Source: Tetradesmus obliquus (lineage: Eukaryota > Chlorophyta > Chlorophyceae > Sphaeropleales > Scenedesmaceae). Taken from it: DNA of 64,000 nt. The translations under genes and the position numbers were made by a program. Under the pieces are notes generated by a model. The model ran no database searches. It was not told where the DNA came from and was given only the letters and a program-made list of their open reading frames with translations. The stretch is from positions 6,563,501 to 6,627,500 of the forward strand of contig CP126194.1 of NCBI GenBank assembly GCA_030272155.1, in the 5' to 3' direction. Of this stretch, positions 1 through 64,000 are shown piece by piece (the stretch's first letter is position 1; each line of letters opens with the position of its first letter).

Positions 1-762
1 GGAAGCTGCTGTCCAGCAGAACGGTGCAAGTGCCGCAGAACGTCGATCGCTGTACTTTTCAACGTTTGAACCAGATGCAAGGCTCGTTAGACGCCGTAAC
101 GTGAAGCAGTACAGCACACATCATGCTGACCTGGCAAGTGCACACTTTCATTGAGCTGACTGGGCTAGCCAGCCATCAGCTGCAGCCGCAGAGTCACCAA
201 TTGACGTGTCCCAGCAAGCATGCACTGAAAGCGCACTTTTGAGGTGACTGAAAAATTTTCTTCATGTCAACAGGAACATGCAGTCTTTGCCCTGGCCTGC
301 AGATGTGTTGAAACAAAACCATGTGACTGGTCTGTACAGGCGCTGCTGCAACAGCGTGACGCACAGGCACGTCGGGACCAGCACATGTGCGTTGCAGATT
401 CACCAAGCTCACATGCAGGGGCAAACCAATCATCACGCTGTTTTCAGGTGTGACACCTTCAAGCTGTACTTGAGCTTCATAGCATTGGCCAATGGGCAGT
501 ACTGTACAGCAATGGCTGTAGCCAGGCTAAGCCTGCTGCCCTTGACTTTGTTATGTTTTTCTCCCATTGGATGAGTGTCGGATGCCCAACATCCGGCAAA
601 GCATTCAGTACGCATTACATAGCAGCTGTGTACGCACTGTCGAAAACCGTGTTCTTCATTGGCGAACGTCCTGGCAAGCGCGTGGCGATACTGCCGATCG
701 TGCACTGTAGTACTACTTCTGTAGAATCATAGCGTTGTATGCTAAGAACTCACAGCTGAACA
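1..762. other. no recognisable gene
   Basis: I see no ORF here with recognisable protein character or a chain of phase-compatible exons. It probably holds the end of an upstream transcription unit plus the promoter and 5' UTR of the SAC3-like gene that starts at 763. No TATA-like box stands out. Confidence 0.4.
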
Positions 763-2320
763 ATGTTTGGGCTTGTATCTGGAAGCACAGCAGGTACAAC
801 AACAGCAGCAGGAGCAGCAGCAGCAGCAGTGCCTGCTGATATACAGCTGGAATGGTTCGACCTGCGCAAGAAGGCCTTGCAGCTGCTCGATGAAGGCATA
901 TGTGCTGTAGATGCTGCAGATCAAGGTGAGCACACCGGGACACCACCACCACCTCAGCGCCCTTACAACAGCACACTGGTTCCGCATGTGTGCAGCTCCT
1001 GCAGGGGCTTGACTTGCAGCTGCTGAAGCTTGCTTGCGTGACTTCTCCTGTCACTAAGGCATCTAATTGCTGCACCTGCACCTCCTGTTGCTGCTGCTGC
1101 AGATCTGCGGCGCTGGGACGACATCGTGCTGCGTTTCAGGAAGCTGCGGGAGGCCCTCACAGCAGCAGCAGCAGCACCAGCAGAGCTGCGCTGCGAGGTA
1201 TGATACAGCGCCTCCCTGCTGGCTTGCCAGCTGCCACCTTGTCACTTGTTTACTGGCGCAGCACAGTCCTGAAACCCTTTTCTCAACTCCTACAAGCAAG
1301 GGCATGGGTGCAAACAAAATATCGTCGTGCTTGGAGTAGTAGTTGGGGGAAAATTTTGCGCTGCGTTGTCAGGTATGGTACACCACCACCCTGCCAGACG
1401 GCCAGCTAATCAAGTGTAGGAGCCAGCTGGCACCTTGTCTTTTGAACTGAGGTTGATGTTCAGGCCCATGCTTGCTGGCGCAGCACAGTTCATCACCCCT
1501 TCATAGATGGCTTCTACATGCAGAGGGTCGAACATGTTGCGCCTCGCTGCTCTGCATTGCTGCTTGTGCTGCTGCAGATGTATGAGCTGTCAGCAGTGGT
1601 GTGTGCGGCAGCACGCAACCTGGCAGAGCTGCTCAAATGGTGAGGTGCTCTGTATTGAGGCTGCACACAGTGATACGGCCCTCACTGCCAGAGCAACAAG
1701 CCGTTGAAAAGCTGCCGCTGCTGCATCCCCGGCATGTGTCTGGATTTCTGCAGCTCAGCAGTTGCTCATTTGATTGCTGAAGCGCCAATGACATGTGTCC
1801 TAGCCATGGGTTGACGCGCAGCCAGCAATCGGCAATTTGTTATGTGAAGCTGCGCATGTTGACACATCAAAGTGCTGTGAGGTCGCTGACTCTGCATGTC
1901 GCTGTGTTGCACAACCTACTCTGCTGCTGCTGCTGCTGCAGTCTGCAGCAGCTCGTGAACAGCATCTACCCAGCACAGCGGGCAGCAGCACAGTCAGCAG
2001 AAGCAGAAGCAGCCGCAGCGGCAGCAGCAGCAGAAGCAGAAGCAGAAGCAGCTGCCGACATGCCGTATGGTGCCTTACTGCTGCAGCAGCAGCCTGGGGT
2101 GCCGCCAGCCTTCACAAACACCAGCAAGAACCTTGAGCAGCAGCAGCAGCAGCAAGAGCAAGAGCAAGAGCAGCAGCTCCATCCCAAACTACATGAGCTG
2201 CATGTGCTGTCATCAGCCGACGTCAGCAGCTGCAGCAGCAGCAGCTATTGCACAGCCCTCATACAGGACTCGGGCGACCACAGCAGCAGCACCTCTGGCA
2301 TGCAGGGTAAGGCTGCTGCT

Positions 2321-2356
<36 letters not shown>

Positions 2357-2480
2357 CAGGCGCAGCGGCAGGCCGAGGTATCTGCTGCGCTGCTGCTGTA
2401 CTTTGTATGTATACCTCGGCAGCCCATCATGCAGGAGCTAGTGAAGCAGCTGAAAACTGCAGCATGCTGCTCTTTAGGCC

Positions 2481-2516
<36 letters not shown>

Positions 2517-2962
2517 AGTGCGGTAATGTTGACAGAACAGCGATGCTGCTGCTGCAGCATCCCACCTACCAGTCAGCAGTACAAGCAGCAGCAGCGTTCC
2601 TGAACTGCAACTGGGTGCAGTTCATGCGCTGCTATGAGCAGCGGCCGCTGATGTTGGTACGTGTTGTTATGGAGTGCGGATTGCAGCGTCTGCGGCTGCA
2701 AGCAGTGCATAGTGTGGTGACAGCATACCGCATGATGCCTAGTTCTGTGCTGCTGCAGTGGCTGGGACTGTGCTCAGAGCAGCAGCTGGCAGTGCACGCG
2801 GCTGCAGCCAGTAGCAGGGACATAGAAAATGGGATGCGGAAGCAGCTGGTGGGCCTGCTGCTTCAAGCAGGCGAAGGAGGCTGCAAGGGGGCGAGGCAGG
2901 CAGCTGAGCAGTGCATGATGAGTGATGCAGCACTGCCGGATACCCTGCAGTTCAGACGTTGA
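763..2962 (+). CDS. SAC3/GANP/THP3-family protein
   Basis: Exons 763-925, 1103-1197, 1578-1639 and 1942-2962 join in phase to give about 446 aa. SAC3/GANP proteins are scaffold subunits in mRNA export and splicing-linked complexes. What I see matches that domain in order: exon 3 reads MYELSAVVCAAARNLAELL, like the family's YE-H-R-A-L-GD-EYNQC helix, and continues into CLQQLVNSIYP (family QLK-LY). After a long Ala/Gln/Ser-rich insert come QSAVQAAAAFLNCNWVQFM (family AL-GNY-RFF), then LQRLRLQAVHSVVTAYR and an SVLLQWLGL segment. The insert is coded by CAG-type repeats around 1980-2510 and splits the domain. The first two exons (DLRRWDDIVLRFRKLREAL) are less diagnostic. The start ATG at 763 is the first in frame; an upstream exon is not excluded. 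A PCI-type subunit of another complex is the main alternative. Confidence 0.62.
1192..1490 (+). repeat. intron 2 donor-proximal duplication in the SAC3-like gene
   Basis: The exon end and donor at 1192-1267 (gctgcgag|gtatgatac through ctggcgcagcacag) recur in diverged form at about 1360-1490 (gctgcgttgtcag|gtatggtac through ctggcgcagcacag). Only a few exonic bases are included. It is a weak example of the exon-edge duplications seen in other genes here. Confidence 0.4.
2311..2516 (+). repeat. coding CAG/GCA microsatellites
   Basis: Two near-perfect GCA runs lie inside the last SAC3-like exon: about 2316-2355, read as polyalanine, and about 2482-2516, read as polyserine. The same triplet is used in different phases to give different homopolymers. 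Confidence 0.8.
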
Positions 2963-3827
2963 GCCTCATTTGCAGCTGAAAAGATGGTATTGTCTGTTGC
3001 TATGCTTCTGTTCTCGTGGTTTATTGTGTGCATTGTGTGCATTGTCTCAGTGCAGCAAGGCTGAGGTGGGCCTGAACCTCAGTCCTGCAAGCACCTGCTG
3101 CACAGACTGCAGCAGGCATTTCTAGCGGCCGATGGCAGCACTTTTTTTAATGAATTGCGCATTCTTATTGTGAATAAATCAGTATGGTGTCACATCTAGG
3201 CCGCAATGATGCCGTGCTGGGTGTAATCAAGCACAGCTGTCTTCGCATGTGCACTGTGCGCGGTGATGGGCAGAGACGACTGCTGGATCGCAGCAACAGA
3301 ACACGGTACTTCAGATTGATAGCATCACACAAAAAGAACAGTGACGGCAGCCGTCCAGTACCTTCATCGAGCTGTCACATGACGCGTATCTGCCGGCTTG
3401 GCGCGCCAGAAGCCGCGTTTGCTGACGTTGGCGCGCATCCTAGAGCGAGCATCGCTGATAACTCACCATTGTTTATCGTTATTGAGACATCAAATCAAGT
3501 TGATTAGTTCTTGCAACTATTGCTATAGGCCTCGATACACAGTAAAGGCGGGAACGAAGCTCACACCGTAAGCATTGTCCGCTTCTGCGCCATCAGAGAC
3601 AGAAAGCTGATGCAACGCAGTTGATTTTACAGTTTCTATCTATCTCTAATACAAGACGCGGTACTGTGGGCTAAGCACATCATGCAGCCTGGAACACATC
3701 AGCCTGCAGCACCTAGCAATCCATCACCATGCATGCACCTGCATACTTGCATGCTGACAAATCAAACTCCAAGCAGCCGACATGAACACACCAACGTTGC
3801 ATGACTGTGCAGGAGCAAGTTATTTCA
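2963..3827. other. intergenic, no recognisable gene
   Basis: Holds the 3' UTR of the SAC3-like gene and the upstream region of the secreted-protein gene. An open frame at 3184-3507 has no recognisable features and no splice partners. AATAAA-like and AT-rich sequence lies near 3150-3180. Confidence 0.45.
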
Positions 3828-4005
3828 ATGAGGGCCGCACTGCTGGCCCTGGTGCTGCTGGGCTGCGCGGCAGCAGTCCAGTCAGCTGACATTACAGAGT
3901 ACTACAAAGGCCAAGGGCCGCAGCAGAGCCACTACGTCACACATGTGAAGGGCGATGATGGTCCCAATGGCGGCTTCTACAGGAGTGAGTGCCATGCATG
4001 CAAAA

Positions 4006-4041
<36 letters not shown>

Positions 4042-5119
4042 GCAGCCAGGCTGTGTAAACAATACTGCAGAACAGCACTATACTGCAGAAGTGTGATGGT
4101 AGCGTGGCTTGAGCCAATGCAAACGCAGCAGCTTCACGCTGGCTGAGTTGCATCAGTATTCATACTACCCTGCGGCAGGGCAGCTGCAGCGCAGACAGTG
4201 ACAGAGCCATGGCGACTGATCAGTTACAGTGCACAATGCACCGCTGCTCACGTACTATCAGGCATTCAGCAGCTGTTCTGCTATGCTTGCCTGGCTGCCG
4301 TGTTGCTGATACCTCTGCTTTTACCACACACACTTTCACACCCTCCGGCTCTTTCTGAAGTTATGCAATGTTGTTGGCAAGGTGACAAACCTGTCCTTTT
4401 CGTATTCATTGTCTTTGTCATGCCTGCCTGCAGAGCCGTTTGTCGTCTGCCCGGATCAGTACGCACTGTGGCGGCCCGTGACCTCCATCCTAATCTGCCA
4501 GGACCCCAACGGCTTTGTGACAGGCATGCAATACTTCAATGAGCACCCACGCCTGCACTATGACCCTATGACAGTTTGCATGATCGACTCGCCCCAGGGC
4601 AACTTTGCAAACTGCACCTACCACCGCCTGCCAATGGACGCCGCTACTGGGCGTCCTGCAACCATCACCTCCATCAAGGTGGCAAAGTTCAACCACATGG
4701 ACGATTGGAGGACTGTCTACATGTTCCTCGGCTTCTCCCTCCCTGAGGGAGGGGGCATTGAGGTTGGAACCCTGAACCCTGCCTTCCTGGGAGAGCTCAA
4801 GATCTACCAGTGGTACCAGAAGCATATCCCTGGCAAGATATGCGGCTTGAACGGCTTCTATTCCTTTGGAATTATGTGCGATAAGAAGACCGGGTACCTG
4901 GAGTTTGTGAAGCCTTGCTTCTCATGCAGTAAGAAGCCCAGCGCGCCGAAAGCAGAGAAGTATAAGTACACAAAGGTCTTCCAGACCATTCCAGTGCCAG
5001 AGGGGTACCTGCCAGGCAAAAACTACCCTGGAGACAAGGGCGGCAGCAGCAGCAAGGGTGGCAAGGTCAGCTCCTTTGAGTTTGACCCTACGTTTGCCAA
5101 GTTTGTTGGGGCGCTGTGA
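3828..5119 (+). CDS. secreted protein of unknown function
   Basis: Two exons, 3828-3984 and 4434-5119, join after one base of a codon to give about 280 aa. The N-terminus (MRAALLALVLLGCAAAVQS) is a clear signal peptide. An in-frame ATG at 3801 would add nine polar residues before it, so 3828 is preferred. The mature part starts ADITEYYKGQG and contains about ten cysteines, several in the order expected for an extracellular disulfide-bonded fold (VVCPDQYALW, LICQDPNG, CMIDSP, CTYH, KICGLNGFYSFGIMC, KPCFSC). It ends in a Lys/Gly/Ser-rich tail. I recognise no family; a lectin-like or cell-wall role is possible but unsupported. Its intron carries a (CAG)n run. Confidence 0.7.
4008..4040 (+). repeat. 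(CAG)n microsatellite in intron
   Basis: A perfect run of about eleven CAG units starts 24 bases after the splice donor of the secreted-protein gene. Confidence 0.85.
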
Positions 5120-6436
5120 AGTGATTGTGAGTGAGAGATGGCAGGGGGTGGCTGGTTGGTGCCGCCCCTTAGGTGTGGCACAGCTGTCTGTTGCTGAACC
5201 CAAGGGTAGCACACCTTGACACTGGGCTATGTGCAGCTATGCATTTGCACTCTTATGCTGCACCAACAGCAAGCTGGTCAGGCGCAAAGAGACTTGATGC
5301 AGGCAGCAGCCATGCAGCCCTGTGCAGGGTACCATGTACAGCATCCATGTAAACGTGGTACATAATGCTTGGTTTAAACTGTTTTACAAACTCAACAGTG
5401 TGCTATAGAGTGCTGGCTTGCTGAGTAAGCAAGCCGCAGGTGCCTGAGCAAGGCATCTTGACAAGCTACGGCAGCCCATGCAGCTGCAACAGTGCTGCTC
5501 CGGTTTCACTACGTTTGCTGCTAACACATGAAGGCAGGGCAAAAGCACTGCGGTTCCTTCATGTACATTGCGATATGCTGATGTCCAGGTTCCAATGTTT
5601 GATACTGCCAAAGTTGTTGTCTGGTTGCTGCCCTTCAATCCCAGTGGCTGTTCTGCCATGAGCCTCTTGTTGGCTCCTGAAAGGGGTCCCAACTTTCTGC
5701 TGTGACAAAAGCTATGTAACGCACCTACGTTGTTGCATTGCTTGAAGATCAATTTGCAAGATGTGTGCCGCACTGTGTCCCAAGTGATTTGCGTGCAAAG
5801 CGAGGCTTGCTGTACACTTGCAGCGGCGCTCCTGTGTCGCACATAGCTGTTCAAGTAAGCAAGAGGGTCTATTTTGCCCTGCTGTGTTGGCGTTTCTGGA
5901 GAGCAGAATGTACAGGAGAGGTTATGCACCGAGTCAGCAGGTTGCATGCAGGCGATCATGGCACACCAAGCTGCAGGTCTTGACATGCTGATCATCGTGT
6001 CTATCTGGGCAATCGTTCTGGTATCCTCACACCAAGAAACATAGAAAAACATTCGGTGCATCGTGTGGGCGTTGCATCAATGCTGATGGACCTCAAACCG
6101 ACTTGATTTTGTCAAATCCACAGGGCTGCAGTGACTGCAGGCAGTACAGCCACGTCCATGTGGCGTAGGGCAGTACGTGCCACCGCGCACTGGCTGCTGC
6201 TGTTCGTTGTACTCACCATCGCCGGTTGATGCGGTGAAGTAACGCCCAATGTCTGTGCGACCCCGCGGGCCAGCAGACTGCGAAACGTGATTTCTGCAAC
6301 CCTAATTAACTGCCCTCCTCCTAACACTTTCTTTGGAGCGCATTGTGCACGCCGCTGGGAGTATTCATTGCTTTAACGTAATGAACACGTTTCATTCAGA
6401 TGCTGGTCTGACTGCCGTGCTTTGCTGGCTCTGACA
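5120..6436. other. intergenic, no recognisable gene
   Basis: 3' region of the secreted-protein gene and upstream region of NAGS. A 225-codon open frame on the minus strand (5384-6061) has no recognisable motif, no signal peptide and no homology I can name. I treat it as chance. Confidence 0.45.
5348..5352 (+). terminator. possible TGTAA polyadenylation signal
   Basis: TGTAA about 230 bases after the stop of the secreted-protein gene. This pentamer is the usual polyadenylation signal in chlorophycean algae. A five-base match is weak on its own. Confidence 0.3.
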
Positions 6437-9400
6437 ATGCTGCACGCTCAGCAGGGCCCTTTGCGGGCCAGCAACCTGCGCAAAAAACTCCATAGCGAGC
6501 AATTCAGACGTTTGAATGTTGTTTTATGCAGCCCCAAAGTAGATGTGCAGAAGGCAGAGGTGGTGCCGAGCTCACAAAGCACGTTGCTCAGTGCACAAAC
6601 AGCTACGAGCAATGGCAACGGCATCACCAACATGGGATCGGGAGAAAACTTGTCATGCAGCATCCTCAACAACGCTGGGGCACTGTGTGAGGATGACTTC
6701 GGCAAATTTGTTCAGTTCTTCCGCCAGGCTTCACCCTACATTGCTGGCCACAGGGCCAGAACGTTCGTAGTAGTCATACCTGGTGATGTAGTCATGCAGC
6801 AGGAGCTCCTGCAGACCCTGGTCAGCGACATCGCCCTGCTGCATGGCCTAGGCATCAGGCTGGTGGTGGTGCTGGGTGCAGCACCCCAGATAGATGCAGC
6901 ACTAGAGGAGCTGGGCAGCAGCAGCATGTTTGTTGGAGGCTACAGAGTAACAGATGCAGCAGCGCTGGAGGCAGCAGTGCAGGCTGCAGGACGCAGCAGG
7001 ACGGCGGTTGAGCAGTTCCTCAGCAGGGGCCCCTCGGTGCCTGTGTTCAGGCGGCATGCCAAGGGCGAGACAGAGATGCACTTTGGGCCTGCTTTGAACG
7101 TGGTCAGTGGCAACTATGTAGCAGCTAAACGGCGAGGCATCATTAATGGAGTGGACTTCGGGTACAGCGGAGAGGTGCGTGGTGCCATGGAGCAAGTCGG
7201 AGAATGCTGAGCATGCATGCAGCAGTAGGACTGCTGCACACTGCTTGGTCAACAGCGGGTAGAACAGCAGCAGCTGTGTGCGTTGCAGGACGCTGAGCAG
7301 CAAACAAGTTGCCTGCTTACCACTTGAAAGACCAAAAAGCAGTTGCAAACACACTGCTGCAGGCATGTGCTGCACCATATCCTTGCACCCGCTCTCCTTG
7401 CATGTACAGCAAGCAGCCGCTGTCTGCTCGTCATCGTGTTTGAAGCAGCACAAGCAGCAGCACTGACACCCATCCAGCAACTGTATGACACCTAGAAGTC
7501 TTGTGAGTCGCGCGCAAATCTGTGGTTCGCACCTACCATGCCGCTCTCGTCATTGCCTAATGACAAACCTCACACGTCTGACACCCACAACTCCCCATTG
7601 CCTCCATGTTCAGGTGCGCTTTGTGGCTGTGGACGCCATCCGCCGGCAGCTGGACAACGAGAACATCGTGCTGCTCAGCAACCTGGGCTTCACAGCAGGC
7701 GGCGAGGTGCTCAATTGCAACACCTATGATGTGGGGCTGCACGCCTCCATTGAGCTCAACGCAGACAAGCTCATCTGCCTGCATCTATCCGATGTAACGG
7801 AGATGCGGCTGCCGGCGTGGCTGCCGCTGAGCCGGGCACGCGACATGCTGCTGCAGCGGCTCATGGGGCACGTTTCAACAGCAAGCATTGATGTGGATGA
7901 GGCAGACAAGCTGCGGCGGCAGCTGCTGCAGGATGCGCAGCCGCCTCCTGCAAACGGCAACAGCAGCAGTAGCAGCAGCAGCAGCAGCTCGACTAGCAGT
8001 AGCAGCACCAGCAGTAACAGCAGTAGCAATGGCAGTAGCAGCAGCAGCGGCAGCAGGGATTGCCTGCTGAACCTGGACCTGTGGACAGATACGGGCTTCC
8101 CTACTGCTGTGGCTGTTGCTGTGGTGGCGTGCACCAAGGGCGTGAAGCGCGCACACTTGATTGATGCGCGCATGGATGGAGGGATGCTGCTGGAGCTGTA
8201 TAGCAGGTGCGCTGGCAGGGTGCTGCTGTTGCGCAACAGTGCATCTGTTGTAGTGCATGTGTGTTGCAGCTGACGGAGGTTGTACTGTTGGTTATGTGTG
8301 CTGTCGGAGCTGTACAGCAGGTGCGCTGCGCAGGTGTTGCTGTGTTGTAGCAGTGCATGGTGCTGTAGCTGGCAGAGTTTGTGTGGCTCATGGTGTGTGT
8401 GTTGCTGGTTTTGAAGCAAAGCACTGTGTTGCTTGCAGGAACGGCTGTGCCTGTGTGCTGCTGGCTCACTGGTTTGCTGTTGTGCAGCCTGAGCACCCTG
8501 CTTGCCGAGTCTGCTGCATCTGCGGCTGCTGCGGCATGTTGCTGCTATCCGCAGCTTCTGACTGTCTCACTGTCTCACTGCTGCTGCTGCTGCTGCCGCC
8601 TGCCTTGCTGCGCTGCACCTTGCAGGGATGGCGTGGGCACCATGATCAGCACAGACTTCTATGAAGGCATCCGCAAAGCACGCACCACTGACATGGAGGC
8701 CATCCAGGTGGGGACCGAGGGGCTTCAGGAGCTGGGGTGGGGTAGCTTGAGGCAAATGGCTTGGTGCTCGTGGTAGTGGTTGTGTGACCATTCTTGGTTG
8801 GGGTACAAGTACTCTGACCTGTGTTTGACCAGCCGTCAATCTACCAGCATGGCTGTAGCTGTGATGGAAGAGCTGCATATGTACTAGATGTAGCTGTGGG
8901 TTTGATGACCGATGGGGGTACTTGGCATATGTTTCCTAAAATTCAGCCCTTTGGATGCCAAGTAGCGGCTACACCATGCTGACGCAATGCTGCCGCTGCG
9001 CTTTTCCTGCCGTGTGTGTTGCCATGCTGTTCATGTACTGCTTCTTGTATCAGGCGCTGCTTGATCCGCTGGAGCGCACCGGGGTGCTGGTGAAGCGCAG
9101 CACTGAGGAGCTGCGGCTGCAGCTGCCAAACTTCACAGTCATCGAGCGCGAAACCAAGGTGAGCAGGACTGCCGGCAGATGGCCATGCAGCAGCAGCAGG
9201 GGCTGGGAGCAGCAGTGTCTGCAGCAGTTGTGCATACGACAGCAGAGGCTGCACCGTGTTTGAAAGAGCTTGACACACAACTACGTGCTAGTGCCCACTA
9301 GTGTCTCGACACACATCCTGCCAAACGCTTACGCTCACTTCTGCTGCTGCATACCTTGCCTGGCTTTGCCATCTGCTGCCGTGCGCCGTACTGCCGCAGG

Positions 9401-10269
9401 TGATGGGCTGCGCGCTGCTGCTGCCGCTGGGCGTGTCGCCTGACGGGCAGCGCGTGGCAGAGATTGGCGCCTTCTGCGTGGACGTGGTCTTCAGGGGCAC
9501 GGGGCGCGGCGACAGCCTGCTGGACTACGTTGAGCAGGTGAGATGTTGTTTGTTTTGAAAAATCAGAGGATGAGCAGAGGGGTTACTGTTCTGGTGCACG
9601 GGGCACGGCGACAGCCTGCTGAACTACGTGGAGCAGGTGAGAGTGCGGGGCGTCTCTTGATGTGGCAGCCGCCTAGCCCCTTGTTTGTAAAACATTTGTT
9701 AGTTATAGCAGAGTTCTTGCTGTTCTGGGGCAAGGCCCGCGGCGACAGCCTGCTGGACCTGTTGGCAGAACATTGTGTACGTAGTAGCACAGGCGTGGCT
9801 GTCCCGGGGCACGGGGCGCGGCGACAGCCTGCTGGACTACGTGGAGCAGGTGGGGGCATATCCAGGTTTCGCGCATTTGGTGCTGGTGACCGCACAGCGG
9901 CTGCTGCTGCATGTCATGTGGTTTTCACTGCATGAGCATGGCGTCGCATGCTTGAAAACAGCAGCAGCTTCCACGCGTGCAGATCTCCGCAACAAACAGC
10001 ACATTCAATGTTGATCATGCCGGCTGGCTCTGCCGCAGGACGCGCGGCTCAAGGGCATGGACCGCCTAGTGCTGCTCACCACGCGCACCGCAGACTGGTT
10101 CATGCAGCGGGACTTCCGGCTGGCCGGCCCCGCCTGGTGCAGCGAGCTGCTGCCGGCGGCGCGCCGCGAGCGCATCAACCCAGCACGCAACAGCCAGCTG
10201 TATGTGAAGGAGCTGGCGCCGCTGAATGATAAGAATCGGCAGAAGCCCGGCACGCGCATTGGCTTCTGA
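6437..10269 (+). CDS. N-acetylglutamate synthase (amino-acid N-acetyltransferase)
   Basis: Exons 6437-7174, 7614-8206, 8626-8707, 9054-9158, 9400-9537 and 10039-10269 join with every phase consistent (about 628 aa). The enzyme acetylates glutamate with acetyl-CoA, the first step of arginine synthesis; in algae this is plastidial, and the basic N-terminus (LRASNLRKKLHSEQFRR) suits a transit peptide. The amino-acid-kinase-like domain is clear: VVVIPGDV, GIRLVVVLGAAPQID, GGYRVTD, VDFGYSGEVRFVAVD, NIVLLSNLGF and LELYSRDGVGTMIS. The acetyltransferase domain follows, with VAEIGAFCVDVVFRGTGRG carrying the R-x-x-G-x-G acetyl-CoA loop, then LVLLTTRTADWFMQRDF. Odd: a serine-rich insert of about 30 residues (near 7960-8055) inside the kinase-like domain, and extra copies of the acetyl-CoA-loop exon end in intron 5. 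The ATG at 6437 is the first in frame. Confidence 0.95.
9494..9849 (+). repeat. four copies of the NAGS exon 5 end with donor
   Basis: The end of exon 5 (9494-9537), coding GTGRGDSLLDYVEQ followed by gtgag, is repeated in the next intron at about 9600-9636 (followed by gtgag), 9727-9768 (donor lost) and 9806-9849 (nearly perfect, followed by gtggg). The copies encode the acetyl-CoA-binding loop of the enzyme. Confidence 0.9.
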
Positions 10270-12170
10270 GCTGGAGCGTTGTGGTGCGGCTGGCAGCTGT
10301 GGATTGAGGTGTGCAGGTGCATGCACTGTAGCCAGCGCTCGATTGCTGGTCCTTCAGTGCCAGGGGTTGCTGTAATGACTCTCCAGCAGGCATGCACATG
10401 TTTGCTGGCAACTGCGGTGCCTGCTGCGTGCATGCTTGGTACTACATTTCAGTCATGTACCTTTAGGAGCAGTGGCTGTGAATTCATCATACTACGTGAT
10501 CAATGAAGCTGTTGTGTCTTACGTTGCAAGTCCTGGCATCCTGTATGATGCTTAGTCTATATGTGGGCTGGTACTGTACAGAAAGGGGAGCAGGCAGCGT
10601 CAGGCTGCAAGCGTCCTACACTGGAAGGTGTCTCAGGTTTTGACTTGAGTCAGCATGGAAAGCCTTGTATACTAGACGATCACTGCAGAGCCCGTGCGGT
10701 TTTGCAAGTGATTTGTAAAACACGCTCTGCAGCGCAGGAGTGGCATGGGGAGCTGATGCATGTGACTGCATACACAAGTACTGATGGAGCAGCCGCGAAT
10801 TGAGAACTCTTATCTAGCAGTGGTGGGTGCGCAGCAGAGGCGGTGTGCACTTTCTCCCCACAAGTAGGCATTTGTCGCCCCAGTGCAGTGTGTGGCATGT
10901 GGTGTTGGGTGGCTCTGTGTTTCAGGCTGCTTGAGACTTCAACTAGTGTATGTTGGCTAGCATGTGTGTATGCTGTGTTTGGGCAGGGGTGTGAGGGTCA
11001 CCCCGCACGGTGCGAGGGCATGTTACAGATATGCAAGCTCATCTGTGCCGTTGCACCCAGCCGCTATAGTGCACCGAGGCGTGTCACCTGCGCTTTTGTG
11101 TGTTTCAGCTGTGGCAGGTGTGTTATAATCAGTAGCCAGCAGGCGAGCTCATTGTGTGCTGATGCCAGGTGGCATCAGGGAAGAAGTCTGCATTGCCTGA
11201 CTGATTAGCGTGATGCTGGCGAGTGCGCATTGCAAGATTGCGCTGTGTTCAAGGCCAGGACATGCCATGCATCTGGCCTCTGGCCGCTGACATGAGGGCT
11301 GGATGATGTCATATGGACGGTCAATGACATGTTTGTGCCTTTTGCGCATGCGCACACCAACCCGCAGGCTGCAGCGCGCGCCACTGGCGCTGCCACGCCT
11401 GCTGTCGCTCGCACACAGATGATGGTGTGTTGGGCGTTGCCATGCTGCAAAGCATCGGTCCGTTCCCTGCCATGCATTTGAAGATGGAACTGGCATTGCT
11501 GAGCTGTGGCATGTGGTAGCACTGACATCGGCATAATTACATGCACAATACTAGTTTGCATGTGGATGACGGCAAGATCAAGGCTGGTGCAGCAGCCATG
11601 CGCTGTCAGATAGATTGCAGCGCTGCTGCATCTCTTTGCTTTGCCAAGCTCAGTGAGCTGTGTCCCATACTAGTAGAAGAGGCCAGCGCTGGCTGCTAGC
11701 TTGTAGCTTGCCTGGTTGGTTGAGACGGCCGAGCCCGCTGCCGGTTGTTGGCCGCCAGCTAGTGTGGCACTATTGCATGGCGTTGTAACAATGGAAAATC
11801 AGTGCCTTTGAGCTTACAAGAGTCCTGACAGGAATTGCAGTCGGAAGCACTGCAGCGCCCACGTGGGTGCACCTAGATGGGACACAGTGCCATGCAATAC
11901 ATTAGCATGCTGATATGGCGACTAGACAGCAGTCCGACTACGAGTACAACTTGATGCTAGTAGCATCCACCGAAGTGCACTGAAGCTGGTAGCCACTGAG
12001 CCACACTCTCAAGGTGCATATGCCTGCATCATGCCACCATGATGATGCGGCTGCAACAAACTGCTGCCAGCACTGCCACAACAACAGCCCGAATCAGTGC
12101 AACAGTAGCCTTTGAAACAGCTGCGTCACCACTAGCACTTGGCGCGTGCTCTGCTTGCGTCAGCCCTGCG
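10270..12170. other. intergenic between NAGS and HslV, no recognisable gene
   Basis: Downstream region of two convergent genes. Several short open frames on both strands lack recognisable motifs or credible splice chains. A TTACA (TGTAA on the minus strand) at about 11811-11815 could serve HslV. Confidence 0.45.
10371..10375 (+). terminator. possible TGTAA polyadenylation signal of NAGS
   Basis: TGTAA about 100 bases after the NAGS stop codon, a typical distance for chlorophycean 3' UTRs. Confidence 0.4.
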
Positions 12171-15052
12171 CTACTGCTGCTGTTGCTGCGTCGCTGCGCC
12201 ACCTTGGCTGCTGCCGCCGCTCTGCAGCTGCCCATCCTGCCCGATGCACTCCCAGATGAAGTTGCTGTTTGTGTACACACACTTCTCGGCAGCGATGCGC
12301 ATCGCACGCTGCGCAATGTCTAGCGGTTGCAGCCCTGGCACTGTCATCAGTGCACGCGCTGCTGCAATGGCAAAGCGTGACCCTGATCCGATTGCATGCA
12401 CGCCATCTGCCGGCTCCAGAAGTTCTCCCCTACCGCTGACCTCTAGGCAGGTTGTGGCATCTGCAACAATCATCGTGGCCTGCATGCAGGGCAGTGAAGA
12501 CAGCATGCCGCACGATACAAGTAATTTGTGTCCTAAGTTGCGGGAGGAAATCCTAGCAGGTTGCTGCAGTGCCGCTGGTGACAAGTGCTGCTGCGGACAG
12601 AAGCAGTGGCGTCTGCGACAGTCATGGTGAACTGCAGGGCAGGCAGCGCAATACACAATACTCGGGTGCAGACTGCTGGAACTGCAGCAGTGACGCTGTT
12701 GTCGGGCAGCATCCCATGCACTTGACATGCAAGCAGTTGCATGTGGTCATGTCGCCCTTGGACGTGGTACCTGAGCCACCCAGGTAAATGAGCACACCGT
12801 GAACACGAACATCATGTAGGGTAAGCACACGCTACACAAAATGAGAAACAAACACACGCGCGCACCTCCTGGTGCCGCAGCACCCTGTCCTGCCGCCAGA
12901 CCTTGGCCAGCTCCACATCATAGGATACGCGCACAGCAACAGGCACAGCAACCAAGATCTAAGAAAGTCAAAAATACCTCAAGGTGCCTCAGGACCCTGT
13001 CCTGCCGTCCGACCTTGTCCAGCTCCACATATTAAGATAAGCACACACAAACTTGCACAGCAACCAAGATCTAAGAAAGCCAAACATACCTCAAGATGCC
13101 TCAGGATCCTGTCCCGCCGTCCGACCTTGTCCAGCTCCACATCTTAGGAGACGCACACACAAACAGGCACAGCAACCAAGATCTAAGAAAGCCAAACATA
13201 CCTCAAGATGCCTCAGGATCCTGTCCCGCCACCAGACCTTGGCCAACTCCACAAGATGAGACACGCGCACACACAAACAGGCACAGCAACCACAGTATAA
13301 GCAAGTCAAACACACCTCAAGATGCCTCAGGATCCTGTCCTGCCGCCAGACCTTGGCCAGCTCCACTGCAGCGCGCCGCAGCTGCCCCGGGTGCTCCTGC
13401 AGCCGCTGCTCCAGCCGCTCAAACAACGTCAGCCCGTCAGCAGTGCTGCCTGCAAGCATATTTGAATCAGTGCAACTTGTTACAGTGCAACGTACTGTGT
13501 GTGAGGGTGAAAAGAGTGAGAGTGAGAGGCGAATGTCAACGCTGCGTGCCACGCCAAACAGCATGCAGCCATTGACAACTCAGCAATGCCTGTATGGCAT
13601 CGGCGACACACCCCGCCGTAGCTGGGCACTCCTAGCACACCACAGCATATGAACCAGTTGCCACAGGGCTTGCCTGCATGCCCAACATGCACGCAAAAGG
13701 TGTGCAAGCAAGCACACACGCACGCACGCATGCCCACACACACCTGCGAAGCCTCCCAGGCTGGGCACTGGCTCTGTTGCCAGCCGCTGTATGCTACTGT
13801 ATTACATTAGCACAAACATCGCCAGCAGCTGCGCGCACCCAACACGCCACAACATCAACCGCCATCTCATAAAATATATCATTAACACACCATGCGCGCA
13901 AAGCCCGGCACCCATGCACACACACCGCCACCTGTTACTAGCCGAGTGGATACGTCCAGCAGAGGTGGACGCTAACATGCGTGCTTGATAACGGGATGCC
14001 ACCCATCTGTTAACACACCTGCGAAGCCTTCCAGGCTTGGCGCTGGCTCCATCGCGCCCAGCAAGTCGCATCAACTGCCCACTTCTCAAAATCTGTCCTA
14101 CAAAACATGCACGCAAAGGCCCGCACGCATGCCCCCCCCCCCCCCCCCACACACACACACCTGCAAAGCCTCCCAGGCTGGGCACCGGCTCCGTGGCTAG
14201 CTGCCGCAGCTTGCGCGCGTTGGGCTTGACCACCTTGGAGCCTGCAGTGATCTGGCCGTCCGCCATCAGCACCACCTGGCGGTTCAAAAGACAACGTAAC
14301 CGAGAATGTTATGTTGTCATGTGACAGTGTGCGTATGCATTGGGCTTGACCACCTCGGCGCCTGCGGTGGAAGCTACGTGTTGCCTTGCAAATTTACAGA
14401 GTCCGTGTCGGCATGGAAGCACACATTGTCACAAAAAGCACTACAAATCTGATAGGTCGGCTGCAAAATTCAGAAGAAGGTGTGCATGCAGCTGCTGGGC
14501 TGTGTCGCACCTGCCCATCCTTGTGTATGCACAGCACAGTGGTGCCGTGAGGCATGTCTGAGTGGCCAGAGCCATGGTAGGCACGCACTGCTGCAGCGCT
14601 GCTGCGCAGTATGCTGCTGTGTAGGCTGCCACTAGTGCTGCTGCTGCTGCTGGTTGCCAACAGGCTCCTTGTCAGCAGGCACCCTGTGCAGGGCATGTAC
14701 AGGCAGGGGTTGCCAAAGCCACGATACATGACAAGTTCACAAGCCGTAACACACGAACTTGAAGATGAACAAACTGCCGAAGCGTGGAGTATGCAGTTGC
14801 CATGGCGCAAACGCAATCACACTTCCGTGCCTCAGCATTCCATGCAGCATGACCTGCCGAGGACAGCGATCCAGTCATCAGGCGTGAAAACAGATCTACA
14901 TGCAGGCACAATACAATGCAGCATGCATGGCAGTTGCACTGCAGTGCATGCCTGCTGTGGCTGTGCCAGTGCTTACCTTGTGCCTCGAGCAGTGCCAGCG
15001 CTGCTGCGCCCTGCAACAGCATGCTGCTAGCTTGCGCCTGCAGCATGGCCAT
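12171..15052 (-). CDS. hslV: HslV (ClpQ) protease subunit
   Basis: Minus-strand exons 15052-14977, 14683-14511, 14275-14161, 13449-13316 and 12479-12171 join in phase (about 268 aa). HslV is the N-terminal-threonine peptidase of the bacterial-type HslUV proteasome-like complex, kept in the mitochondria of some eukaryotes. The mature start is clear: an Ala/Ser/Arg-rich presequence of about 72 residues precedes [10 protein letters not shown], followed by [100 protein letters not shown] and AAEKCVYTN. Catalytic Thr is about residue 73. The usual short C-terminus is replaced by a Gly/Gln-rich tail ending in five Gln. The introns hold tandem copies of exon ends. The partner HslU is not in this window. 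Confidence 0.93.
12601..12636 (-). repeat. decoy copy of HslV last-exon start
   Basis: On the minus strand an acceptor-like ctgcag is followed by codons for [11 protein letters not shown]. This is a diverged copy of the true exon start [11 protein letters not shown] (boundary at 12479). It sits about 155 bases upstream of the real exon, within the same intron. Confidence 0.8.
12866..13368 (-). repeat. five-copy ~112 bp array of an HslV exon end
   Basis: The end of exon 4 (real copy from 13316, coding [16 protein letters not shown] plus donor) recurs in the following intron at about 13201, 13090, 12978 and 12866. Spacings are about 111-114 bases. Each copy keeps most of the 50-base coding core and a GT after it. 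The copies differ by a few bases, for example H-to-R and Q-to-R changes. Confidence 0.92.
13744..14205 (-). repeat. copies of the HslV exon 3 end with donor
   Basis: The exon end coding [13 protein letters not shown] plus gtgtg (real copy 14161-14205) recurs at about 14019-14051 and 13744-13790 within the next intron. A further fragment of the same exon (the GSKVVKPNA coding part) lies at about 14340-14370, upstream of the exon. Confidence 0.85.
14132..14160 (+). repeat. poly-C run plus (CA)n at an HslV donor
   Basis: Seventeen C residues followed by a CA dinucleotide run lie directly next to the exon 3 donor. On the transcribed strand the intron begins (GT)n then poly-G. Confidence 0.85.
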
Positions 15053-15618
15053 GGCTGCTACCTAAGTGACACTCAAGACACTCCTAGGCACAGACAGAAC
15101 GGTTTAACAGGTGGTCAGGACAGGCAGAAGCTACCAGGACACAGCAGCTGAATCAGCAGCTGAATCAGCAGCTGCGAACGCTGACGTGTGGTACGCAGCA
15201 ACCACCAATGTTCAGCTGCTCCGAGAGACTTCCCCGAGGGCTTGCTGCAGGAATGTTATAGTAAGGTAGACAGCACTTGATTGCGCGCTGTGTTGTGCAT
15301 GTTGCCCTCCCTGCTGTTGTAGATCGTTGTCCTGGCTTCCTGCAAGCTGAACAGTCATGACACTGACAAGGACAGCAGAAGACAGGGGTGCCAGGACGCA
15401 AGCAGAGGCAGGCTTTGCTGCCAGAGCGATTTGAAAACAGCAGGTGGTGCTCACTGTGCAGTGCACAATCAGTGTTCGGCATCGTCAGCATCACTCCTCG
15501 TGTCACCCGTCGACTCCTACGCGAGCATCGCATCTTGGCCGCTGCATCTTGTCACAACTACTTGTCTTCGTGAACATCTCATGCGATTGGCTCTTCAAGT
15601 GGCAGCCCGAACCTTCTC
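15053..15618. other. divergent intergenic region HslV / LYR gene
   Basis: About 570 bases separate the HslV start (minus) from the LYR-gene start (plus), so it must hold both promoters. No obvious TATA box. A three-fold repeat of the decamer cagctgaatcag-type sequence lies at about 15146-15172. Confidence 0.5.
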
Positions 15619-16757
15619 ATGACGTGCCCCAGCATATCTGCTTGCAGACGCTTCAGTTCTAGTGCTGCTGCTGCTGCTCTTGGGCCCAACTCGGCAAAAG
15701 ATCTGTACAGGGACTTGGTCCGCAAGATAAAGCAGCTTCCCAAGTAAGCAGCTGCCTTTGAGTGCCTGGCGATTGAGCAGGGCAGCTGTGATCACAGCTG
15801 CTTTAGGCAGCATTCAGCATGCCCTCAGCCTGGCATCCGCCCACTGCAATTTATGCTGTTGCTGCTGCAGGGACGCCCAGCAATACTACAAGAACTATAC
15901 CAGGTATTTATATGTCTTTCATGAGCCTGTTCACAGCCTGCATGTGCATCCCATTGCTCATCGCACAGCATGTGTTGTCACCACACCAGCAACAGCATCC
16001 TGCCTCCCTGTCAAGACCCCTGCTCTGCACTGCACCAAACGCCTACTGCGACACACCAGCAGACACACCGGCAGCAACTGTAGCTGCTCAGCTACTGCCA
16101 CTGCAATCCTGTGTTTAATTTATACACCAAACATCGCTGCCCTGCAGGCAGGTCTTCTACAACTTCACAGAAGAAAGGGACCCTGAGACGCTGACAAGGC
16201 TGCACAGCAAGGCACGCGAGGACGCAGAGTGGGTGCTGAAGAAGGTGAGGGGGTGCTGACAGAGATAATGTGTGTTTTGGGGGGAGGGGCGACCGCACCT
16301 GCGATGCTGTACAGGCGGGCAGCAGCAGCAGCAGTTGTAGCCAGGGCACCGTTTGGGTTGCTGAAGAAGGTGACAGCCAGGGGGATGCAGACTCAACAGC
16401 TGCAGTGCGACAGGTTCAAGCCACATGCAGCAGCAGCAGCGAGAATGCAGGATGAAAGACTGCACCTTCTTGTGCATTGGATTTGGTCATTGAAGGATTT
16501 GGTCGCTGATGCAGTCATCCAACACCTGGGCAATCGTTGACAGCGCGGCCAGACGTTTTGAGGTGTTTTGAGCATGGTGGGGTGCACGGGAGCTTCTTTG
16601 TGCGGTCCTCACCACCCGTTGCTTGCAAGAAGTTGGTCGCTGCATGGCAAAAACGACCAGGTGTTACATGGTAGGCGAGTTGGCAGTCACCAAACCTTTT
16701 AAACTCAATGTCACCTGTTGGACTTCGCTGCTGCCCTGCCTGCAGTACTCAAAGTAA
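15619..16757 (+). CDS. LYR-motif (Complex1_LYR) small protein
   Basis: Exons 15619-15743, 15871-15903, 16148-16244 and 16746-16757 give an 88-aa protein with all phases matching. LYR proteins are small three-helix mitochondrial factors that bind acyl carrier protein and help assemble Fe-S clusters or respiratory complexes. Visible features: a short basic Ser/Ala N-terminus ([15 protein letters not shown]), the LYR motif in KDLYRDLVRKIKQLPK, then AQQYYKNYTRQVFYNFTEE and RLHSKAREDAEWVLKKYSK. This pattern fits the LYRM9 / plant At3g19508-like subgroup. The last exon codes only three residues and the stop. A copy of the exon 3 end (ttgctgaagaaggtgacag) sits at about 16358 in the last intron. Its stop lies 55 bp before the next start. 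Confidence 0.85.
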
Positions 16758-16812
16758 CAGCTGCCCTTGCTGAGAACCAGCGTCAGCAGCACTGCAGCAT
16801 CTCTCCAGCAGT

Positions 16813-18832
16813 ATGACAGCACCTGCGATGCAGCAGCAGCAGCAGCAGCCGCGGCAGCTGCTGCACAGCCTGGAGCATGCAGCAGCAGGCTGTGTGAGCA
16901 CGCTGCTGTGGTGCCTGGCGTCCTCGCTGCTGATCATCTACAACAAAGACCTGTATGATGCAGGCTTCAAGTACCCGCTCATGGTCACTGGCATGGGCCA
17001 GGTGAGGCCTGCAAGCGTGTATTGGCCGGCTGCTCGTGCTTTTGCAGTGTGCAGAAGTAGCGTGCAGAAGTAGCGTGCGTAAGCAGTCCGAACCATCTGA
17101 AGCGGCTTTTGGGCGCTGTGTGATGCCTGGCCTCAGCGTTGCACAGCACAAGCCTGCCGTGCTCCACAATTTCCACCTGTGCATCGGTGCGCTCTACTGG
17201 CGCGCCTGTACCGTAGGCATGCTTGTGGTGCCTGCATCCTATGTTTGCTGTGCTCAAAGCTGCCGTTGGCGCTCATGGCCGCCCATGATCACCTCGCTGG
17301 CCTGCTGTTTGTGTGCTGCCCGCAGGTCGTCTCTGTAGCCGCACTTGACTTGTGCACACCTTTGGACCAGCACCTGTAGCCCTGTTCTGCTTTGCTTGCC
17401 ACAGTTGCTCTGCAAAACCTGTGGTCCCCTGCCGCTGCTGCTGCGCGTAGGTTTTCTCTGTAGCCACAGGGCTGCTGCTGGCAGCACTGGGCGTCATGCC
17501 GTTGCGCAAGCCCCCCACCAAAGCCTCAGACTGGGCGCGGCTCGCGCCCATTATCGCATGCACAGTGCTTACCATGTTCTGGGGCAATGCAGCCTACATG
17601 CACCTTTCCATGAGCTTCATCCAGATCCTGAAGGCCTTCACGCCTGCAGTGACGCTGCTGATTGGTATTGCGGCAGGCGTGGAGCGGGTGCGCGGCAGTC
17701 TGCTGGCGGCTGTGCTGCTGATTGCGCTTGGCACCGGGTGAGTGTTATAACACGATGGCATAACAAGGAATGTAACAAGTGTGTTTGGGTGCACAGGCAT
17801 TGGGGCGCAGCTGATGGCCGACATCAAGTGGCGTTGCAGGCTGGCATGCTCCTAGCTAGCAAACGGGCAGGAAGCTGTGTCGCATAGGAAGTGCGAAAGT
17901 GCGATAGTGTATGGCCTATGCTGCTGGCTGGGCTGCCTTGCTAGCTGCAACACCAAGGCACCATAACGCCTCCTGCTGTGTGCTCATGTTTTGCTGCTCT
18001 TGCTGCTGCTGCTGCAATGCTGCTGCTGCAGGAGTGCGGTCCTGGTTGAGAGCGGCGCGCCATCCTACAGCGTGTATGGCTTGCTGCTGTTCCTGGGCTC
18101 AAGCACGACGGAGGCTGGCAGGGTGGTGTGCAGCCAGCTGCTGCTGGGGCAATACAAGTAAGCATGCTGTTTGTGGATGAACACGTGGTGGGGGGTAGTC
18201 ACGTGCATGTGGATGCAGGGCTGGGGCCTGCATGTAGCTGGCTTCTGCTGAGACGAGGATGTCAATGCTTCATCTGCAGCACAGGTGCTTTCAGATGAAC
18301 CACGATCATTAAATTGTCCTGAGAGCAGTAGTATTACTCAGCTGCTTTTGCCTCTGCTGCAAACGGTGTGCGCCACCTGTGCTAATGCTGTGTCATGCTG
18401 CTGTCTTCTTTTGACAGGTTCAACACCGTGGAGGTGCTTGTGTATGTGGGCATCCCCTCTGCACTTGCACTTGTTGGGGGCAGCTTGCTGCTTGATGGCG
18501 CCCCCATGCTAAGGCTTGCAGCAAAGCTGTGGGTCACACAGCCAGTGGCTTTCCTACAAGCTTGGGCTGTGAGCAGCATGGTGAACCTTGTCAGTTATCT
18601 GGCCATTTCAACAACAAGCTCGTTGACTTTCAAGGTGGCTGGATGCTTGAAAAACTTGGCAGTTGTTTGGTATGGTGTGGCCTTCAGGGGTGACCACATA
18701 TCAAAAGGGCACCTGATAGGCTATGCTATATCAGTGGCTGGGTTTGTGCTTTACACATACAGCAAGTCTGCCACGCCTGCAGTGCGCAGAGCAGTGGGAC
18801 AGCAGCAGCACGAGGGCAAGAAAGCCAAGTAG
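16813..18832 (+). CDS. TPT/SLC35-family sugar-phosphate or nucleotide-sugar transporter
   Basis: Exons 16813-17001, 17451-17737, 18032-18157 and 18418-18832 join in phase to give 338 aa. The family consists of ten-helix antiporters of the Golgi, ER or plastid envelope exchanging a sugar phosphate or nucleotide sugar for phosphate or NMP. Seen: TLLWCLASSLLIIYNKDLY (helix 1 with the conserved NK), WGNAAYMHLSMSFIQILKAF (family NA-L--S-SF-Q--KA motif), YGLLLFLGSSTTEAGRVV, and near the end ISTTSSLTFKVAGCLKNLA, the usual STS-LT--VAG--K motif. The C-terminus ends KKAK. This matches the plant KD/KV-type TPT proteins; substrate cannot be told. The acceptor chosen at 17450 is the only one giving an in-frame join. 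A decoy copy lies 125 bases upstream. Confidence 0.9.
17315..17350 (+). repeat. decoy copy of transporter exon 2 start
   Basis: The true exon 2 start at 17451 (gtag|gttttctctgtagccacag) has a diverged twin at 17326 (gcag|gtcgtctctgtagccgcac), including the acceptor. Splicing to the twin would run into an in-frame stop at about 17377. Confidence 0.75.
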
Positions 18833-19070
18833 CAGCACCAGCATACGGTAGATAGTGCAGCTAAATCAATCGGCTGTCGCTGAGATTGCTTAGCGCACTA
18901 TCCGTCTGCTGCTTATGGGCGTGATGGGTGTTGTTGAGTGTGTTGTTTGACCTGGTCAACTGGGGTTTAGATGGCTTTACCTTTTTCAGCTGCTCGGTTG
19001 TGCACAGCATTAAGGTGTATCATTTCTCCGCTTGGTTCGCACTGATTACTATGGTTCAAGGCCACGCCAG

Positions 19071-21264
19071 ATGTCCGGCAGCAAGATGATCGATTTCGAA
19101 AGCCCCGAGTTTGATGGGGCGGACGTGTTGAGGGAGGATGCGCGTATAGATGCAGTGGAAGCAGCAATTGACGCTCAAAGACAAGCTGAAGCCTCACAGG
19201 CGTTTGAAGCCGCGGTGCTGCAACATGCAGTGAACACATGCCTCAGCAGTTGCTTGGATTGCCTAGACCTGCTGTACATCCCGCGTGAAGAGCAGCCAAT
19301 TTCGGATGTGGCAGTAGCACACGATAGCTGGAGGCAAGAACCGGAGCCGGAACCATGCAGCAGAGACTCTTGGCTGCGTGGTGCCATCCCAGAAGCGCCC
19401 CTGCTGCTACAACGCAACAGCAGCCGCTGCAGCAGTGGCCAGGCTGCTTTGCTAGCCAGCAGCAGTGCAGTCAACAGCCCCAAGGGTGGAACCAGCAGCA
19501 GGTCAATGTCAGGCCTCAGCGCAGCGGCCCGCAGGAGCTCTCTGGGCTCATCAGCAGCAGCTGCAGAAGCAGCAGCTGGCACCAATGATGCCCTTGCAAG
19601 CAGCAACCGCAGAGCATCAGTCTCTAGATCTTGCAGCAGACCAGCGTCAGCTATAGGCAGGAGCTCGTCTGTCATGTCATCACAGTCAGCCAAGGACGGT
19701 GCTGCAGCAGCAACAACAGCAGCAGCCATGAGCAGCAGTGTGCGCAGAACCAGCATACGGCCTGCAGGTCAGCAGCAGCAGCAAGCAGCAGCCAAGCAGC
19801 CCAACCACAACAGTGATGCAGAGGACAGGCTACGGCAGGAGCTGCAGGTCCGCCGGCAGCAGGAAGCCATTGCACGGAAGATGAAACAGAAGGCAGAGCA
19901 GGCCAGGGCAGCACTAATAGCAGTACAGAAGGAGCTGAAAGGCAAGGACTACACATATGACAGCAGTGGCAAGCTGGTGCTGCTGCAGAAGGTGGACCCA
20001 GAGCATCTGCCAGCGCCTCCAGGCCCACAGTTCAAGGTGCACACTCCAGCAGCTGCTGGGGAGGCAGATGCAGCAGGCAAGCAGGGCAGCACTGCCAAGA
20101 GCTTGTCCAGCACTGGTAGATCCCTAACAAGCAGCATTGGCAAGGGCAGCAGCGGCAGCGGCGGTAGTGGCAAGATGAGGGGCAGCAAAGCAAACGCGAT
20201 ACCTGCCAGCGACTACAAGCAGACAGCTAGCCAGACGCAGCCGCCTGTGCTTGAGACGTTGAGGCCCGCAGCGGGGGTAACGCTGCGTGCTGGTGCAGCA
20301 GCCAAACCCGGGCCAAAGCGCGACTTGGCAGGGCACCCTACTCGAGCGCAGTACCAGCAGCAGGCCAAGGCACAGAACCAGCAAGCTACACGCGTTGTGA
20401 GTTCTGCAGCGGCTGCAGGGGCAGCAGCCAGCAGCAGCGCTGGCGCCCGCAGTGCTGCTAGTGCTGGCACTGGAAGCGCTAGCATGCGCAGCAGCAGCAG
20501 CGTGGGAGCAGCATCTGCAGCAGGTGCTGCTGCTCCGAGCACAAGTGGCAGGTCGTCACCTGCTCCTGGAACAGGAGACAAAACAGCAGCAGCAGCAGCA
20601 GCAGCAGCAGGTGGTGCAGCAAGCTCAAGTGGCAGGGCGTCTCCTGCTCCTGCACTTGCAGGAGACAGCAGAGGTGGCCTCAGCAGTGCAGGGGCAGCAA
20701 GCTTGCTGTCAAGCACTGCAGGCGCGCCAAGCAGTGCAGGCCAACGCATGGGTGCAGGCTCACGTGCAGCAGCAGCAGGGGTGCTGCAGCGGCCTGCCAG
20801 CCCAGATGTCAACGTGGTGCTGGTGTCTGCTGCTGATTGGGGTGCGGTGGGCAGTAATGGCTACAGCGCACCGCCAGAGGCGCCAGTGGCAGTGCACAAG
20901 CCTAGTGACAAACAAATCAAGGAGGAATGTGAGTGGATCAGCAGCTGGGGTGATGCAAAGTTGCAGACCATGCAAACCAGACCATATGTTAGCTGTGTCA
21001 GTCAATCTGCAGTCATGCTGACACTCCTTCAAAGCATTGCAACTTGCAGCACGCATGGAATGCTTGCATGCTCTGGCAGCACTTCAGCGGCAGTGCATTT
21101 GCTCGCTCATTAAACCTTCACTGTCTGCTGCTGCCCATGCAGTTGGCCGCACCACCTTCCTGCCCAAGATTCGCTCACCAGTGCAGACACTGAGGCCGCC
21201 TAAGAGCCAGCCAGCGAGCACTAGCAGCTTGAAAGCTGGCGCAGCAGCACCGGCTGCGCGCTGA
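19071..21264 (+). CDS. low-complexity Ser/Ala/Gln-rich protein with coiled coil
   Basis: Exons 19071-20928 and 21143-21264 join after one codon base to give 659 aa. I do not recognise the family. An ordered N-terminus (MSGSKMIDFESPEFDGADV, then a helix rich in Ala/Gln/Glu) is followed by Ser/Ala-rich sequence. Then comes a basic coiled coil (DRLRQELQVRRQQEAIARKM) leading into a compact motif, KDYTYDSSGKLVLLQKVDP, that looks like a conserved short domain of ciliary or axoneme-associated proteins; that resemblance is an impression only. A long Ala/Ser/Gly region follows, and the last exon codes GRTTFLPKIRSPVQTLRPP. The ATG at 19071 is the first in frame; an upstream ATG at about 19051 is out of frame. 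Confidence 0.7.
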
Positions 21265-21817
21265 TGGTGCAGCTGGGGCTGTGCATGTACAGTGATGTGA
21301 ACCAGCGTCTTGGGTCTCAGTGCGTTTAAGCGGCATTCCTTTCAATGTGATGTTTGCCCGCATGGCGTTTGTATGAGAGCTTGATGGCTGTTGGGAAGCA
21401 GCAGTGCTGTACTGCTGCAGTTACGCTGCTGGGTCCGCCAGTGGTGCGGTGCATCGGCCGAAAGGACATTTCTTGAAGCCTGCACTAGTGTAAGGACTGG
21501 AATGGTGAAATTCAAGAAATTTGTCGCAAAAAGGCTCTCGTGGTAGTCCAGCACAGGGACCAGGTCCGTCCGTGATCCTGGCGTTGAAAGCATGACATCA
21601 GGCTCTTTCGCAGTAGTGGCTGATGCGTCAATGGCCATCACCAACCAATCACCGACGATATATGCAGTATATAAAGGGTCCTGACAACGGAAGCGTGCAA
21701 TCACAGCAAACATCTTCGCGCCCCTTGCATCCTCGATTATTTGAAACGCGCATTGTGTGCTGAGCAGAGTTCTGGTTCAACTACGTTTTGGAAACTACTG
21801 AACACTAATTCATCAAG
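21265..21817. other. intergenic upstream of ELIP-A
   Basis: Contains the 3' UTR of the preceding gene and the ELIP-A promoter. Apart from the TATA box at 21668 I see no coding signal. Confidence 0.5.
21668..21676 (+). promoter_or_regulatory. TATA box of ELIP-A
   Basis: TATATAAAG about 150 bases upstream of the ELIP-A start codon, a distance that leaves a 5' UTR of about 115-125 bases. Confidence 0.55.
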
Positions 21818-23657
21818 ATGATGATGAAGACAGCAGCCCCTGCCGGTCTGGCTCGTGGCCTGGGCGCCTCCCGCCTGCCTGCATTCCCCTGCAGCACCAA
21901 GCAGCAGCAGCGCAGGGTGGTGATGCGCTTCAAGACCGACGATCCTCCCGTGTACCAGGAGACGGAGATTCCTAACAAGGTCAAGGACACCAAGCTGTCT
22001 GAGGATCAGCTCAAGGAGGTGGGTTCCGCTGTTGCTGCCTCTGTACAGCCTCCACGCATTTGCTGGCCTGCCAACCACAGCTTGTGGTCCCTGCTCACCC
22101 TGCTTACTGCAGCAGCAACCCACTTACTGTGCGCGCAGCTGACTTTAAATCATACTGTACTGTTGGCAACTCCTCTCTGTCTGTCCTGCAGGTTTTCAAC
22201 AAGGAGGAGGGCAACATCTCCCCCCACATGGCAAATCTGCGTGCCGACATGGGCAAGGCAGCAACAGACCTGACCACCATGCAGACCTTTGACGGCCCAG
22301 GCCCTGAGACCATCAACGGTGAGTTGCAGCAGCAGCAGCAACAGGCTGTGCTGGCTGTTGCATTGGGCATGATTAAGCTGGGCTGAGAGCTGCTTGGCAC
22401 TGCTTGGGATTGTGATAAAAAGGCAGTAGGCTGCAGCATGTTTTGCGCTGCTGCAAGGTGGTTGTTGGTTGAAAAGCAGCGGCAGTACCGCCACCTGCCT
22501 AGCTGGCCACATACAGCACTGCATTCTGCGGGCATTTAGGCCGTACCCAGCACGGTTATCTACACTGGCTGACATGCCAAACTCCCTGCTGCCTGTTTCA
22601 ATGCAGGCCGCCTGGCGATGCTTGCTGTTGTGACTGGTCTGGCTGGCGAGTACGTCACTGGGCTGGGCTTGTCTGAGCAGACTGCTGACCACCCGCTGCT
22701 GGTGTTTGCAAGCTTTGTAATCATCTCCATCGCCACATACGTACCCATCTTCAAGTGAGTGACCAAAACCTTGAACTCTGTGCAGCACATACCGCGGCTC
22801 TGCATCTGATGCTTACCTTTAGTGCATCAAACAGCTGAGAGGCAGGGGCTGCTCATGCATTGCTTCCGTGGGCATTTTTATTTAAAATGTGCTCAGCCAA
22901 TACGTTGCCCTGCTCTGCGTTGGGCTTATACATAAGCGTCGTCGTCCATTTTTCCCTCTTCCACGAGACTGGAATGGTGGATGGCGTTTATGTGCAGGCC
23001 CAGCTGACACAGCTCACAATTTGTCTGTTATGATACTAGGTGCTGCTGAAACTGTGATGTAGTAAACAGCCATACAGGGAAAGCTGATGAGTTAGGAATA
23101 GACTAGCCAGGCGAGGCTTGTGGCTATGCATGCTGCTGGAACTGGCCGTCGGGAACCAGTGTATGTGATTAATATCACGGAGATTATGATGCAGCAATTG
23201 ATAGGTGGTGCACATCTGGTTGCTGCCTTTGTCCTGTCCCTCGCAGGGGCTACACCCGCAAGGAGCCTTTTGCCAACCACTTCCTGGGACTGAACTGGAG
23301 CCCCAAGGCAGAGAACTGGAACGGCAGGTGGGTAAGGGCGGGGATGTACAGGCGTAGCTGACAACATGCGTCCCAGTTATGACGCGAATTGACAGATGGC
23401 TTGGCGGCAGGAGAGGAAGTCTGTTTTGCTCACATAAACATCTTGGATTGGCAGATGTATACTTTGTTGTGCAATCATGTCTGCATACTACGTTGCCCAA
23501 TGATGTTCACACAACTACTTCTTGACACCTGCTGCTGCTGTCTTGCAGGCTGGCTATGATGGGTTTCACCGGCATGATCCTGACTGAGGCTATCAGCGGG
23601 ATGAACACACTGCAGGCTTGGGGGCTGCAGTCCTGGATGTTCAACGGCTTCCACTGA
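21818..23657 (+). CDS. early light-induced protein (ELIP-A)
   Basis: Exons 21818-22018, 22192-22318, 22607-22754, 23247-23327 and 23549-23657 give 221 aa with intron phases 0,1,2,2. ELIPs are thylakoid three-helix members of the light-harvesting superfamily; they bind pigments and protect the photosystems under high light. Seen: transit peptide (AGLARGLGASRLPAFPC...QRRVVMRFK); first helix with the chlorophyll-binding signature ETINGRLAMLAVVTGLAGE; middle helix FASFVIISIATYVPIF; linker GYTRKEPFANHF with SPKAENWNGR; third helix RLAMMGFTGMILTEAISG; and C-terminus TLQAWGLQSWMFNGFH. Helices 1 and 3 are the internal pseudo-repeat expected of the family. First of three tandem paralogues, with a TATA box 150 bases upstream. 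Confidence 0.93.
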
Positions 23658-24570
23658 AGTAGAACACTGAAAGAATGGTGCACAAGAGCAGCTCATGGCA
23701 CTCAGTCTGCTGCACATGGCCAGATGAACTGCGAAGGCGGGTAAGGTTAGTAGTGCCTGGAAGATGACGGTATATTGACGTATCGTGATGGCGGTAAGTG
23801 TGAGCAGAAGAAGCGGGAGAGCCTAAAAATTGACGGTGCTGCTGCAGTTTTAAATGAAAGTGGGCAGTGCCCACCAGCTGCGCGGTATAGTGATATGCCC
23901 CAGCCTGTGCAGGGAAGTATGGCCGGAGATGGGTGTGGTGCTCACTAATTGAAATGGGGGTAGAACATTGTGAAAGTGAGTAGGGAGTAATTCTACTGTG
24001 GCTGGTGCAATGTAGGATGTTTCGTCAGAAACAGAGTATTGGGCATTGGCAGCCGCTGTGACATGCGGTGCAAAATTTGCCACCGAATGTTGGCAGAAGT
24101 GGGAATCATGGAAAGTGGCCAAGATGATCTGTGATCTTGTTGAGAAAGTTGGTGGTGCAGTACAGGCTGATTAATGTGTAACAGAGGATCGTAACATGTG
24201 ATGGGGGTTGTGACAGGAGAGGTAGAGTGAGAGGGTAGTACTGACTATACTACGACTCCTGTGCACATTCGGATGAATATTGAACATACCCGGCCAAATA
24301 CGTCGACCATCTCCCCCAACATATCTGTACACACAATACTGTGTCTAGTCTGCCAGATCCAGTGCTTGTGACAGTATGTGACCAGTAAATACAGGTGATA
24401 AAAAGTGCACACTGGATACTGTCTCCAGGCCAAAAGAGCCAGTGCTTGTGATAATGTTGCCAGTATAACTTGTAACAGCAGGTGACAGAAAATATACAAT
24501 AGCAACTGGGCAGGGGCAGGAGCAACTAGACAACAAATCACTCACGTCATTGTATATTGTGCAAGCAGCA

Positions 24571-24618
<48 letters not shown>

Positions 24619-25190
24619 GGTGACATCAGCGTGGGGTCATAGCATAATGTCCTTGATCAAGGTCATGACCCACCCAACAGTGCAGCACTGAAGCGGTTAC
24701 ACTGTGGCTGCTCAATGCCATCATGCCAGTGCAAATTGACCCCAAACAAAACAAGCCCGTAACACCTGATGATCATTTCCTGGATATCACTTGACGCAAC
24801 TGCAGACACGCCTTGATGAAAGGACAAGTGCGAGCGCGATCGAAGCCGAAAGGAGACAGCAGCAAGACATATAAAGCATTTACATCGTCATTCCGTACGA
24901 TCTATGCACCGCTGATCACACGCAACTCGTGGCTGCAGGCAGCTGCGAAGCAGCGCAAGTACTACCATGGCAGCCGTTGCAACCGTGACATCAGCAACTC
25001 ATCATGCGTCTGACAAGCCACAAACATTTTCGACCATACATTGATCCCACAAATAGCCTTTCTTGCTGGTGCCGTACGTGCATGAATCAATTGTACGCTT
25101 GTAACCGTCGACATCAAATTTGCTAACCAGCTGCGGAACTTGCGCGTTGACTAGGGCATTATCCCTCCATAAAAGTTGTAACAGAGCAAA
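23658..25190. other. spacer between ELIP-A and ELIP-B
   Basis: About 1.5 kb without a recognisable gene. It holds a (CAG)n tract at 24572-24615 and an AT-richer zone at 24250-24500 with short internal repeats (ccagtgcttgtga occurs at about 24358 and 24438). TATATAAA-like sequence near 24869 and TCCATAAAA near 25166 are candidate ELIP-B promoter elements. Confidence 0.45.
24572..24615 (+). repeat. (CAG)n microsatellite
   Basis: About 14-15 perfect CAG units in the spacer after ELIP-A; not in any coding frame I can support. Confidence 0.9.
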
Positions 25191-27090
25191 ATGATCGCAA
25201 CTACATCATCTCGTGCCGGCCTGTCAATGAACCGTCTTGGCTTGGGCTGTTCGCGGCAATCTGCATTGCCAGGCGCCATTACCTCAAAGCAGCAGCGCAG
25301 GGTGGTGATGCGTTTCAAAGAAGACGACTCCGCACTCGATGTGCAGTCAAGTTTGAAAGCAGTGCAGCAGGAGCTGGAGCAGCTGCCATTCGCTGCGCCT
25401 CGCAGGGGTTCAGGCACCAGGCTGTCTCCTGAGCAGCAGCAGGAGGTGGGGACACGCACACAGTGTACAGCAGCAGCTGTTTGCGGCCTTGGCATCATTG
25501 CCTTGTCCTTCGGTGCCAGGTTCTCAGACAACCCTGCTTGCTTGGTGATTGAAAAACAGAACTGCACCATTTGCAGCAGGGTGTCCTGTGCATTGGCTTG
25601 CCAGGCCAGACTTGAGGATGCCTGCTGCAGTGCATTTGCCACAGAAACAGTGCATGCACTGTAGAGCCATATATACACAAGTATGCTTGTCTTTCACCTT
25701 GACGCCCCACCTCTGCAGATAATGAACTCGGAGCCGTTCAACATCTCTCCTCGCATGGCTGAGCTGCGTGCTGACATGGGCAAGTCAGCAGCAAACAACC
25801 TGTCAACACTGTCCACCTTTGACGGCCCAGCACCAGAGACCATCAACGGTGCGTGACACCTGAGCTCCCAACGGCAACCATATGTTTATTTTTAGGCAGC
25901 ATATCGCTTTCGAATGCAGCTGCCCTACGTGCACTGTGGTTTGGAGAAGCTGCTGCTGACAGACAGAGACGACGTGTTGCTGAATCACCCAGCTAACAGT
26001 AGGCAGGGCTTGCTTACACCCACTGCTGTGCTTTTGTCACTCAGCTGCAGCTGCAACTTGAAGCGCTATTTTATCTACCTTAGCAAGTCAACATCTCACA
26101 TACAACCCGCATTTGCACACTGCCTGCTCACAGGCCGCCTGGCAATGCTGGGTGTGGTGGCTGGCCTGGCTGGTGGGTACTCCACAGTCAGGACAAGTGT
26201 CACTCAATCCGCGGCATTGCTGCTGTGCTGGCTTGTTTTCTTGCAGGTTGCCTGGCACTGCTGGGTGTGGTGGCTGGCCTGGCTGGCAAACAATTCACAA
26301 TCAGACAATGTGTCACTCAGTACGCGGCGTTGCTGCTGTACTGCCTTGTTTTCTTGCAGGCCGCCTGGCAATGCTTGGTGTGGTGGCTGGCCTGGCTGGC
26401 GAGTGGTCCACTGGCATGGGCCTGGCACAGCAGACTGCAGACCACCCAGCGGTGGTGTTTGCAAGCTACGTCATCCTGGCTATTGCCACCTACACGCCAC
26501 TCATCAAGTAAGCGGATGGCATGACAGCGGCTGTGTGTGCATAGCAGCCTGTACAAGCCGACTTGCAGGCGCTGTACCTGTGTGGCAGAGGAGAGGCACC
26601 TCTTGTCCAGCGCATGTGTACATTTTGTTGTTTGTGCAGATCACATCTTCGCAACACCACTTTTGCACATTTTTTTGCGTAAGCTGAGAGCATGGACTGT
26701 TGCTTTGCCGGCTCATTGCTGCTGCTGCTGCGGCTGCTGCTGCTGCTGTCCATGGCTGCTGCAGGGGCTACACGCGCAAGGAGCCCTTTGCCAACACCAT
26801 CCTGGACCTCAACTGGAGCCCCAAGGCAGAAAACTGGAACGGCAGGTGTGAACGAAGTCTGTGTTACAGCCCGCTCAGCGTTGGTGCACCAGCATCGAGG
26901 TGACGCACGTCGCAAATCAATGAACAGCATCATTCCTTCCAAGATTGTAAGGGCGTGCACGTACTGTGTGCTGACGGTTCCAAGAAATGCAACTCATAGC
27001 AAGTGACAGCGTTGCTTGGACTTGGTATGTTGACTGGTGCTGGACCAACAGGTTATGAGTCAGAGGTAGCACACCTAACCGCTGTGCTGG

Positions 27091-27124
<34 letters not shown>

Positions 27125-27278
27125 ACTGGTGCTGCTGCTGCCTACTTCCCCCCTCCCCCCCCCCTCCAGGCTGGCCATGCTGGGCTTCAGCGGCATGATC
27201 CTGACTGAGGCGCTGAGTGGGCTCAACACGCTGCAGGCCTGGGGGCTGCAGCCCACCAACTTTACCGGCTTCCACTGA
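25191..27278 (+). CDS. early light-induced protein (ELIP-B)
   Basis: Exons 25191-25445, 25719-25848, 26360-26507, 26765-26845 and 27170-27278 give 240 aa. Exons 3, 4 and 5 have exactly the lengths of those in ELIP-A (148, 81, 109) and all phases match. The N-terminal transit region (RQSALPGAITSKQQRRVVMRF) is longer and Gln/Glu-rich. Helix 1 reads ETINGRLAMLGVVAGLAGE, helix 2 VVFASYVILAIATYTPLIK, helix 3 GRLAMLGFSGMILTEALSG, and the end is TLQAWGLQPTNFTGFH. It acts in the thylakoid membrane in photoprotection, by family knowledge. Only the third of three possible exon 3 starts continues into coding sequence, so 26360 was chosen. The last acceptor follows a C-rich stretch. Confidence 0.93.
26134..26400 (+). 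repeat. three tandem copies of the ELIP-B exon 3 start
   Basis: Acceptor plus the first ~40 exonic bases (coding GRLAMLGVVAGLAG) occur at 26134, 26248 and 26360, spaced 114 and 112 bases. Each follows a usable cag acceptor. The middle copy has two codon changes (R to C, M to L). The first copy is followed by gtgggt, so a 40-base cassette could even behave as a small exon. Confidence 0.92.
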
Positions 27279-28689
27279 ATGTAGAAGAGAACAGAAGTGA
27301 TGGAAGGTGCATACTTGGTAGTGTTGAGTAGCTGTTGGTCTGAAGAAGATGGTTTGGGAATTGATTTGGGAACTGAGTGCTGTTGCCTGAAGACAACACT
27401 CTCTTTTGGCCACCTGGCATGCTGAGATACGTGCTGAGAAGCTGGCAGGTGTGAAGGAGAGATCTGGTACAGGGGTGCCAGTGTGTGCACAAGCACCTTG
27501 GCAAGCTGCAACATAAGCAATGGAGGGTTGCTGAATGGCTGGGCGCATGGGAGAAGGTGGTGTGTATTTCAATGACAGTGTGTTCTGAGAGGGGAAAGCT
27601 ACAGTTCTGTACACTGTACCTGGCCGGTGCGCTGTGACATGCGCGATTCTGTGCCACCGAACAGGGGTGCTTCTTGTAACAACGATGATGAAATATGGTG
27701 ACGTGTGGAAGGAAGCTTGCATAGAAGTTTGCTGAGCAAACGCAGGGAATGGAAGAACATGGCATCTGTTCAGCCGCTGCATTGAATACAACTGAAGGTG
27801 AACACAGATATAGTGTGCTGACAAAGCGATGCGTGCAAGGAAAGACTTCTTCAGGAGTCGAGATAGTGGCACAAAGGCGGCAGCAGCAGTAGCACGCAGC
27901 TGTGTCAGCAGCAGCAGCTGTACACATGTGGCAGCACCACCAGGTGAGAGCAAGCGATGATACGTCAATATCGGAGATGAAACACTCTGCAAGGGATTCA
28001 CCGCAGCATATGTCATCAAAGGCGACAGCAGTGCTTCAAGCATGCAAGCGTTTGCATTCTCCTCACAGCACCTGGCAGAACTGCATAGCGTAGACATTGA
28101 CGGGCAAGAAAGCAGCCAGGGCAAAGGATCACATGCAGAACAGCAAAATGATGTAAGTACGCAGCCTAGATACATGTGAATTCAATTTAAGTATACAATG
28201 CAGGTGTATTTCTAGTGTGTCTCCCTGCTGCTACTGCTGAGATCCCCATGGCCAGGCTGGGGCTGCAAGCATACTGCAGATTGCTGGTGCCTGAACTGCA
28301 GGAAGCTCGGCCAGCTCCAGTCCCAGCGTTCGCTTGCGCATGTGCCCAAAACTATATCCGGTTTTTCGCTCGTTTCCCAATGCTCTGGGCTGCGCTTAGC
28401 GTCCGGGCCGCTTGTGAAATGAGTGTCATGGCCGTTGCGGGCGTTGACATGGTTACACTGATGATGTCACCAGGCTCCCTGGCAGTATCTCGTACGTCAC
28501 GTACGTCATGTTGATCAACGGTCTTTCTCCTGGCCTGTATTCATCCTGGAGGTGCAGTCCTCATAGATAAGCATGTCTCAAGTCGCTGAGCTGGCAGCTG
28601 TACACGACAACTTCGCAAGCAAAAGAACTGTCTCTCTTGATCTGCCACGAAACGCTTTATAGGTTAAAACGCTCCCACACATCAGAAAA
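27279..28689. other. spacer between ELIP-B and ELIP-C
   Basis: About 1.4 kb with no recognisable gene. A 366-codon minus-strand frame (27075-28175) runs antisense through the last ELIP-B exon and its 3' region and shows no protein-like motif. A short block (cgctgtgacatgcg ... gccaccgaa, about 27630-27662) matches the ELIP-A 3' region at about 24052-24088. Confidence 0.45.
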
Positions 28690-30368
28690 ATGCTTACACA
28701 ACCTGCACTTCCTGTGCGTGTGGCTCGCGGCCCGGGCTCTTCCCGCCCCTCAGCAGCTGCATTTCCTCTCACACGCAGCACCCAGCAGCGCAGCGTCGTT
28801 GTGCGCTTCAAGGAAAGCGACAGCAAGAATGTCGATGCGTTGAAGCAGGAGCTGGAGCAGCAGCTGCAGCAAGATGCTCAGGCACAGGACCTGAAGCAGC
28901 AGCCGCTGCAGCCCCTGTTTGCCCCATCAGAGCCCAAGCTGTCTCCACAGCAGTACAAAGAGGTGAGCGAGCTGCTGCTGCCTCTGTTGTTGCTTATCTG
29001 CTTCGGAAAGGTTGCATAAAGCATGCATCCTCCCAAGTTTCGTCGATCTTTACACCGCTGATCCCAGCTTCACTGTCAGTGGCTCACCTGGCCCCCATTC
29101 CTGCAAGCATGCCCTGCTGCTGCCCTGACAGCAGCAGCAACCTACAGCGCCGTGCATTGCCCACAACCTACAGCGCTGCAATACACACATCCCCCTGCAG
29201 GTGATCACCAAGGAGCCCGGCAACATCTCACCCCGCCTGGCTGAGATGCGTGCAGACATGGGCACGGCAGTCAACGACATCTCCATCATGCAGACCTTTG
29301 ACGGCCCAGCGCCAGAGACCATCAACGGTAAGTGACAAGGCGGCACCTCAGCCGTTTTTACTTTGGATAAATTTATGCTACGCTAACACAATTAACCTGT
29401 CAGCAGCAGCCTCTGTAGCTTTGAGAAGCTGCGACCTGCTGTTCTGCAGTCGCATGGCAAGCATGCAGCAAACAGTTGCAGAGCTGGTTGCACTGCAGTT
29501 GCAGAGCAAGCAAAGTGGTTCACGCAGTTCTTTATATTCCTGCTGCACTAATGCGCTGCTTCGCTCTGCAGGCCGCCTGGCAATGCTGGGTGTCGTGACT
29601 GGTCTGGCTGGCGAGTACTTCACTGGACTGGGCCTGCAGCAGCAGACTGCGGATCACCCAGCCACGGTGCTGGCGAGCTTTGTGCTCATGTCTGTTGCGA
29701 CATATGCCCCTCTCGTCAAGTGAGTGGATTGGATTGTAGTGCTGATGTGCTGCAAACCTGTCGGTGCACATCCGCTTGTACAGTGGGCGCATTGTAAAGC
29801 ATTTTGCCGTTGTGCCTTGTTATGTACAAGCGCGCGTCGTGCCCGCTGTGGTTCCCGACCGGTACCACTGTGCTGCTGTCGAACATTGTGCAAGCGCCTA
29901 CACCCGCGAGCCCTTTGCTGAGCACCTGCCGTTCTGCTGCCTGCACCTGTGCTCTGCTGTTTTCTCAGGGGCTATACGCGCAAGGAGCCCTTTGCCAACA
30001 CCTTCCTGGGCCTGAACTGGTCACCAAAGGCAGAAAACTGGAACGGCAGGTGGGCGAGGCTGGGCATGCATATTCAAGATGGTATAGTCCTTATGAATTG
30101 GAAGGATCATGGCTCAGCCGCATAGCCAGTCTCGGTTCTATTGCACTTGCATAACTGCAGGACTACTGTATGCAGCTTAGGATAAAATTGTCCTTTGCTG
30201 CTTCTGGCGGCTGTGCTGACTGCTGCTGCTGCTGCTGCTGCTGCTGCCCCCCCCCAAAGGCTGGCCATGCTGGGCTTCACCGGCATGATCCTGACCGAGG
30301 CCCTCAGTGGGCTCAACACACTGCAGGCCTGGGGGCTGCAGCCGACCAACTTCACGGGGTTCCACTGA
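28690..30368 (+). CDS. early light-induced protein (ELIP-C)
   Basis: Exons 28690-28962, 29201-29327, 29572-29719, 29969-30049 and 30260-30368 give 245 aa. Exon lengths 127, 148, 81 and 109 repeat those of ELIP-A. The transit peptide (MLTQPALPVRVARGPGSSR) leads into a Gln/Glu-rich stretch (ALKQELEQQLQQDAQAQDL), then LSPQQYKEVITKEPGNISP, helix 1 ETINGRLAMLGVVTGLAGE, helix 2 VLASFVLMSVATYAPLVK, helix 3 RLAMLGFTGMILTEALSG and TLQAWGLQPTNFTGFH. ELIP-B and ELIP-C share the last two-thirds more closely than either shares with ELIP-A. The last intron ends in AAAG after a C-rich run, a less common acceptor. A decoy copy of the exon 4 start lies at about 29896. Confidence 0.93.
29896..29925 (+). repeat. 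decoy copy of ELIP-C exon 4 start
   Basis: Codes TYTREPFAEH, a diverged copy of the exon 4 start GYTRKEPFANTF at 29969, in the intron just before it. The acceptor of the copy is not preserved as AG immediately before it. Confidence 0.65.
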
Positions 30369-31266
30369 ACTTGAAATGGTTGGCTGATGGCTACTACAAA
30401 TTGGCACATGGCTGCCAGCTGGGCTGTTGTACATGTCTGCAAATGTGGCGGGTAATGAGCTGGGAGGGAAGTGCAGCTGTGGCTGTCCTCATGCACCGGT
30501 CGAGATGCCGTGTGTGCTGGACATGTGGCAAAATGACACTGTGCTGTGACCATTGAAACATTTGGTGATTTCTTGGGCAAGTTGTGCTGAGTTGTAGATG
30601 GTGTCGTAGGTGAGGGAGCAGCACTCAATTGCATGATGTGCTTGCGAACATTACGGTGACTGTTAGGGTACCCAGATAGTAGCAGGTGACTTGTGAGCTG
30701 TGGCAGTCCAGTTGAGTTGCTGCCCCCTAGTGGGCCAAGGTAGTTGTGAATCCAAGTACATGTGTAACTGTTTACATCCACTGCCCGCACCGCATCATCA
30801 ACTGTCAAAACCATCATGGGCATCACCACCAGCACATACTATGAGGGGAAGCTGAATGTTATGCGACACATGCAAACGGACAGTGCAAACTAGTGCCACA
30901 AGCACCACGTACGTCAGCGAAGGATATCTTTCTTCTACCTGAGCTGAGCTGGCACCCTTGTCATCCGTACATCTTTTCACACCAACAGCAGCATGCACAA
31001 GCCCTGTGACGCACAGTCATCTGCAGGAAGCGTGCACAAACAGTCAAGGTGCCAAATTTCAGCAACGCATGAAAGCCATGAAAGGCAGGCCTCAACCCAA
31101 ACCCTACTGCATCAGTACCCAGCAGCCGTGCATCCTGCTGCACTATATACACATTCAAGATGCATTCTACAGCATGCAGCCGCTGCTCACTCTACTTGTG
31201 ACAATGATGACTGTAAAATGAGTCAACAGCACCGCAAGTCAGACATGGAAGCAGCTGCTCAAGGCG
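30369..31266. other. convergent spacer ELIP-C / HDAC, no gene seen
   Basis: About 900 bases between two converging genes, holding both 3' UTRs. No recognisable ORF on either strand. Confidence 0.5.
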
Positions 31267-32470
31267 TTACTCCGCCCGCTTCGCAACATCTGTGCCAGAG
31301 TGCTGTGCTGCATCTGCCTGCACAGTACCTCGACCTGGATCCTGTGCTGATGGCACTGCTGCTGCTGCTGCTGTCTTGCTGGCATCTGCTGCAGCAGGCG
31401 CTGAGTTTGCAGCACCTACTGAAGTAGCCTGAGCGGCTGGTGTTATGGTTATGGTGATCATTGGCGCTGCTGCTGCTGCCTTCCTTGTAACTGGAGGGTC
31501 TGCTGCATCAGCTGCCTTTGGCACTGCTGCCCCGTTCCCTCCCTGCTCACTGGCCCCCGCAGCACCACTTTCAGCTGCTGCTGCTGCTGCTGGTGGGGTC
31601 GCTGCTGCTGCTGCCGCCTTATGTGCTTCCTTGAGCTGCTGCTTCACGCCCTTAGCCCCAACCCAATCCAGATGCTGTGAGCCCACTTCCTCATCAATCT
31701 GCTCCAAGCCCCAATTGGTGCTGCTTGAGGAAGCAGCAGCAGCAGCAGAGCCTGCAGGGGTCTCTGCATCATCGCTGCCGCTGCCGCTGTCTACTGTATC
31801 AGTGTCATCCATGAACCCTCCAGCCGACCAGCTGCCGTCGCTGCTGCTGCTGCTGCTGCTGCTTGGGCCAGCGCCAGAAGCTGCAGCAGCTGCGTCTGCC
31901 TCTGCTGCTACAGCGTCTGCTACCTCTGTTCCCACTACTGCTGCGTCTGCAGCAGCATCCGTTGCCGCCTGCTGTTCTGCTGCCTCTGCCTCTGCAGTCG
32001 CCAGTGCAGCAGCCCCATCCTTCTCCTGCTTCACTGCCGCTGCCGCCTGCTGCTCTGCTGCTGTTGCTGCTGCTCGCAGCTGCTCCTGAAGCTGCTCTTC
32101 CAGCTGCCGCTGCTTTGCAGCTGCAATTTTCTGGTCCAGCAACTCCAGCACTTGCTGCAGCAGGTCTGGTGCTTCGCTGATGGCTGCAACCACCTCTTCT
32201 GGCTCAAAGTCATCTACTGATGTAGAGGCCTGGCCTGGCTGCTCGCCCTGCACTGCAGTGGCTGCAAGTGGCAGGTGGCAGTGAGCAGCAGGATAACCAG
32301 GTGGGTACAGAGTATGGTGGCAAATGAGTGTACAAGCATCCTTGGCAGGTGAACTCTACTTGCGGCAGAAAGCTCCGCTTGCAGGTGCCTGCCTGCCTGC
32401 TGCATTAAATCACTGCCAACATGTGCTGCTGCAAGGGTGCGTGCATTGGCACATCATATATTCGGCTGAG

Positions 32471-32501
<31 letters not shown>

Positions 32502-35500
32502 CAGCGGCTCACCTAGCACCGCAGCAAACTCGCCCTCCTGCAGTTCCTGCTCCTCCTCCTCCCCATCTTCACTGTCACCTGCATCAACTTCATACCCCTC
32601 ATCTTCCGACTCCTCCTCAACAACATCCTGAACTTCCTCCCACTCTTCACTGGAGGGAGTTCCTGCAAGCTGCAGGAAGTTCAGCATGCCCAGGCTCTGC
32701 CAGTGCTCCTGGTGCACCAGCAGTGTGCGCAGGATGGAGGACCAGCCGGTGACGCCGGCACACCTGCAGCAGCAGCAGCAGCAGCAGGGGCCTGGTTTAG
32801 CATAGCTGTCATGCGCCGAGTGTGGCACAAGCGTGCGCAGGATGGAGGACCAGCCGGTGACGCCAGCACACCTGCGGCAGCAGCAGCAGCAGCAGCTGCA
32901 GCAGAGGCCTGGTTCAGCACAGCTGTCATGCGCTCAGGTGGCACAATCCGCCCATTGTCAAGCCAGCTGGCAGCACACCCTCATACATGCCTGCACAGAG
33001 GCTGCTGCGGCAGCCCGGGTGCAGCCGACTGGTGCTGCAGCAGCACACCATGCTGCTGCCGCCCCCCTCAACCGCAGTCCTGCTGTCAAAGCAACCAGCC
33101 CACAAAGAAACACAAGGAGTCATGGAGCCGCCCACAACACCCTGCACCTTTGCCGCCCACAACTGCCTTACACTCTCGCCCACACGCACACGAACAACAA
33201 CACCCCCAACACCCCCAACACGCTCACCCACATGCACACAAACAAGCAGGAGCAATGCACACGCACCTTGTGCCTCTCAGCGGTGCAGGCCGCTCCCCGA
33301 GAAGAGCTCTGACGCAGGCCTCAGCAGAGGCTGCAGTGGCGGCCAGGTTGTAGCCTCCCTCCAGCAGCACACTGCTGCCGCCTCCAGACAGCAACCCTCC
33401 CGATAGTACAACCAATCCATACACACAGACACACATGGAGACTTGCATCCACCTCCATACCCACACCTCCTCAACACTCCCACCCACACGCACCTTGTGC
33501 CCCTCAGCGGTGCAGGCCGCTCCCCAAGGAGGCTCTGACACAAGCCTCCGCAGAGGCAGCAGTGGCAGCCAGGTTGTAGCCTCCCTCCAGCAGCAGACCA
33601 AGGGGGGGGCAAATTGTGTCCAACACGTACACACAGGCTCAACCACGCCTCCACACACCGAAACTCAAGCACCCTACTAGCACGCAAACACACAAAAGAA
33701 CGCCATGCGCACACAAACACGCAGCCCCGCCTACACACCTTGTGCCCCTCAGTGGTGCAGGCCGCTCCCCAAGAAGTGCCCGCACGCAGGCCTCAGCAGA
33801 GGCTGCAGTGGCGGCCAGGTTGTAGCCTCCCTCCAGCAGCACACAGCTGCCACCTCCAGACAACAACTCTTCCACTATTGCCAACCAATCCGTACTCACA
33901 AACACACATTAAGACTTGCATCCACCTCCATACCCACACCTCCCACCCACACGCACCTTGTGCCCCTCAGCGGTGCCGGCCGCTCCCCAAGAAGTGCCCT
34001 CACGCACGCTTCTGCAGAGGCAGCAGTGGCGGCCAGGTTGTAGCCTCCCTCTAGCAGCAGCCCCAGGGGGGCCAGGGGCCGCAGCAGTGCGGTAAGGTGA
34101 CCAAAGCATTCGGGATGTACACGGTAGTGGCCTGCGCAGGGTAGGCACACAAGGACATACACAGAGGTTAGGCACGTGGATGGATATAGAAGCAGCCCCA
34201 GGGAGGCTAGCGGCCGCAGCAGTGCAGTGAGGTGGCCGAAGCATTCCGGATGCACGCGGAAGTGGCCTGCGCAGGGGAATGCACACAAGTGCATGCATAG
34301 AGTTTAGGAGGGTGGGTATAGAAGCAGCCCCAGGGGGGCCAGGGGCCGCAGCAGTGCGGTGAGGTGGCCGAAGCATTCGGGGTGCACCCGGTAGTGGCCT
34401 GCACAGGGTTGGCACACATGAACATACACAGAGGTTAGGCACGTGGACGGGTATCGAAGCAGCCCCAGGGGGGCTAGCGGCCGCAGCAGTGCAGTGAGGT
34501 GGCCGAAGCATTCGGGGTGCACCCGGTAGTGGCCTGCACAGGGTAGGCACACATGGACATACACAGAGGTTAGGCACGTGGATGGATATAGAAGTAGCCC
34601 AGGGGAGCCAAGGGGCGCAGCAGCGCGGCAAGGTGGCTGCAGCAACAGTGCCTGGCAAAGATACTGTCGCAAATAGTCGCAAGCCCTAGGCTCACTCGCC
34701 CAGCGGGTTCTCGTCAGCCGGCAGACGCGAGGATGAGGTCTAGCAAAGAAGCACACCCCAAACCCTAACACCTGATTGAACTTTGCGAGCAAAACCCTAA
34801 GCCAGCTCACCCAAAGGGTCCTTGTCAGCTGCATCAAAGCCGGCAGACACCAGGATGAGGTCCGGCCTGAACTCGGCTGCAATGGGCAGCACCAGCATGT
34901 GCCAGGCTGTCAGGTAGTCGCCATCGGAGATGGGTGGCGCCTCCACCTGCAGCAGCAGTGGGGCAGCAGATAGACAGCATGCAAGTTCAATGATGGTGCA
35001 TCTTGGTTTCAACACAGCTTGTGTCAGCAGCACTCTGCATTACGCAACGTTGCCAGTGGTGTTATCAACGCAGCCATGGCTAGCCGCTGACTTGCCGCTG
35101 CAACCAGCAAATCACTTGTCGCACAACAGCTGACAAGCACAGCCTGCACCCAGCACTCAGATTAGTACAAATGCAGCGCACCTGGATGCGCCTGCCGCGC
35201 TTGTCCATCACGGAGGGCGGGCACCATGCCACATTGATGTTGCGGCCCCTGCCCCGCCCCACGCCCACATGCTCCGCAGGGCCACTGCTGGGGAAGAAGC
35301 CACTGCAGAAGCAGCACAACAAAAGCAGCACGGCAGGGCAGCGGCAGACCATAAAACAGCCGGTAAGCAGGTGGATGTACGCACAACACTAGCGAAAGAT
35401 GGACAAATGGCAGTGTGCGTGCCAAGCAGGGCCGTCTAGCACATGCTGAAAGAGGGAGCGCACAACTGCAGCACACCGCACAGCAGACTGTGACTGCACG

Positions 35501-36550
35501 ATGCATGCTGCAAGCGTGACGGGCATGACACCCCAACGATCTGCAAGCAACCCTTGCATCGCAATGTACACAGACCAGCTAGCCCAAGCCTGAGCCTCAG
35601 CTTTGAATAAAGAAGAAACCACAACAGCAGCGGGATCAGCAGCAGCAACTGTCTTGCCCGCACCTGCCGTATCTGTGCAGGCTGAGCACCACCACGTTTG
35701 GGTCCTCTGAGAAAATCTCACTGGTGCCCTTGCAGTGGTGCACGTCCCTGCAGCAGCAGCAGCAGCAGCAGCAGGCACATTTTTAATCGGGCAACATGGA
35801 GATCATCAGCAATGAACAAACCACGGATTATGGTGGTGGTGGCATAAGACCTGCAAGCAGGTCACGTATCTGCATCAGGGCCTCCTGCATGTATGGCTTG
35901 ATATGATTGCCGTCATAAGAACCATCACGCGCCCTCTCACCAGTCGATCACCATTACCCGCCGCGCGCCCGCCGCCTGCGCCGCGCGCACCGCCACCGCC
36001 GCATTGTTGAAATAGTTGCCGGCCTCGCCTGAGTCCACACCTGCCACGTGGCCAGCTGGCCGTATCAGTGCCATGCCGTTGCTGGCTTGGCCTGTCACCA
36101 GCTGGCGAGCAAGCTCAGCGGCAGTGCCCGCTGCTGTGCGCGCTGCACGGTAGGTGTACCTGAAGCAGCAGCGAGCGCCAGGCCCAGTGACACTTTGAAG
36201 CAGCAGCACTTGAGCGTTGTTCCGTCTCACAACAGTTTTGCACGCCTTCACAAGCTCGGCAGCAGCTACTGAGGACATGCTGAGCCTCAGACGGCTGCAG
36301 CGCTGCAAAAAAGCAGCCACGATGCACCATGTGCCATTCGTAGAACAGCACAGCACCGCTGCATGAGCACTGCACATACCTGTTTCCTAGCATGTCTGGG
36401 GACAGGTGGTCTGCCACCTGGTTGAGGTCCGAGGGCTGGTTGGCGTGGCTCAGCGCAGCAACAGCAGCGATCAGGCCCGCGCTGTGCACAGACAGCAGCT
36501 CCTCCTCAGTGGCTTCGCGCGGCTGCAGCCGGCCACACACATCTGCGGCA

Positions 36551-36606
<56 letters not shown>

Positions 36607-39284
36607 GCAGCAGTAGTAGCAGGAAGACGGCAGCAACAGCTGAGGTTGACAGTGCACCATGCGTTGTGCAGCAGGACAGCAGCTGAGTGGGCTGAAGGCC
36701 CTAGCTGAACTGGCTGGTGCGCAGGTGTGGTGCAGTGTATCACCCTGCAGCAGCACGTGGAAGCGCAAGCCTGGACTCCTCACTGCACAGCAGCCAATCC
36801 ATCAACTCACAGGCTGAAATATTTAGACGGCACCAGTCAAACGCAATAATTGGCAAGCGCTGCACAATACCCAGGCCTCACCCAGCAGGCATGCGCCACA
36901 CCGTGGTTCGGGCCGACAAAACAGCGGACGACAAAACAGCGGACGACAAAACAGCGTGCAAAACAGCTGATGTGACCGTGCTCTCACCCAGCAGGCCGGC
37001 AGCTCGCAGTTGCGTCATACACAGCAGCCAGCACACGCTAGGCATGTGTTCAAAAACACCGGAAGCAACACTTCAAGCAATCTTGATGCAGCGCCTCACC
37101 CAGTAGGCCTGCAGCTCGCAGCCTTGCCAAACACAGCAGCCAGCACACGCTAAGCATGTGTTCAAATAGACCGCAAGCAGAAACACTAGAAAACTGGTGA
37201 CAGTCTGGATGCAGCGCCTCACCCAACAGGCCAGCAGCTCGCAGCCGCGCCAGCACCGCCCGCAGCCGCTCCGGCCGCTCATGATTTGGCGGCAGCAGGC
37301 CCCGATGCAGCTGCATGGCAGGCTCAGGCTCTAACTCCTCATCTTCCCAAGCTAGCAGCGTAGTCGGCAGCTGCAGGATCCCAGCATCCTGCAGCAGCTG
37401 CCGCGCCTGCTGCAGCGCAATGCCGGCCTCGATTCGCTGACTCAGCGCGGCCGTGCTGCGCAGCGCGGCGGCTGCGGCGGCGGCTGCGGCGGCTGCGGCG
37501 GAGCCGGCGGCGGCGGCTGCGGCGGCTGCGGCGGCTGTTGCGGCGGCTGCTGCGGCGAGGCCCTGCTGCTGCTGCAGCCAGGGCGGGCTGTGTGCGGTGA
37601 GTTCTGCTTGGGATGTTATGCCGAGCGTTAGTAACAGCGCGTCGTCTGTTGGTAGGTGGCCGCAGCTTGAGCAAGCTGCAGCTGGGCGTAGCGGGTCCAG
37701 GGGTGCACAGCAGTTGGTGCAGAAGGAGGCTGGCTGCCGCAGAAATTTGTAACGGGCGTCCGGCTGCTGCTCCTGCTGCTGCCCTGCTGCCGCTGCTGCG
37801 TCCTCAGCCTGCAGTGTTGGCATGCAGCACAAGGCATTGATAGAGTGAGGCCAGAACATGACATGTTGACGAGAGAAGCGATGCAGCTGCGGCATGCTAT
37901 GCAGCACGTAGCACATAATATGTATCAAACACAGAACCACCCTGCCGCCGAAAGTAACATGCCTGGTGAGGTGCCAGCAGCATGCCTGGTTGAAGGCCAA
38001 CAGAGTTTTGCGGCTCACCTCTGGCTGTAGCCCACTGCTGCTGCTGCCCACGCTGCTTGCAGGAATCTGATCCAGGATATCCAGCAGCCGCATTGCATAC
38101 TGTGGGTCGTTTGCGATGTCAACAGTCGGGTCTATCAGCGGAGGAGGTGGTGCTGCTGACGCCTGCTTAACCGAACTGCTGCTGCTGCTGCTGCTCTTGG
38201 GAGCGGCTAGCAGCTCCTTCGCCTGCTGGATTGCTGCTGCTTCTATTTCAACTGCTGCCTCTGCCTCTGCCGCTGCTGCTGCCTCTGCCCCTGCTGCTGC
38301 CTGTGCTGCAGTTGCTGCCTCTGCCACTGCTGCCTCGGCCTCGGCCGCTGCTGCTGCTGCCTCTGCCGCTGCCGCCTCTGCTGCATCTGCTGCTTTCGCT
38401 GCATCTGCTGCCTCTGCCACTGCTGCTGCCTCGCCTGCAGCTGCGGCCTCTGCCGCTGCTGCTGCTGCTGCTCCTACCGCAGCTGCTGCCTCCGCTGCTT
38501 CCAGTCCAGGCTCCGCGGTAGCGCCACTGCTGCTTGCAGGATCAGCTGCCGCTGCTGCTGCTTCTTCAGGTGCTGCTTCTGCTGCTGCTGTGTCAGATGA
38601 AGCAGCAGCAGATGTGTCGCTGATGGACGCCTCAAGTTCTACTGCTGTGTCGCCGCTGCTGCTGCTGCTGCTGCTGCTGGTGGTGGTGGTGCTCGGATCA
38701 ACACTAGGTTGTGTGCTTGGCGCTGCTGCCTGCAGCTCCTCTGCTGTAAAGACAATGTAGTCTGGTGCAGATGTCACAATGTTTGCAACCATGGCCTCTT
38801 CTGCTGCTTCATCCTCTGCACCACCTGCTGCACTGCTACCCGCTGCTGCTTCCCCTGCCAGTGCTGCTGCTGTTAGTCCTGCAAGCGATGCCTCTGCTTC
38901 TGCTGCCTCAACTAGCCTGTCTGCAGCTCTTATTCGTGCTGCAGCTGATGCTGAGGTTGTCAATGCTTCAACATTTCCAGCTCCCGCCTGAGCAGCACCT
39001 GAAGCAGTAGCTGTGTCTGCTGCTTGAGTTGTTGACGGAGCAGGAGCCAATGTAGGATCAGGAATTCCTGCAGGTGCTGCTGCTGAGCTGTGGGGCTCTG
39101 TAGTACTGCCATCTGCAGCTGCAGAGAACGCTGATATACGTCTCCCGTGTCTTGATTGAGCTACAGCTGTAGATGGACGGGCCTGGACTCCCGCATGCCT
39201 AGATGTGTGCCACAGCAGTAGCTGCTGCTGCCCAGTAAAGCGACAACCCGGCCTTGACAGTCGACAGGGCAGGCTGCGGTGCAT
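31267..39284 (-). CDS. histone-deacetylase-family protein, large, altered active site
   Basis: Minus-strand exons 39284-38019, 37808-37223, 36542-36380, 36159-35941, 35747-35664, 35302-35182, 34946-34811, 34131-33957, 32763-32513 and 32261-31267 join in phase (about 1331 aa). Order: Ala/Glu-rich N-terminus of ~420 residues; a CxxC...CxxC zinc ribbon (FCTNCCAPL...CSSCGHL, ~450-475); class II-type deacetylase domain (~600-920); an acidic stretch ([18 protein letters not shown]); and an Ala/Gln-rich tail. Domain motifs: [93 protein letters not shown]. Zinc ligands Asp746, His748 and Asp851 and the catalytic-type Tyr889 are kept, but the usual His-His pair (~709-710) is His-Val and DVHHGNGT is DVHHCKGT. 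It may be catalytically weak, inactive or act on another substrate. Numbering is mine. Confidence 0.88.
32717..32876 (-). repeat. two copies of the HDAC exon 9 start
   Basis: The exon start coding [13 protein letters not shown] (boundary 32763) has an upstream copy at about 32836-32874, spaced about 111 bases, with acceptor and CTG-rich tract. The copy codes [11 protein letters not shown] in another frame. Confidence 0.85.
33267..34059 (-). repeat. four copies of the HDAC exon 8 end with donor
   Basis: The exon end coding [21 protein letters not shown] through LRGTR plus gtgcg (real copy starting at 33957) recurs from about 33738, 33494 and 33267, spaced about 219, 245 and 227 bases. Each copy keeps about 100 coding bases with very few changes and the GT. 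These copies carry the catalytic tyrosine (GGY). Confidence 0.93.
34060..34640 (-). repeat. five copies of the HDAC exon 8 start with acceptor
   Basis: The exon start coding [20 protein letters not shown] (true boundary 34131) is repeated upstream with boundaries at about 34266, 34398 and 34533, a period of about 132-135 bases. A fifth, degraded copy lies near 34590-34640. The acceptor tgcgcag or tgcacag is kept in the intact copies. Confidence 0.93.
36556..36606 (+). repeat. (CAG)n microsatellite in HDAC intron
   Basis: About 16 CAG units (CTG on the transcribed strand) immediately upstream of the HDAC exon 3 acceptor, where it takes the place of the pyrimidine tract. Confidence 0.88.
36989..37250 (-). 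repeat. three copies of the HDAC exon 2 end with donor
   Basis: The exon end coding LRAAGLLG plus gtgag (real boundary 37223) recurs with boundaries at about 37100 and 36989, spaced about 123 and 111 bases, in the next intron. Confidence 0.88.
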
Positions 39285-41024
39285 GTTAAGTACGTAGTGT
39301 AACTATTAAATGTTTTGACGCGTCTCCGCTGCAGATCGTTTGAACATCGGCGCCAAAGTTTTGCACGTTTGCAGCCTTTGGCTGAGATGGCTGTTCAGTT
39401 AAGAAGAAAATGGCACAAACAGTTTCATCGTTTGCGTCATGTGGGTGCGTCACAATAGGGCCAGCACTGAGAGAGGTTGAGGGTCGGCCAGTGTTTTGGC
39501 ATGCAGTGGCAGTTCAAAAGAACAGCAGCCGGCCATGCTATGGTCAACAGCCAAGTCCAGCGTGCCACAAATCATGAAAGACGTTGATTAAATAAGTAAT
39601 CTGCTCTAAAGTATACACTGGTACCCTGTAGCAGGCTGCTGCCAAGACACGTTGATCGCCAGCTGCATCCCATGATCAGCCGTGATCGACCATCAGTAGC
39701 ATGACTAGATGATGCAAACCCTGGGTTTGGAGCTCCCTGAAAGCTATATGATACTCTTTATTGGCATGCACACGCTGTGCAGACACAAATGCCCCTTTTG
39801 AGTGCTCATCTTCGTTTCAACGACACGTCAGTCGATATTCTCTCAGATAATTTCTGCCAATGTTCTGGCATATTCAGTTCGTCATCCAACTCCTACACCA
39901 GGATCAGCTGGTTGCCATTGCAGCTCCAAGAGCAAAGATGTTGATCGCCTGGTGCTGTCCCGGTGTCGCGCGGCCCATACATTTGGTCAAACTGGTGGCT
40001 GTGCAGCAGCTGCATGGATGCCCCGGCGCCTGGGCTCGCATCTCACCCAGTGCAACATGCAGGAACCATGTTAAATACCTGCTGCTCAAGGCGAGGCTGA
40101 CCTCCGCAACAGTATGTCGACCGTGCCAGAACCAGAAACCACAAATTGTTAGCCGCTGGACGGCAAATCAGGTAGGCTTATGCACGTTGCTTCTGTGTTG
40201 TGACAGCGTGTTTTGATTTATGAAGATGCTATTGCACTGCATGGGCTCTAGGAATTGCTATGGTGTCAGGCATGTTGTATGGATGCGAATGCCTCGACGT
40301 TTATCATTGCAAGTTGCCATGCGATGCTTGCCATGCATGCCATGCCATGCGATGGGACAGTGCAGTCGGTCTAGCTGTACCTGTGCATTTATGGCTCTCA
40401 TGGCTCTTACATCAAGTGCACAGAGGCATCGCACTTCAATGCTGTTGAAGCTGAGCCTCCATGCACGCTTGAAAGGGTCTCACTGCAGCTGCTTGTTGGC
40501 CAACTCACAACAACATTCGCGAGGCCTTCCCGGGTCCAAAGGCATCGAAAAATGTTGCTCTAGACACCTATATAGATTGTAAGCTGTCACCATCGAATTT
40601 AAGCTGACGCATTGAAAACGGAGAACCGAAACCGCCCGCCCAACGCCGGGCCTGCGTGCGTGACTGCTTGCGGTGGGAAGAGAGCTGGCTCCTCTCAGCT
40701 CAGCTCCTTGTAGTTAGCGTTGTTACGTTTGCAATTATTATATTGTTCTGCATTTGCACCAAGGCTGGTACTCTCGCGTTGGAGAGGCGGTAGGGGCAAG
40801 CTTCCTCCCGCGGCCCATATGTTAGAGCACCTGTTACGTTGCACTGTTGTTTAAAACGCACCTTTACTACATTGACTGTCTGGCACCAGTGGCTGCCAGC
40901 ACTAGAGTCACTTGCGTGCTGGAGGTCAGAGTTGACAGTAAAAGTCGAATTAATCTCGTCGATTTGCAGCAGCACGACCCCAGCACGGAAAGAAAGTCTA
41001 AACTCTTACTGTACAGCAGGCCCG
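39285..41024. other. divergent intergenic region, no recognisable gene
   Basis: About 1.7 kb between the HDAC start (minus) and the cysteine-rich protein start (plus). A TATATAG at about 40569 is a candidate core promoter for the plus-strand gene, which would give a 5' UTR of roughly 400 bases. Nothing coding was recognised. Confidence 0.5.
40569..40575 (+). promoter_or_regulatory. possible TATA box of cysteine-rich protein gene
   Basis: TATATAG about 455 bases upstream of the proposed start at 41025. The long inferred 5' UTR makes the assignment tentative. Confidence 0.3.
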
Positions 41025-44000
41025 ATGAAAGCTTCTGGTGCTGTCGCGTGGATTCTGGGTGAGTGTACTGCGCTGTGTCGCATGGCTCCACCGCGCCAAT
41101 GCTGGTTGCAGCAACATAAGCCTGCCATAGAAGCCATATGCTTATGAACTGTTGTTAAGAGGCTCGCAGCGCTGAGAGTGTTGATCATGCATGCTGCTGT
41201 ATGCTGTGGACAGTGGGTAATCAAGAAGCAGCTGTACACAGCTGGGATCCGGCCATCCCGCTCGCTGCTTGCAGCTGAAACAGCCACATGATGTCTCTGA
41301 CTCCGATGCTGCTTTTCCTCACACTTGCTACCACATTGCGCTGCTGCTTCTGCCAATGCAGTGGCTGTGCTGGCAGCACCCTGCAGTGCCAGGAAGATGC
41401 GGCAGCCACTTGCAGTGCAGCAGGACAGGCCGCTAGTGGTCAACTTCGCAGATTTGAAGCCCACACTTGCCAGCATATGGATCCCCAGCATTACATCCAG
41501 TCAACAGAAGCTGCAGGTGCCAATCAGCGGCTTACCTGGCACACCGCTGCAGACAGATGACATGTCGCGCCTGACATACACAGTGACGTACAAGCGGCGG
41601 CCGGCATACCTCCTGCAAGGCAGCATCAGCGTGCAGGCAAACCCCACGTTTGCAGGAACAGGCTACGGTGCGCCAGCGATGCAGATTGACCAGCCGCTGA
41701 TCACACTAAATCAGGCCGGCAGGACAGAGCAGCTACCCGGCGGCAAAGTGCGGTGCAGCGGTTTCATGGTTGCAGACAACAGCGCAGTCAACTGTCAGTT
41801 CTCAGCACGCATTTTCTCAGAAAATCTGCCGCCGGCTGGCACAGCACAGGCAGTCATTCAGATCCCAGGCAGAGGCACACTCGTACAGACGCCGCCGATG
41901 CAGTATGACTTCACATCTGTGCTGCCGCCAAATGCTCGCTTCGCAAGCACCTCTGACAGCCAGTCTACGCAGTTCCTGCTTGATACGATGGGCAAGGCGC
42001 CGCCAGCAGCAGTTGTTACAAACTACTTTGAGCAGGGGGACAGCTTGGTGCTGCCTGCTGGGGTGGCTGGCACGCAGCCAGCAGCCAACACCATCTTGCA
42101 GGATAGCCAGACATTTACCTACACTGCACTATTCAAAGAGCTGCCCAGGGAGTTGTGTGGGAAGACACTTCAGGTGCATTGCTGGCTAAATTTACTAATC
42201 ATGATGCTGGAATTTAGAGGATGAATAGCAGCGGAGTCTGGTGGCAGCACAACCTGCCTGTGAGACTGGCACATTGCAGCAGCTGCACTGGTGTGACGTT
42301 GCCAAGGCAGCGCAAGCGCAGCAGGCCACTTGATATAAGTAACTTGGCCAGTCAACATGCAAGCAACCTGATGCCACACCTGTTGCTGCTGCTGCTGCTG
42401 CTGCTGCTCCTCCCCCTGCACTGCTGCAATCACCAGGTGACAAGCACAGCTACCATCCAGTCCACCTCAGATGGCGCACAGGCGCCAGAGACAGCCACCT
42501 GCACTGTCGACATTGAGCTGCTGGGCTGTGACGCTTCCTTTCAGTCGAACCCTCCAGCCAATGGCGGCCGTGACTGCAACACTCCTGCAGCAGCTGGCAC
42601 CCCCATTCCATCTGCTCCCATCCCAGCAGCTGCTGCAGTAGATGCGCCAGCAGCAGAGTTCGTGCCTGCTGCAGCTTCCACACAGGTGGACCCAGCGGCG
42701 GCACCAGTAGCAGCAGCAGCAGGTGAGATGCAGCAGCTAACAGAAAGCCCCCCAGAGATCCCAATACAGCAGCAGCAGGTGACGCGTGTCAAGGTTCTGC
42801 CAGAAAAGGCCAAGCGCAGCAGCAGCAGCAGCAGCAAGATGACAGCTGGCCAGGCAGCAGCCAACAGGACAGTGCAGCCTGAGCAGCTGGTGACTGTCAG
42901 GAGGATCTTGGCAGACGGTGTGATGCCTCAAGGTAAGTGCCGCAGTAGGCACTGATTTTGCAGCCTGATTTGCATACAGATGCTGTCACTTGTTACTGAA
43001 ACAGCAGCCGAAGTGGTCGAGCGCAGTAGCAGGAGTCTGTCTGGCTTGCACATATGCTCCCTGCGATTCAGGGCGCGAAACAGCAATGCAAGTCACCCGG
43101 CGCTGCAGCAAAACAAGGCTGGGCCATATTGCAGCATCAAACCCAGCCCCTGATAACTCAATTTGATCCTTTACACGTTCCTGCGTACATGCTGAGGCAG
43201 CTTGCTGTGGCTGCTACTGCTGCTGCTGTACCGCAGGCGTCTTCATGGCAGCGGCAGGCAGCGTGCTCTGCGGCCGCAACATCTGCTCGCCCGGCGAGCG
43301 CTGCATTGATGACATGGTGTGCTGCGGCTTTGGCGCCAGCCGCTGCGGCATCACCTGCTGCGGCTCTGGCAGTGTATGTATGAATGGCAACATGTGCATG
43401 CCGGCCGGCAGCAAGACATGCGGCGCAACGGCGTGCATGCCAAGTGATCAATGCCTCGGCGGCCGCTGCTGCGGCGCGGGCCAGGCCACATGCGGCGGCA
43501 CTTGCTGCGATAGTGCAGCTGGTGAGGCATGTGTGGCGAATCAGTGTGTTGCGAGAGGATCTTCGGAGTGTGGCAGTAGGGTGTGTGGGCCAAATCAGGC
43601 GTGCGTTGCGCCGGGCGTCTGCTGCAATGCTGGCGAGAGCGCGTGTGGAGCTAGCTGCTGCGCCGGCACATGCTTGAACGGCCAGTGCACGGCACCTGGC
43701 AGCACGCTGTGTGCCGGATCCATGGTGTGCGCGCCTGGCACAGTTTGTATGGAAGGTGGGTGCGGTGCCTGGCTGCTGCAGTTGCGCTGTTATTTCATGC
43801 TTGTTATTGTGTGCACAGCTGCACAGGTGCGATTACACAGGCCATGGGTGTCCTGCTCGCATACAACTACGCAGCCTGCATGATAGCAAAGGCGCGCATG
43901 TGCAGCAGCAAGCGCAAAAGCAACAACCAGCCACTACCGTCTTGGCAGCCGCGCCATGAGCTGCGCCATGACAGCCGCGCCTTGAGAAGCAACAACTAGG

Positions 44001-44917
44001 CTGACCGATTGCAGCACTGTCTTGCCCAGCCACTGTTTGTGCCTGCCTTGCTTTGGTGCACTCTCTCTGTGCTGCCTCATCATTATTGAATTAATTTGAA
44101 AGCCATGGCATTGCCGTTCTCTGTGCTGCTTGCAGGCGCAATGTGCTGCCCAGTGGGCTCCAGTTACTGTGCAGGGCAGTGCTGTGGCAGCGGCAACACC
44201 TGCAACCAGGGCCGCTGCTTGCCGTACGGACACGTCCCATGCGGCGGCAACGTCTGCAACCAAGACCAGACCTGCCAGGGCAACCTGTGCTGCAACAGAG
44301 GGGAAACGGCATGCGGCAGCGGCTGCTGCAACACTGCAGCTGGCATGCAATGTATGATGGGGCGCTGCATGCCGTTTGGCACGCAGCCGTGCGGCACTAC
44401 TACATGCCCGATCGGCACAGTCTGTGAGTGGCAGGCTTGGCTGCGAGCTCCTGCTTGTGGTTGTGATGCGCTGCACAGCATGCCGGCTTTTAGCTGCTGA
44501 TTGTCATTTGACCAGTTTCAATAAGTGACAACCTGCATGGTGCTGTGTGGAAATGAATGCCTGTGTTGCAGTATAGTGCCTGCTGCTTGTGTACTGCGCT
44601 AGGGAGGCCATGTTCAAATGCCACACAGGCTTTGCATCTCACCAGCTGCATGTGCGTCGTGCTGTGCTGTTGCTGCTGCAGGTGGGGACCCCATGAGGAG
44701 CTTGTGCTGTGCTGCCGGCACCCGCGCCTGCAACGGCAACTGCTGCGGCAGGGACCAGGTGTGCAACTGGCAGCTGAACCAGTGCGTGGCAATCAATTCA
44801 GAGGCAGCGCGGCAATCCTTCCAGGGATACAGGGGCGACAGGGAAGACGAGTACCACAGAGGGCAGCTGTATGCGGCAATGAACGGCGGAGGTTATCCAT
44901 ATGGCATGCGACGCTGA
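41025..44917 (+). CDS. secreted cysteine-rich repeat protein
   Basis: Exons 41025-41058, 41362-42173, 42437-42932, 43237-43755, 44136-44423 and 44682-44917 join in phase (794 aa). The first exon is only 34 bases; spliced, it gives a good signal peptide (MKASGAVAWILG + VAVLAAPCSA). The N-terminal half is a beta-rich extracellular-type region (LTYTVTYKRRPAYLLQGSISV, then FTYTALFKEL, TCTVDIELLGC). A Pro/Ala/Gln-rich linker follows. The C-terminal half has about nine or ten cysteine modules of the type CCPVGSSYCAGQCCGSG / C...GRC, each ~30-35 residues with paired CC. They recall plant STIG1-like or granulin-like disulfide repeats, but I cannot fix the family. The end is Arg/Gly/Tyr-rich (GYPYGMRR). 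A role in the cell wall or extracellular matrix is inferred. A different ATG at 41288 opens a signal-like frame that does not continue. Confidence 0.78.
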
Positions 44918-47806
44918 TTCTGGCAGTGATGAGCCATCAAGCAGCTTGCTTTCAGAGTTGCTGCCAATTTTGTTGGTTTGAACAGCTGTACTGAAGCAGT
45001 GAAAGGTTTGGGCAGTCCACCAAGATGCTATTGAACTGCGTCTGCAGACAGGCAGCAGTGTATACAACAGGCAACGAGCTTAGGAAGTAATGGTAGGGTG
45101 GTGTGATGAAGCTGACGCATTGGGTCGTACAGAGTTGACTGGTGAGTCGTCATTCAGCCATGCAGAGAGTCTGGTAGGCCGTCAAAGGTTGGTGTGCGCG
45201 TAAGCTGGTTCAAGCAATGTTGCTGGTATTGACGGCACAGAAGGGCAGCAGGTGTGGTTTTGATGACAACTGGGGCATGGACAAGGCTACAGCAGTAAAG
45301 TTGCTGCTGCAGTCGAGCAACCCTGCTGCGGCCACGGTGTCAGGGCTGGCAGCTTGTGCTTATGTTTCAGCAGTGAAAAAATCATTCCTCCCACCTTGTG
45401 GGCATGTTGGTGATGCTGATTGTGCCACCTTCATTCAAGCTTGATTGGTATATGCAGTGTTGATAGCAAAGCTAGGTTTGTTGCAAACCTAGTCAAGTTG
45501 TTCAGTGTTGTTGCTGTTAGCTAGAACAAATTGTGTGGTGTATGGAACAGCAACGCAGCCGTTGCAGTCAGGGCCGAGGCATTCTCTACTTGTTGACATG
45601 CAGCCATGTTCAACGCAGCCGAGCAAAGCCGCTGTGGCAGTCCGCAGCTGTTTGATTCAACAGCTTGACAGACAAATGTGGCTGATAAAGCCATTCATTG
45701 ATCCCTCCAAGTGTGCTGTGCTTCTTTTCATTCACAACGTTCATAACCTATTCATCATGGTGGATTGGAACCACAATGCACACTCTCGTGCATACCAAAG
45801 GATTCAAGACAGCAGCGGGTTGTGTCTTTATGCAGTTGGACAGAGCCAGCTGTGTGCTATGACAGCAGCATTGTAGAGTAGGTCCCTGGTTTGCTGTTCA
45901 GCATGCTGATCAGCCAAGCTCCCAAGCTTGTGCTGCAGCACCCACTTGAGCCTTCAACTGCCACTTTTGCAATGTCACACAGGCTTTCAGAATGTATGGG
46001 CAATGGTACCTTTGGAAAATAGGGCCAAACCAAGTGACGTGGTTGGAAGCATCGTCTGTGCTGCCACATGGCCAAACGCGGGTGAGACGGTCTCAAGCGT
46101 TTTACCCTGCTGGAGTGTGACGACGACATCAGGATGATGCCTTGGCAGGAGTGTGCAGCAGCAGACATTGAGGCGCGCATGTTGTGTTTTGTGTGTCCTG
46201 CTCAGCTGCAGCCTGCCATTGTGGCGGTGGCTGCGATGGCGGCGCTGAACGCCAAGTTCAATGGGCATGCCGGCTGGCATTGACTCACACAGTCAACGGC
46301 CGTCATTGCACAGCGCTTTTGGCAAATTGGAACAGGGTTTGAAGTCAACAGGGTTTTCTGGCCAACGCGCTTGATGGTGAACACAGCGTGGACTTTATGG
46401 CAAAACTGCGCGCCTTATTGACTCGCAACGATGATGATATCAGTGGGCTGGCACTAAGCAGATGCGCAAATGAACCACTAGAGGTGCACAGCAACACTGT
46501 TGTTGACTGAGTCACCACTGAGTCACCAGCCTGGTGATGCGGCATCATGATGGTCTATCCTGAACGGCCACTAAAGCAAAACCACATGTTACGAGCCAAT
46601 GGTGGCACCAGCGGATCTTCAAAGGTTACTGGGTTTCCAACCCGCTTCCCTGGGCGCTGCTGGCGCTTAATGCAGCCGCTGCACAGCGGCTGTCTACAGC
46701 GTTGCATGCTCAGCGGTTAACCGCAACGTTGCTTTGTTGCCAAACTGCAGCTATCCAGCATTGAACTCCTATGGCACCCGTGTAAAGAATCCAAGTTCAG
46801 AGATGTTGGTGCAGTTGTTGGTGCATCATGCACATGATGTTGAACGTCGGCCGCAGCAGAGCTGCACCCGGTGCTGAGCAGGGTTCGATCAGTGGAAGGA
46901 GGGGGGGCGGCAGTGCTGCTTGTGTACACGTGTCACCACCGGTAGTCGCACGGCGGCAGCTCACCCGTAAAAGCATCAGAAGACGTGGTTATCATTCTAC
47001 ATTATAAGTGAACGCGTGCTGTCGCTCCAGCTCGACGACCAAAAATCATGGACAAGCAAATCTCCAAGATTTGGCCAAGGGGTCATCCCTGATATGTCTC
47101 AGCAACGTCTAGAGTGGCCGCCTATGCACGATCTCAGCTAATCATGGTCAACTATACTTTTCCACTGGACAAATGCGACTAGTTTTATAGGCGAGCAGAT
47201 TCAATTCATCAACTAGGCGCTCGCACCGCAATCGTCGCAGCTTTTTGGATCTTCGGCTTCAAAAAAGGTTGAATAGCCAAAAAACATCACCCTTAATGCT
47301 GTAGGTGGTGTAGCACTGCTGCTAATCCTGGTGTTCCAGCTGCTGAGCGCTTCACGACCTCGACGCTGAGGTGAGCTGTCTAAAGCTGGCGGTGTACAGC
47401 AGGTTGCTGATGTTCGTATAGCCATAGTATCACGGCTAGTCTAGAGCTGAGGACGCCGCCTGTATGGCGTCAACCGAAGGGTAGCAACAGCTGAAGGTGA
47501 TTCGCCAGCTTACACAGCCAGCCTTGTCTCTGCTCACTACCTCAAATGAAAGGCAGCAGCAAAAGCAACCTCCTGTAGGTTTAACACGAGTACAGCACAC
47601 TGCCAGGCCACCAGTGGCTCACCCAACTGCAGTTGCCTGGCACCAGCTGCTGCAAGTGACGCTGTGCACCCCGCGTTGTTCCTGCAGCTGCTCAACCGCA
47701 GGCTGCCCGCATCAGCTTCAAGCTGGCAGCACAGCAGTCACCCCTCAAATCCTCTTGACCGCGACAGCCTTGGCGCAACTACTCACAGCGATGCGCGCGC
47801 CCAGCA
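44918..47806. other. gene-poor stretch, possible decayed ORFs
   Basis: No gene I can name. On the plus strand, 45217-45876 and parts of 46000-46550 read as broken protein-like segments in more than one frame (for example KCAVLLFIHNVHNLFIMVDW and HSVDFMAKLRALLTRNDDD), separated by stops. This would suit a decayed transposon-type gene or pseudogene. The rest (46.6-47.8 kb) shows nothing coding. Confidence 0.35.
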
Positions 47807-50291
47807 ATGCAAACAACCAACAGCGATGCTCCAGAGCTGCATCATGGCGACGCGTGGCTGTACTCCTGCGACCCTATCTTCTACAACAGTGAAATATTCG
47901 CCACAACATACCAGAAGGTGGTGGTGTGCCCCAAGGTACAGGCTCGGCGGCGTGCTCAGCTGGCAGCTTGAACCAGCAGTGCTGCCCTCCTGCTACACTG
48001 CTGTGTTCTGTCTCCTTCAACCACTGGCTTGCAGGACCGCTGCAACATGCAGCAGTAAGCAGCAGTTCATGTTGTACACGGAACCACGCATGAAGTCCAG
48101 CTCATTCCGGCTATCCTGCAGAGTGCTAGCAAGTAACAACGCTGCTGATGTCACTGTTGTTCCTGCAACGTAGCGCCAGCCGCACAGCTGGGTGGACTGC
48201 CCTTTTGCGCACATAGGCGAAAAAGCCAAGCGCCGGGACTTGCGCTTATTTACCTACACCCCGGAGCTGTGCCAAGATGCAAAGCGGAACGTTGAGTGCC
48301 CAAGGGGCGATGCCTGCGGCAAGAGCCATCACGTACGTGGTTGCTATTGTGCAGCTGTGGTAGCTGTTTTGACTGCTCAATCAGGTTTCCTGCAAGTTGT
48401 CCATAATTTTTGCTGCCAGCTGCTGCATGCGCTGCTTTCCTGCAAGTTGCAGCTGCTTTGAGCTGTGGCATGCCTCGAGTCCTGCAAGCCACGATGCTGT
48501 GCCTGCAGGATGCCGTGCAAGTCAGGGAGCTGAGCATGTGGCTGGTCAGTCCTGCAGCGCTGGCACAAGCGCCTGCTGTACACCATCAGCACAGCTGATG
48601 TCTGATCATACGTGCATCGTCCCTGATCATCCGCTGATGCACTTCCTGCAAATCTGTCCTTCTGGACTTGCTGGTTGCAGGTGTACGAGAGCTGGCTGCA
48701 CCCACAGCTGTATCGCACGCGCATGTGTGCTGCTGGCATACGCTGCATGCGCCCGGTGTGCTTCTTTGCGCACACCCGGGAGCAGCTGCGCCAGCCAAGC
48801 AAGCCAAGCGCGGGGCAAGCAGCCGCACAATTGGTTGCAGCAGCAGCGGTGGCAACAGCAGCAGGTGGTGCAGCAGTGGCTGGTGCGTCTGCTACTGCCA
48901 GTCCAGCAGCACTGGTGCTGTCGCCGCAGCCAGTGCAGCAGCTGGCGCTGCCGTCAGCAACGATCAGCTCGCTGGCAGCACTAGCGCTGTCATCTGCAGC
49001 ACCAGATGCCGCTGGCTCTCGCAGAGCGGCATCACCAGGGCGCAGTGCAGTCCTGCAACATGTAGCAGCCGCGCACACGGCAGGCGCTGAGCTTCACAAG
49101 CAAAGGCGAAGCGCGGGGCAAGTGTTGGTGCGGCCACCATCGCAGCGCTTGGGCAGCAGCGGCGCCTCCTCCAGTCGCTCTCCAGCGCTAGGCCAGCGGT
49201 CATCACCAAGCCCTGCTGCCGGTGCTGCAGCTGCGGCCGCCGCCGCATCAGCAGCAGTGGGAGGCGTCGGGGTTGGGCTTGATAGGCGAGGCTTCAACGG
49301 CAGCACTGCGCCGTCACCCCAGCAGGTGGGTGCAGTGCTGCACACTGCTTGGCCCGTGCCAGCAGGTGATGCCCTGCAGCTGCATGCTGCTGCATTTGGT
49401 GCCGTCCTGCCTCCGTCTGGCGGGGCAGCTGCCGAGTCTGCTGCAGGCGCTGCGCGAGCGGGGGGCACTGTCAGCCAAACGCAGCTGCTGCTGCTGCAGC
49501 AGCAGCAGCAGCAGCAGCAGCAGATGCAGCTAATGTCACAGCAGGGCTACCCTGAAGCAGTGGCCGGCCCTGCGCCGGCAGGGCCTCAGCTTGTGGCTAT
49601 ACCAATCTGCAGCGGCATGGAAGCTGCAGCTCCCTACTACACTGCGCATCCTCTGGCAGCTGCCCAGTTCACACCAGCAGCTGTTGTTGCCACAGCAGCA
49701 GCTGCAGCAGCCAGAACAGCACCAGCAGGAGTCTTGATGCATAACGGTAGTTCAGGGGTGCCAGCAGAGGAGCAGCTCCGAATTCAGCAGTTTATGCAGG
49801 CTGCCGCTGCAGCAGCAGCAGCGCAACAGCTGCAGATGCAACAGGGCGCAGAGCCCGGTACCCAGCAAAGCATGGCTGAGGCGTACATGCAGGGTCGCAT
49901 TGCAGCAGCGCAGCAGCAGCAGCAGATGATGCAGCATCAGCAGCAGCAGGAGGCATGGCATGGCTTGCTGCAGGCGGATATGCAGGACCTGGTGCCTACA
50001 GGCCTGCCAGCCAGCGCGCCTGGCTATGCTGTGCCGCAACAGCCACACCCTGGCTATGCAGCGGCTGCCACAGCAGCAGGTCTGGCAGGCTTCCGCCCTG
50101 TGGCACAGCTCAACACTGTTGCTGAGGCAGAGCTTGCTGCAGCGCAGCAGCGGCAGCAGCTGCTGCTGATGGCAGCGGCGGCGCAGGACCCAGCTGCAGC
50201 AGCAGCTTTGGTGGCACTGGCAACGGGCGAGTCTGAGTCAGCGCGTGCAGCTGCGCTCCACATGCAGCAATACGGCTGCTCCCAGCAGTGA
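47807..50291 (+). CDS. RR-type tandem CCCH zinc-finger protein
   Basis: Exons 47807-47935, 48174-48332 and 48681-50291 join in phase 0 to give 632 aa. In plants, proteins with this arrangement bind AU-rich mRNA and cycle between nucleus and cytoplasmic granules, acting in stress and hormone responses. The arginine-rich first finger is complete only after splicing: [16 protein letters not shown] fits C-x5-H-x4-C-x3-H. It is followed by [31 protein letters not shown], then [14 protein letters not shown] and [10 protein letters not shown], as in the TZF family. The second finger ends GKSHH where plants have a YAHG-type ending. The remaining ~430 residues are Gln/Ala/Ser-rich with several Gln runs, unusually long and disordered-looking. 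The start ATG at 47807 is the first in the open frame; an upstream exon is possible. Confidence 0.88.
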
Positions 50292-53200
50292 TGCGGCCCA
50301 CATGCATGCTGGGAGCCGGGTACTTGCTACGTGCATGTCCAGGCAGCGTACCATGGAAAGGTGCACAGGTGTCAAGTGTTAGTGTAAGACAGGGTCTGCT
50401 GGAAGTGTTGCTAGATCTCCCTGAGCAAACTGGGCGGCAGAAGGGAATGCCTCTAGTGGTGTGGCTTTTGTGGTCATTTTTGGCTGTACTGACGCGCACA
50501 GATTGAGATGCACTCAGATCGTTCTCAATAACAGACGCTGCATGCATAAGCACATAGAAACGAGTTGCTGGCTGCTTGTGAGCACGTGTTTGTGGATGTG
50601 TGTACGCCTTGCTTTCGCACTAGCCTGGTGCGCGTGCAATTGCCAACAATATCCTGCATGTTTTTGCCCATTTGAGCGTGGTTTCTTCGTCGTCTGTGGC
50701 GGAGATATGCCTTGCATGCGCAGATCGTCACCTGGTATCGAGTGTGCTGTGTTGTTTTTGACGCCCCGTCTGTTGCTTGCTGCACCGCAGCAGCACCAGG
50801 GGCAGTCGTGGTCGTCTGCTGGTGTTGTGCGTGCCGCGTCTTTGACAGTAGTGCATTGTGCCGCTGGCGGCACTGATTGTGCATCTGGTGCATTAGAGCT
50901 CTGCTGAGGTGTGTCCCAGCCCCTGGCAGAAGCATCAGCTGTGTCATGCGCTGCTGTCAGCGCTCTTGCCATCCGTGCATCTGCGTCCTGGGTGTGCCCG
51001 CGCCCTGTACGTGTCGGTTGATTGTCAACAAGGTGCTGTGTACCACTGTTATCCGAGGCATCAGTCGGTGGGGTGTATGTGGCGATGTGTTGTGGAGAGC
51101 TGCCGCACAGCACGGCGCTGCGGATGACCAGGCGCATGTGTGTCTTGGCTCATGTGCACATCTCTTTTCGGCGTGTTGGTCAAAGGATGAGCGTGCCGTG
51201 GGTTGGGAAGGGGATGGGGCTATTTTGATTTTTTGTCGGGCTGTCGCTGAGCTGCTTGCTCTGCTGCTCGTAGGGTGCGCTATTACTGCAGCATTGCAGG
51301 TATCCGACGGCCAGAGATGTTTGTTGTGTTGCCTCGTGAAGGTGATGGCTCATTCTGCGAGGGCCTGGTTCGTGGCGCGGTGCTGTGTGTGGTCTATTCA
51401 TGCCTGCAAGTCTGCAGGAAGGGATGCTCACTGGCCATGAACCCTTCAGTTGTCAGCCCAGGCTGTTCATGTTAACCATCGGTGGCAGCACGGTGCTCTT
51501 TGCTTGTGCTGCTAGTTGACATGCTGGGCTGTGCTTGCTACACTTGCTCATTGTTGTCGACGCTTGACGGCTGTCGCCTGTGCTTAGCTGAAGTGGTTAC
51601 ATTGTTCTATGGGCTGGTGGGCTGTTGGGTTGGTACGGGCAACTGCTGACGTGCTCTGTGGGCTTGCTGCCAGCCTACATTCAAACATCCACATCATATG
51701 AGCATGTGTGGTGGTTGATATTTGCGCATACCTGGTGAAACAGTGTCTGCACAGGCACAGAGCATTGGTGGCTTTGGAGGCTCCGCTCTGGCATATTCTG
51801 TTTTGGTACTGCAGCAAAGATGCAGATATCTGCTGGGTGGGGTAGGGCAGCAGTGAAGCAAGTCGGGTTGGCGTGGCTGCTGCAGGCCATCTCGAGGGTG
51901 CTTAGGACCTGATTGCAGCAGCTGGGGGGCCCTTGCAGCAGACATGTGCCTGCACATGTGCTGCTGCAGTGCTTTTTGTTCAACCATTGTGAGGATTACA
52001 TGTATCAGGTGCACTGCACAATGGCCGTCATTGCTGCCTGCGTGCGCGTGAGCGTGGTGTGTCGCTGCATTGTTGCATCAGGTGGTCGTTGGAGTGGTGC
52101 CGATTGGTTGCACTGCTTTTGGTGTGTTGCAGGAGCTGCAGCTGGTGTCTGCCACGCACAAGGCCTGCTGCTAGCAGATTGGCCTGGACACTGTCCATTT
52201 GCGTCTGCTGCAGCCAGTGCTTGAGTGCTTGTGCCTGGAGCCTGGCAGAAACGGGTTGAGTCAGGGCTTTGCAGTCAGTTGTTGCATTCCTGTCGCATAC
52301 GTTTACGTAAAGCTCTGGAAAGCTGCTGGTTGAGGCAGCTGCAGTGGTGCATTGCATACCGCTGCAGTGATTTTGGCGAGTGGGGTTGTGTGGTGTTTTG
52401 TAGGCTGTTTGCTGTTGGGTCAGTGCGCCCTGCACGTGTATGCAGGCCCCTTGCTGGCACATGTCATGGCTTCGCAAGCCTGACAGGCTGATATGCCAGT
52501 GTCATTTGTTCCAATTCTGTTTCAATCTCTCGTTGCCCTCGACGCGGGCATTGCTGTGTGGATTCTGGCTTGCTGCGGCGACTAGTTGTGCTGTTTTCCA
52601 CAGTACACGAGGTTGCCTTGCTGCCAGTCTGCTGCTTGAAGGTTGTTATTCGAAGTCCTGAACACCTGGTAGGAATGCTTTGGCCAGCTACAGTTACTGT
52701 TAATGCGTCTGCTGCTTTCCCTTACCAGTGTCTCTGGGGCGTGAGCTGGAGCTGTCTTTTTTGTTTGAGGGCAGGGCAGGGCAAACGGGCCGTGTGATGC
52801 TGCACGTACCTGCACGCATCTGGTGGTGTGAGCACTTGTCCTGGTTGGGACGGCGTGGCTGTGTTTCTGTGCGGTGTTAAGCACAGGTCGCTGAGGGACA
52901 AAAGAATGCATCTGTGGCAACTGGCAGTGCATGCTGATGCCGCAGCCTGCAGTCTGGCTTCAGCATCCTGCGACTGGTATTCAGAGTATGGCATTCTGTG
53001 GCTACCTGCGTGCTCTGTAGCTGTAGGTGACGACCATTGGTGCCTGCTTCTGTGCAGCATGTTCTGTGCGCCAGCGCAGCAAAGCAGGATAGTATGGCCA
53101 CACATGCTGCTGCTGCTGGGGCTGCTGCTGCTGCTGCTGCTGCTGGAGCTTTTGTTTGATGCACATGTTTGTTATAGTGCCAGCAAGCGCACACCTAAAT

Positions 53201-55404
53201 CAGGGGTATGTTTCTGTCAGGAGGCTGTTTGGCTGCTTGTGAGGCAACCGAGGAGTGCCAATGAAGCTGTTGCGTGGTGTGCTGCATCAACATGCCGCCA
53301 TGCAAACAGCGACGCACGGTTGCAGGGTTGTTGCAGGCATCATCTGGCACCTGTGCAGCGCGCTTGGAAGGTCATCTGCTGTATGCCGGATGACAGGCAG
53401 GCTGCAGCCGTGACACGAGCTTGTGGGGAATTGTTTCTGGGAGTGTGGCTGGCTGCTACGGCAGCTGGCATCTCCGGCAAGAAAGAGGTGTGTGCTGCGT
53501 GGCCATGTGGTGCACAGCAATGTCTGCTGCTGTGCAGGCAATGTCTGTTGGAGGTGCTGCAGGTGGCAAATGCGTGAGGTGGCATGCTGCTGCACACAGA
53601 CAGCTGCAATGCAGCGTTACAGCCTGTGTGTAAGGGGCTCAGCGCCTGGTGCTGCGTCTGCGCAGCCATGCAGCGCACGCCTGCATGATGCGGCTCGTTT
53701 GCGTGCACGGCACGTGGTTTGCCCTTGGTTTAGGTTCCAGCACTGTTGTAGACACTTGCCGCTTGCCCAGGCACCAATGCATGTTATGCTTCTGATCTCA
53801 CTGCAGGGGGGTCAGCAGCGCGCTGGTGGGGCTACACCTTGGCGCCTTGGCGCGTTTCAACACCTGGGGTATAATATGTCTCGTGAACACCTTTATGCTT
53901 CTGCTAGCTGTGTTGTACAGCATGAGGGCACCTGGGTACTTCTTGAGTGACGGTGCTCCAAAGCAGCACTTGATGATTGCCATCCCGTGTTGAGGCCACA
54001 CGCCAGGTGCCCGGCACCTGCAGCTGAGCATCAGCCAATGTGCCAGCAGTCGGCCAGTGCACGTGCGCTGGTGTGGCTGGCACTGAGTGAGGGCGTGGGT
54101 CAAGCGGTGCGTGTACACACGTGTTGTTTATGCATGCGGGCTGTGCCCTCTTTCTGCCGCTCCAATGGGGCGCGGGGCTGATGGCGTTATTGCTATGGCT
54201 TGATGGATACATTGATGATGATATGTGGGCTGTGCCATCTGGTGCTTAGCGAGCGTTCAAGCGTGTGGCTGTGTTCTTGCAGCGCATCTCTTGTGTGGAT
54301 CCTTTTGCTGCAGCAGCACTCTCTGCTCGTGCTGTGTTTGCAGCAGCAACGATTGGCAGGCATTGCGTGGCGTAAGGCTTCTGTTGGCTTCAAAACTTGC
54401 CGGTGGCTTTGCGGACCTGGGAAGGCAGAGGTCTATGGGGCAGCTTGTGAAGGCCTCGTACTAAGGGGCGTTCCGTGCTGCTGGGTGTTTTGGAATCTGT
54501 GTACATTTGTCACAACACGTTTTTTGGGCAGCTGGTGTGTGCCATATGGCGACATGCATGGCGTCAAACTTGATCACACCAGTGCAACGCCAGAGCTCTT
54601 GCTGACATGGCATGATTTGGCAGCACCATGGCATTGATACGGTGCTGGCAGTGAGACTGGTGTGGTGGCCGCCCCCATGCGGCATGGGGGAGGTGGGGCA
54701 GGCAGCTGCCAGAGTCACAGGGTTCTCAATGGCATGCGAGCGCTGCTGATGTGCTGCAGCCTACAGGCTGCGTTTGAGTTGCACTTTACGCGCGTCTCAA
54801 CGGGTCAACGCCTGACGTTGGAAAACATTGGTCAGCCTGCCACTATGTGAGGAGGGTACGCGGCTGCAGTGCTGTTGCAGCCTGCGCCAATCCTGACAGT
54901 GTATGATGCATTGCCGCAACAGCAGGCTGGGCTGATCACCAAGCCGTGGTGAGGGCGAACTGACAATGCACAGCAGGTGGGGATGTCTTGTGAACACGCT
55001 GCAGTGCGGCTGTGCTACAGCTGCCTGCGCTGGTGTTCGTGTACTGCTGGGCAGTGCTTCGAAGCACTGGAATTCCAGCAGCGTGTGTGTACGTTTGGGG
55101 TTCTGGGTGGCTCGGAGCCATCCTGGTGGAATTCCCACTCTTTGTTGAGTTGAGCATGTAACGTAAATGCAACGTGTCACGCGGTGGAGGGTACATGACG
55201 GAAAGTTCAAGTTGTGCATTGTCAGATTCAAAGGCCAATAATGGCAGGCGCAACCACCCAAGCCAGCGAACTTCAGCAGGAGTCAGCTAATCGACTGCAT
55301 CACACTGGCGGGCTGCCGACTCTGGCAAGCACCATGTCAGTGCACAGCAGGCCTTGCTGTGTGACAATGGCTTGAGGCCACTGGAGTGGCCAGCTGGCTA
55401 CACG

Positions 55405-55446
<42 letters not shown>

Positions 55447-55775
55447 ACAATGATGATGCCAGCCCCAGGTGCCACCGCATGTTGCGGTGACGGTGATGCC
55501 TAGCACCAGTCCAGCCACCGGCACCGCGCCCAACTTTCAGTTTAAAACAATTTAGTTCATTGCCTCATCCATAAGCATAATGTGGGAAGAGGAGCCACCA
55601 GCACGGGCTGGTTCAAACACCCCACCTAGACCTGCAGGTGGGTGCGGCAACCAGCAAGAGTTGCTTCCCAGCGTGGCTGCCAACAAGAGGTGCTTGCGCT
55701 TGGCCGCATGCCCCATCACCAGTACTGCCAGCAGCGCAGCGCTGCTAGGGCGCTACTGCTACGGCGCTGCAGCTG
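50292..55775. other. 5.5 kb without a recognisable gene, G/T-rich top strand
   Basis: I found no chain of phase-compatible exons and no recognisable domain on either strand. The top strand is visibly rich in tgctg, tgtgtg and gtgctg words over most of the region. It holds a (CTG)n tract at 55406-55443. The 3' UTRs of the zinc-finger gene and (from the other side) the SET gene lie at its ends. Possibilities are a long non-coding transcript or eroded mobile DNA. Confidence 0.4.
55406..55443 (+). repeat. (CTG)n microsatellite
   Basis: About 12-13 perfect CTG units in non-coding DNA. Confidence 0.88.
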
Positions 55776-57197
55776 TTACTGCTGCGCCTGTTGCTCCTGC
55801 TGCCACCACTCGTCTGCCACAAAGCCAAACTTGAGGAAGGCCTCCAGTGGCGCGTAGCCGCCCTGGTAGCAGATCAGCAGCTCCTGCCCTGCAGCGAGAG
55901 GCACAGCCTCACCCTGCACGGTGCAGACAACAAGTCTTGATGTGGATCTTCATGTATCAACTCACTTGAAGCGTCCCAGTGTGCAACAAAGCAGAGCAGA
56001 TTTATGTGTGTGGAAACAGGCAGCAGGGTTGTGGCGAAAGCAGCATGCGTCTGCAGGAGTGCGCGCGTCAGAGGCTTTGCAGACGACTGCCATTGCTGGC
56101 GCTGCTCATGTGTTTCAAGGGGACACGCATACTGCATCTGTTGTCTTGCGAGTGACAGGACGCTGCGATGTCGCCGCTTGCTGCCAACACATTATTCATG
56201 CTGTCAAGTACTACAACTGTACAGTAGTGCAATGCATGCTAGCTGCCCTGACAATGGGAGCAGGAGCCCATGTGCTGAGATGTCCACAGCACCCACTGCC
56301 AGCTAGCCAGCTGCTGGCAGGCACATCAGTGTAACAGGTGCTGCTGCAGCGCCTCACGTTTCTGATTGGCAGCACCGTCATCACCAGCTTGTCATGGTCA
56401 TCCAGCTGTAGCATAGGGCCCATTGCTTCTGCTCCATGGTTGACTAAGTCAATGAACGGCACCAGCCCGCTGCTGCTGCCGCTGGTCAAGCTGCGGGATG
56501 CCACATGCCCCAACGCTTGCAGGACAAGCTCAGCTGTGATGCCCAGCGAAGGACCTAGCAGCTGCTCTGCTTCGCTTGATGCATCGAGCATCTGCTGCTG
56601 CTGCTGAGCTGTTGCTTCTGCCCATCCTGCAACTGCTGCGGTGCCCCTGGCTGCGCTGTATGGTGCTATGCATGTGTCTAGCTGCTGTGGGGAGGTCAGG
56701 AGCCAGGGGCATGGTGGCTGTGAGGGCAGTGTTTGTAAGTAAGGACCCCAGCTGCTGTTGGATTCATGCTGCAACTCGTGTGCCAGAGCAGCAGCAATAA
56801 GCTGGCTGCTTGAGAGCTGCTCTGCTGCTGCGGCTGCCAGTGCACTGCCTGCATGCTGCTCGATGATGTGCAGCGCCTGCGTGCTGGTGAACTGCAGCTC
56901 CTGAGGGACTGATATGAGTGGGCCTGCTTCTAGGTCCTGCAAGCTGATGTCTTGGCCAGCTACAATGCCCCTGCAGCCAGAGCTGGGTGCGTTGTCTGAC
57001 AACAGCAGGGCGGGGTGGACGCTGCCTCCTTGAGAGCAGATCCAGTCGCGCAACTCCCCCAGCTGGCTTGCATTGCATTTACATCTATCTACTCTACGCT
57101 GAGCACGGTGTATGCGGGCTTGAAGTACGTGTGCTGCAGTGCCAGTACAACCGCTGCTAGAAATAGGAGTGGCTAGGTTAGACCGGGTCAAACGCAT
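55776..57197 (-). CDS. SET-domain protein (Rubisco LSMT / SETD-like)
   Basis: Two minus-strand exons, 57197-56358 and 55913-55776, join in phase 0 to give 325 aa. This SET subclass transfers methyl groups from S-adenosylmethionine to lysines of non-histone proteins; plant members include Rubisco large-subunit methyltransferase. Seen: LRDWICSQGGSVHPALLLSD near the N-terminus, GIVAGQDISLQDLEAGPLISVP (the usual G--A--DI--GE-L--VP start of the domain), SSWGPYLQTLPSQPPCP, VPFIDLVNHG (the conserved D-x-x-NH core), then after the intron LAAGQELLICYQGGYAPLEA and LKFGFVADEW, the usual E---YG---N---L--YGF end. It looks short, because the C-terminal substrate-binding domain of LSMT is absent. The substrate is unknown. 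It shares a divergent promoter region with the membrane-protein gene. Confidence 0.86.
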
Positions 57198-57707
57198 GCC
57201 AGGTAGGTCGGATATCTCTGACAGATTGAAGTTCAGTTATCCACGCGCATTTCTTTCCGCAATGGTGGATGGTTGCCTCTTCTAGCTTGAGTTCAGAGTG
57301 CGATCCTCGTGGCAGCACAACAGGACGCTACAACAATCAGGTGGGTTTCAGGCACATCCATTGTGCGATCGTGCTCGCGTTGATGTCGCATTCATATGTG
57401 TAACGGTAACAAGGGCTCAGCTGCTTGGTGCCCAGCAAAAGCGTCGCAGCTCTTGTAGGGCCCCAGGCAGGCACTCTCATTCGGCATTGCGGTCGATATT
57501 ATCACGATTGTATACGCGTTGAACTTGCATGACTCCAGCAGCAACGCGAACCCAAACAAACCTACTGTACTGCTGCTTGGGGGTTGCTGCTCCTGGGGGT
57601 TGCAGCTGCAGCCTCAAGCTCATCTACACATGAGCAGTATACACTGAAGACCCAGCTGCCACAGCTTTGACAACTTCAGTGAAGCAGCACAGCAGCACAC
57701 AAGTGTG
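57198..57707. other. divergent promoter region SET gene / membrane-protein gene
   Basis: A 510-base region between two start codons facing away from each other. No clear TATA box and no coding sequence. It must contain both promoters unless far upstream exons exist. Confidence 0.5.
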
Positions 57708-60700
57708 ATGGCGCATCTGGCCGCACGCCTGCAGCCAGGATTCTCTTTGCAGCAGCAACGCAGAGCTTGGCCAAGTTGCAAGCACCAAGTAAGTCGAAAC
57801 AGCAATGACCACCAGAGGCAGTGCCTCAGCCGCTTACAGTTGTTGCAGCCCCAGGCATGGTCTGCCGCACGCTCGGCAGCTACCTGGCCCTTTCATGCTG
57901 GCATGCCTTTGCTTACGCGCTGACGATGCTTGCATGCAAAAGGCACCAGCCACCGCAACACCAAAAGAATGAACTCCTGACCCTTCATATGTACATGCAG
58001 AGAGGCAAAAACATCAGAGCTTCTTGGGGCAGTGGCGCCAGCAGCAACACAGGCACAGAGCGCTGGTGGTCCAGCACTAGTCAAGACAGCAGCAGCAGCA
58101 AGCCGCAGGAGGAGCAGCAAGCACAAGACAGCAGCGGCGGTGACAGGTGGTCGCACCTAGTGAACAGAAACCCGGGCTCCCCGTCGTATAGCGGCAATGG
58201 TGGTGGCAGCAACAGCAGCAGCAGCAGCGGCGGCAGCAGCGGCTATCAATCAGGCAGCTACGCATATGGCAACACTGGTACGACTGGAAGCAGCTACGGC
58301 TCTAGCTACGGTAGCAGCTACGGCGCTTCTGCTTCTCAGCCGGACAACAGCACCCCTAAAGAAGAGAGCAGCAGCGATGCCACGCCTGTCATCAGCAGCA
58401 GCAGCGCTGCACAGTCTGGCAATGCAGCCCCCTGGGTGGTGCTGGCGCTGATTCCCACTGTGCTGTGGTGTATCACTTGGTGAGCGCTGCTTGGATCATC
58501 ACTAAACACGCTTTTGCAGCATCAGTGGCACCAGCAGCAGCTGCTGCATCTGGTAGCACCAGCAACCGCTACTGCGTCTGCTGTAACGTGAAACAATCAG
58601 CATAGCACCTGCCAACACCTCCATGTCTTGCATGTGCGCCAAGGCCAAGCACACCGCCGTGTTACATACCGCTATGTTACTCAACTGTTACATGTCAAAT
58701 TCACAAATGTGCAGGTGCCTCACTGGCGGCATGGTCACGCTGGCCAACACCTCCATGTCTGGCATGTGCTCCATGGCAGCGCTGCTGTTCCCTCAGCTGC
58801 CAGTCAAGGGCGTTGACTACGAGGACATCGCAGTCAGCCTGGTCAAAGCTCTGCACAGCAACACTGACGCACCCAGCACCTGGGCGCGGCCAGGTGATTT
58901 CAGCAGACATATGACAGAGTTATGCATGATTTGGTGCAGGAATGCACTTGCTGTGCCGCTGTACGGCGAGCTGGGATGAAGGCCATGCAATGTGTGATGA
59001 ATGCATGTGCGTCAGCGAGTGGCGCGGCAGCGGGTGTTGCTGTACACAGCAGCTGCACAACCACCAAGCTGCTGCTTGTGCTGCTGCTGGCTCAGCTGGC
59101 TGCGTTGTTACTTCCTGCTGCTGCTGTGTCTGCTTGCAGGACTGCTGGCCCCAGCTTGGCTTCTGCGAGGATTGATGGCGGCTATGTTCAACCTGGCCCA
59201 TGCAAGCTCCGGCGTCGCTGCAGCCCTGATCCCAAGTAGGTGCTCCGACTGTTGCAGAGCAAGCCATGGCCAGCATTCAGTGTGCTGTTCACAAAAAGCA
59301 TTCAACCACTGACTGCGCTGCCGCGCTGCTTCTACCCTGTGTCTGCACGCTGTACATCTGCTGCATGCAGGCCTGATCAACTTCAACTATAGCGTCATAA
59401 CAGTGCTGTTGACAAACATTGCGTTTCCTGCTGTGTTGCTGCTCTGCCTCTGCTGCATCCAGGCCAGCAGCTGCTGATGGTGTCGGGTGTGTCCCAGGGC
59501 CTCATGTACGCCACCTGCCTGCTGCTGATGATGCCGCTTGGGGCCGGCCTGCGCAGCCTGGCGGCTCAGCTGCTGGCGCTGGCGCAGCGCAACAAGCTGC
59601 AGTTGCCCAGCATCAAGCTGCCCTTCAGCCTGCCCAGGTGAACAGCAGTCAGTGAATGCTAGCAATGCTGTGCGTTGTGGCTTTTTAGGGTTTGGGATGC
59701 GGGCCGCGCAGTGTATCCACATGTCCGTGCGTTACGTAACCACATATCTGCTGCTGCATGCATGAGGGCGTGCCTGTCCCCGGCGTCTCAACTAGAGCGC
59801 TTTAAACCAGCAGGTGGTAGTTGGAGCTGCTCTCTGTGCCTGACGAGTCTGTCAGCGGCTCTTGAAGTGTGCGTACATTCGCCTCAAGCACGGCCCTGCT
59901 ATGGTTTATCATGTGCCTCTGCCTTGTTGCATGCAGCTTCAGTGACAACACCTACCTAGCATTCACGTTGGCAGTGCTCACCATCAGAGACAGCTTCAAA
60001 TTTTTGATTTGAAATATGTTTTCTCTGTCGTGCTTGCCTGATTTTGGGTGCAGCTTCATGGACAACACCTACCTGGCACTCAAGCTGGCAGCGCTCACCA
60101 TATCAAATCGCTGTTGAATATTTCTTTTTTCCTTGCTGCGCTTGCCTCGCGCTGTCCCCACTGAAAACTGAGCCCGCTATATATGATGTTTCTCTATTTT
60201 TCTGCTGCGCTTGCTTGTTATTGCGTGCAGCTTCAGTGACAACACCTACCTGGCACTCAAGCTGGCAGGCGTGCTGGCGTGGCCCTGCATCAGCGTGGCG
60301 GCAGTGCTGCAGCCTTCGGCAATGGCACACAACTCCTTCACTGCCAACTTCACTGTGGCAGCGCTGCAGGTGGGTGCGCTTGCATGTTTAGTTACAACAC
60401 CACGTCACAACTGCATGCACTGTGTTTGTTTTTGAAACAAGCAAACAGAAAATGAAGCATGGCTGGGACGCTGCACAAAGAAGTGTGCGGCCGAATCTTT
60501 TATGGCAGCTTTTCGCCGGCTGTTTTGTTGTGATGAACGGACTGCTGTTGGTGCTGCTGCATGGGTAGGTGGGTGCGGACCGGCACACATCTGAGAGCAT
60601 TTCGTGTTCTCTTGCTCTGTGCTGCACCGTAGGTGGGCGTGTGCACACTGCTGCTGGCGCTGCTGCTGTCAGTGGCAGTCGCAGCGGGCCGCTTTGCGGC

Positions 60701-61149
60701 GCAGCTGGGCCGCCGCACGGCCACGACTGACGCAGTGCTGGGCTTTGGCTTTCAAGTTGGCGGCCTTTGTGCTGCAGCGGGGCTGCTGAATGTGGCTCAA
60801 ATTGGGCTGGGTCTGGCTAGTGGCCTGCTGGGGCCCCTGCAGCTAGGTGAGTGTGTGTTCGAGTGTGTTTGTGTGCACCCCAAGCCAGCTACATCAGCAT
60901 CTGCTGTTAGTGACGTTGGTGGTAAACGTATATGATAACGTAAACGAATATGAGTGAGTACTGGTGATGTGTGTCACCCGGCATGCTCAAGATACGCTGC
61001 TCAGGTGATGTGCTGCGTCTGGTGGCACACAACTGCCATGTGAGTCTGCCCCGCCCTGCGCCGCTGCAAGGTCTGCTTGGCAGTTGCTTGATGCTTCTTA
61101 CTCGGCCGCATTACCACCAGCTCAACAATGCTCTTGAACTTGCACACGC

Positions 61150-61183
<34 letters not shown>

Positions 61184-61351
61184 CGCTGGTTTTGTGCAGT
61201 GGTTCCTGCGGTGTCCACGCTGATTCTGGCGCGTGTGGTGTGGAGCGTGTGGAGGCTGCACCGCATTGGCGATGCCACGCCTTCCATCTGGCTGCAGCTG
61301 CTGACACTCACACCTGGGCTGCAGCTGCCAGCATCCAAGAGCAGCAGCTGA
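57708..61351 (+). CDS. multi-pass membrane protein of unknown function
   Basis: Exons 57708-57788, 58001-58479, 58715-58893, 59140-59235, 59371-59402, 59471-59637, 60231-60369, 60633-60846 and 61200-61351 keep phase throughout (about 512 aa). The N-terminus (MAHLAARLQPGFSLQQQRR) looks like an organelle transit peptide. A soluble Ser/Gly/Tyr-rich region of ~130 residues follows ([24 protein letters not shown]). Then come several hydrophobic segments: APWVVLALIPTVLWCITW, GGMVTLANTSMSGM, LMYATCLLLMMPLGAG, GVCTLLLALLLSVAVAAG, FGFQVGGLCAAAGLL and VVPAVSTLILARVVWSVW. I do not recognise the family. The joins around the short exon 5 (59371-59402) are the least certain part. The 5' exons could instead be a separate gene, but the phase-2 join at 58479/58715 fits one gene. 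Confidence 0.6.
59937..60275 (+). repeat. three copies of an exon start in the membrane-protein gene
   Basis: The exon start at 60231 (coding FSDNTYLALKLAG, acceptor gtgcag) has earlier copies at about 59937 (FSDNTYLAFTLAV) and 60055 (FMDNTYLALKLAA), each after an acceptor-like gcag. The spacings are about 118 and 176 bases. Confidence 0.92.
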
Positions 61352-64000
61352 TGGGGCGCTGCAGAGATACAATAGGCTGCAGGAAACAAGCTGCTACCTG
61401 CAGGAAAGTGCGGCGGCGCAAAGTACAGCTTGCGCTGCTGCAGCAATGGGCTGCAGGTGTGGTCCGACTTTATGCTGGCTGGTGCAGAGAGGAACAGCTC
61501 GCATGAAAGCTGGTTGGCAGAGCTGCGGGTGAAGCGCATATGCGCATGCATGCTAGTATGAGGGGGGTGCAGCTGCGGTGAAATTGCTGTTGTTTCTCAC
61601 TTCAGCTGGCACGTTGTGGTGCACGGCATTGGAGATGTTGCACTTTGTAAGTACGAGTGTTGCGTGACAAACCAAAACAACCAAGGTTTGGCGTGCGGTT
61701 GGGCGGAGGGAAAGCAGCCAGTACTGTTCAGTGTAGCGCTGACAACGCTTTGGGCTCTTGTGAGCAGCGGCCACACACATGTCCTCGGCTGTCGTGACGC
61801 CGGGACTGGCAGCCGAATTGACTTTTGACTGGTTGACTGACTGTTTGGATGTGTGGCATACAACTGGCGCTGTATCTGGGAGCAGGCTGTGTGCAGTTCA
61901 ACTTGTTGTCACCAGGGCTAATAGCCAGGTGCTAGGCGAATATGTGCATGAGCTAGCGGAGCGTGAGCAGCTGTTGTGGAATAGTATGTGCCGCTTGGCG
62001 CTGGCTTCTTCAGCATAGTAGCATGCGTCAAACATGTGCTGCAGTCTTTGTGTGCTTGCAAGCTTCGGGCGTGCATGTAACTTGGGTTACGTGCATGAAT
62101 TGCATGCATTGTACCATGTGCCACACAGGGCGCTGTGCTCTTGTTTTTTCTTGACAGTGTTCCTCATATGCATGCTGCATGTCACATGCAGTGCATGCTA
62201 GTGGAGTGGTTGCTGCTGTTGGGTGTTTTGGAAGCAGGCACGAACAATGCAAATGCATATCATTGGCACTGATGTTGCGGAACAGTGCATTGCCAGATTG
62301 CCAACCGCCTGCTGGAGTCTGCCGCTGTGAACCATCAGCACAAAATAGGGTGGTGCTTTGAATGGGCGATTGCCACGCGACTCCGTTAACCGCGGCGCCA
62401 GGCTATGGCCTGATTGGTAACAAACATCACCACCTTCACCACCACGTGATCCAACAAGCCATAGTCCTCCTTGCAACACAACAACAAAAACATACATAGC
62501 CACTGCGCCTGCTTGCCAGTGCATGTGTAGCATGTAACACAGCTGGAACATTATGCAGCGCAGTTGTAAGCATATATATGTTGGTGCATCACAGCACCCT
62601 TAGGCATTGCCACACACCGCAGATCGGCGTCGTAACTGGGTAACCAGCAAATCTCACCAGGTTGCCATAATAGGGCCACAGGCCCACCCACTAACTAGCC
62701 AGACAAGGCTCATGGGGCCCACAAAACACCGAGATAGTAGCTCTGAAATTGAGCAAAGTCTAATTCAAATCAAGCACAAGCAGCACACACTGTGCTCAGC
62801 GGCATCCACTGCAACCATCATCAGCACCAGCACTGTGCTAAGCGGCATCCTGTAGCAAAAGCAGAGTCCTAGGGGGGCAACAGGCCCACTCACAATTAAA
62901 GCCAAAAAGGGCTCATTAAGGCCAGCAAATCCGTGACAAACTGTCAACATCAGCAAACTGAAAGCAAGCAAAGTCTGACTCAAATCAGCGCAAACAGCAC
63001 AAATTGTGCTAAGCGGCATCCACTGTGACCATCATCAGCACCAGCACTGTGCTAAGCGGCATCCTGTAGCAACAGCAGAGTCCTAGGGGGGCAACAGGCC
63101 CACTCACAGTTAACGCCAAAAGGGGCTCATCTAGGCCAGCAACCGTGACAAACCATCAACCTCAACTGGCTGAAATGGAGCAAAGTCTAAGATCAAGCGC
63201 AAGCAGCACAAATTGTGCTCAGCGGCATCCACTGCAACCATCATAGCACCGTGCTGCAGCACAGTGTGCTAAGCGTCATCCTGTACCAACAGCAGAGTTC
63301 TGAAGGGATAGCACCATCAATTGACACATCGTTTGACACATCATCCTGTAATCGGCCATCCGCCATATCCGCCCTGAGCCATGCCAGCAGTTTACTACAT
63401 ACACCATGATTCATGCTTCATGCACGTGCATCATGGTTCATGAAGACATGCACATGCATGCATGCCACGGGTACAGCAAATGCAAAGTCTACACATCGAG
63501 CTCCAGCCAGAAGCAATTTAAATCATTGAACCAGCGCTCAGAGTGCAGGCTCAAAGCATCGACAAGCAAACTCAAGCCTGGATCCGCATTCAAGGGTTCA
63601 ACACAGCGTATGAACATCAACAGTTGTTATGTTGCTGTACACTTGCAAAGGCTGGAAGCCGTGCCTTGCAAAGACAAACCCACTCTGAAGTCCAGCTGTA
63701 GGTCGAATCAACAATTGAATGCAAGTTCGGCAGCCCAAGTCATCAAATGCATCTCGAACAGCAATTCAACACGCCCGCGAGCGCAATTCATCACCGCAGG
63801 GTGATAGGGCGCTAACAACAGAAGACTTCCTGCCACGGGCATGCACATGTGTGCCAGCGGCCGGCCATACGTGCAGAGCTGCAGCCACATAGCAGCGCTG
63901 AAAAAGCGGCCACACAACACACTGCTTTCAGTACTGCACAGTGCGGCAGAACAGTGCACCAGTTTCTGCTGATCAGCAACTCCAATTGCAAGTATGAGTT
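61352..64000. other. no recognisable gene; satellite at 62.6-63.3 kb
   Basis: After the membrane-protein stop I see no ORF with protein character. The main structure is the tandem repeat at about 62640-63300. The last 700 bases contain tgcatgca-type palindromic words near 63400-63470 but no gene. Confidence 0.45.
62640..63300 (+). repeat. ~214 bp tandem satellite, about three copies
   Basis: The marker gctaagcggcatcctgtagc occurs at about 62836 and 63050, with a variant (gctaagcgtcatcctgtacc) at about 63268, spacing roughly 214-218 bases. Units also share gggggcaacaggcccactcaca, ggggctcat, gccagcaa, gtgacaaac, agcaaagtct and agcggcatccactg. Within a unit, agcggcatcc occurs twice, suggesting an older internal duplication. 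Confidence 0.88.

Follow-up and report, generated by a model that had tools for sequence, protein, structure and literature searches.

How introns come to hold repeated copies of the edges of neighbouring exons, and what keeps such copies alike, is the question raised by 64,000 nucleotides of the green alga Tetradesmus obliquus (contig CP126194.1, positions 6,563,501 to 6,627,500; the whole stretch is called the window below). A reading made from the sequence alone had proposed that in at least seven of its fifteen genes an intron holds tandem copies of the adjoining exon's last or first bases, including the donor or acceptor. Analysis of 321 kb of the genome, window included, showed that introns of T. 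obliquus contain extra copies of the neighbouring exon's end together with its splice signal, about 125 letters apart.

Detection of repeats and exon-edge copies

Clusters were defined as direct repeats at a distance under 1500. For the window, 30 exons of seven gene copies (three ELIPs, HDAC, HslV, the NAGS-like gene and a membrane protein) were set by hand, and a copy score of at least 34 was required. The exons counted across the 321 kb are predictions of one conservative gene-finder model. The simulated detection rate was 0.90-1.00 across 80 to 500 bp spacing.

Exon-edge copies in the window

The window contained 11 direct-repeat clusters at E<=1e-6, 12 at 1e-5 and 13 at 0.05. None appeared in any of five dinucleotide-shuffled windows at 1e-6 or 1e-5, and at 0.05 the counts were 0, 0, 0, 0 and 1. 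The copies with their splice sites are real. A copy on the correct side was found at ten edges (Table 1): one in the NAGS-like gene, two in HslV, one in ELIP-B, five in HDAC (two on one exon) and one in the membrane protein, in which the only wrong-side score reaching 34 among the hand-set exons also occurred. Five genes thus carry such arrays instead of the at least seven proposed, and the HDAC copies, described earlier for four places, belong to five edges. The array proposed for ELIP-C was not recovered (0/4 exons with a copy), nor was any in ELIP-A (0/5), correct-side scores in both being at most 23. No TPT array was found either; 38-58 kb is free of clusters even at E 0.05, and the TPT, LYR and SAC3 genes were not located. 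Weak clusters at 8185-8368, 20492-20667 and 58611-58777 could add to the five genes; the repeat at 62743-63301 (period 215) is without a convincing junction.

Table 1. Exons with copied edges and their orphan copies in the window (tail-down and head-up, copy scores downstream and upstream)
Gene	Feature	Position	Strand	Score or support
NAGS-like (GNAT)	Exon, tail copied downstream	9400..9537	+	tail-down 83, wrong side 19
NAGS-like	Orphan tail copy with donor CAG|GTGAGA	9589..9636	+	90% over 48 nt
NAGS-like	Tail remnant without donor	9723-9758	+	
NAGS-like	Orphan tail copy with donor CAG|GTGGGG	9795..9849	+	93% over 55 nt
HslV	Exon, first array	14161..14276	-	HslV homology; tail-down 58
HslV	Tail copies, donor CAG|GTGTGT in both	near 14019-14049 and 13744-13787	-	
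HslV	Exon, tail is first of 112-bp-period array	13316..13449	-	HslV homology; tail-down 85
HslV	Four orphan tail copies with donors	13202-13252, 13090-13140, 12978-13028, 12866-12916 (12866..13252)	-	
ELIP-B	Exon, head copied upstream	26360..26507	+	head-up 75
ELIP-B	Two orphan head copies with acceptors, exon starts 26134 and 26247, period 113	26131..26287	+	
HDAC	Exon	37223-37420 (within 36983..37420)	-	tail-down 35
HDAC	Two diverged tail copies of 37223-37420, each GG|GTGAG, period 112	~37100-37125 and ~36988-37013	-	
HDAC	Decayed tail copy of exon 34812-34946	34716..34740	-	tail-down 38
HDAC	Exon, head copies upstream and tail copies downstream	33957..34131	-	HDAC6 homology; head-up 70, tail-down 85
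HDAC	Four orphan head copies with acceptors, period ~135	~34592-34644 (partial), 34454-34533, 34319-34398, 34187-34266	-	
HDAC	Three orphan tail copies with donors	33739-33838, 33494-33592 (1-nt deletion), 33267-33366	-	
HDAC	Exon (part used)	32600..32763	-	head-up 74
HDAC	Single head copy upstream of 32600-32763	32830-32871	-	
Membrane protein	Exon	60231..60370	+	head-up 66
Membrane protein	Head copies with acceptors	starts 59937 and 60054	+	

The orphan copies in HslV and HDAC are dispensable for the conserved proteins. Joined without any of them, the HslV exon chain aligns through to HslV (4e-45), and the chain of seven HDAC exons between 36541 and 32600 aligns through to HDAC6 (whole-sequence E 1e-120; exon 37223-37420 lies outside this check). 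The NAGS-like gene contains a GNAT domain (Pfam E 1.8e-8); no Pfam family was obtained for one ELIP-B ORF, and the names NAGS and ELIP are those of the sequence-only reading. The ELIP-B array is absent from its paralogues ELIP-A and ELIP-C in an alignment of all three, which is one case only.

Exon edges across 321 kb of the genome

Copies were present just downstream of 24 of 91 predicted exon tails and just upstream of 18 of 88 predicted exon heads. Pooled controls (exon middles, reverse complement and other genes) gave 1/464, and exon middles alone 0/61 and 1/58. Raw wrong-side matches amounted to 18/179 (9/91 and 9/88) but to 2/140 (0/71 and 2/69) for exons of at least 100 nt, and we take many of the raw ones to be orphan copies called as exons. 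The gene finder made such calls in the window (9580-9636 and 9769-9849), which is a warning for annotation. The signal was highest at the exon edge and fell just within the intron, from 16/69 to 2/62 at donors and from 11/73 to 1/60 at acceptors. Usually 30-80 nt are copied, from one side of an exon that is longer. Tail copies lie downstream and head copies upstream, one end copy connecting to the exon body as had been described.

The 321,531 bases contain 86 direct-repeat clusters in unrelated genes (including L026 7844-8399, which represents coding repeats and no junction array), in line with the earlier view of a property of the genome rather than of one gene family. Their median spacing is 125, with a peak at 110-140 bp; 64 of the 86 are of the junction-plus-body kind, a descriptive count without null, and acceptor-type (30) and donor-type (34) arrays are nearly equal in number. 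Density is uneven, with 0-2 clusters per 10 kb in seven usable C1 and five C3 samples and 5-11 in six samples from C2, C5 and C9. At the exon level, copies occur at 6/7 predicted exons in L034 (minus strand) and at 0/8 in L009 (plus strand). Nothing was found in favour of an assembly artefact, and such an origin is hardly credible: across 49 pairs, copy and real edge diverge by 0-21%, one spacing is favoured, the copies keep to splice junctions and obey the side rule, and the HDAC and HslV reading frames are intact.

Full units and edge-only copies

Adjacent direct copies with exon part, splice site and intron part, as left by tandem duplication across a splice junction, were found in HslV, the HDAC heads, L022 8530-8855 and one ELIP-B copy, and such duplication, already suspected from the sequence, is likely the basic event. 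According to the plainest explanation, duplications land anywhere and those touching exons stay recognisable longest, the exon side being constant. One of the two ELIP-B copies and the second HslV array fit this well: the latter (TRF period 112, 4.4 copies, 87% matches) has exon parts of 90-94%, and its spacer is repeated too, with homologous intron flanks in 3/3 pairs tested.

Many other copies depart from it. A detectable intron part was kept in only 22 of 49 copies (threshold p<0.02), a set that includes two from probable orphan exons (window 9769-9849 and L022 4101-4163). Detectably related adjoining intron was missing in 11 of 22 copies with an exon part 93-100% identical and in 12 of 23 with exon identity 0.85-0.93, as against 1.3-6.3% (identity at least 0.93) and 10-18% (0.85-0.93) under simulated neutral duplication; only the 'undetected' share of this simulation was used, the 'flank homologous' share being unreliable because the own flank was in the pool. 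After removal of the two probable orphan exons, HDAC 33957-34131 and L032, copies with identity of at least 0.93 comprised 10 edge-only, 9 full and 1 between (n=20). Edge-only examples, splice-site letters included, are 46 nt at 98% in L015 and 45 nt at 98% and 79 nt at 95% in L034 (flank p 0.15, 0.55 and 0.87). The copy at L027 2385-2555, suggested to be edge-only by ungapped identity, has a homologous flank by local alignment and so does not belong here. On the question whether copies are younger than the flanking intron, the exon part looks young in about half of them, and the adjoining intron old or unrelated. Simple copy-and-decay does not explain copies staying exon-like beside often unrelated DNA, and the suggestion of neutral slippage debris suits the second HslV array and the ELIP-B copy but not the edge-only class.

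A process tied to the junction, such as RNA-templated repair or template switching with its start in the exon and its end at the splice site, might instead paste only the exon edge and splice site, as the many copies limited to these, for example in L015 and L034, would suggest. We consider this quite unlikely, given that arrays mix both classes (the L034 orphans 5186 and 5288 are identical in exon part and tested flank, their neighbours sharing the exon part only) and that spacing is similar for edge-only neighbours (median 130.5) and full units (118.5; 24 each). The exon-side border is shared despite differing spacers in several arrays (41/41/40 nt, 40/40 and 63/65), and is not shared in others (67/48, 45/54 and 53/44 nt).

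Splice-site retention

Orphan edges had also been proposed to act as decoys or as a reservoir of alternative splice sites. As scored, orphan copies keep GT in 30/39 and AG in 24/34 cases; on visual inspection, an alignment offset of one base accounts for several of the raw losses, and three of the rows hold no real donors. Observed retention is slightly below the expectation from exon-part identity (0.846 for GT and 0.839 for AG), so that the cores of the splice sites fare no better than the copied exon part, which agrees with neutral debris. Old conserved elements beside saturated spacers are disfavoured by the few third-position differences from the real exon in high-identity copies next to unrelated spacers. 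Dual-specific splice sites as a reason for tolerance find no support, as copied donors are not enriched in AG|GT (AG exon ends in 16/24 versus 46/68); GT begins 3 of 18 head-copied exons. We consider a selected function very unlikely.

Signs of exchange between copies, and substitution pattern

Four-gamete conflicts among informative pairs numbered 9/15 in HslV, 8/10 and 3/9 in HDAC and 3/6 in L023, while about 5% of informative pairs are expected to conflict without exchange at 9-10% divergence. The observed counts were reached by 0, 9, 46 and 30 of 600 simulations at this divergence and by 18, 129, 186 and 156 of 600 at 17%; because so many of the latter reach them, the HDAC and L023 conflicts are weak singly. 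Informative pairs were present in 6 of 11 chosen arrays, of which the simulation covers all but the two of L022, and a decayed fifth copy is responsible for part of the conflicts in the HDAC tails. The excess in several arrays suggests exchange between copies.

In the HDAC copies, nearly all differences (51/54) fall at third positions, and variants common to two or more of these copies are synonymous in 10/10 cases. A paralogue was rejected as their source, as they are without most of its changes; at 2-4 of the sites where they differ, they do match it. With HDAC exon 33957-34131 and L032 set aside, 76 of 153 differences are at third positions, near the neutral expectation of ~45%, which is our own rough estimate. 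This again fits neutral debris; the recombination signal, the HDAC bias and the missing intron homology speak against it, and as sole cause it is disfavoured and in our judgement unlikely.

Deeply diverged alleles from a hybrid or hyperdiverse population, with exons differing only synonymously and introns unalignable, could account for the HDAC pattern, for the L029 head copy at 5339-5591 (7 differing sites, all synonymous by eye) and for the heterogeneous ratio of synonymous to nonsynonymous changes between arrays (p 0.003, L032 included). This source is nevertheless highly improbable: once HDAC and L032 are left aside, edge-only copies (40/80) and full-unit copies (35/71) have the same share of third-position differences, and we also count against it that the paralogue is not the HDAC source, yet the copies match it at some sites.

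Proposed origin of the arrays

To the reading that tandem duplications of ~125 bp across splice junctions are kept alike by recombination only where coding selection pins one copy, we give nearly an even chance. Duplications of this size would arise in genes of T. obliquus. Where one straddles a junction, an intact splice site would still adjoin the exon body and the duplication would be tolerated, presuming exon definition, in which the spliceosome pairs those two sites that lie closest to the real exon. Tail copies would therefore accumulate downstream and head copies upstream. Recombination, as gene conversion or unequal exchange, may follow among the copies and would probably involve the working edge too. 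The exon-derived part and splice site would stay alike because coding selection holds one partner constant, and a spacer without a fixed partner would diverge and lose detectable homology. Against this reading, exchange that homogenises exon parts should for a while hold spacers alike too, which leaves the sharpness of the boundary at the splice site partly unaccounted for. Nor does exchange inside a single lineage predict that HDAC differences fall at third positions only.

More doubtful, though worth considering, is that working edges and intronic copies form one recombining pool, in which copies are refreshed from, and able to rewrite, the coding exon. Introns would then archive coding variants (synonymous in HDAC), exon edges would co-evolve with intronic templates, and junction anchoring would be a genome-wide sign of conversion with a partner pinned by selection. 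The arrays would offer a natural genome-wide test bed for how introns grow, for a spliceosome ignoring near-perfect duplicate sites ~125 nt from the real one, and for short ectopic gene conversion coupling coding and intronic DNA.

Comparison with known systems

Introner elements place similar intron sequence at many unrelated loci. Here too, many introns of one genome share a recurring structure, but each of the two arrays searched genome-wide is confined to its own gene: the HDAC query matched its own locus and one paralogous exon only, and the CWC22 query its own locus and otherwise short matches, all but one within one repetitive stretch. Intron gain by AGGT duplication, which yields a new intron between the two duplicate sites, does not apply to HDAC and HslV, where the conserved protein joins the exons on either side of the copy-bearing introns. 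Tandem exon duplication and mutually exclusive exons, with whole exons and both splice sites in each copy, do not apply to the arrays either, the copied part being usually a one-sided piece of an exon. The 87-nt exon in L032, copied nearly whole, may be an exception.

In the green algae Chlamydomonas reinhardtii and Volvox carteri, tandem repeats are likewise enriched near intron-exon junctions (Zhao 2013, PMC3887541); the excerpted text of that article names motifs such as GT/AC and a 17-mer and does not describe exon-edge or splice-site copies. Repeat expansion creating introns in Cryptococcus CNN00420 concerns whole introns of a repetitive gene (PMC2395259), whereas partial exon edges of mostly ordinary genes are involved here. 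The polyubiquitin gene UBC has dual-specific splice sites in tandem arrays with AG|GT sites (PMC10809524); the present arrays are also tandem but differ in the absence of AG|GT enrichment, the balance of acceptor and donor types and the rarity of GT starts. Close in kind is the potato RdRp gene (Ma, Lan and Niu 2016, PMC4974935), in which a tandem genomic duplication takes in the end of an intron, the splice site and the start of the exon. There, one event gave one extra copy and a new spliced intron, whereas the arrays of T. obliquus are multi-copy, occur in unrelated genes, are dispensable for the conserved protein and often have non-homologous spacers. Searches of the open-licence PMC literature turned up no description of such arrays; the basic kind is already known, and what is new compared with known cases is the density, the spacing and the edge-only retention.

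Genome sample and edge test

The window covers C4:6563501-6627500 of a genome of 17 contigs (104.66 Mb; GC ~56%), and gene content points to a green alga. The sample included 20 ten-kb stretches taken systematically from contigs C1-C3 (17 usable), four extra C2 stretches, picked non-randomly because two rich stretches were on C2, one stretch each on C5 and C9, and small kinase loci, giving 321,531 bases from 32 sources with the window. Genes were predicted from sequence with a simple, conservative splice-aware HMM trained on the same DNA, which learned CAG/GTGAG-like donors and TGCAG/G-like acceptors. GCA/CAG trinucleotide runs, very common at many window places, led unsupervised gene finding astray. 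For predicted exons of at least 60 nt, the tail (exon end) was searched up to 600 bp downstream and the head (exon start) up to 600 bp upstream.

Exon-edge arrays in the window and beyond

Self-comparison of the window yielded 11 direct-repeat clusters at E<=1e-6 versus 0 in each of 5 shuffled windows. Read in gene orientation, exon tails with donors were duplicated downstream in the NAGS-like gene, HslV (twice) and HDAC, and acceptors with exon heads upstream in ELIP-B, HDAC and the membrane protein; of the genes first listed as carrying arrays, ELIP-C and a TPT gene were not confirmed. The HslV exon chain, and likewise seven exons of HDAC, align to solved homologues when joined with the orphan copies left out, so the orphans in these stretches lie outside the conserved protein.

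Among predicted exon edges, 24/91 tails were copied downstream and 18/88 heads upstream. Controls gave 0/61 (tail side) and 1/58 (head side) for exon middles, 0/91 and 0/88 for reverse complements, and 0/84 and 0/82 against the flank of another gene. Wrong-side matches (9/91 tails, 9/88 heads) amounted to 0/71 and 2/69 for exons of at least 100 nt. In a sliding profile, matches were most frequent (donor 16/69, acceptor 11/73) right at the edge of the exon; they fell to 2/62 and 1/60 immediately within the intron and climbed again deeper (maximum 8/64 and 6/71), probably where windows match other copies. A strong splice site was common to the copies in 31 of 48 clusters (first 261,531 bases), versus a mean of 10.7 and a maximum of 17 in 40 rounds with mutated random segments.

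The 17 usable systematic stretches held 34 clusters in 170 kb, spread very unevenly (11 in L022, 10 in L023, none in seven). Density varied strongly by region or gene, with 5-11 clusters/10 kb in stretches L022, L023, L029, L031, L033 and L034 and 0-2 on C1 (7 usable samples). Two of the 20 stretches (L013, L021; GC 0.48-0.49) were filled almost entirely by dense satellite-like direct-repeat arrays, perhaps centromeric.

Coordinates of arrays and related features
Feature	Location	Strand	Observation
ELIP-like paralogues	window 22186-30369		three in tandem; exons alignable, introns mostly not; exon-edge array in the middle one only
HDAC exon	window 33957-34131	-	third positions 51/54 differences
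Large array	L032:143-1848		87-nt exon duplicated almost whole; third positions 16/18 differences; may be a true repeated-exon gene
Head copy	L029:5339-5591		84 nt compared with 7 differences, each judged synonymous by eye; a motif suggests a DEMETER-like DNA glycosylase gene
Coding tandem repeat	L026:7844-8399		~5 copies of ~38 residues (114 bp), 92%; basic, RLEKGYAVQ-like units; product taken to resemble Rubisco-linker (EPYC1-like) protein
Array-rich places	C2:5.5-7.0 Mb; C5:1.5 Mb; C9:1.5 Mb

Spacing of copies

The smallest spacing per cluster had a median of 125 bp (interquartile range 111-142; 86 clusters), 45 clusters falling at 110-139 bp. In simulations at 12% divergence with 30 trials per spacing, clusters were detected at rates of 0.90-1.00 for spacings of 80-500 bp, falling to 0.53 for 60 bp and 0 for 40 bp; therefore, the fall-off above the preferred spacing is real, while the distribution sets no lower limit below ~70 bp. 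PMC8355091 describes small tandem duplications formed in mammalian cells when staggered nicks are filled in, most of them covering almost the entire overhang, which measured 43 bases in the construct used there. Nick fill-in might set the 125-bp spacing in this alga.

Edge-only copies and possible exchange

In 49 copies of 29 edges, two parts were compared on their own: the copied exon sequence and the 80 intron bases adjoining it (flank homologous, p<0.02; none, p>0.05; otherwise between). At exon identity >=0.93 (22 copies), the flank was homologous in 9, none in 11 and between in 2; at 0.85-0.93 (23 copies), homologous in 11 and none in 12. Simulated neutral tandem duplication, with a smaller null pool in its test, left the flank undetected in 1.3-6.3% and 10-18%, respectively. 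In CWC22 (named homologues matched at E 1e-61), two orphan heads are identical across exon part and tested flank, and two others match them over 40-41 exon bases with a spacer without detectable likeness. Full-unit arrays, whose spacers are homologous too, are consistent with tandem duplication. For edge-only copies a further process is required, which could be exchange among copies that homogenises only the portion still homologous to the constrained exon, or else copying confined to the exon edge. We prefer exchange because neighbour spacing is similar (full-unit median 118.5, edge-only 130.5; 24 each) and the exon-side border is often, not always, common to copies of one array despite different spacers.

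Variant tables of 11 chosen arrays gave informative site pairs in six, all with four-gamete conflicts (conflicts/pairs: HslV 9/15, HDAC tails 8/10, HDAC heads 3/9, L023 3/6, L022 arrays 1/1 and 22/36). In simulations without exchange, the share of informative pairs in conflict rose with divergence, from 4-5% (9-10% divergence) through 9-10% (17%) to 13-14% (26%). For the first four arrays, observed counts were reached at 9-10% divergence in 0 (HslV), 9 (HDAC tails), 46 (HDAC heads) and 30 (L023) of 600 simulations each, and at 17% in 18, 129, 186 and 156.

Codon positions and constraint

Copies differed from their exons at codon positions 1/2/3 in 44/38/143 cases. Without the tabulated HDAC exon and L032, third positions made up 76/153, equally in edge-only (40/80) and full-unit (35/71) copies. 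Across 36 arrays excluding that HDAC exon, 152 codon changes were synonymous and 121 non-synonymous, in a mix differing between arrays (p 0.003). Many copies thus seem to have been neutral from their origin, and others, HDAC foremost, to have spent time as coding sequence. The HDAC paralogue on C14 was ruled out as the origin of the HDAC copies by sequence comparison. Orphan splice-site cores were retained no better than the copied exon part; thus, no selection on them was seen. That copies are tolerated suggests that splice sites beyond the real exon would be ignored, as exon definition predicts.

Relation to published work

No description of such density, spacing, side rule, edge-only retention or recombination among copies was found in the open-licence PMC literature searched, relative to which these features appear new. 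Already published are junction-spanning duplication (PMC4974935) and junction-biased repeats in green algae (PMC3887541).
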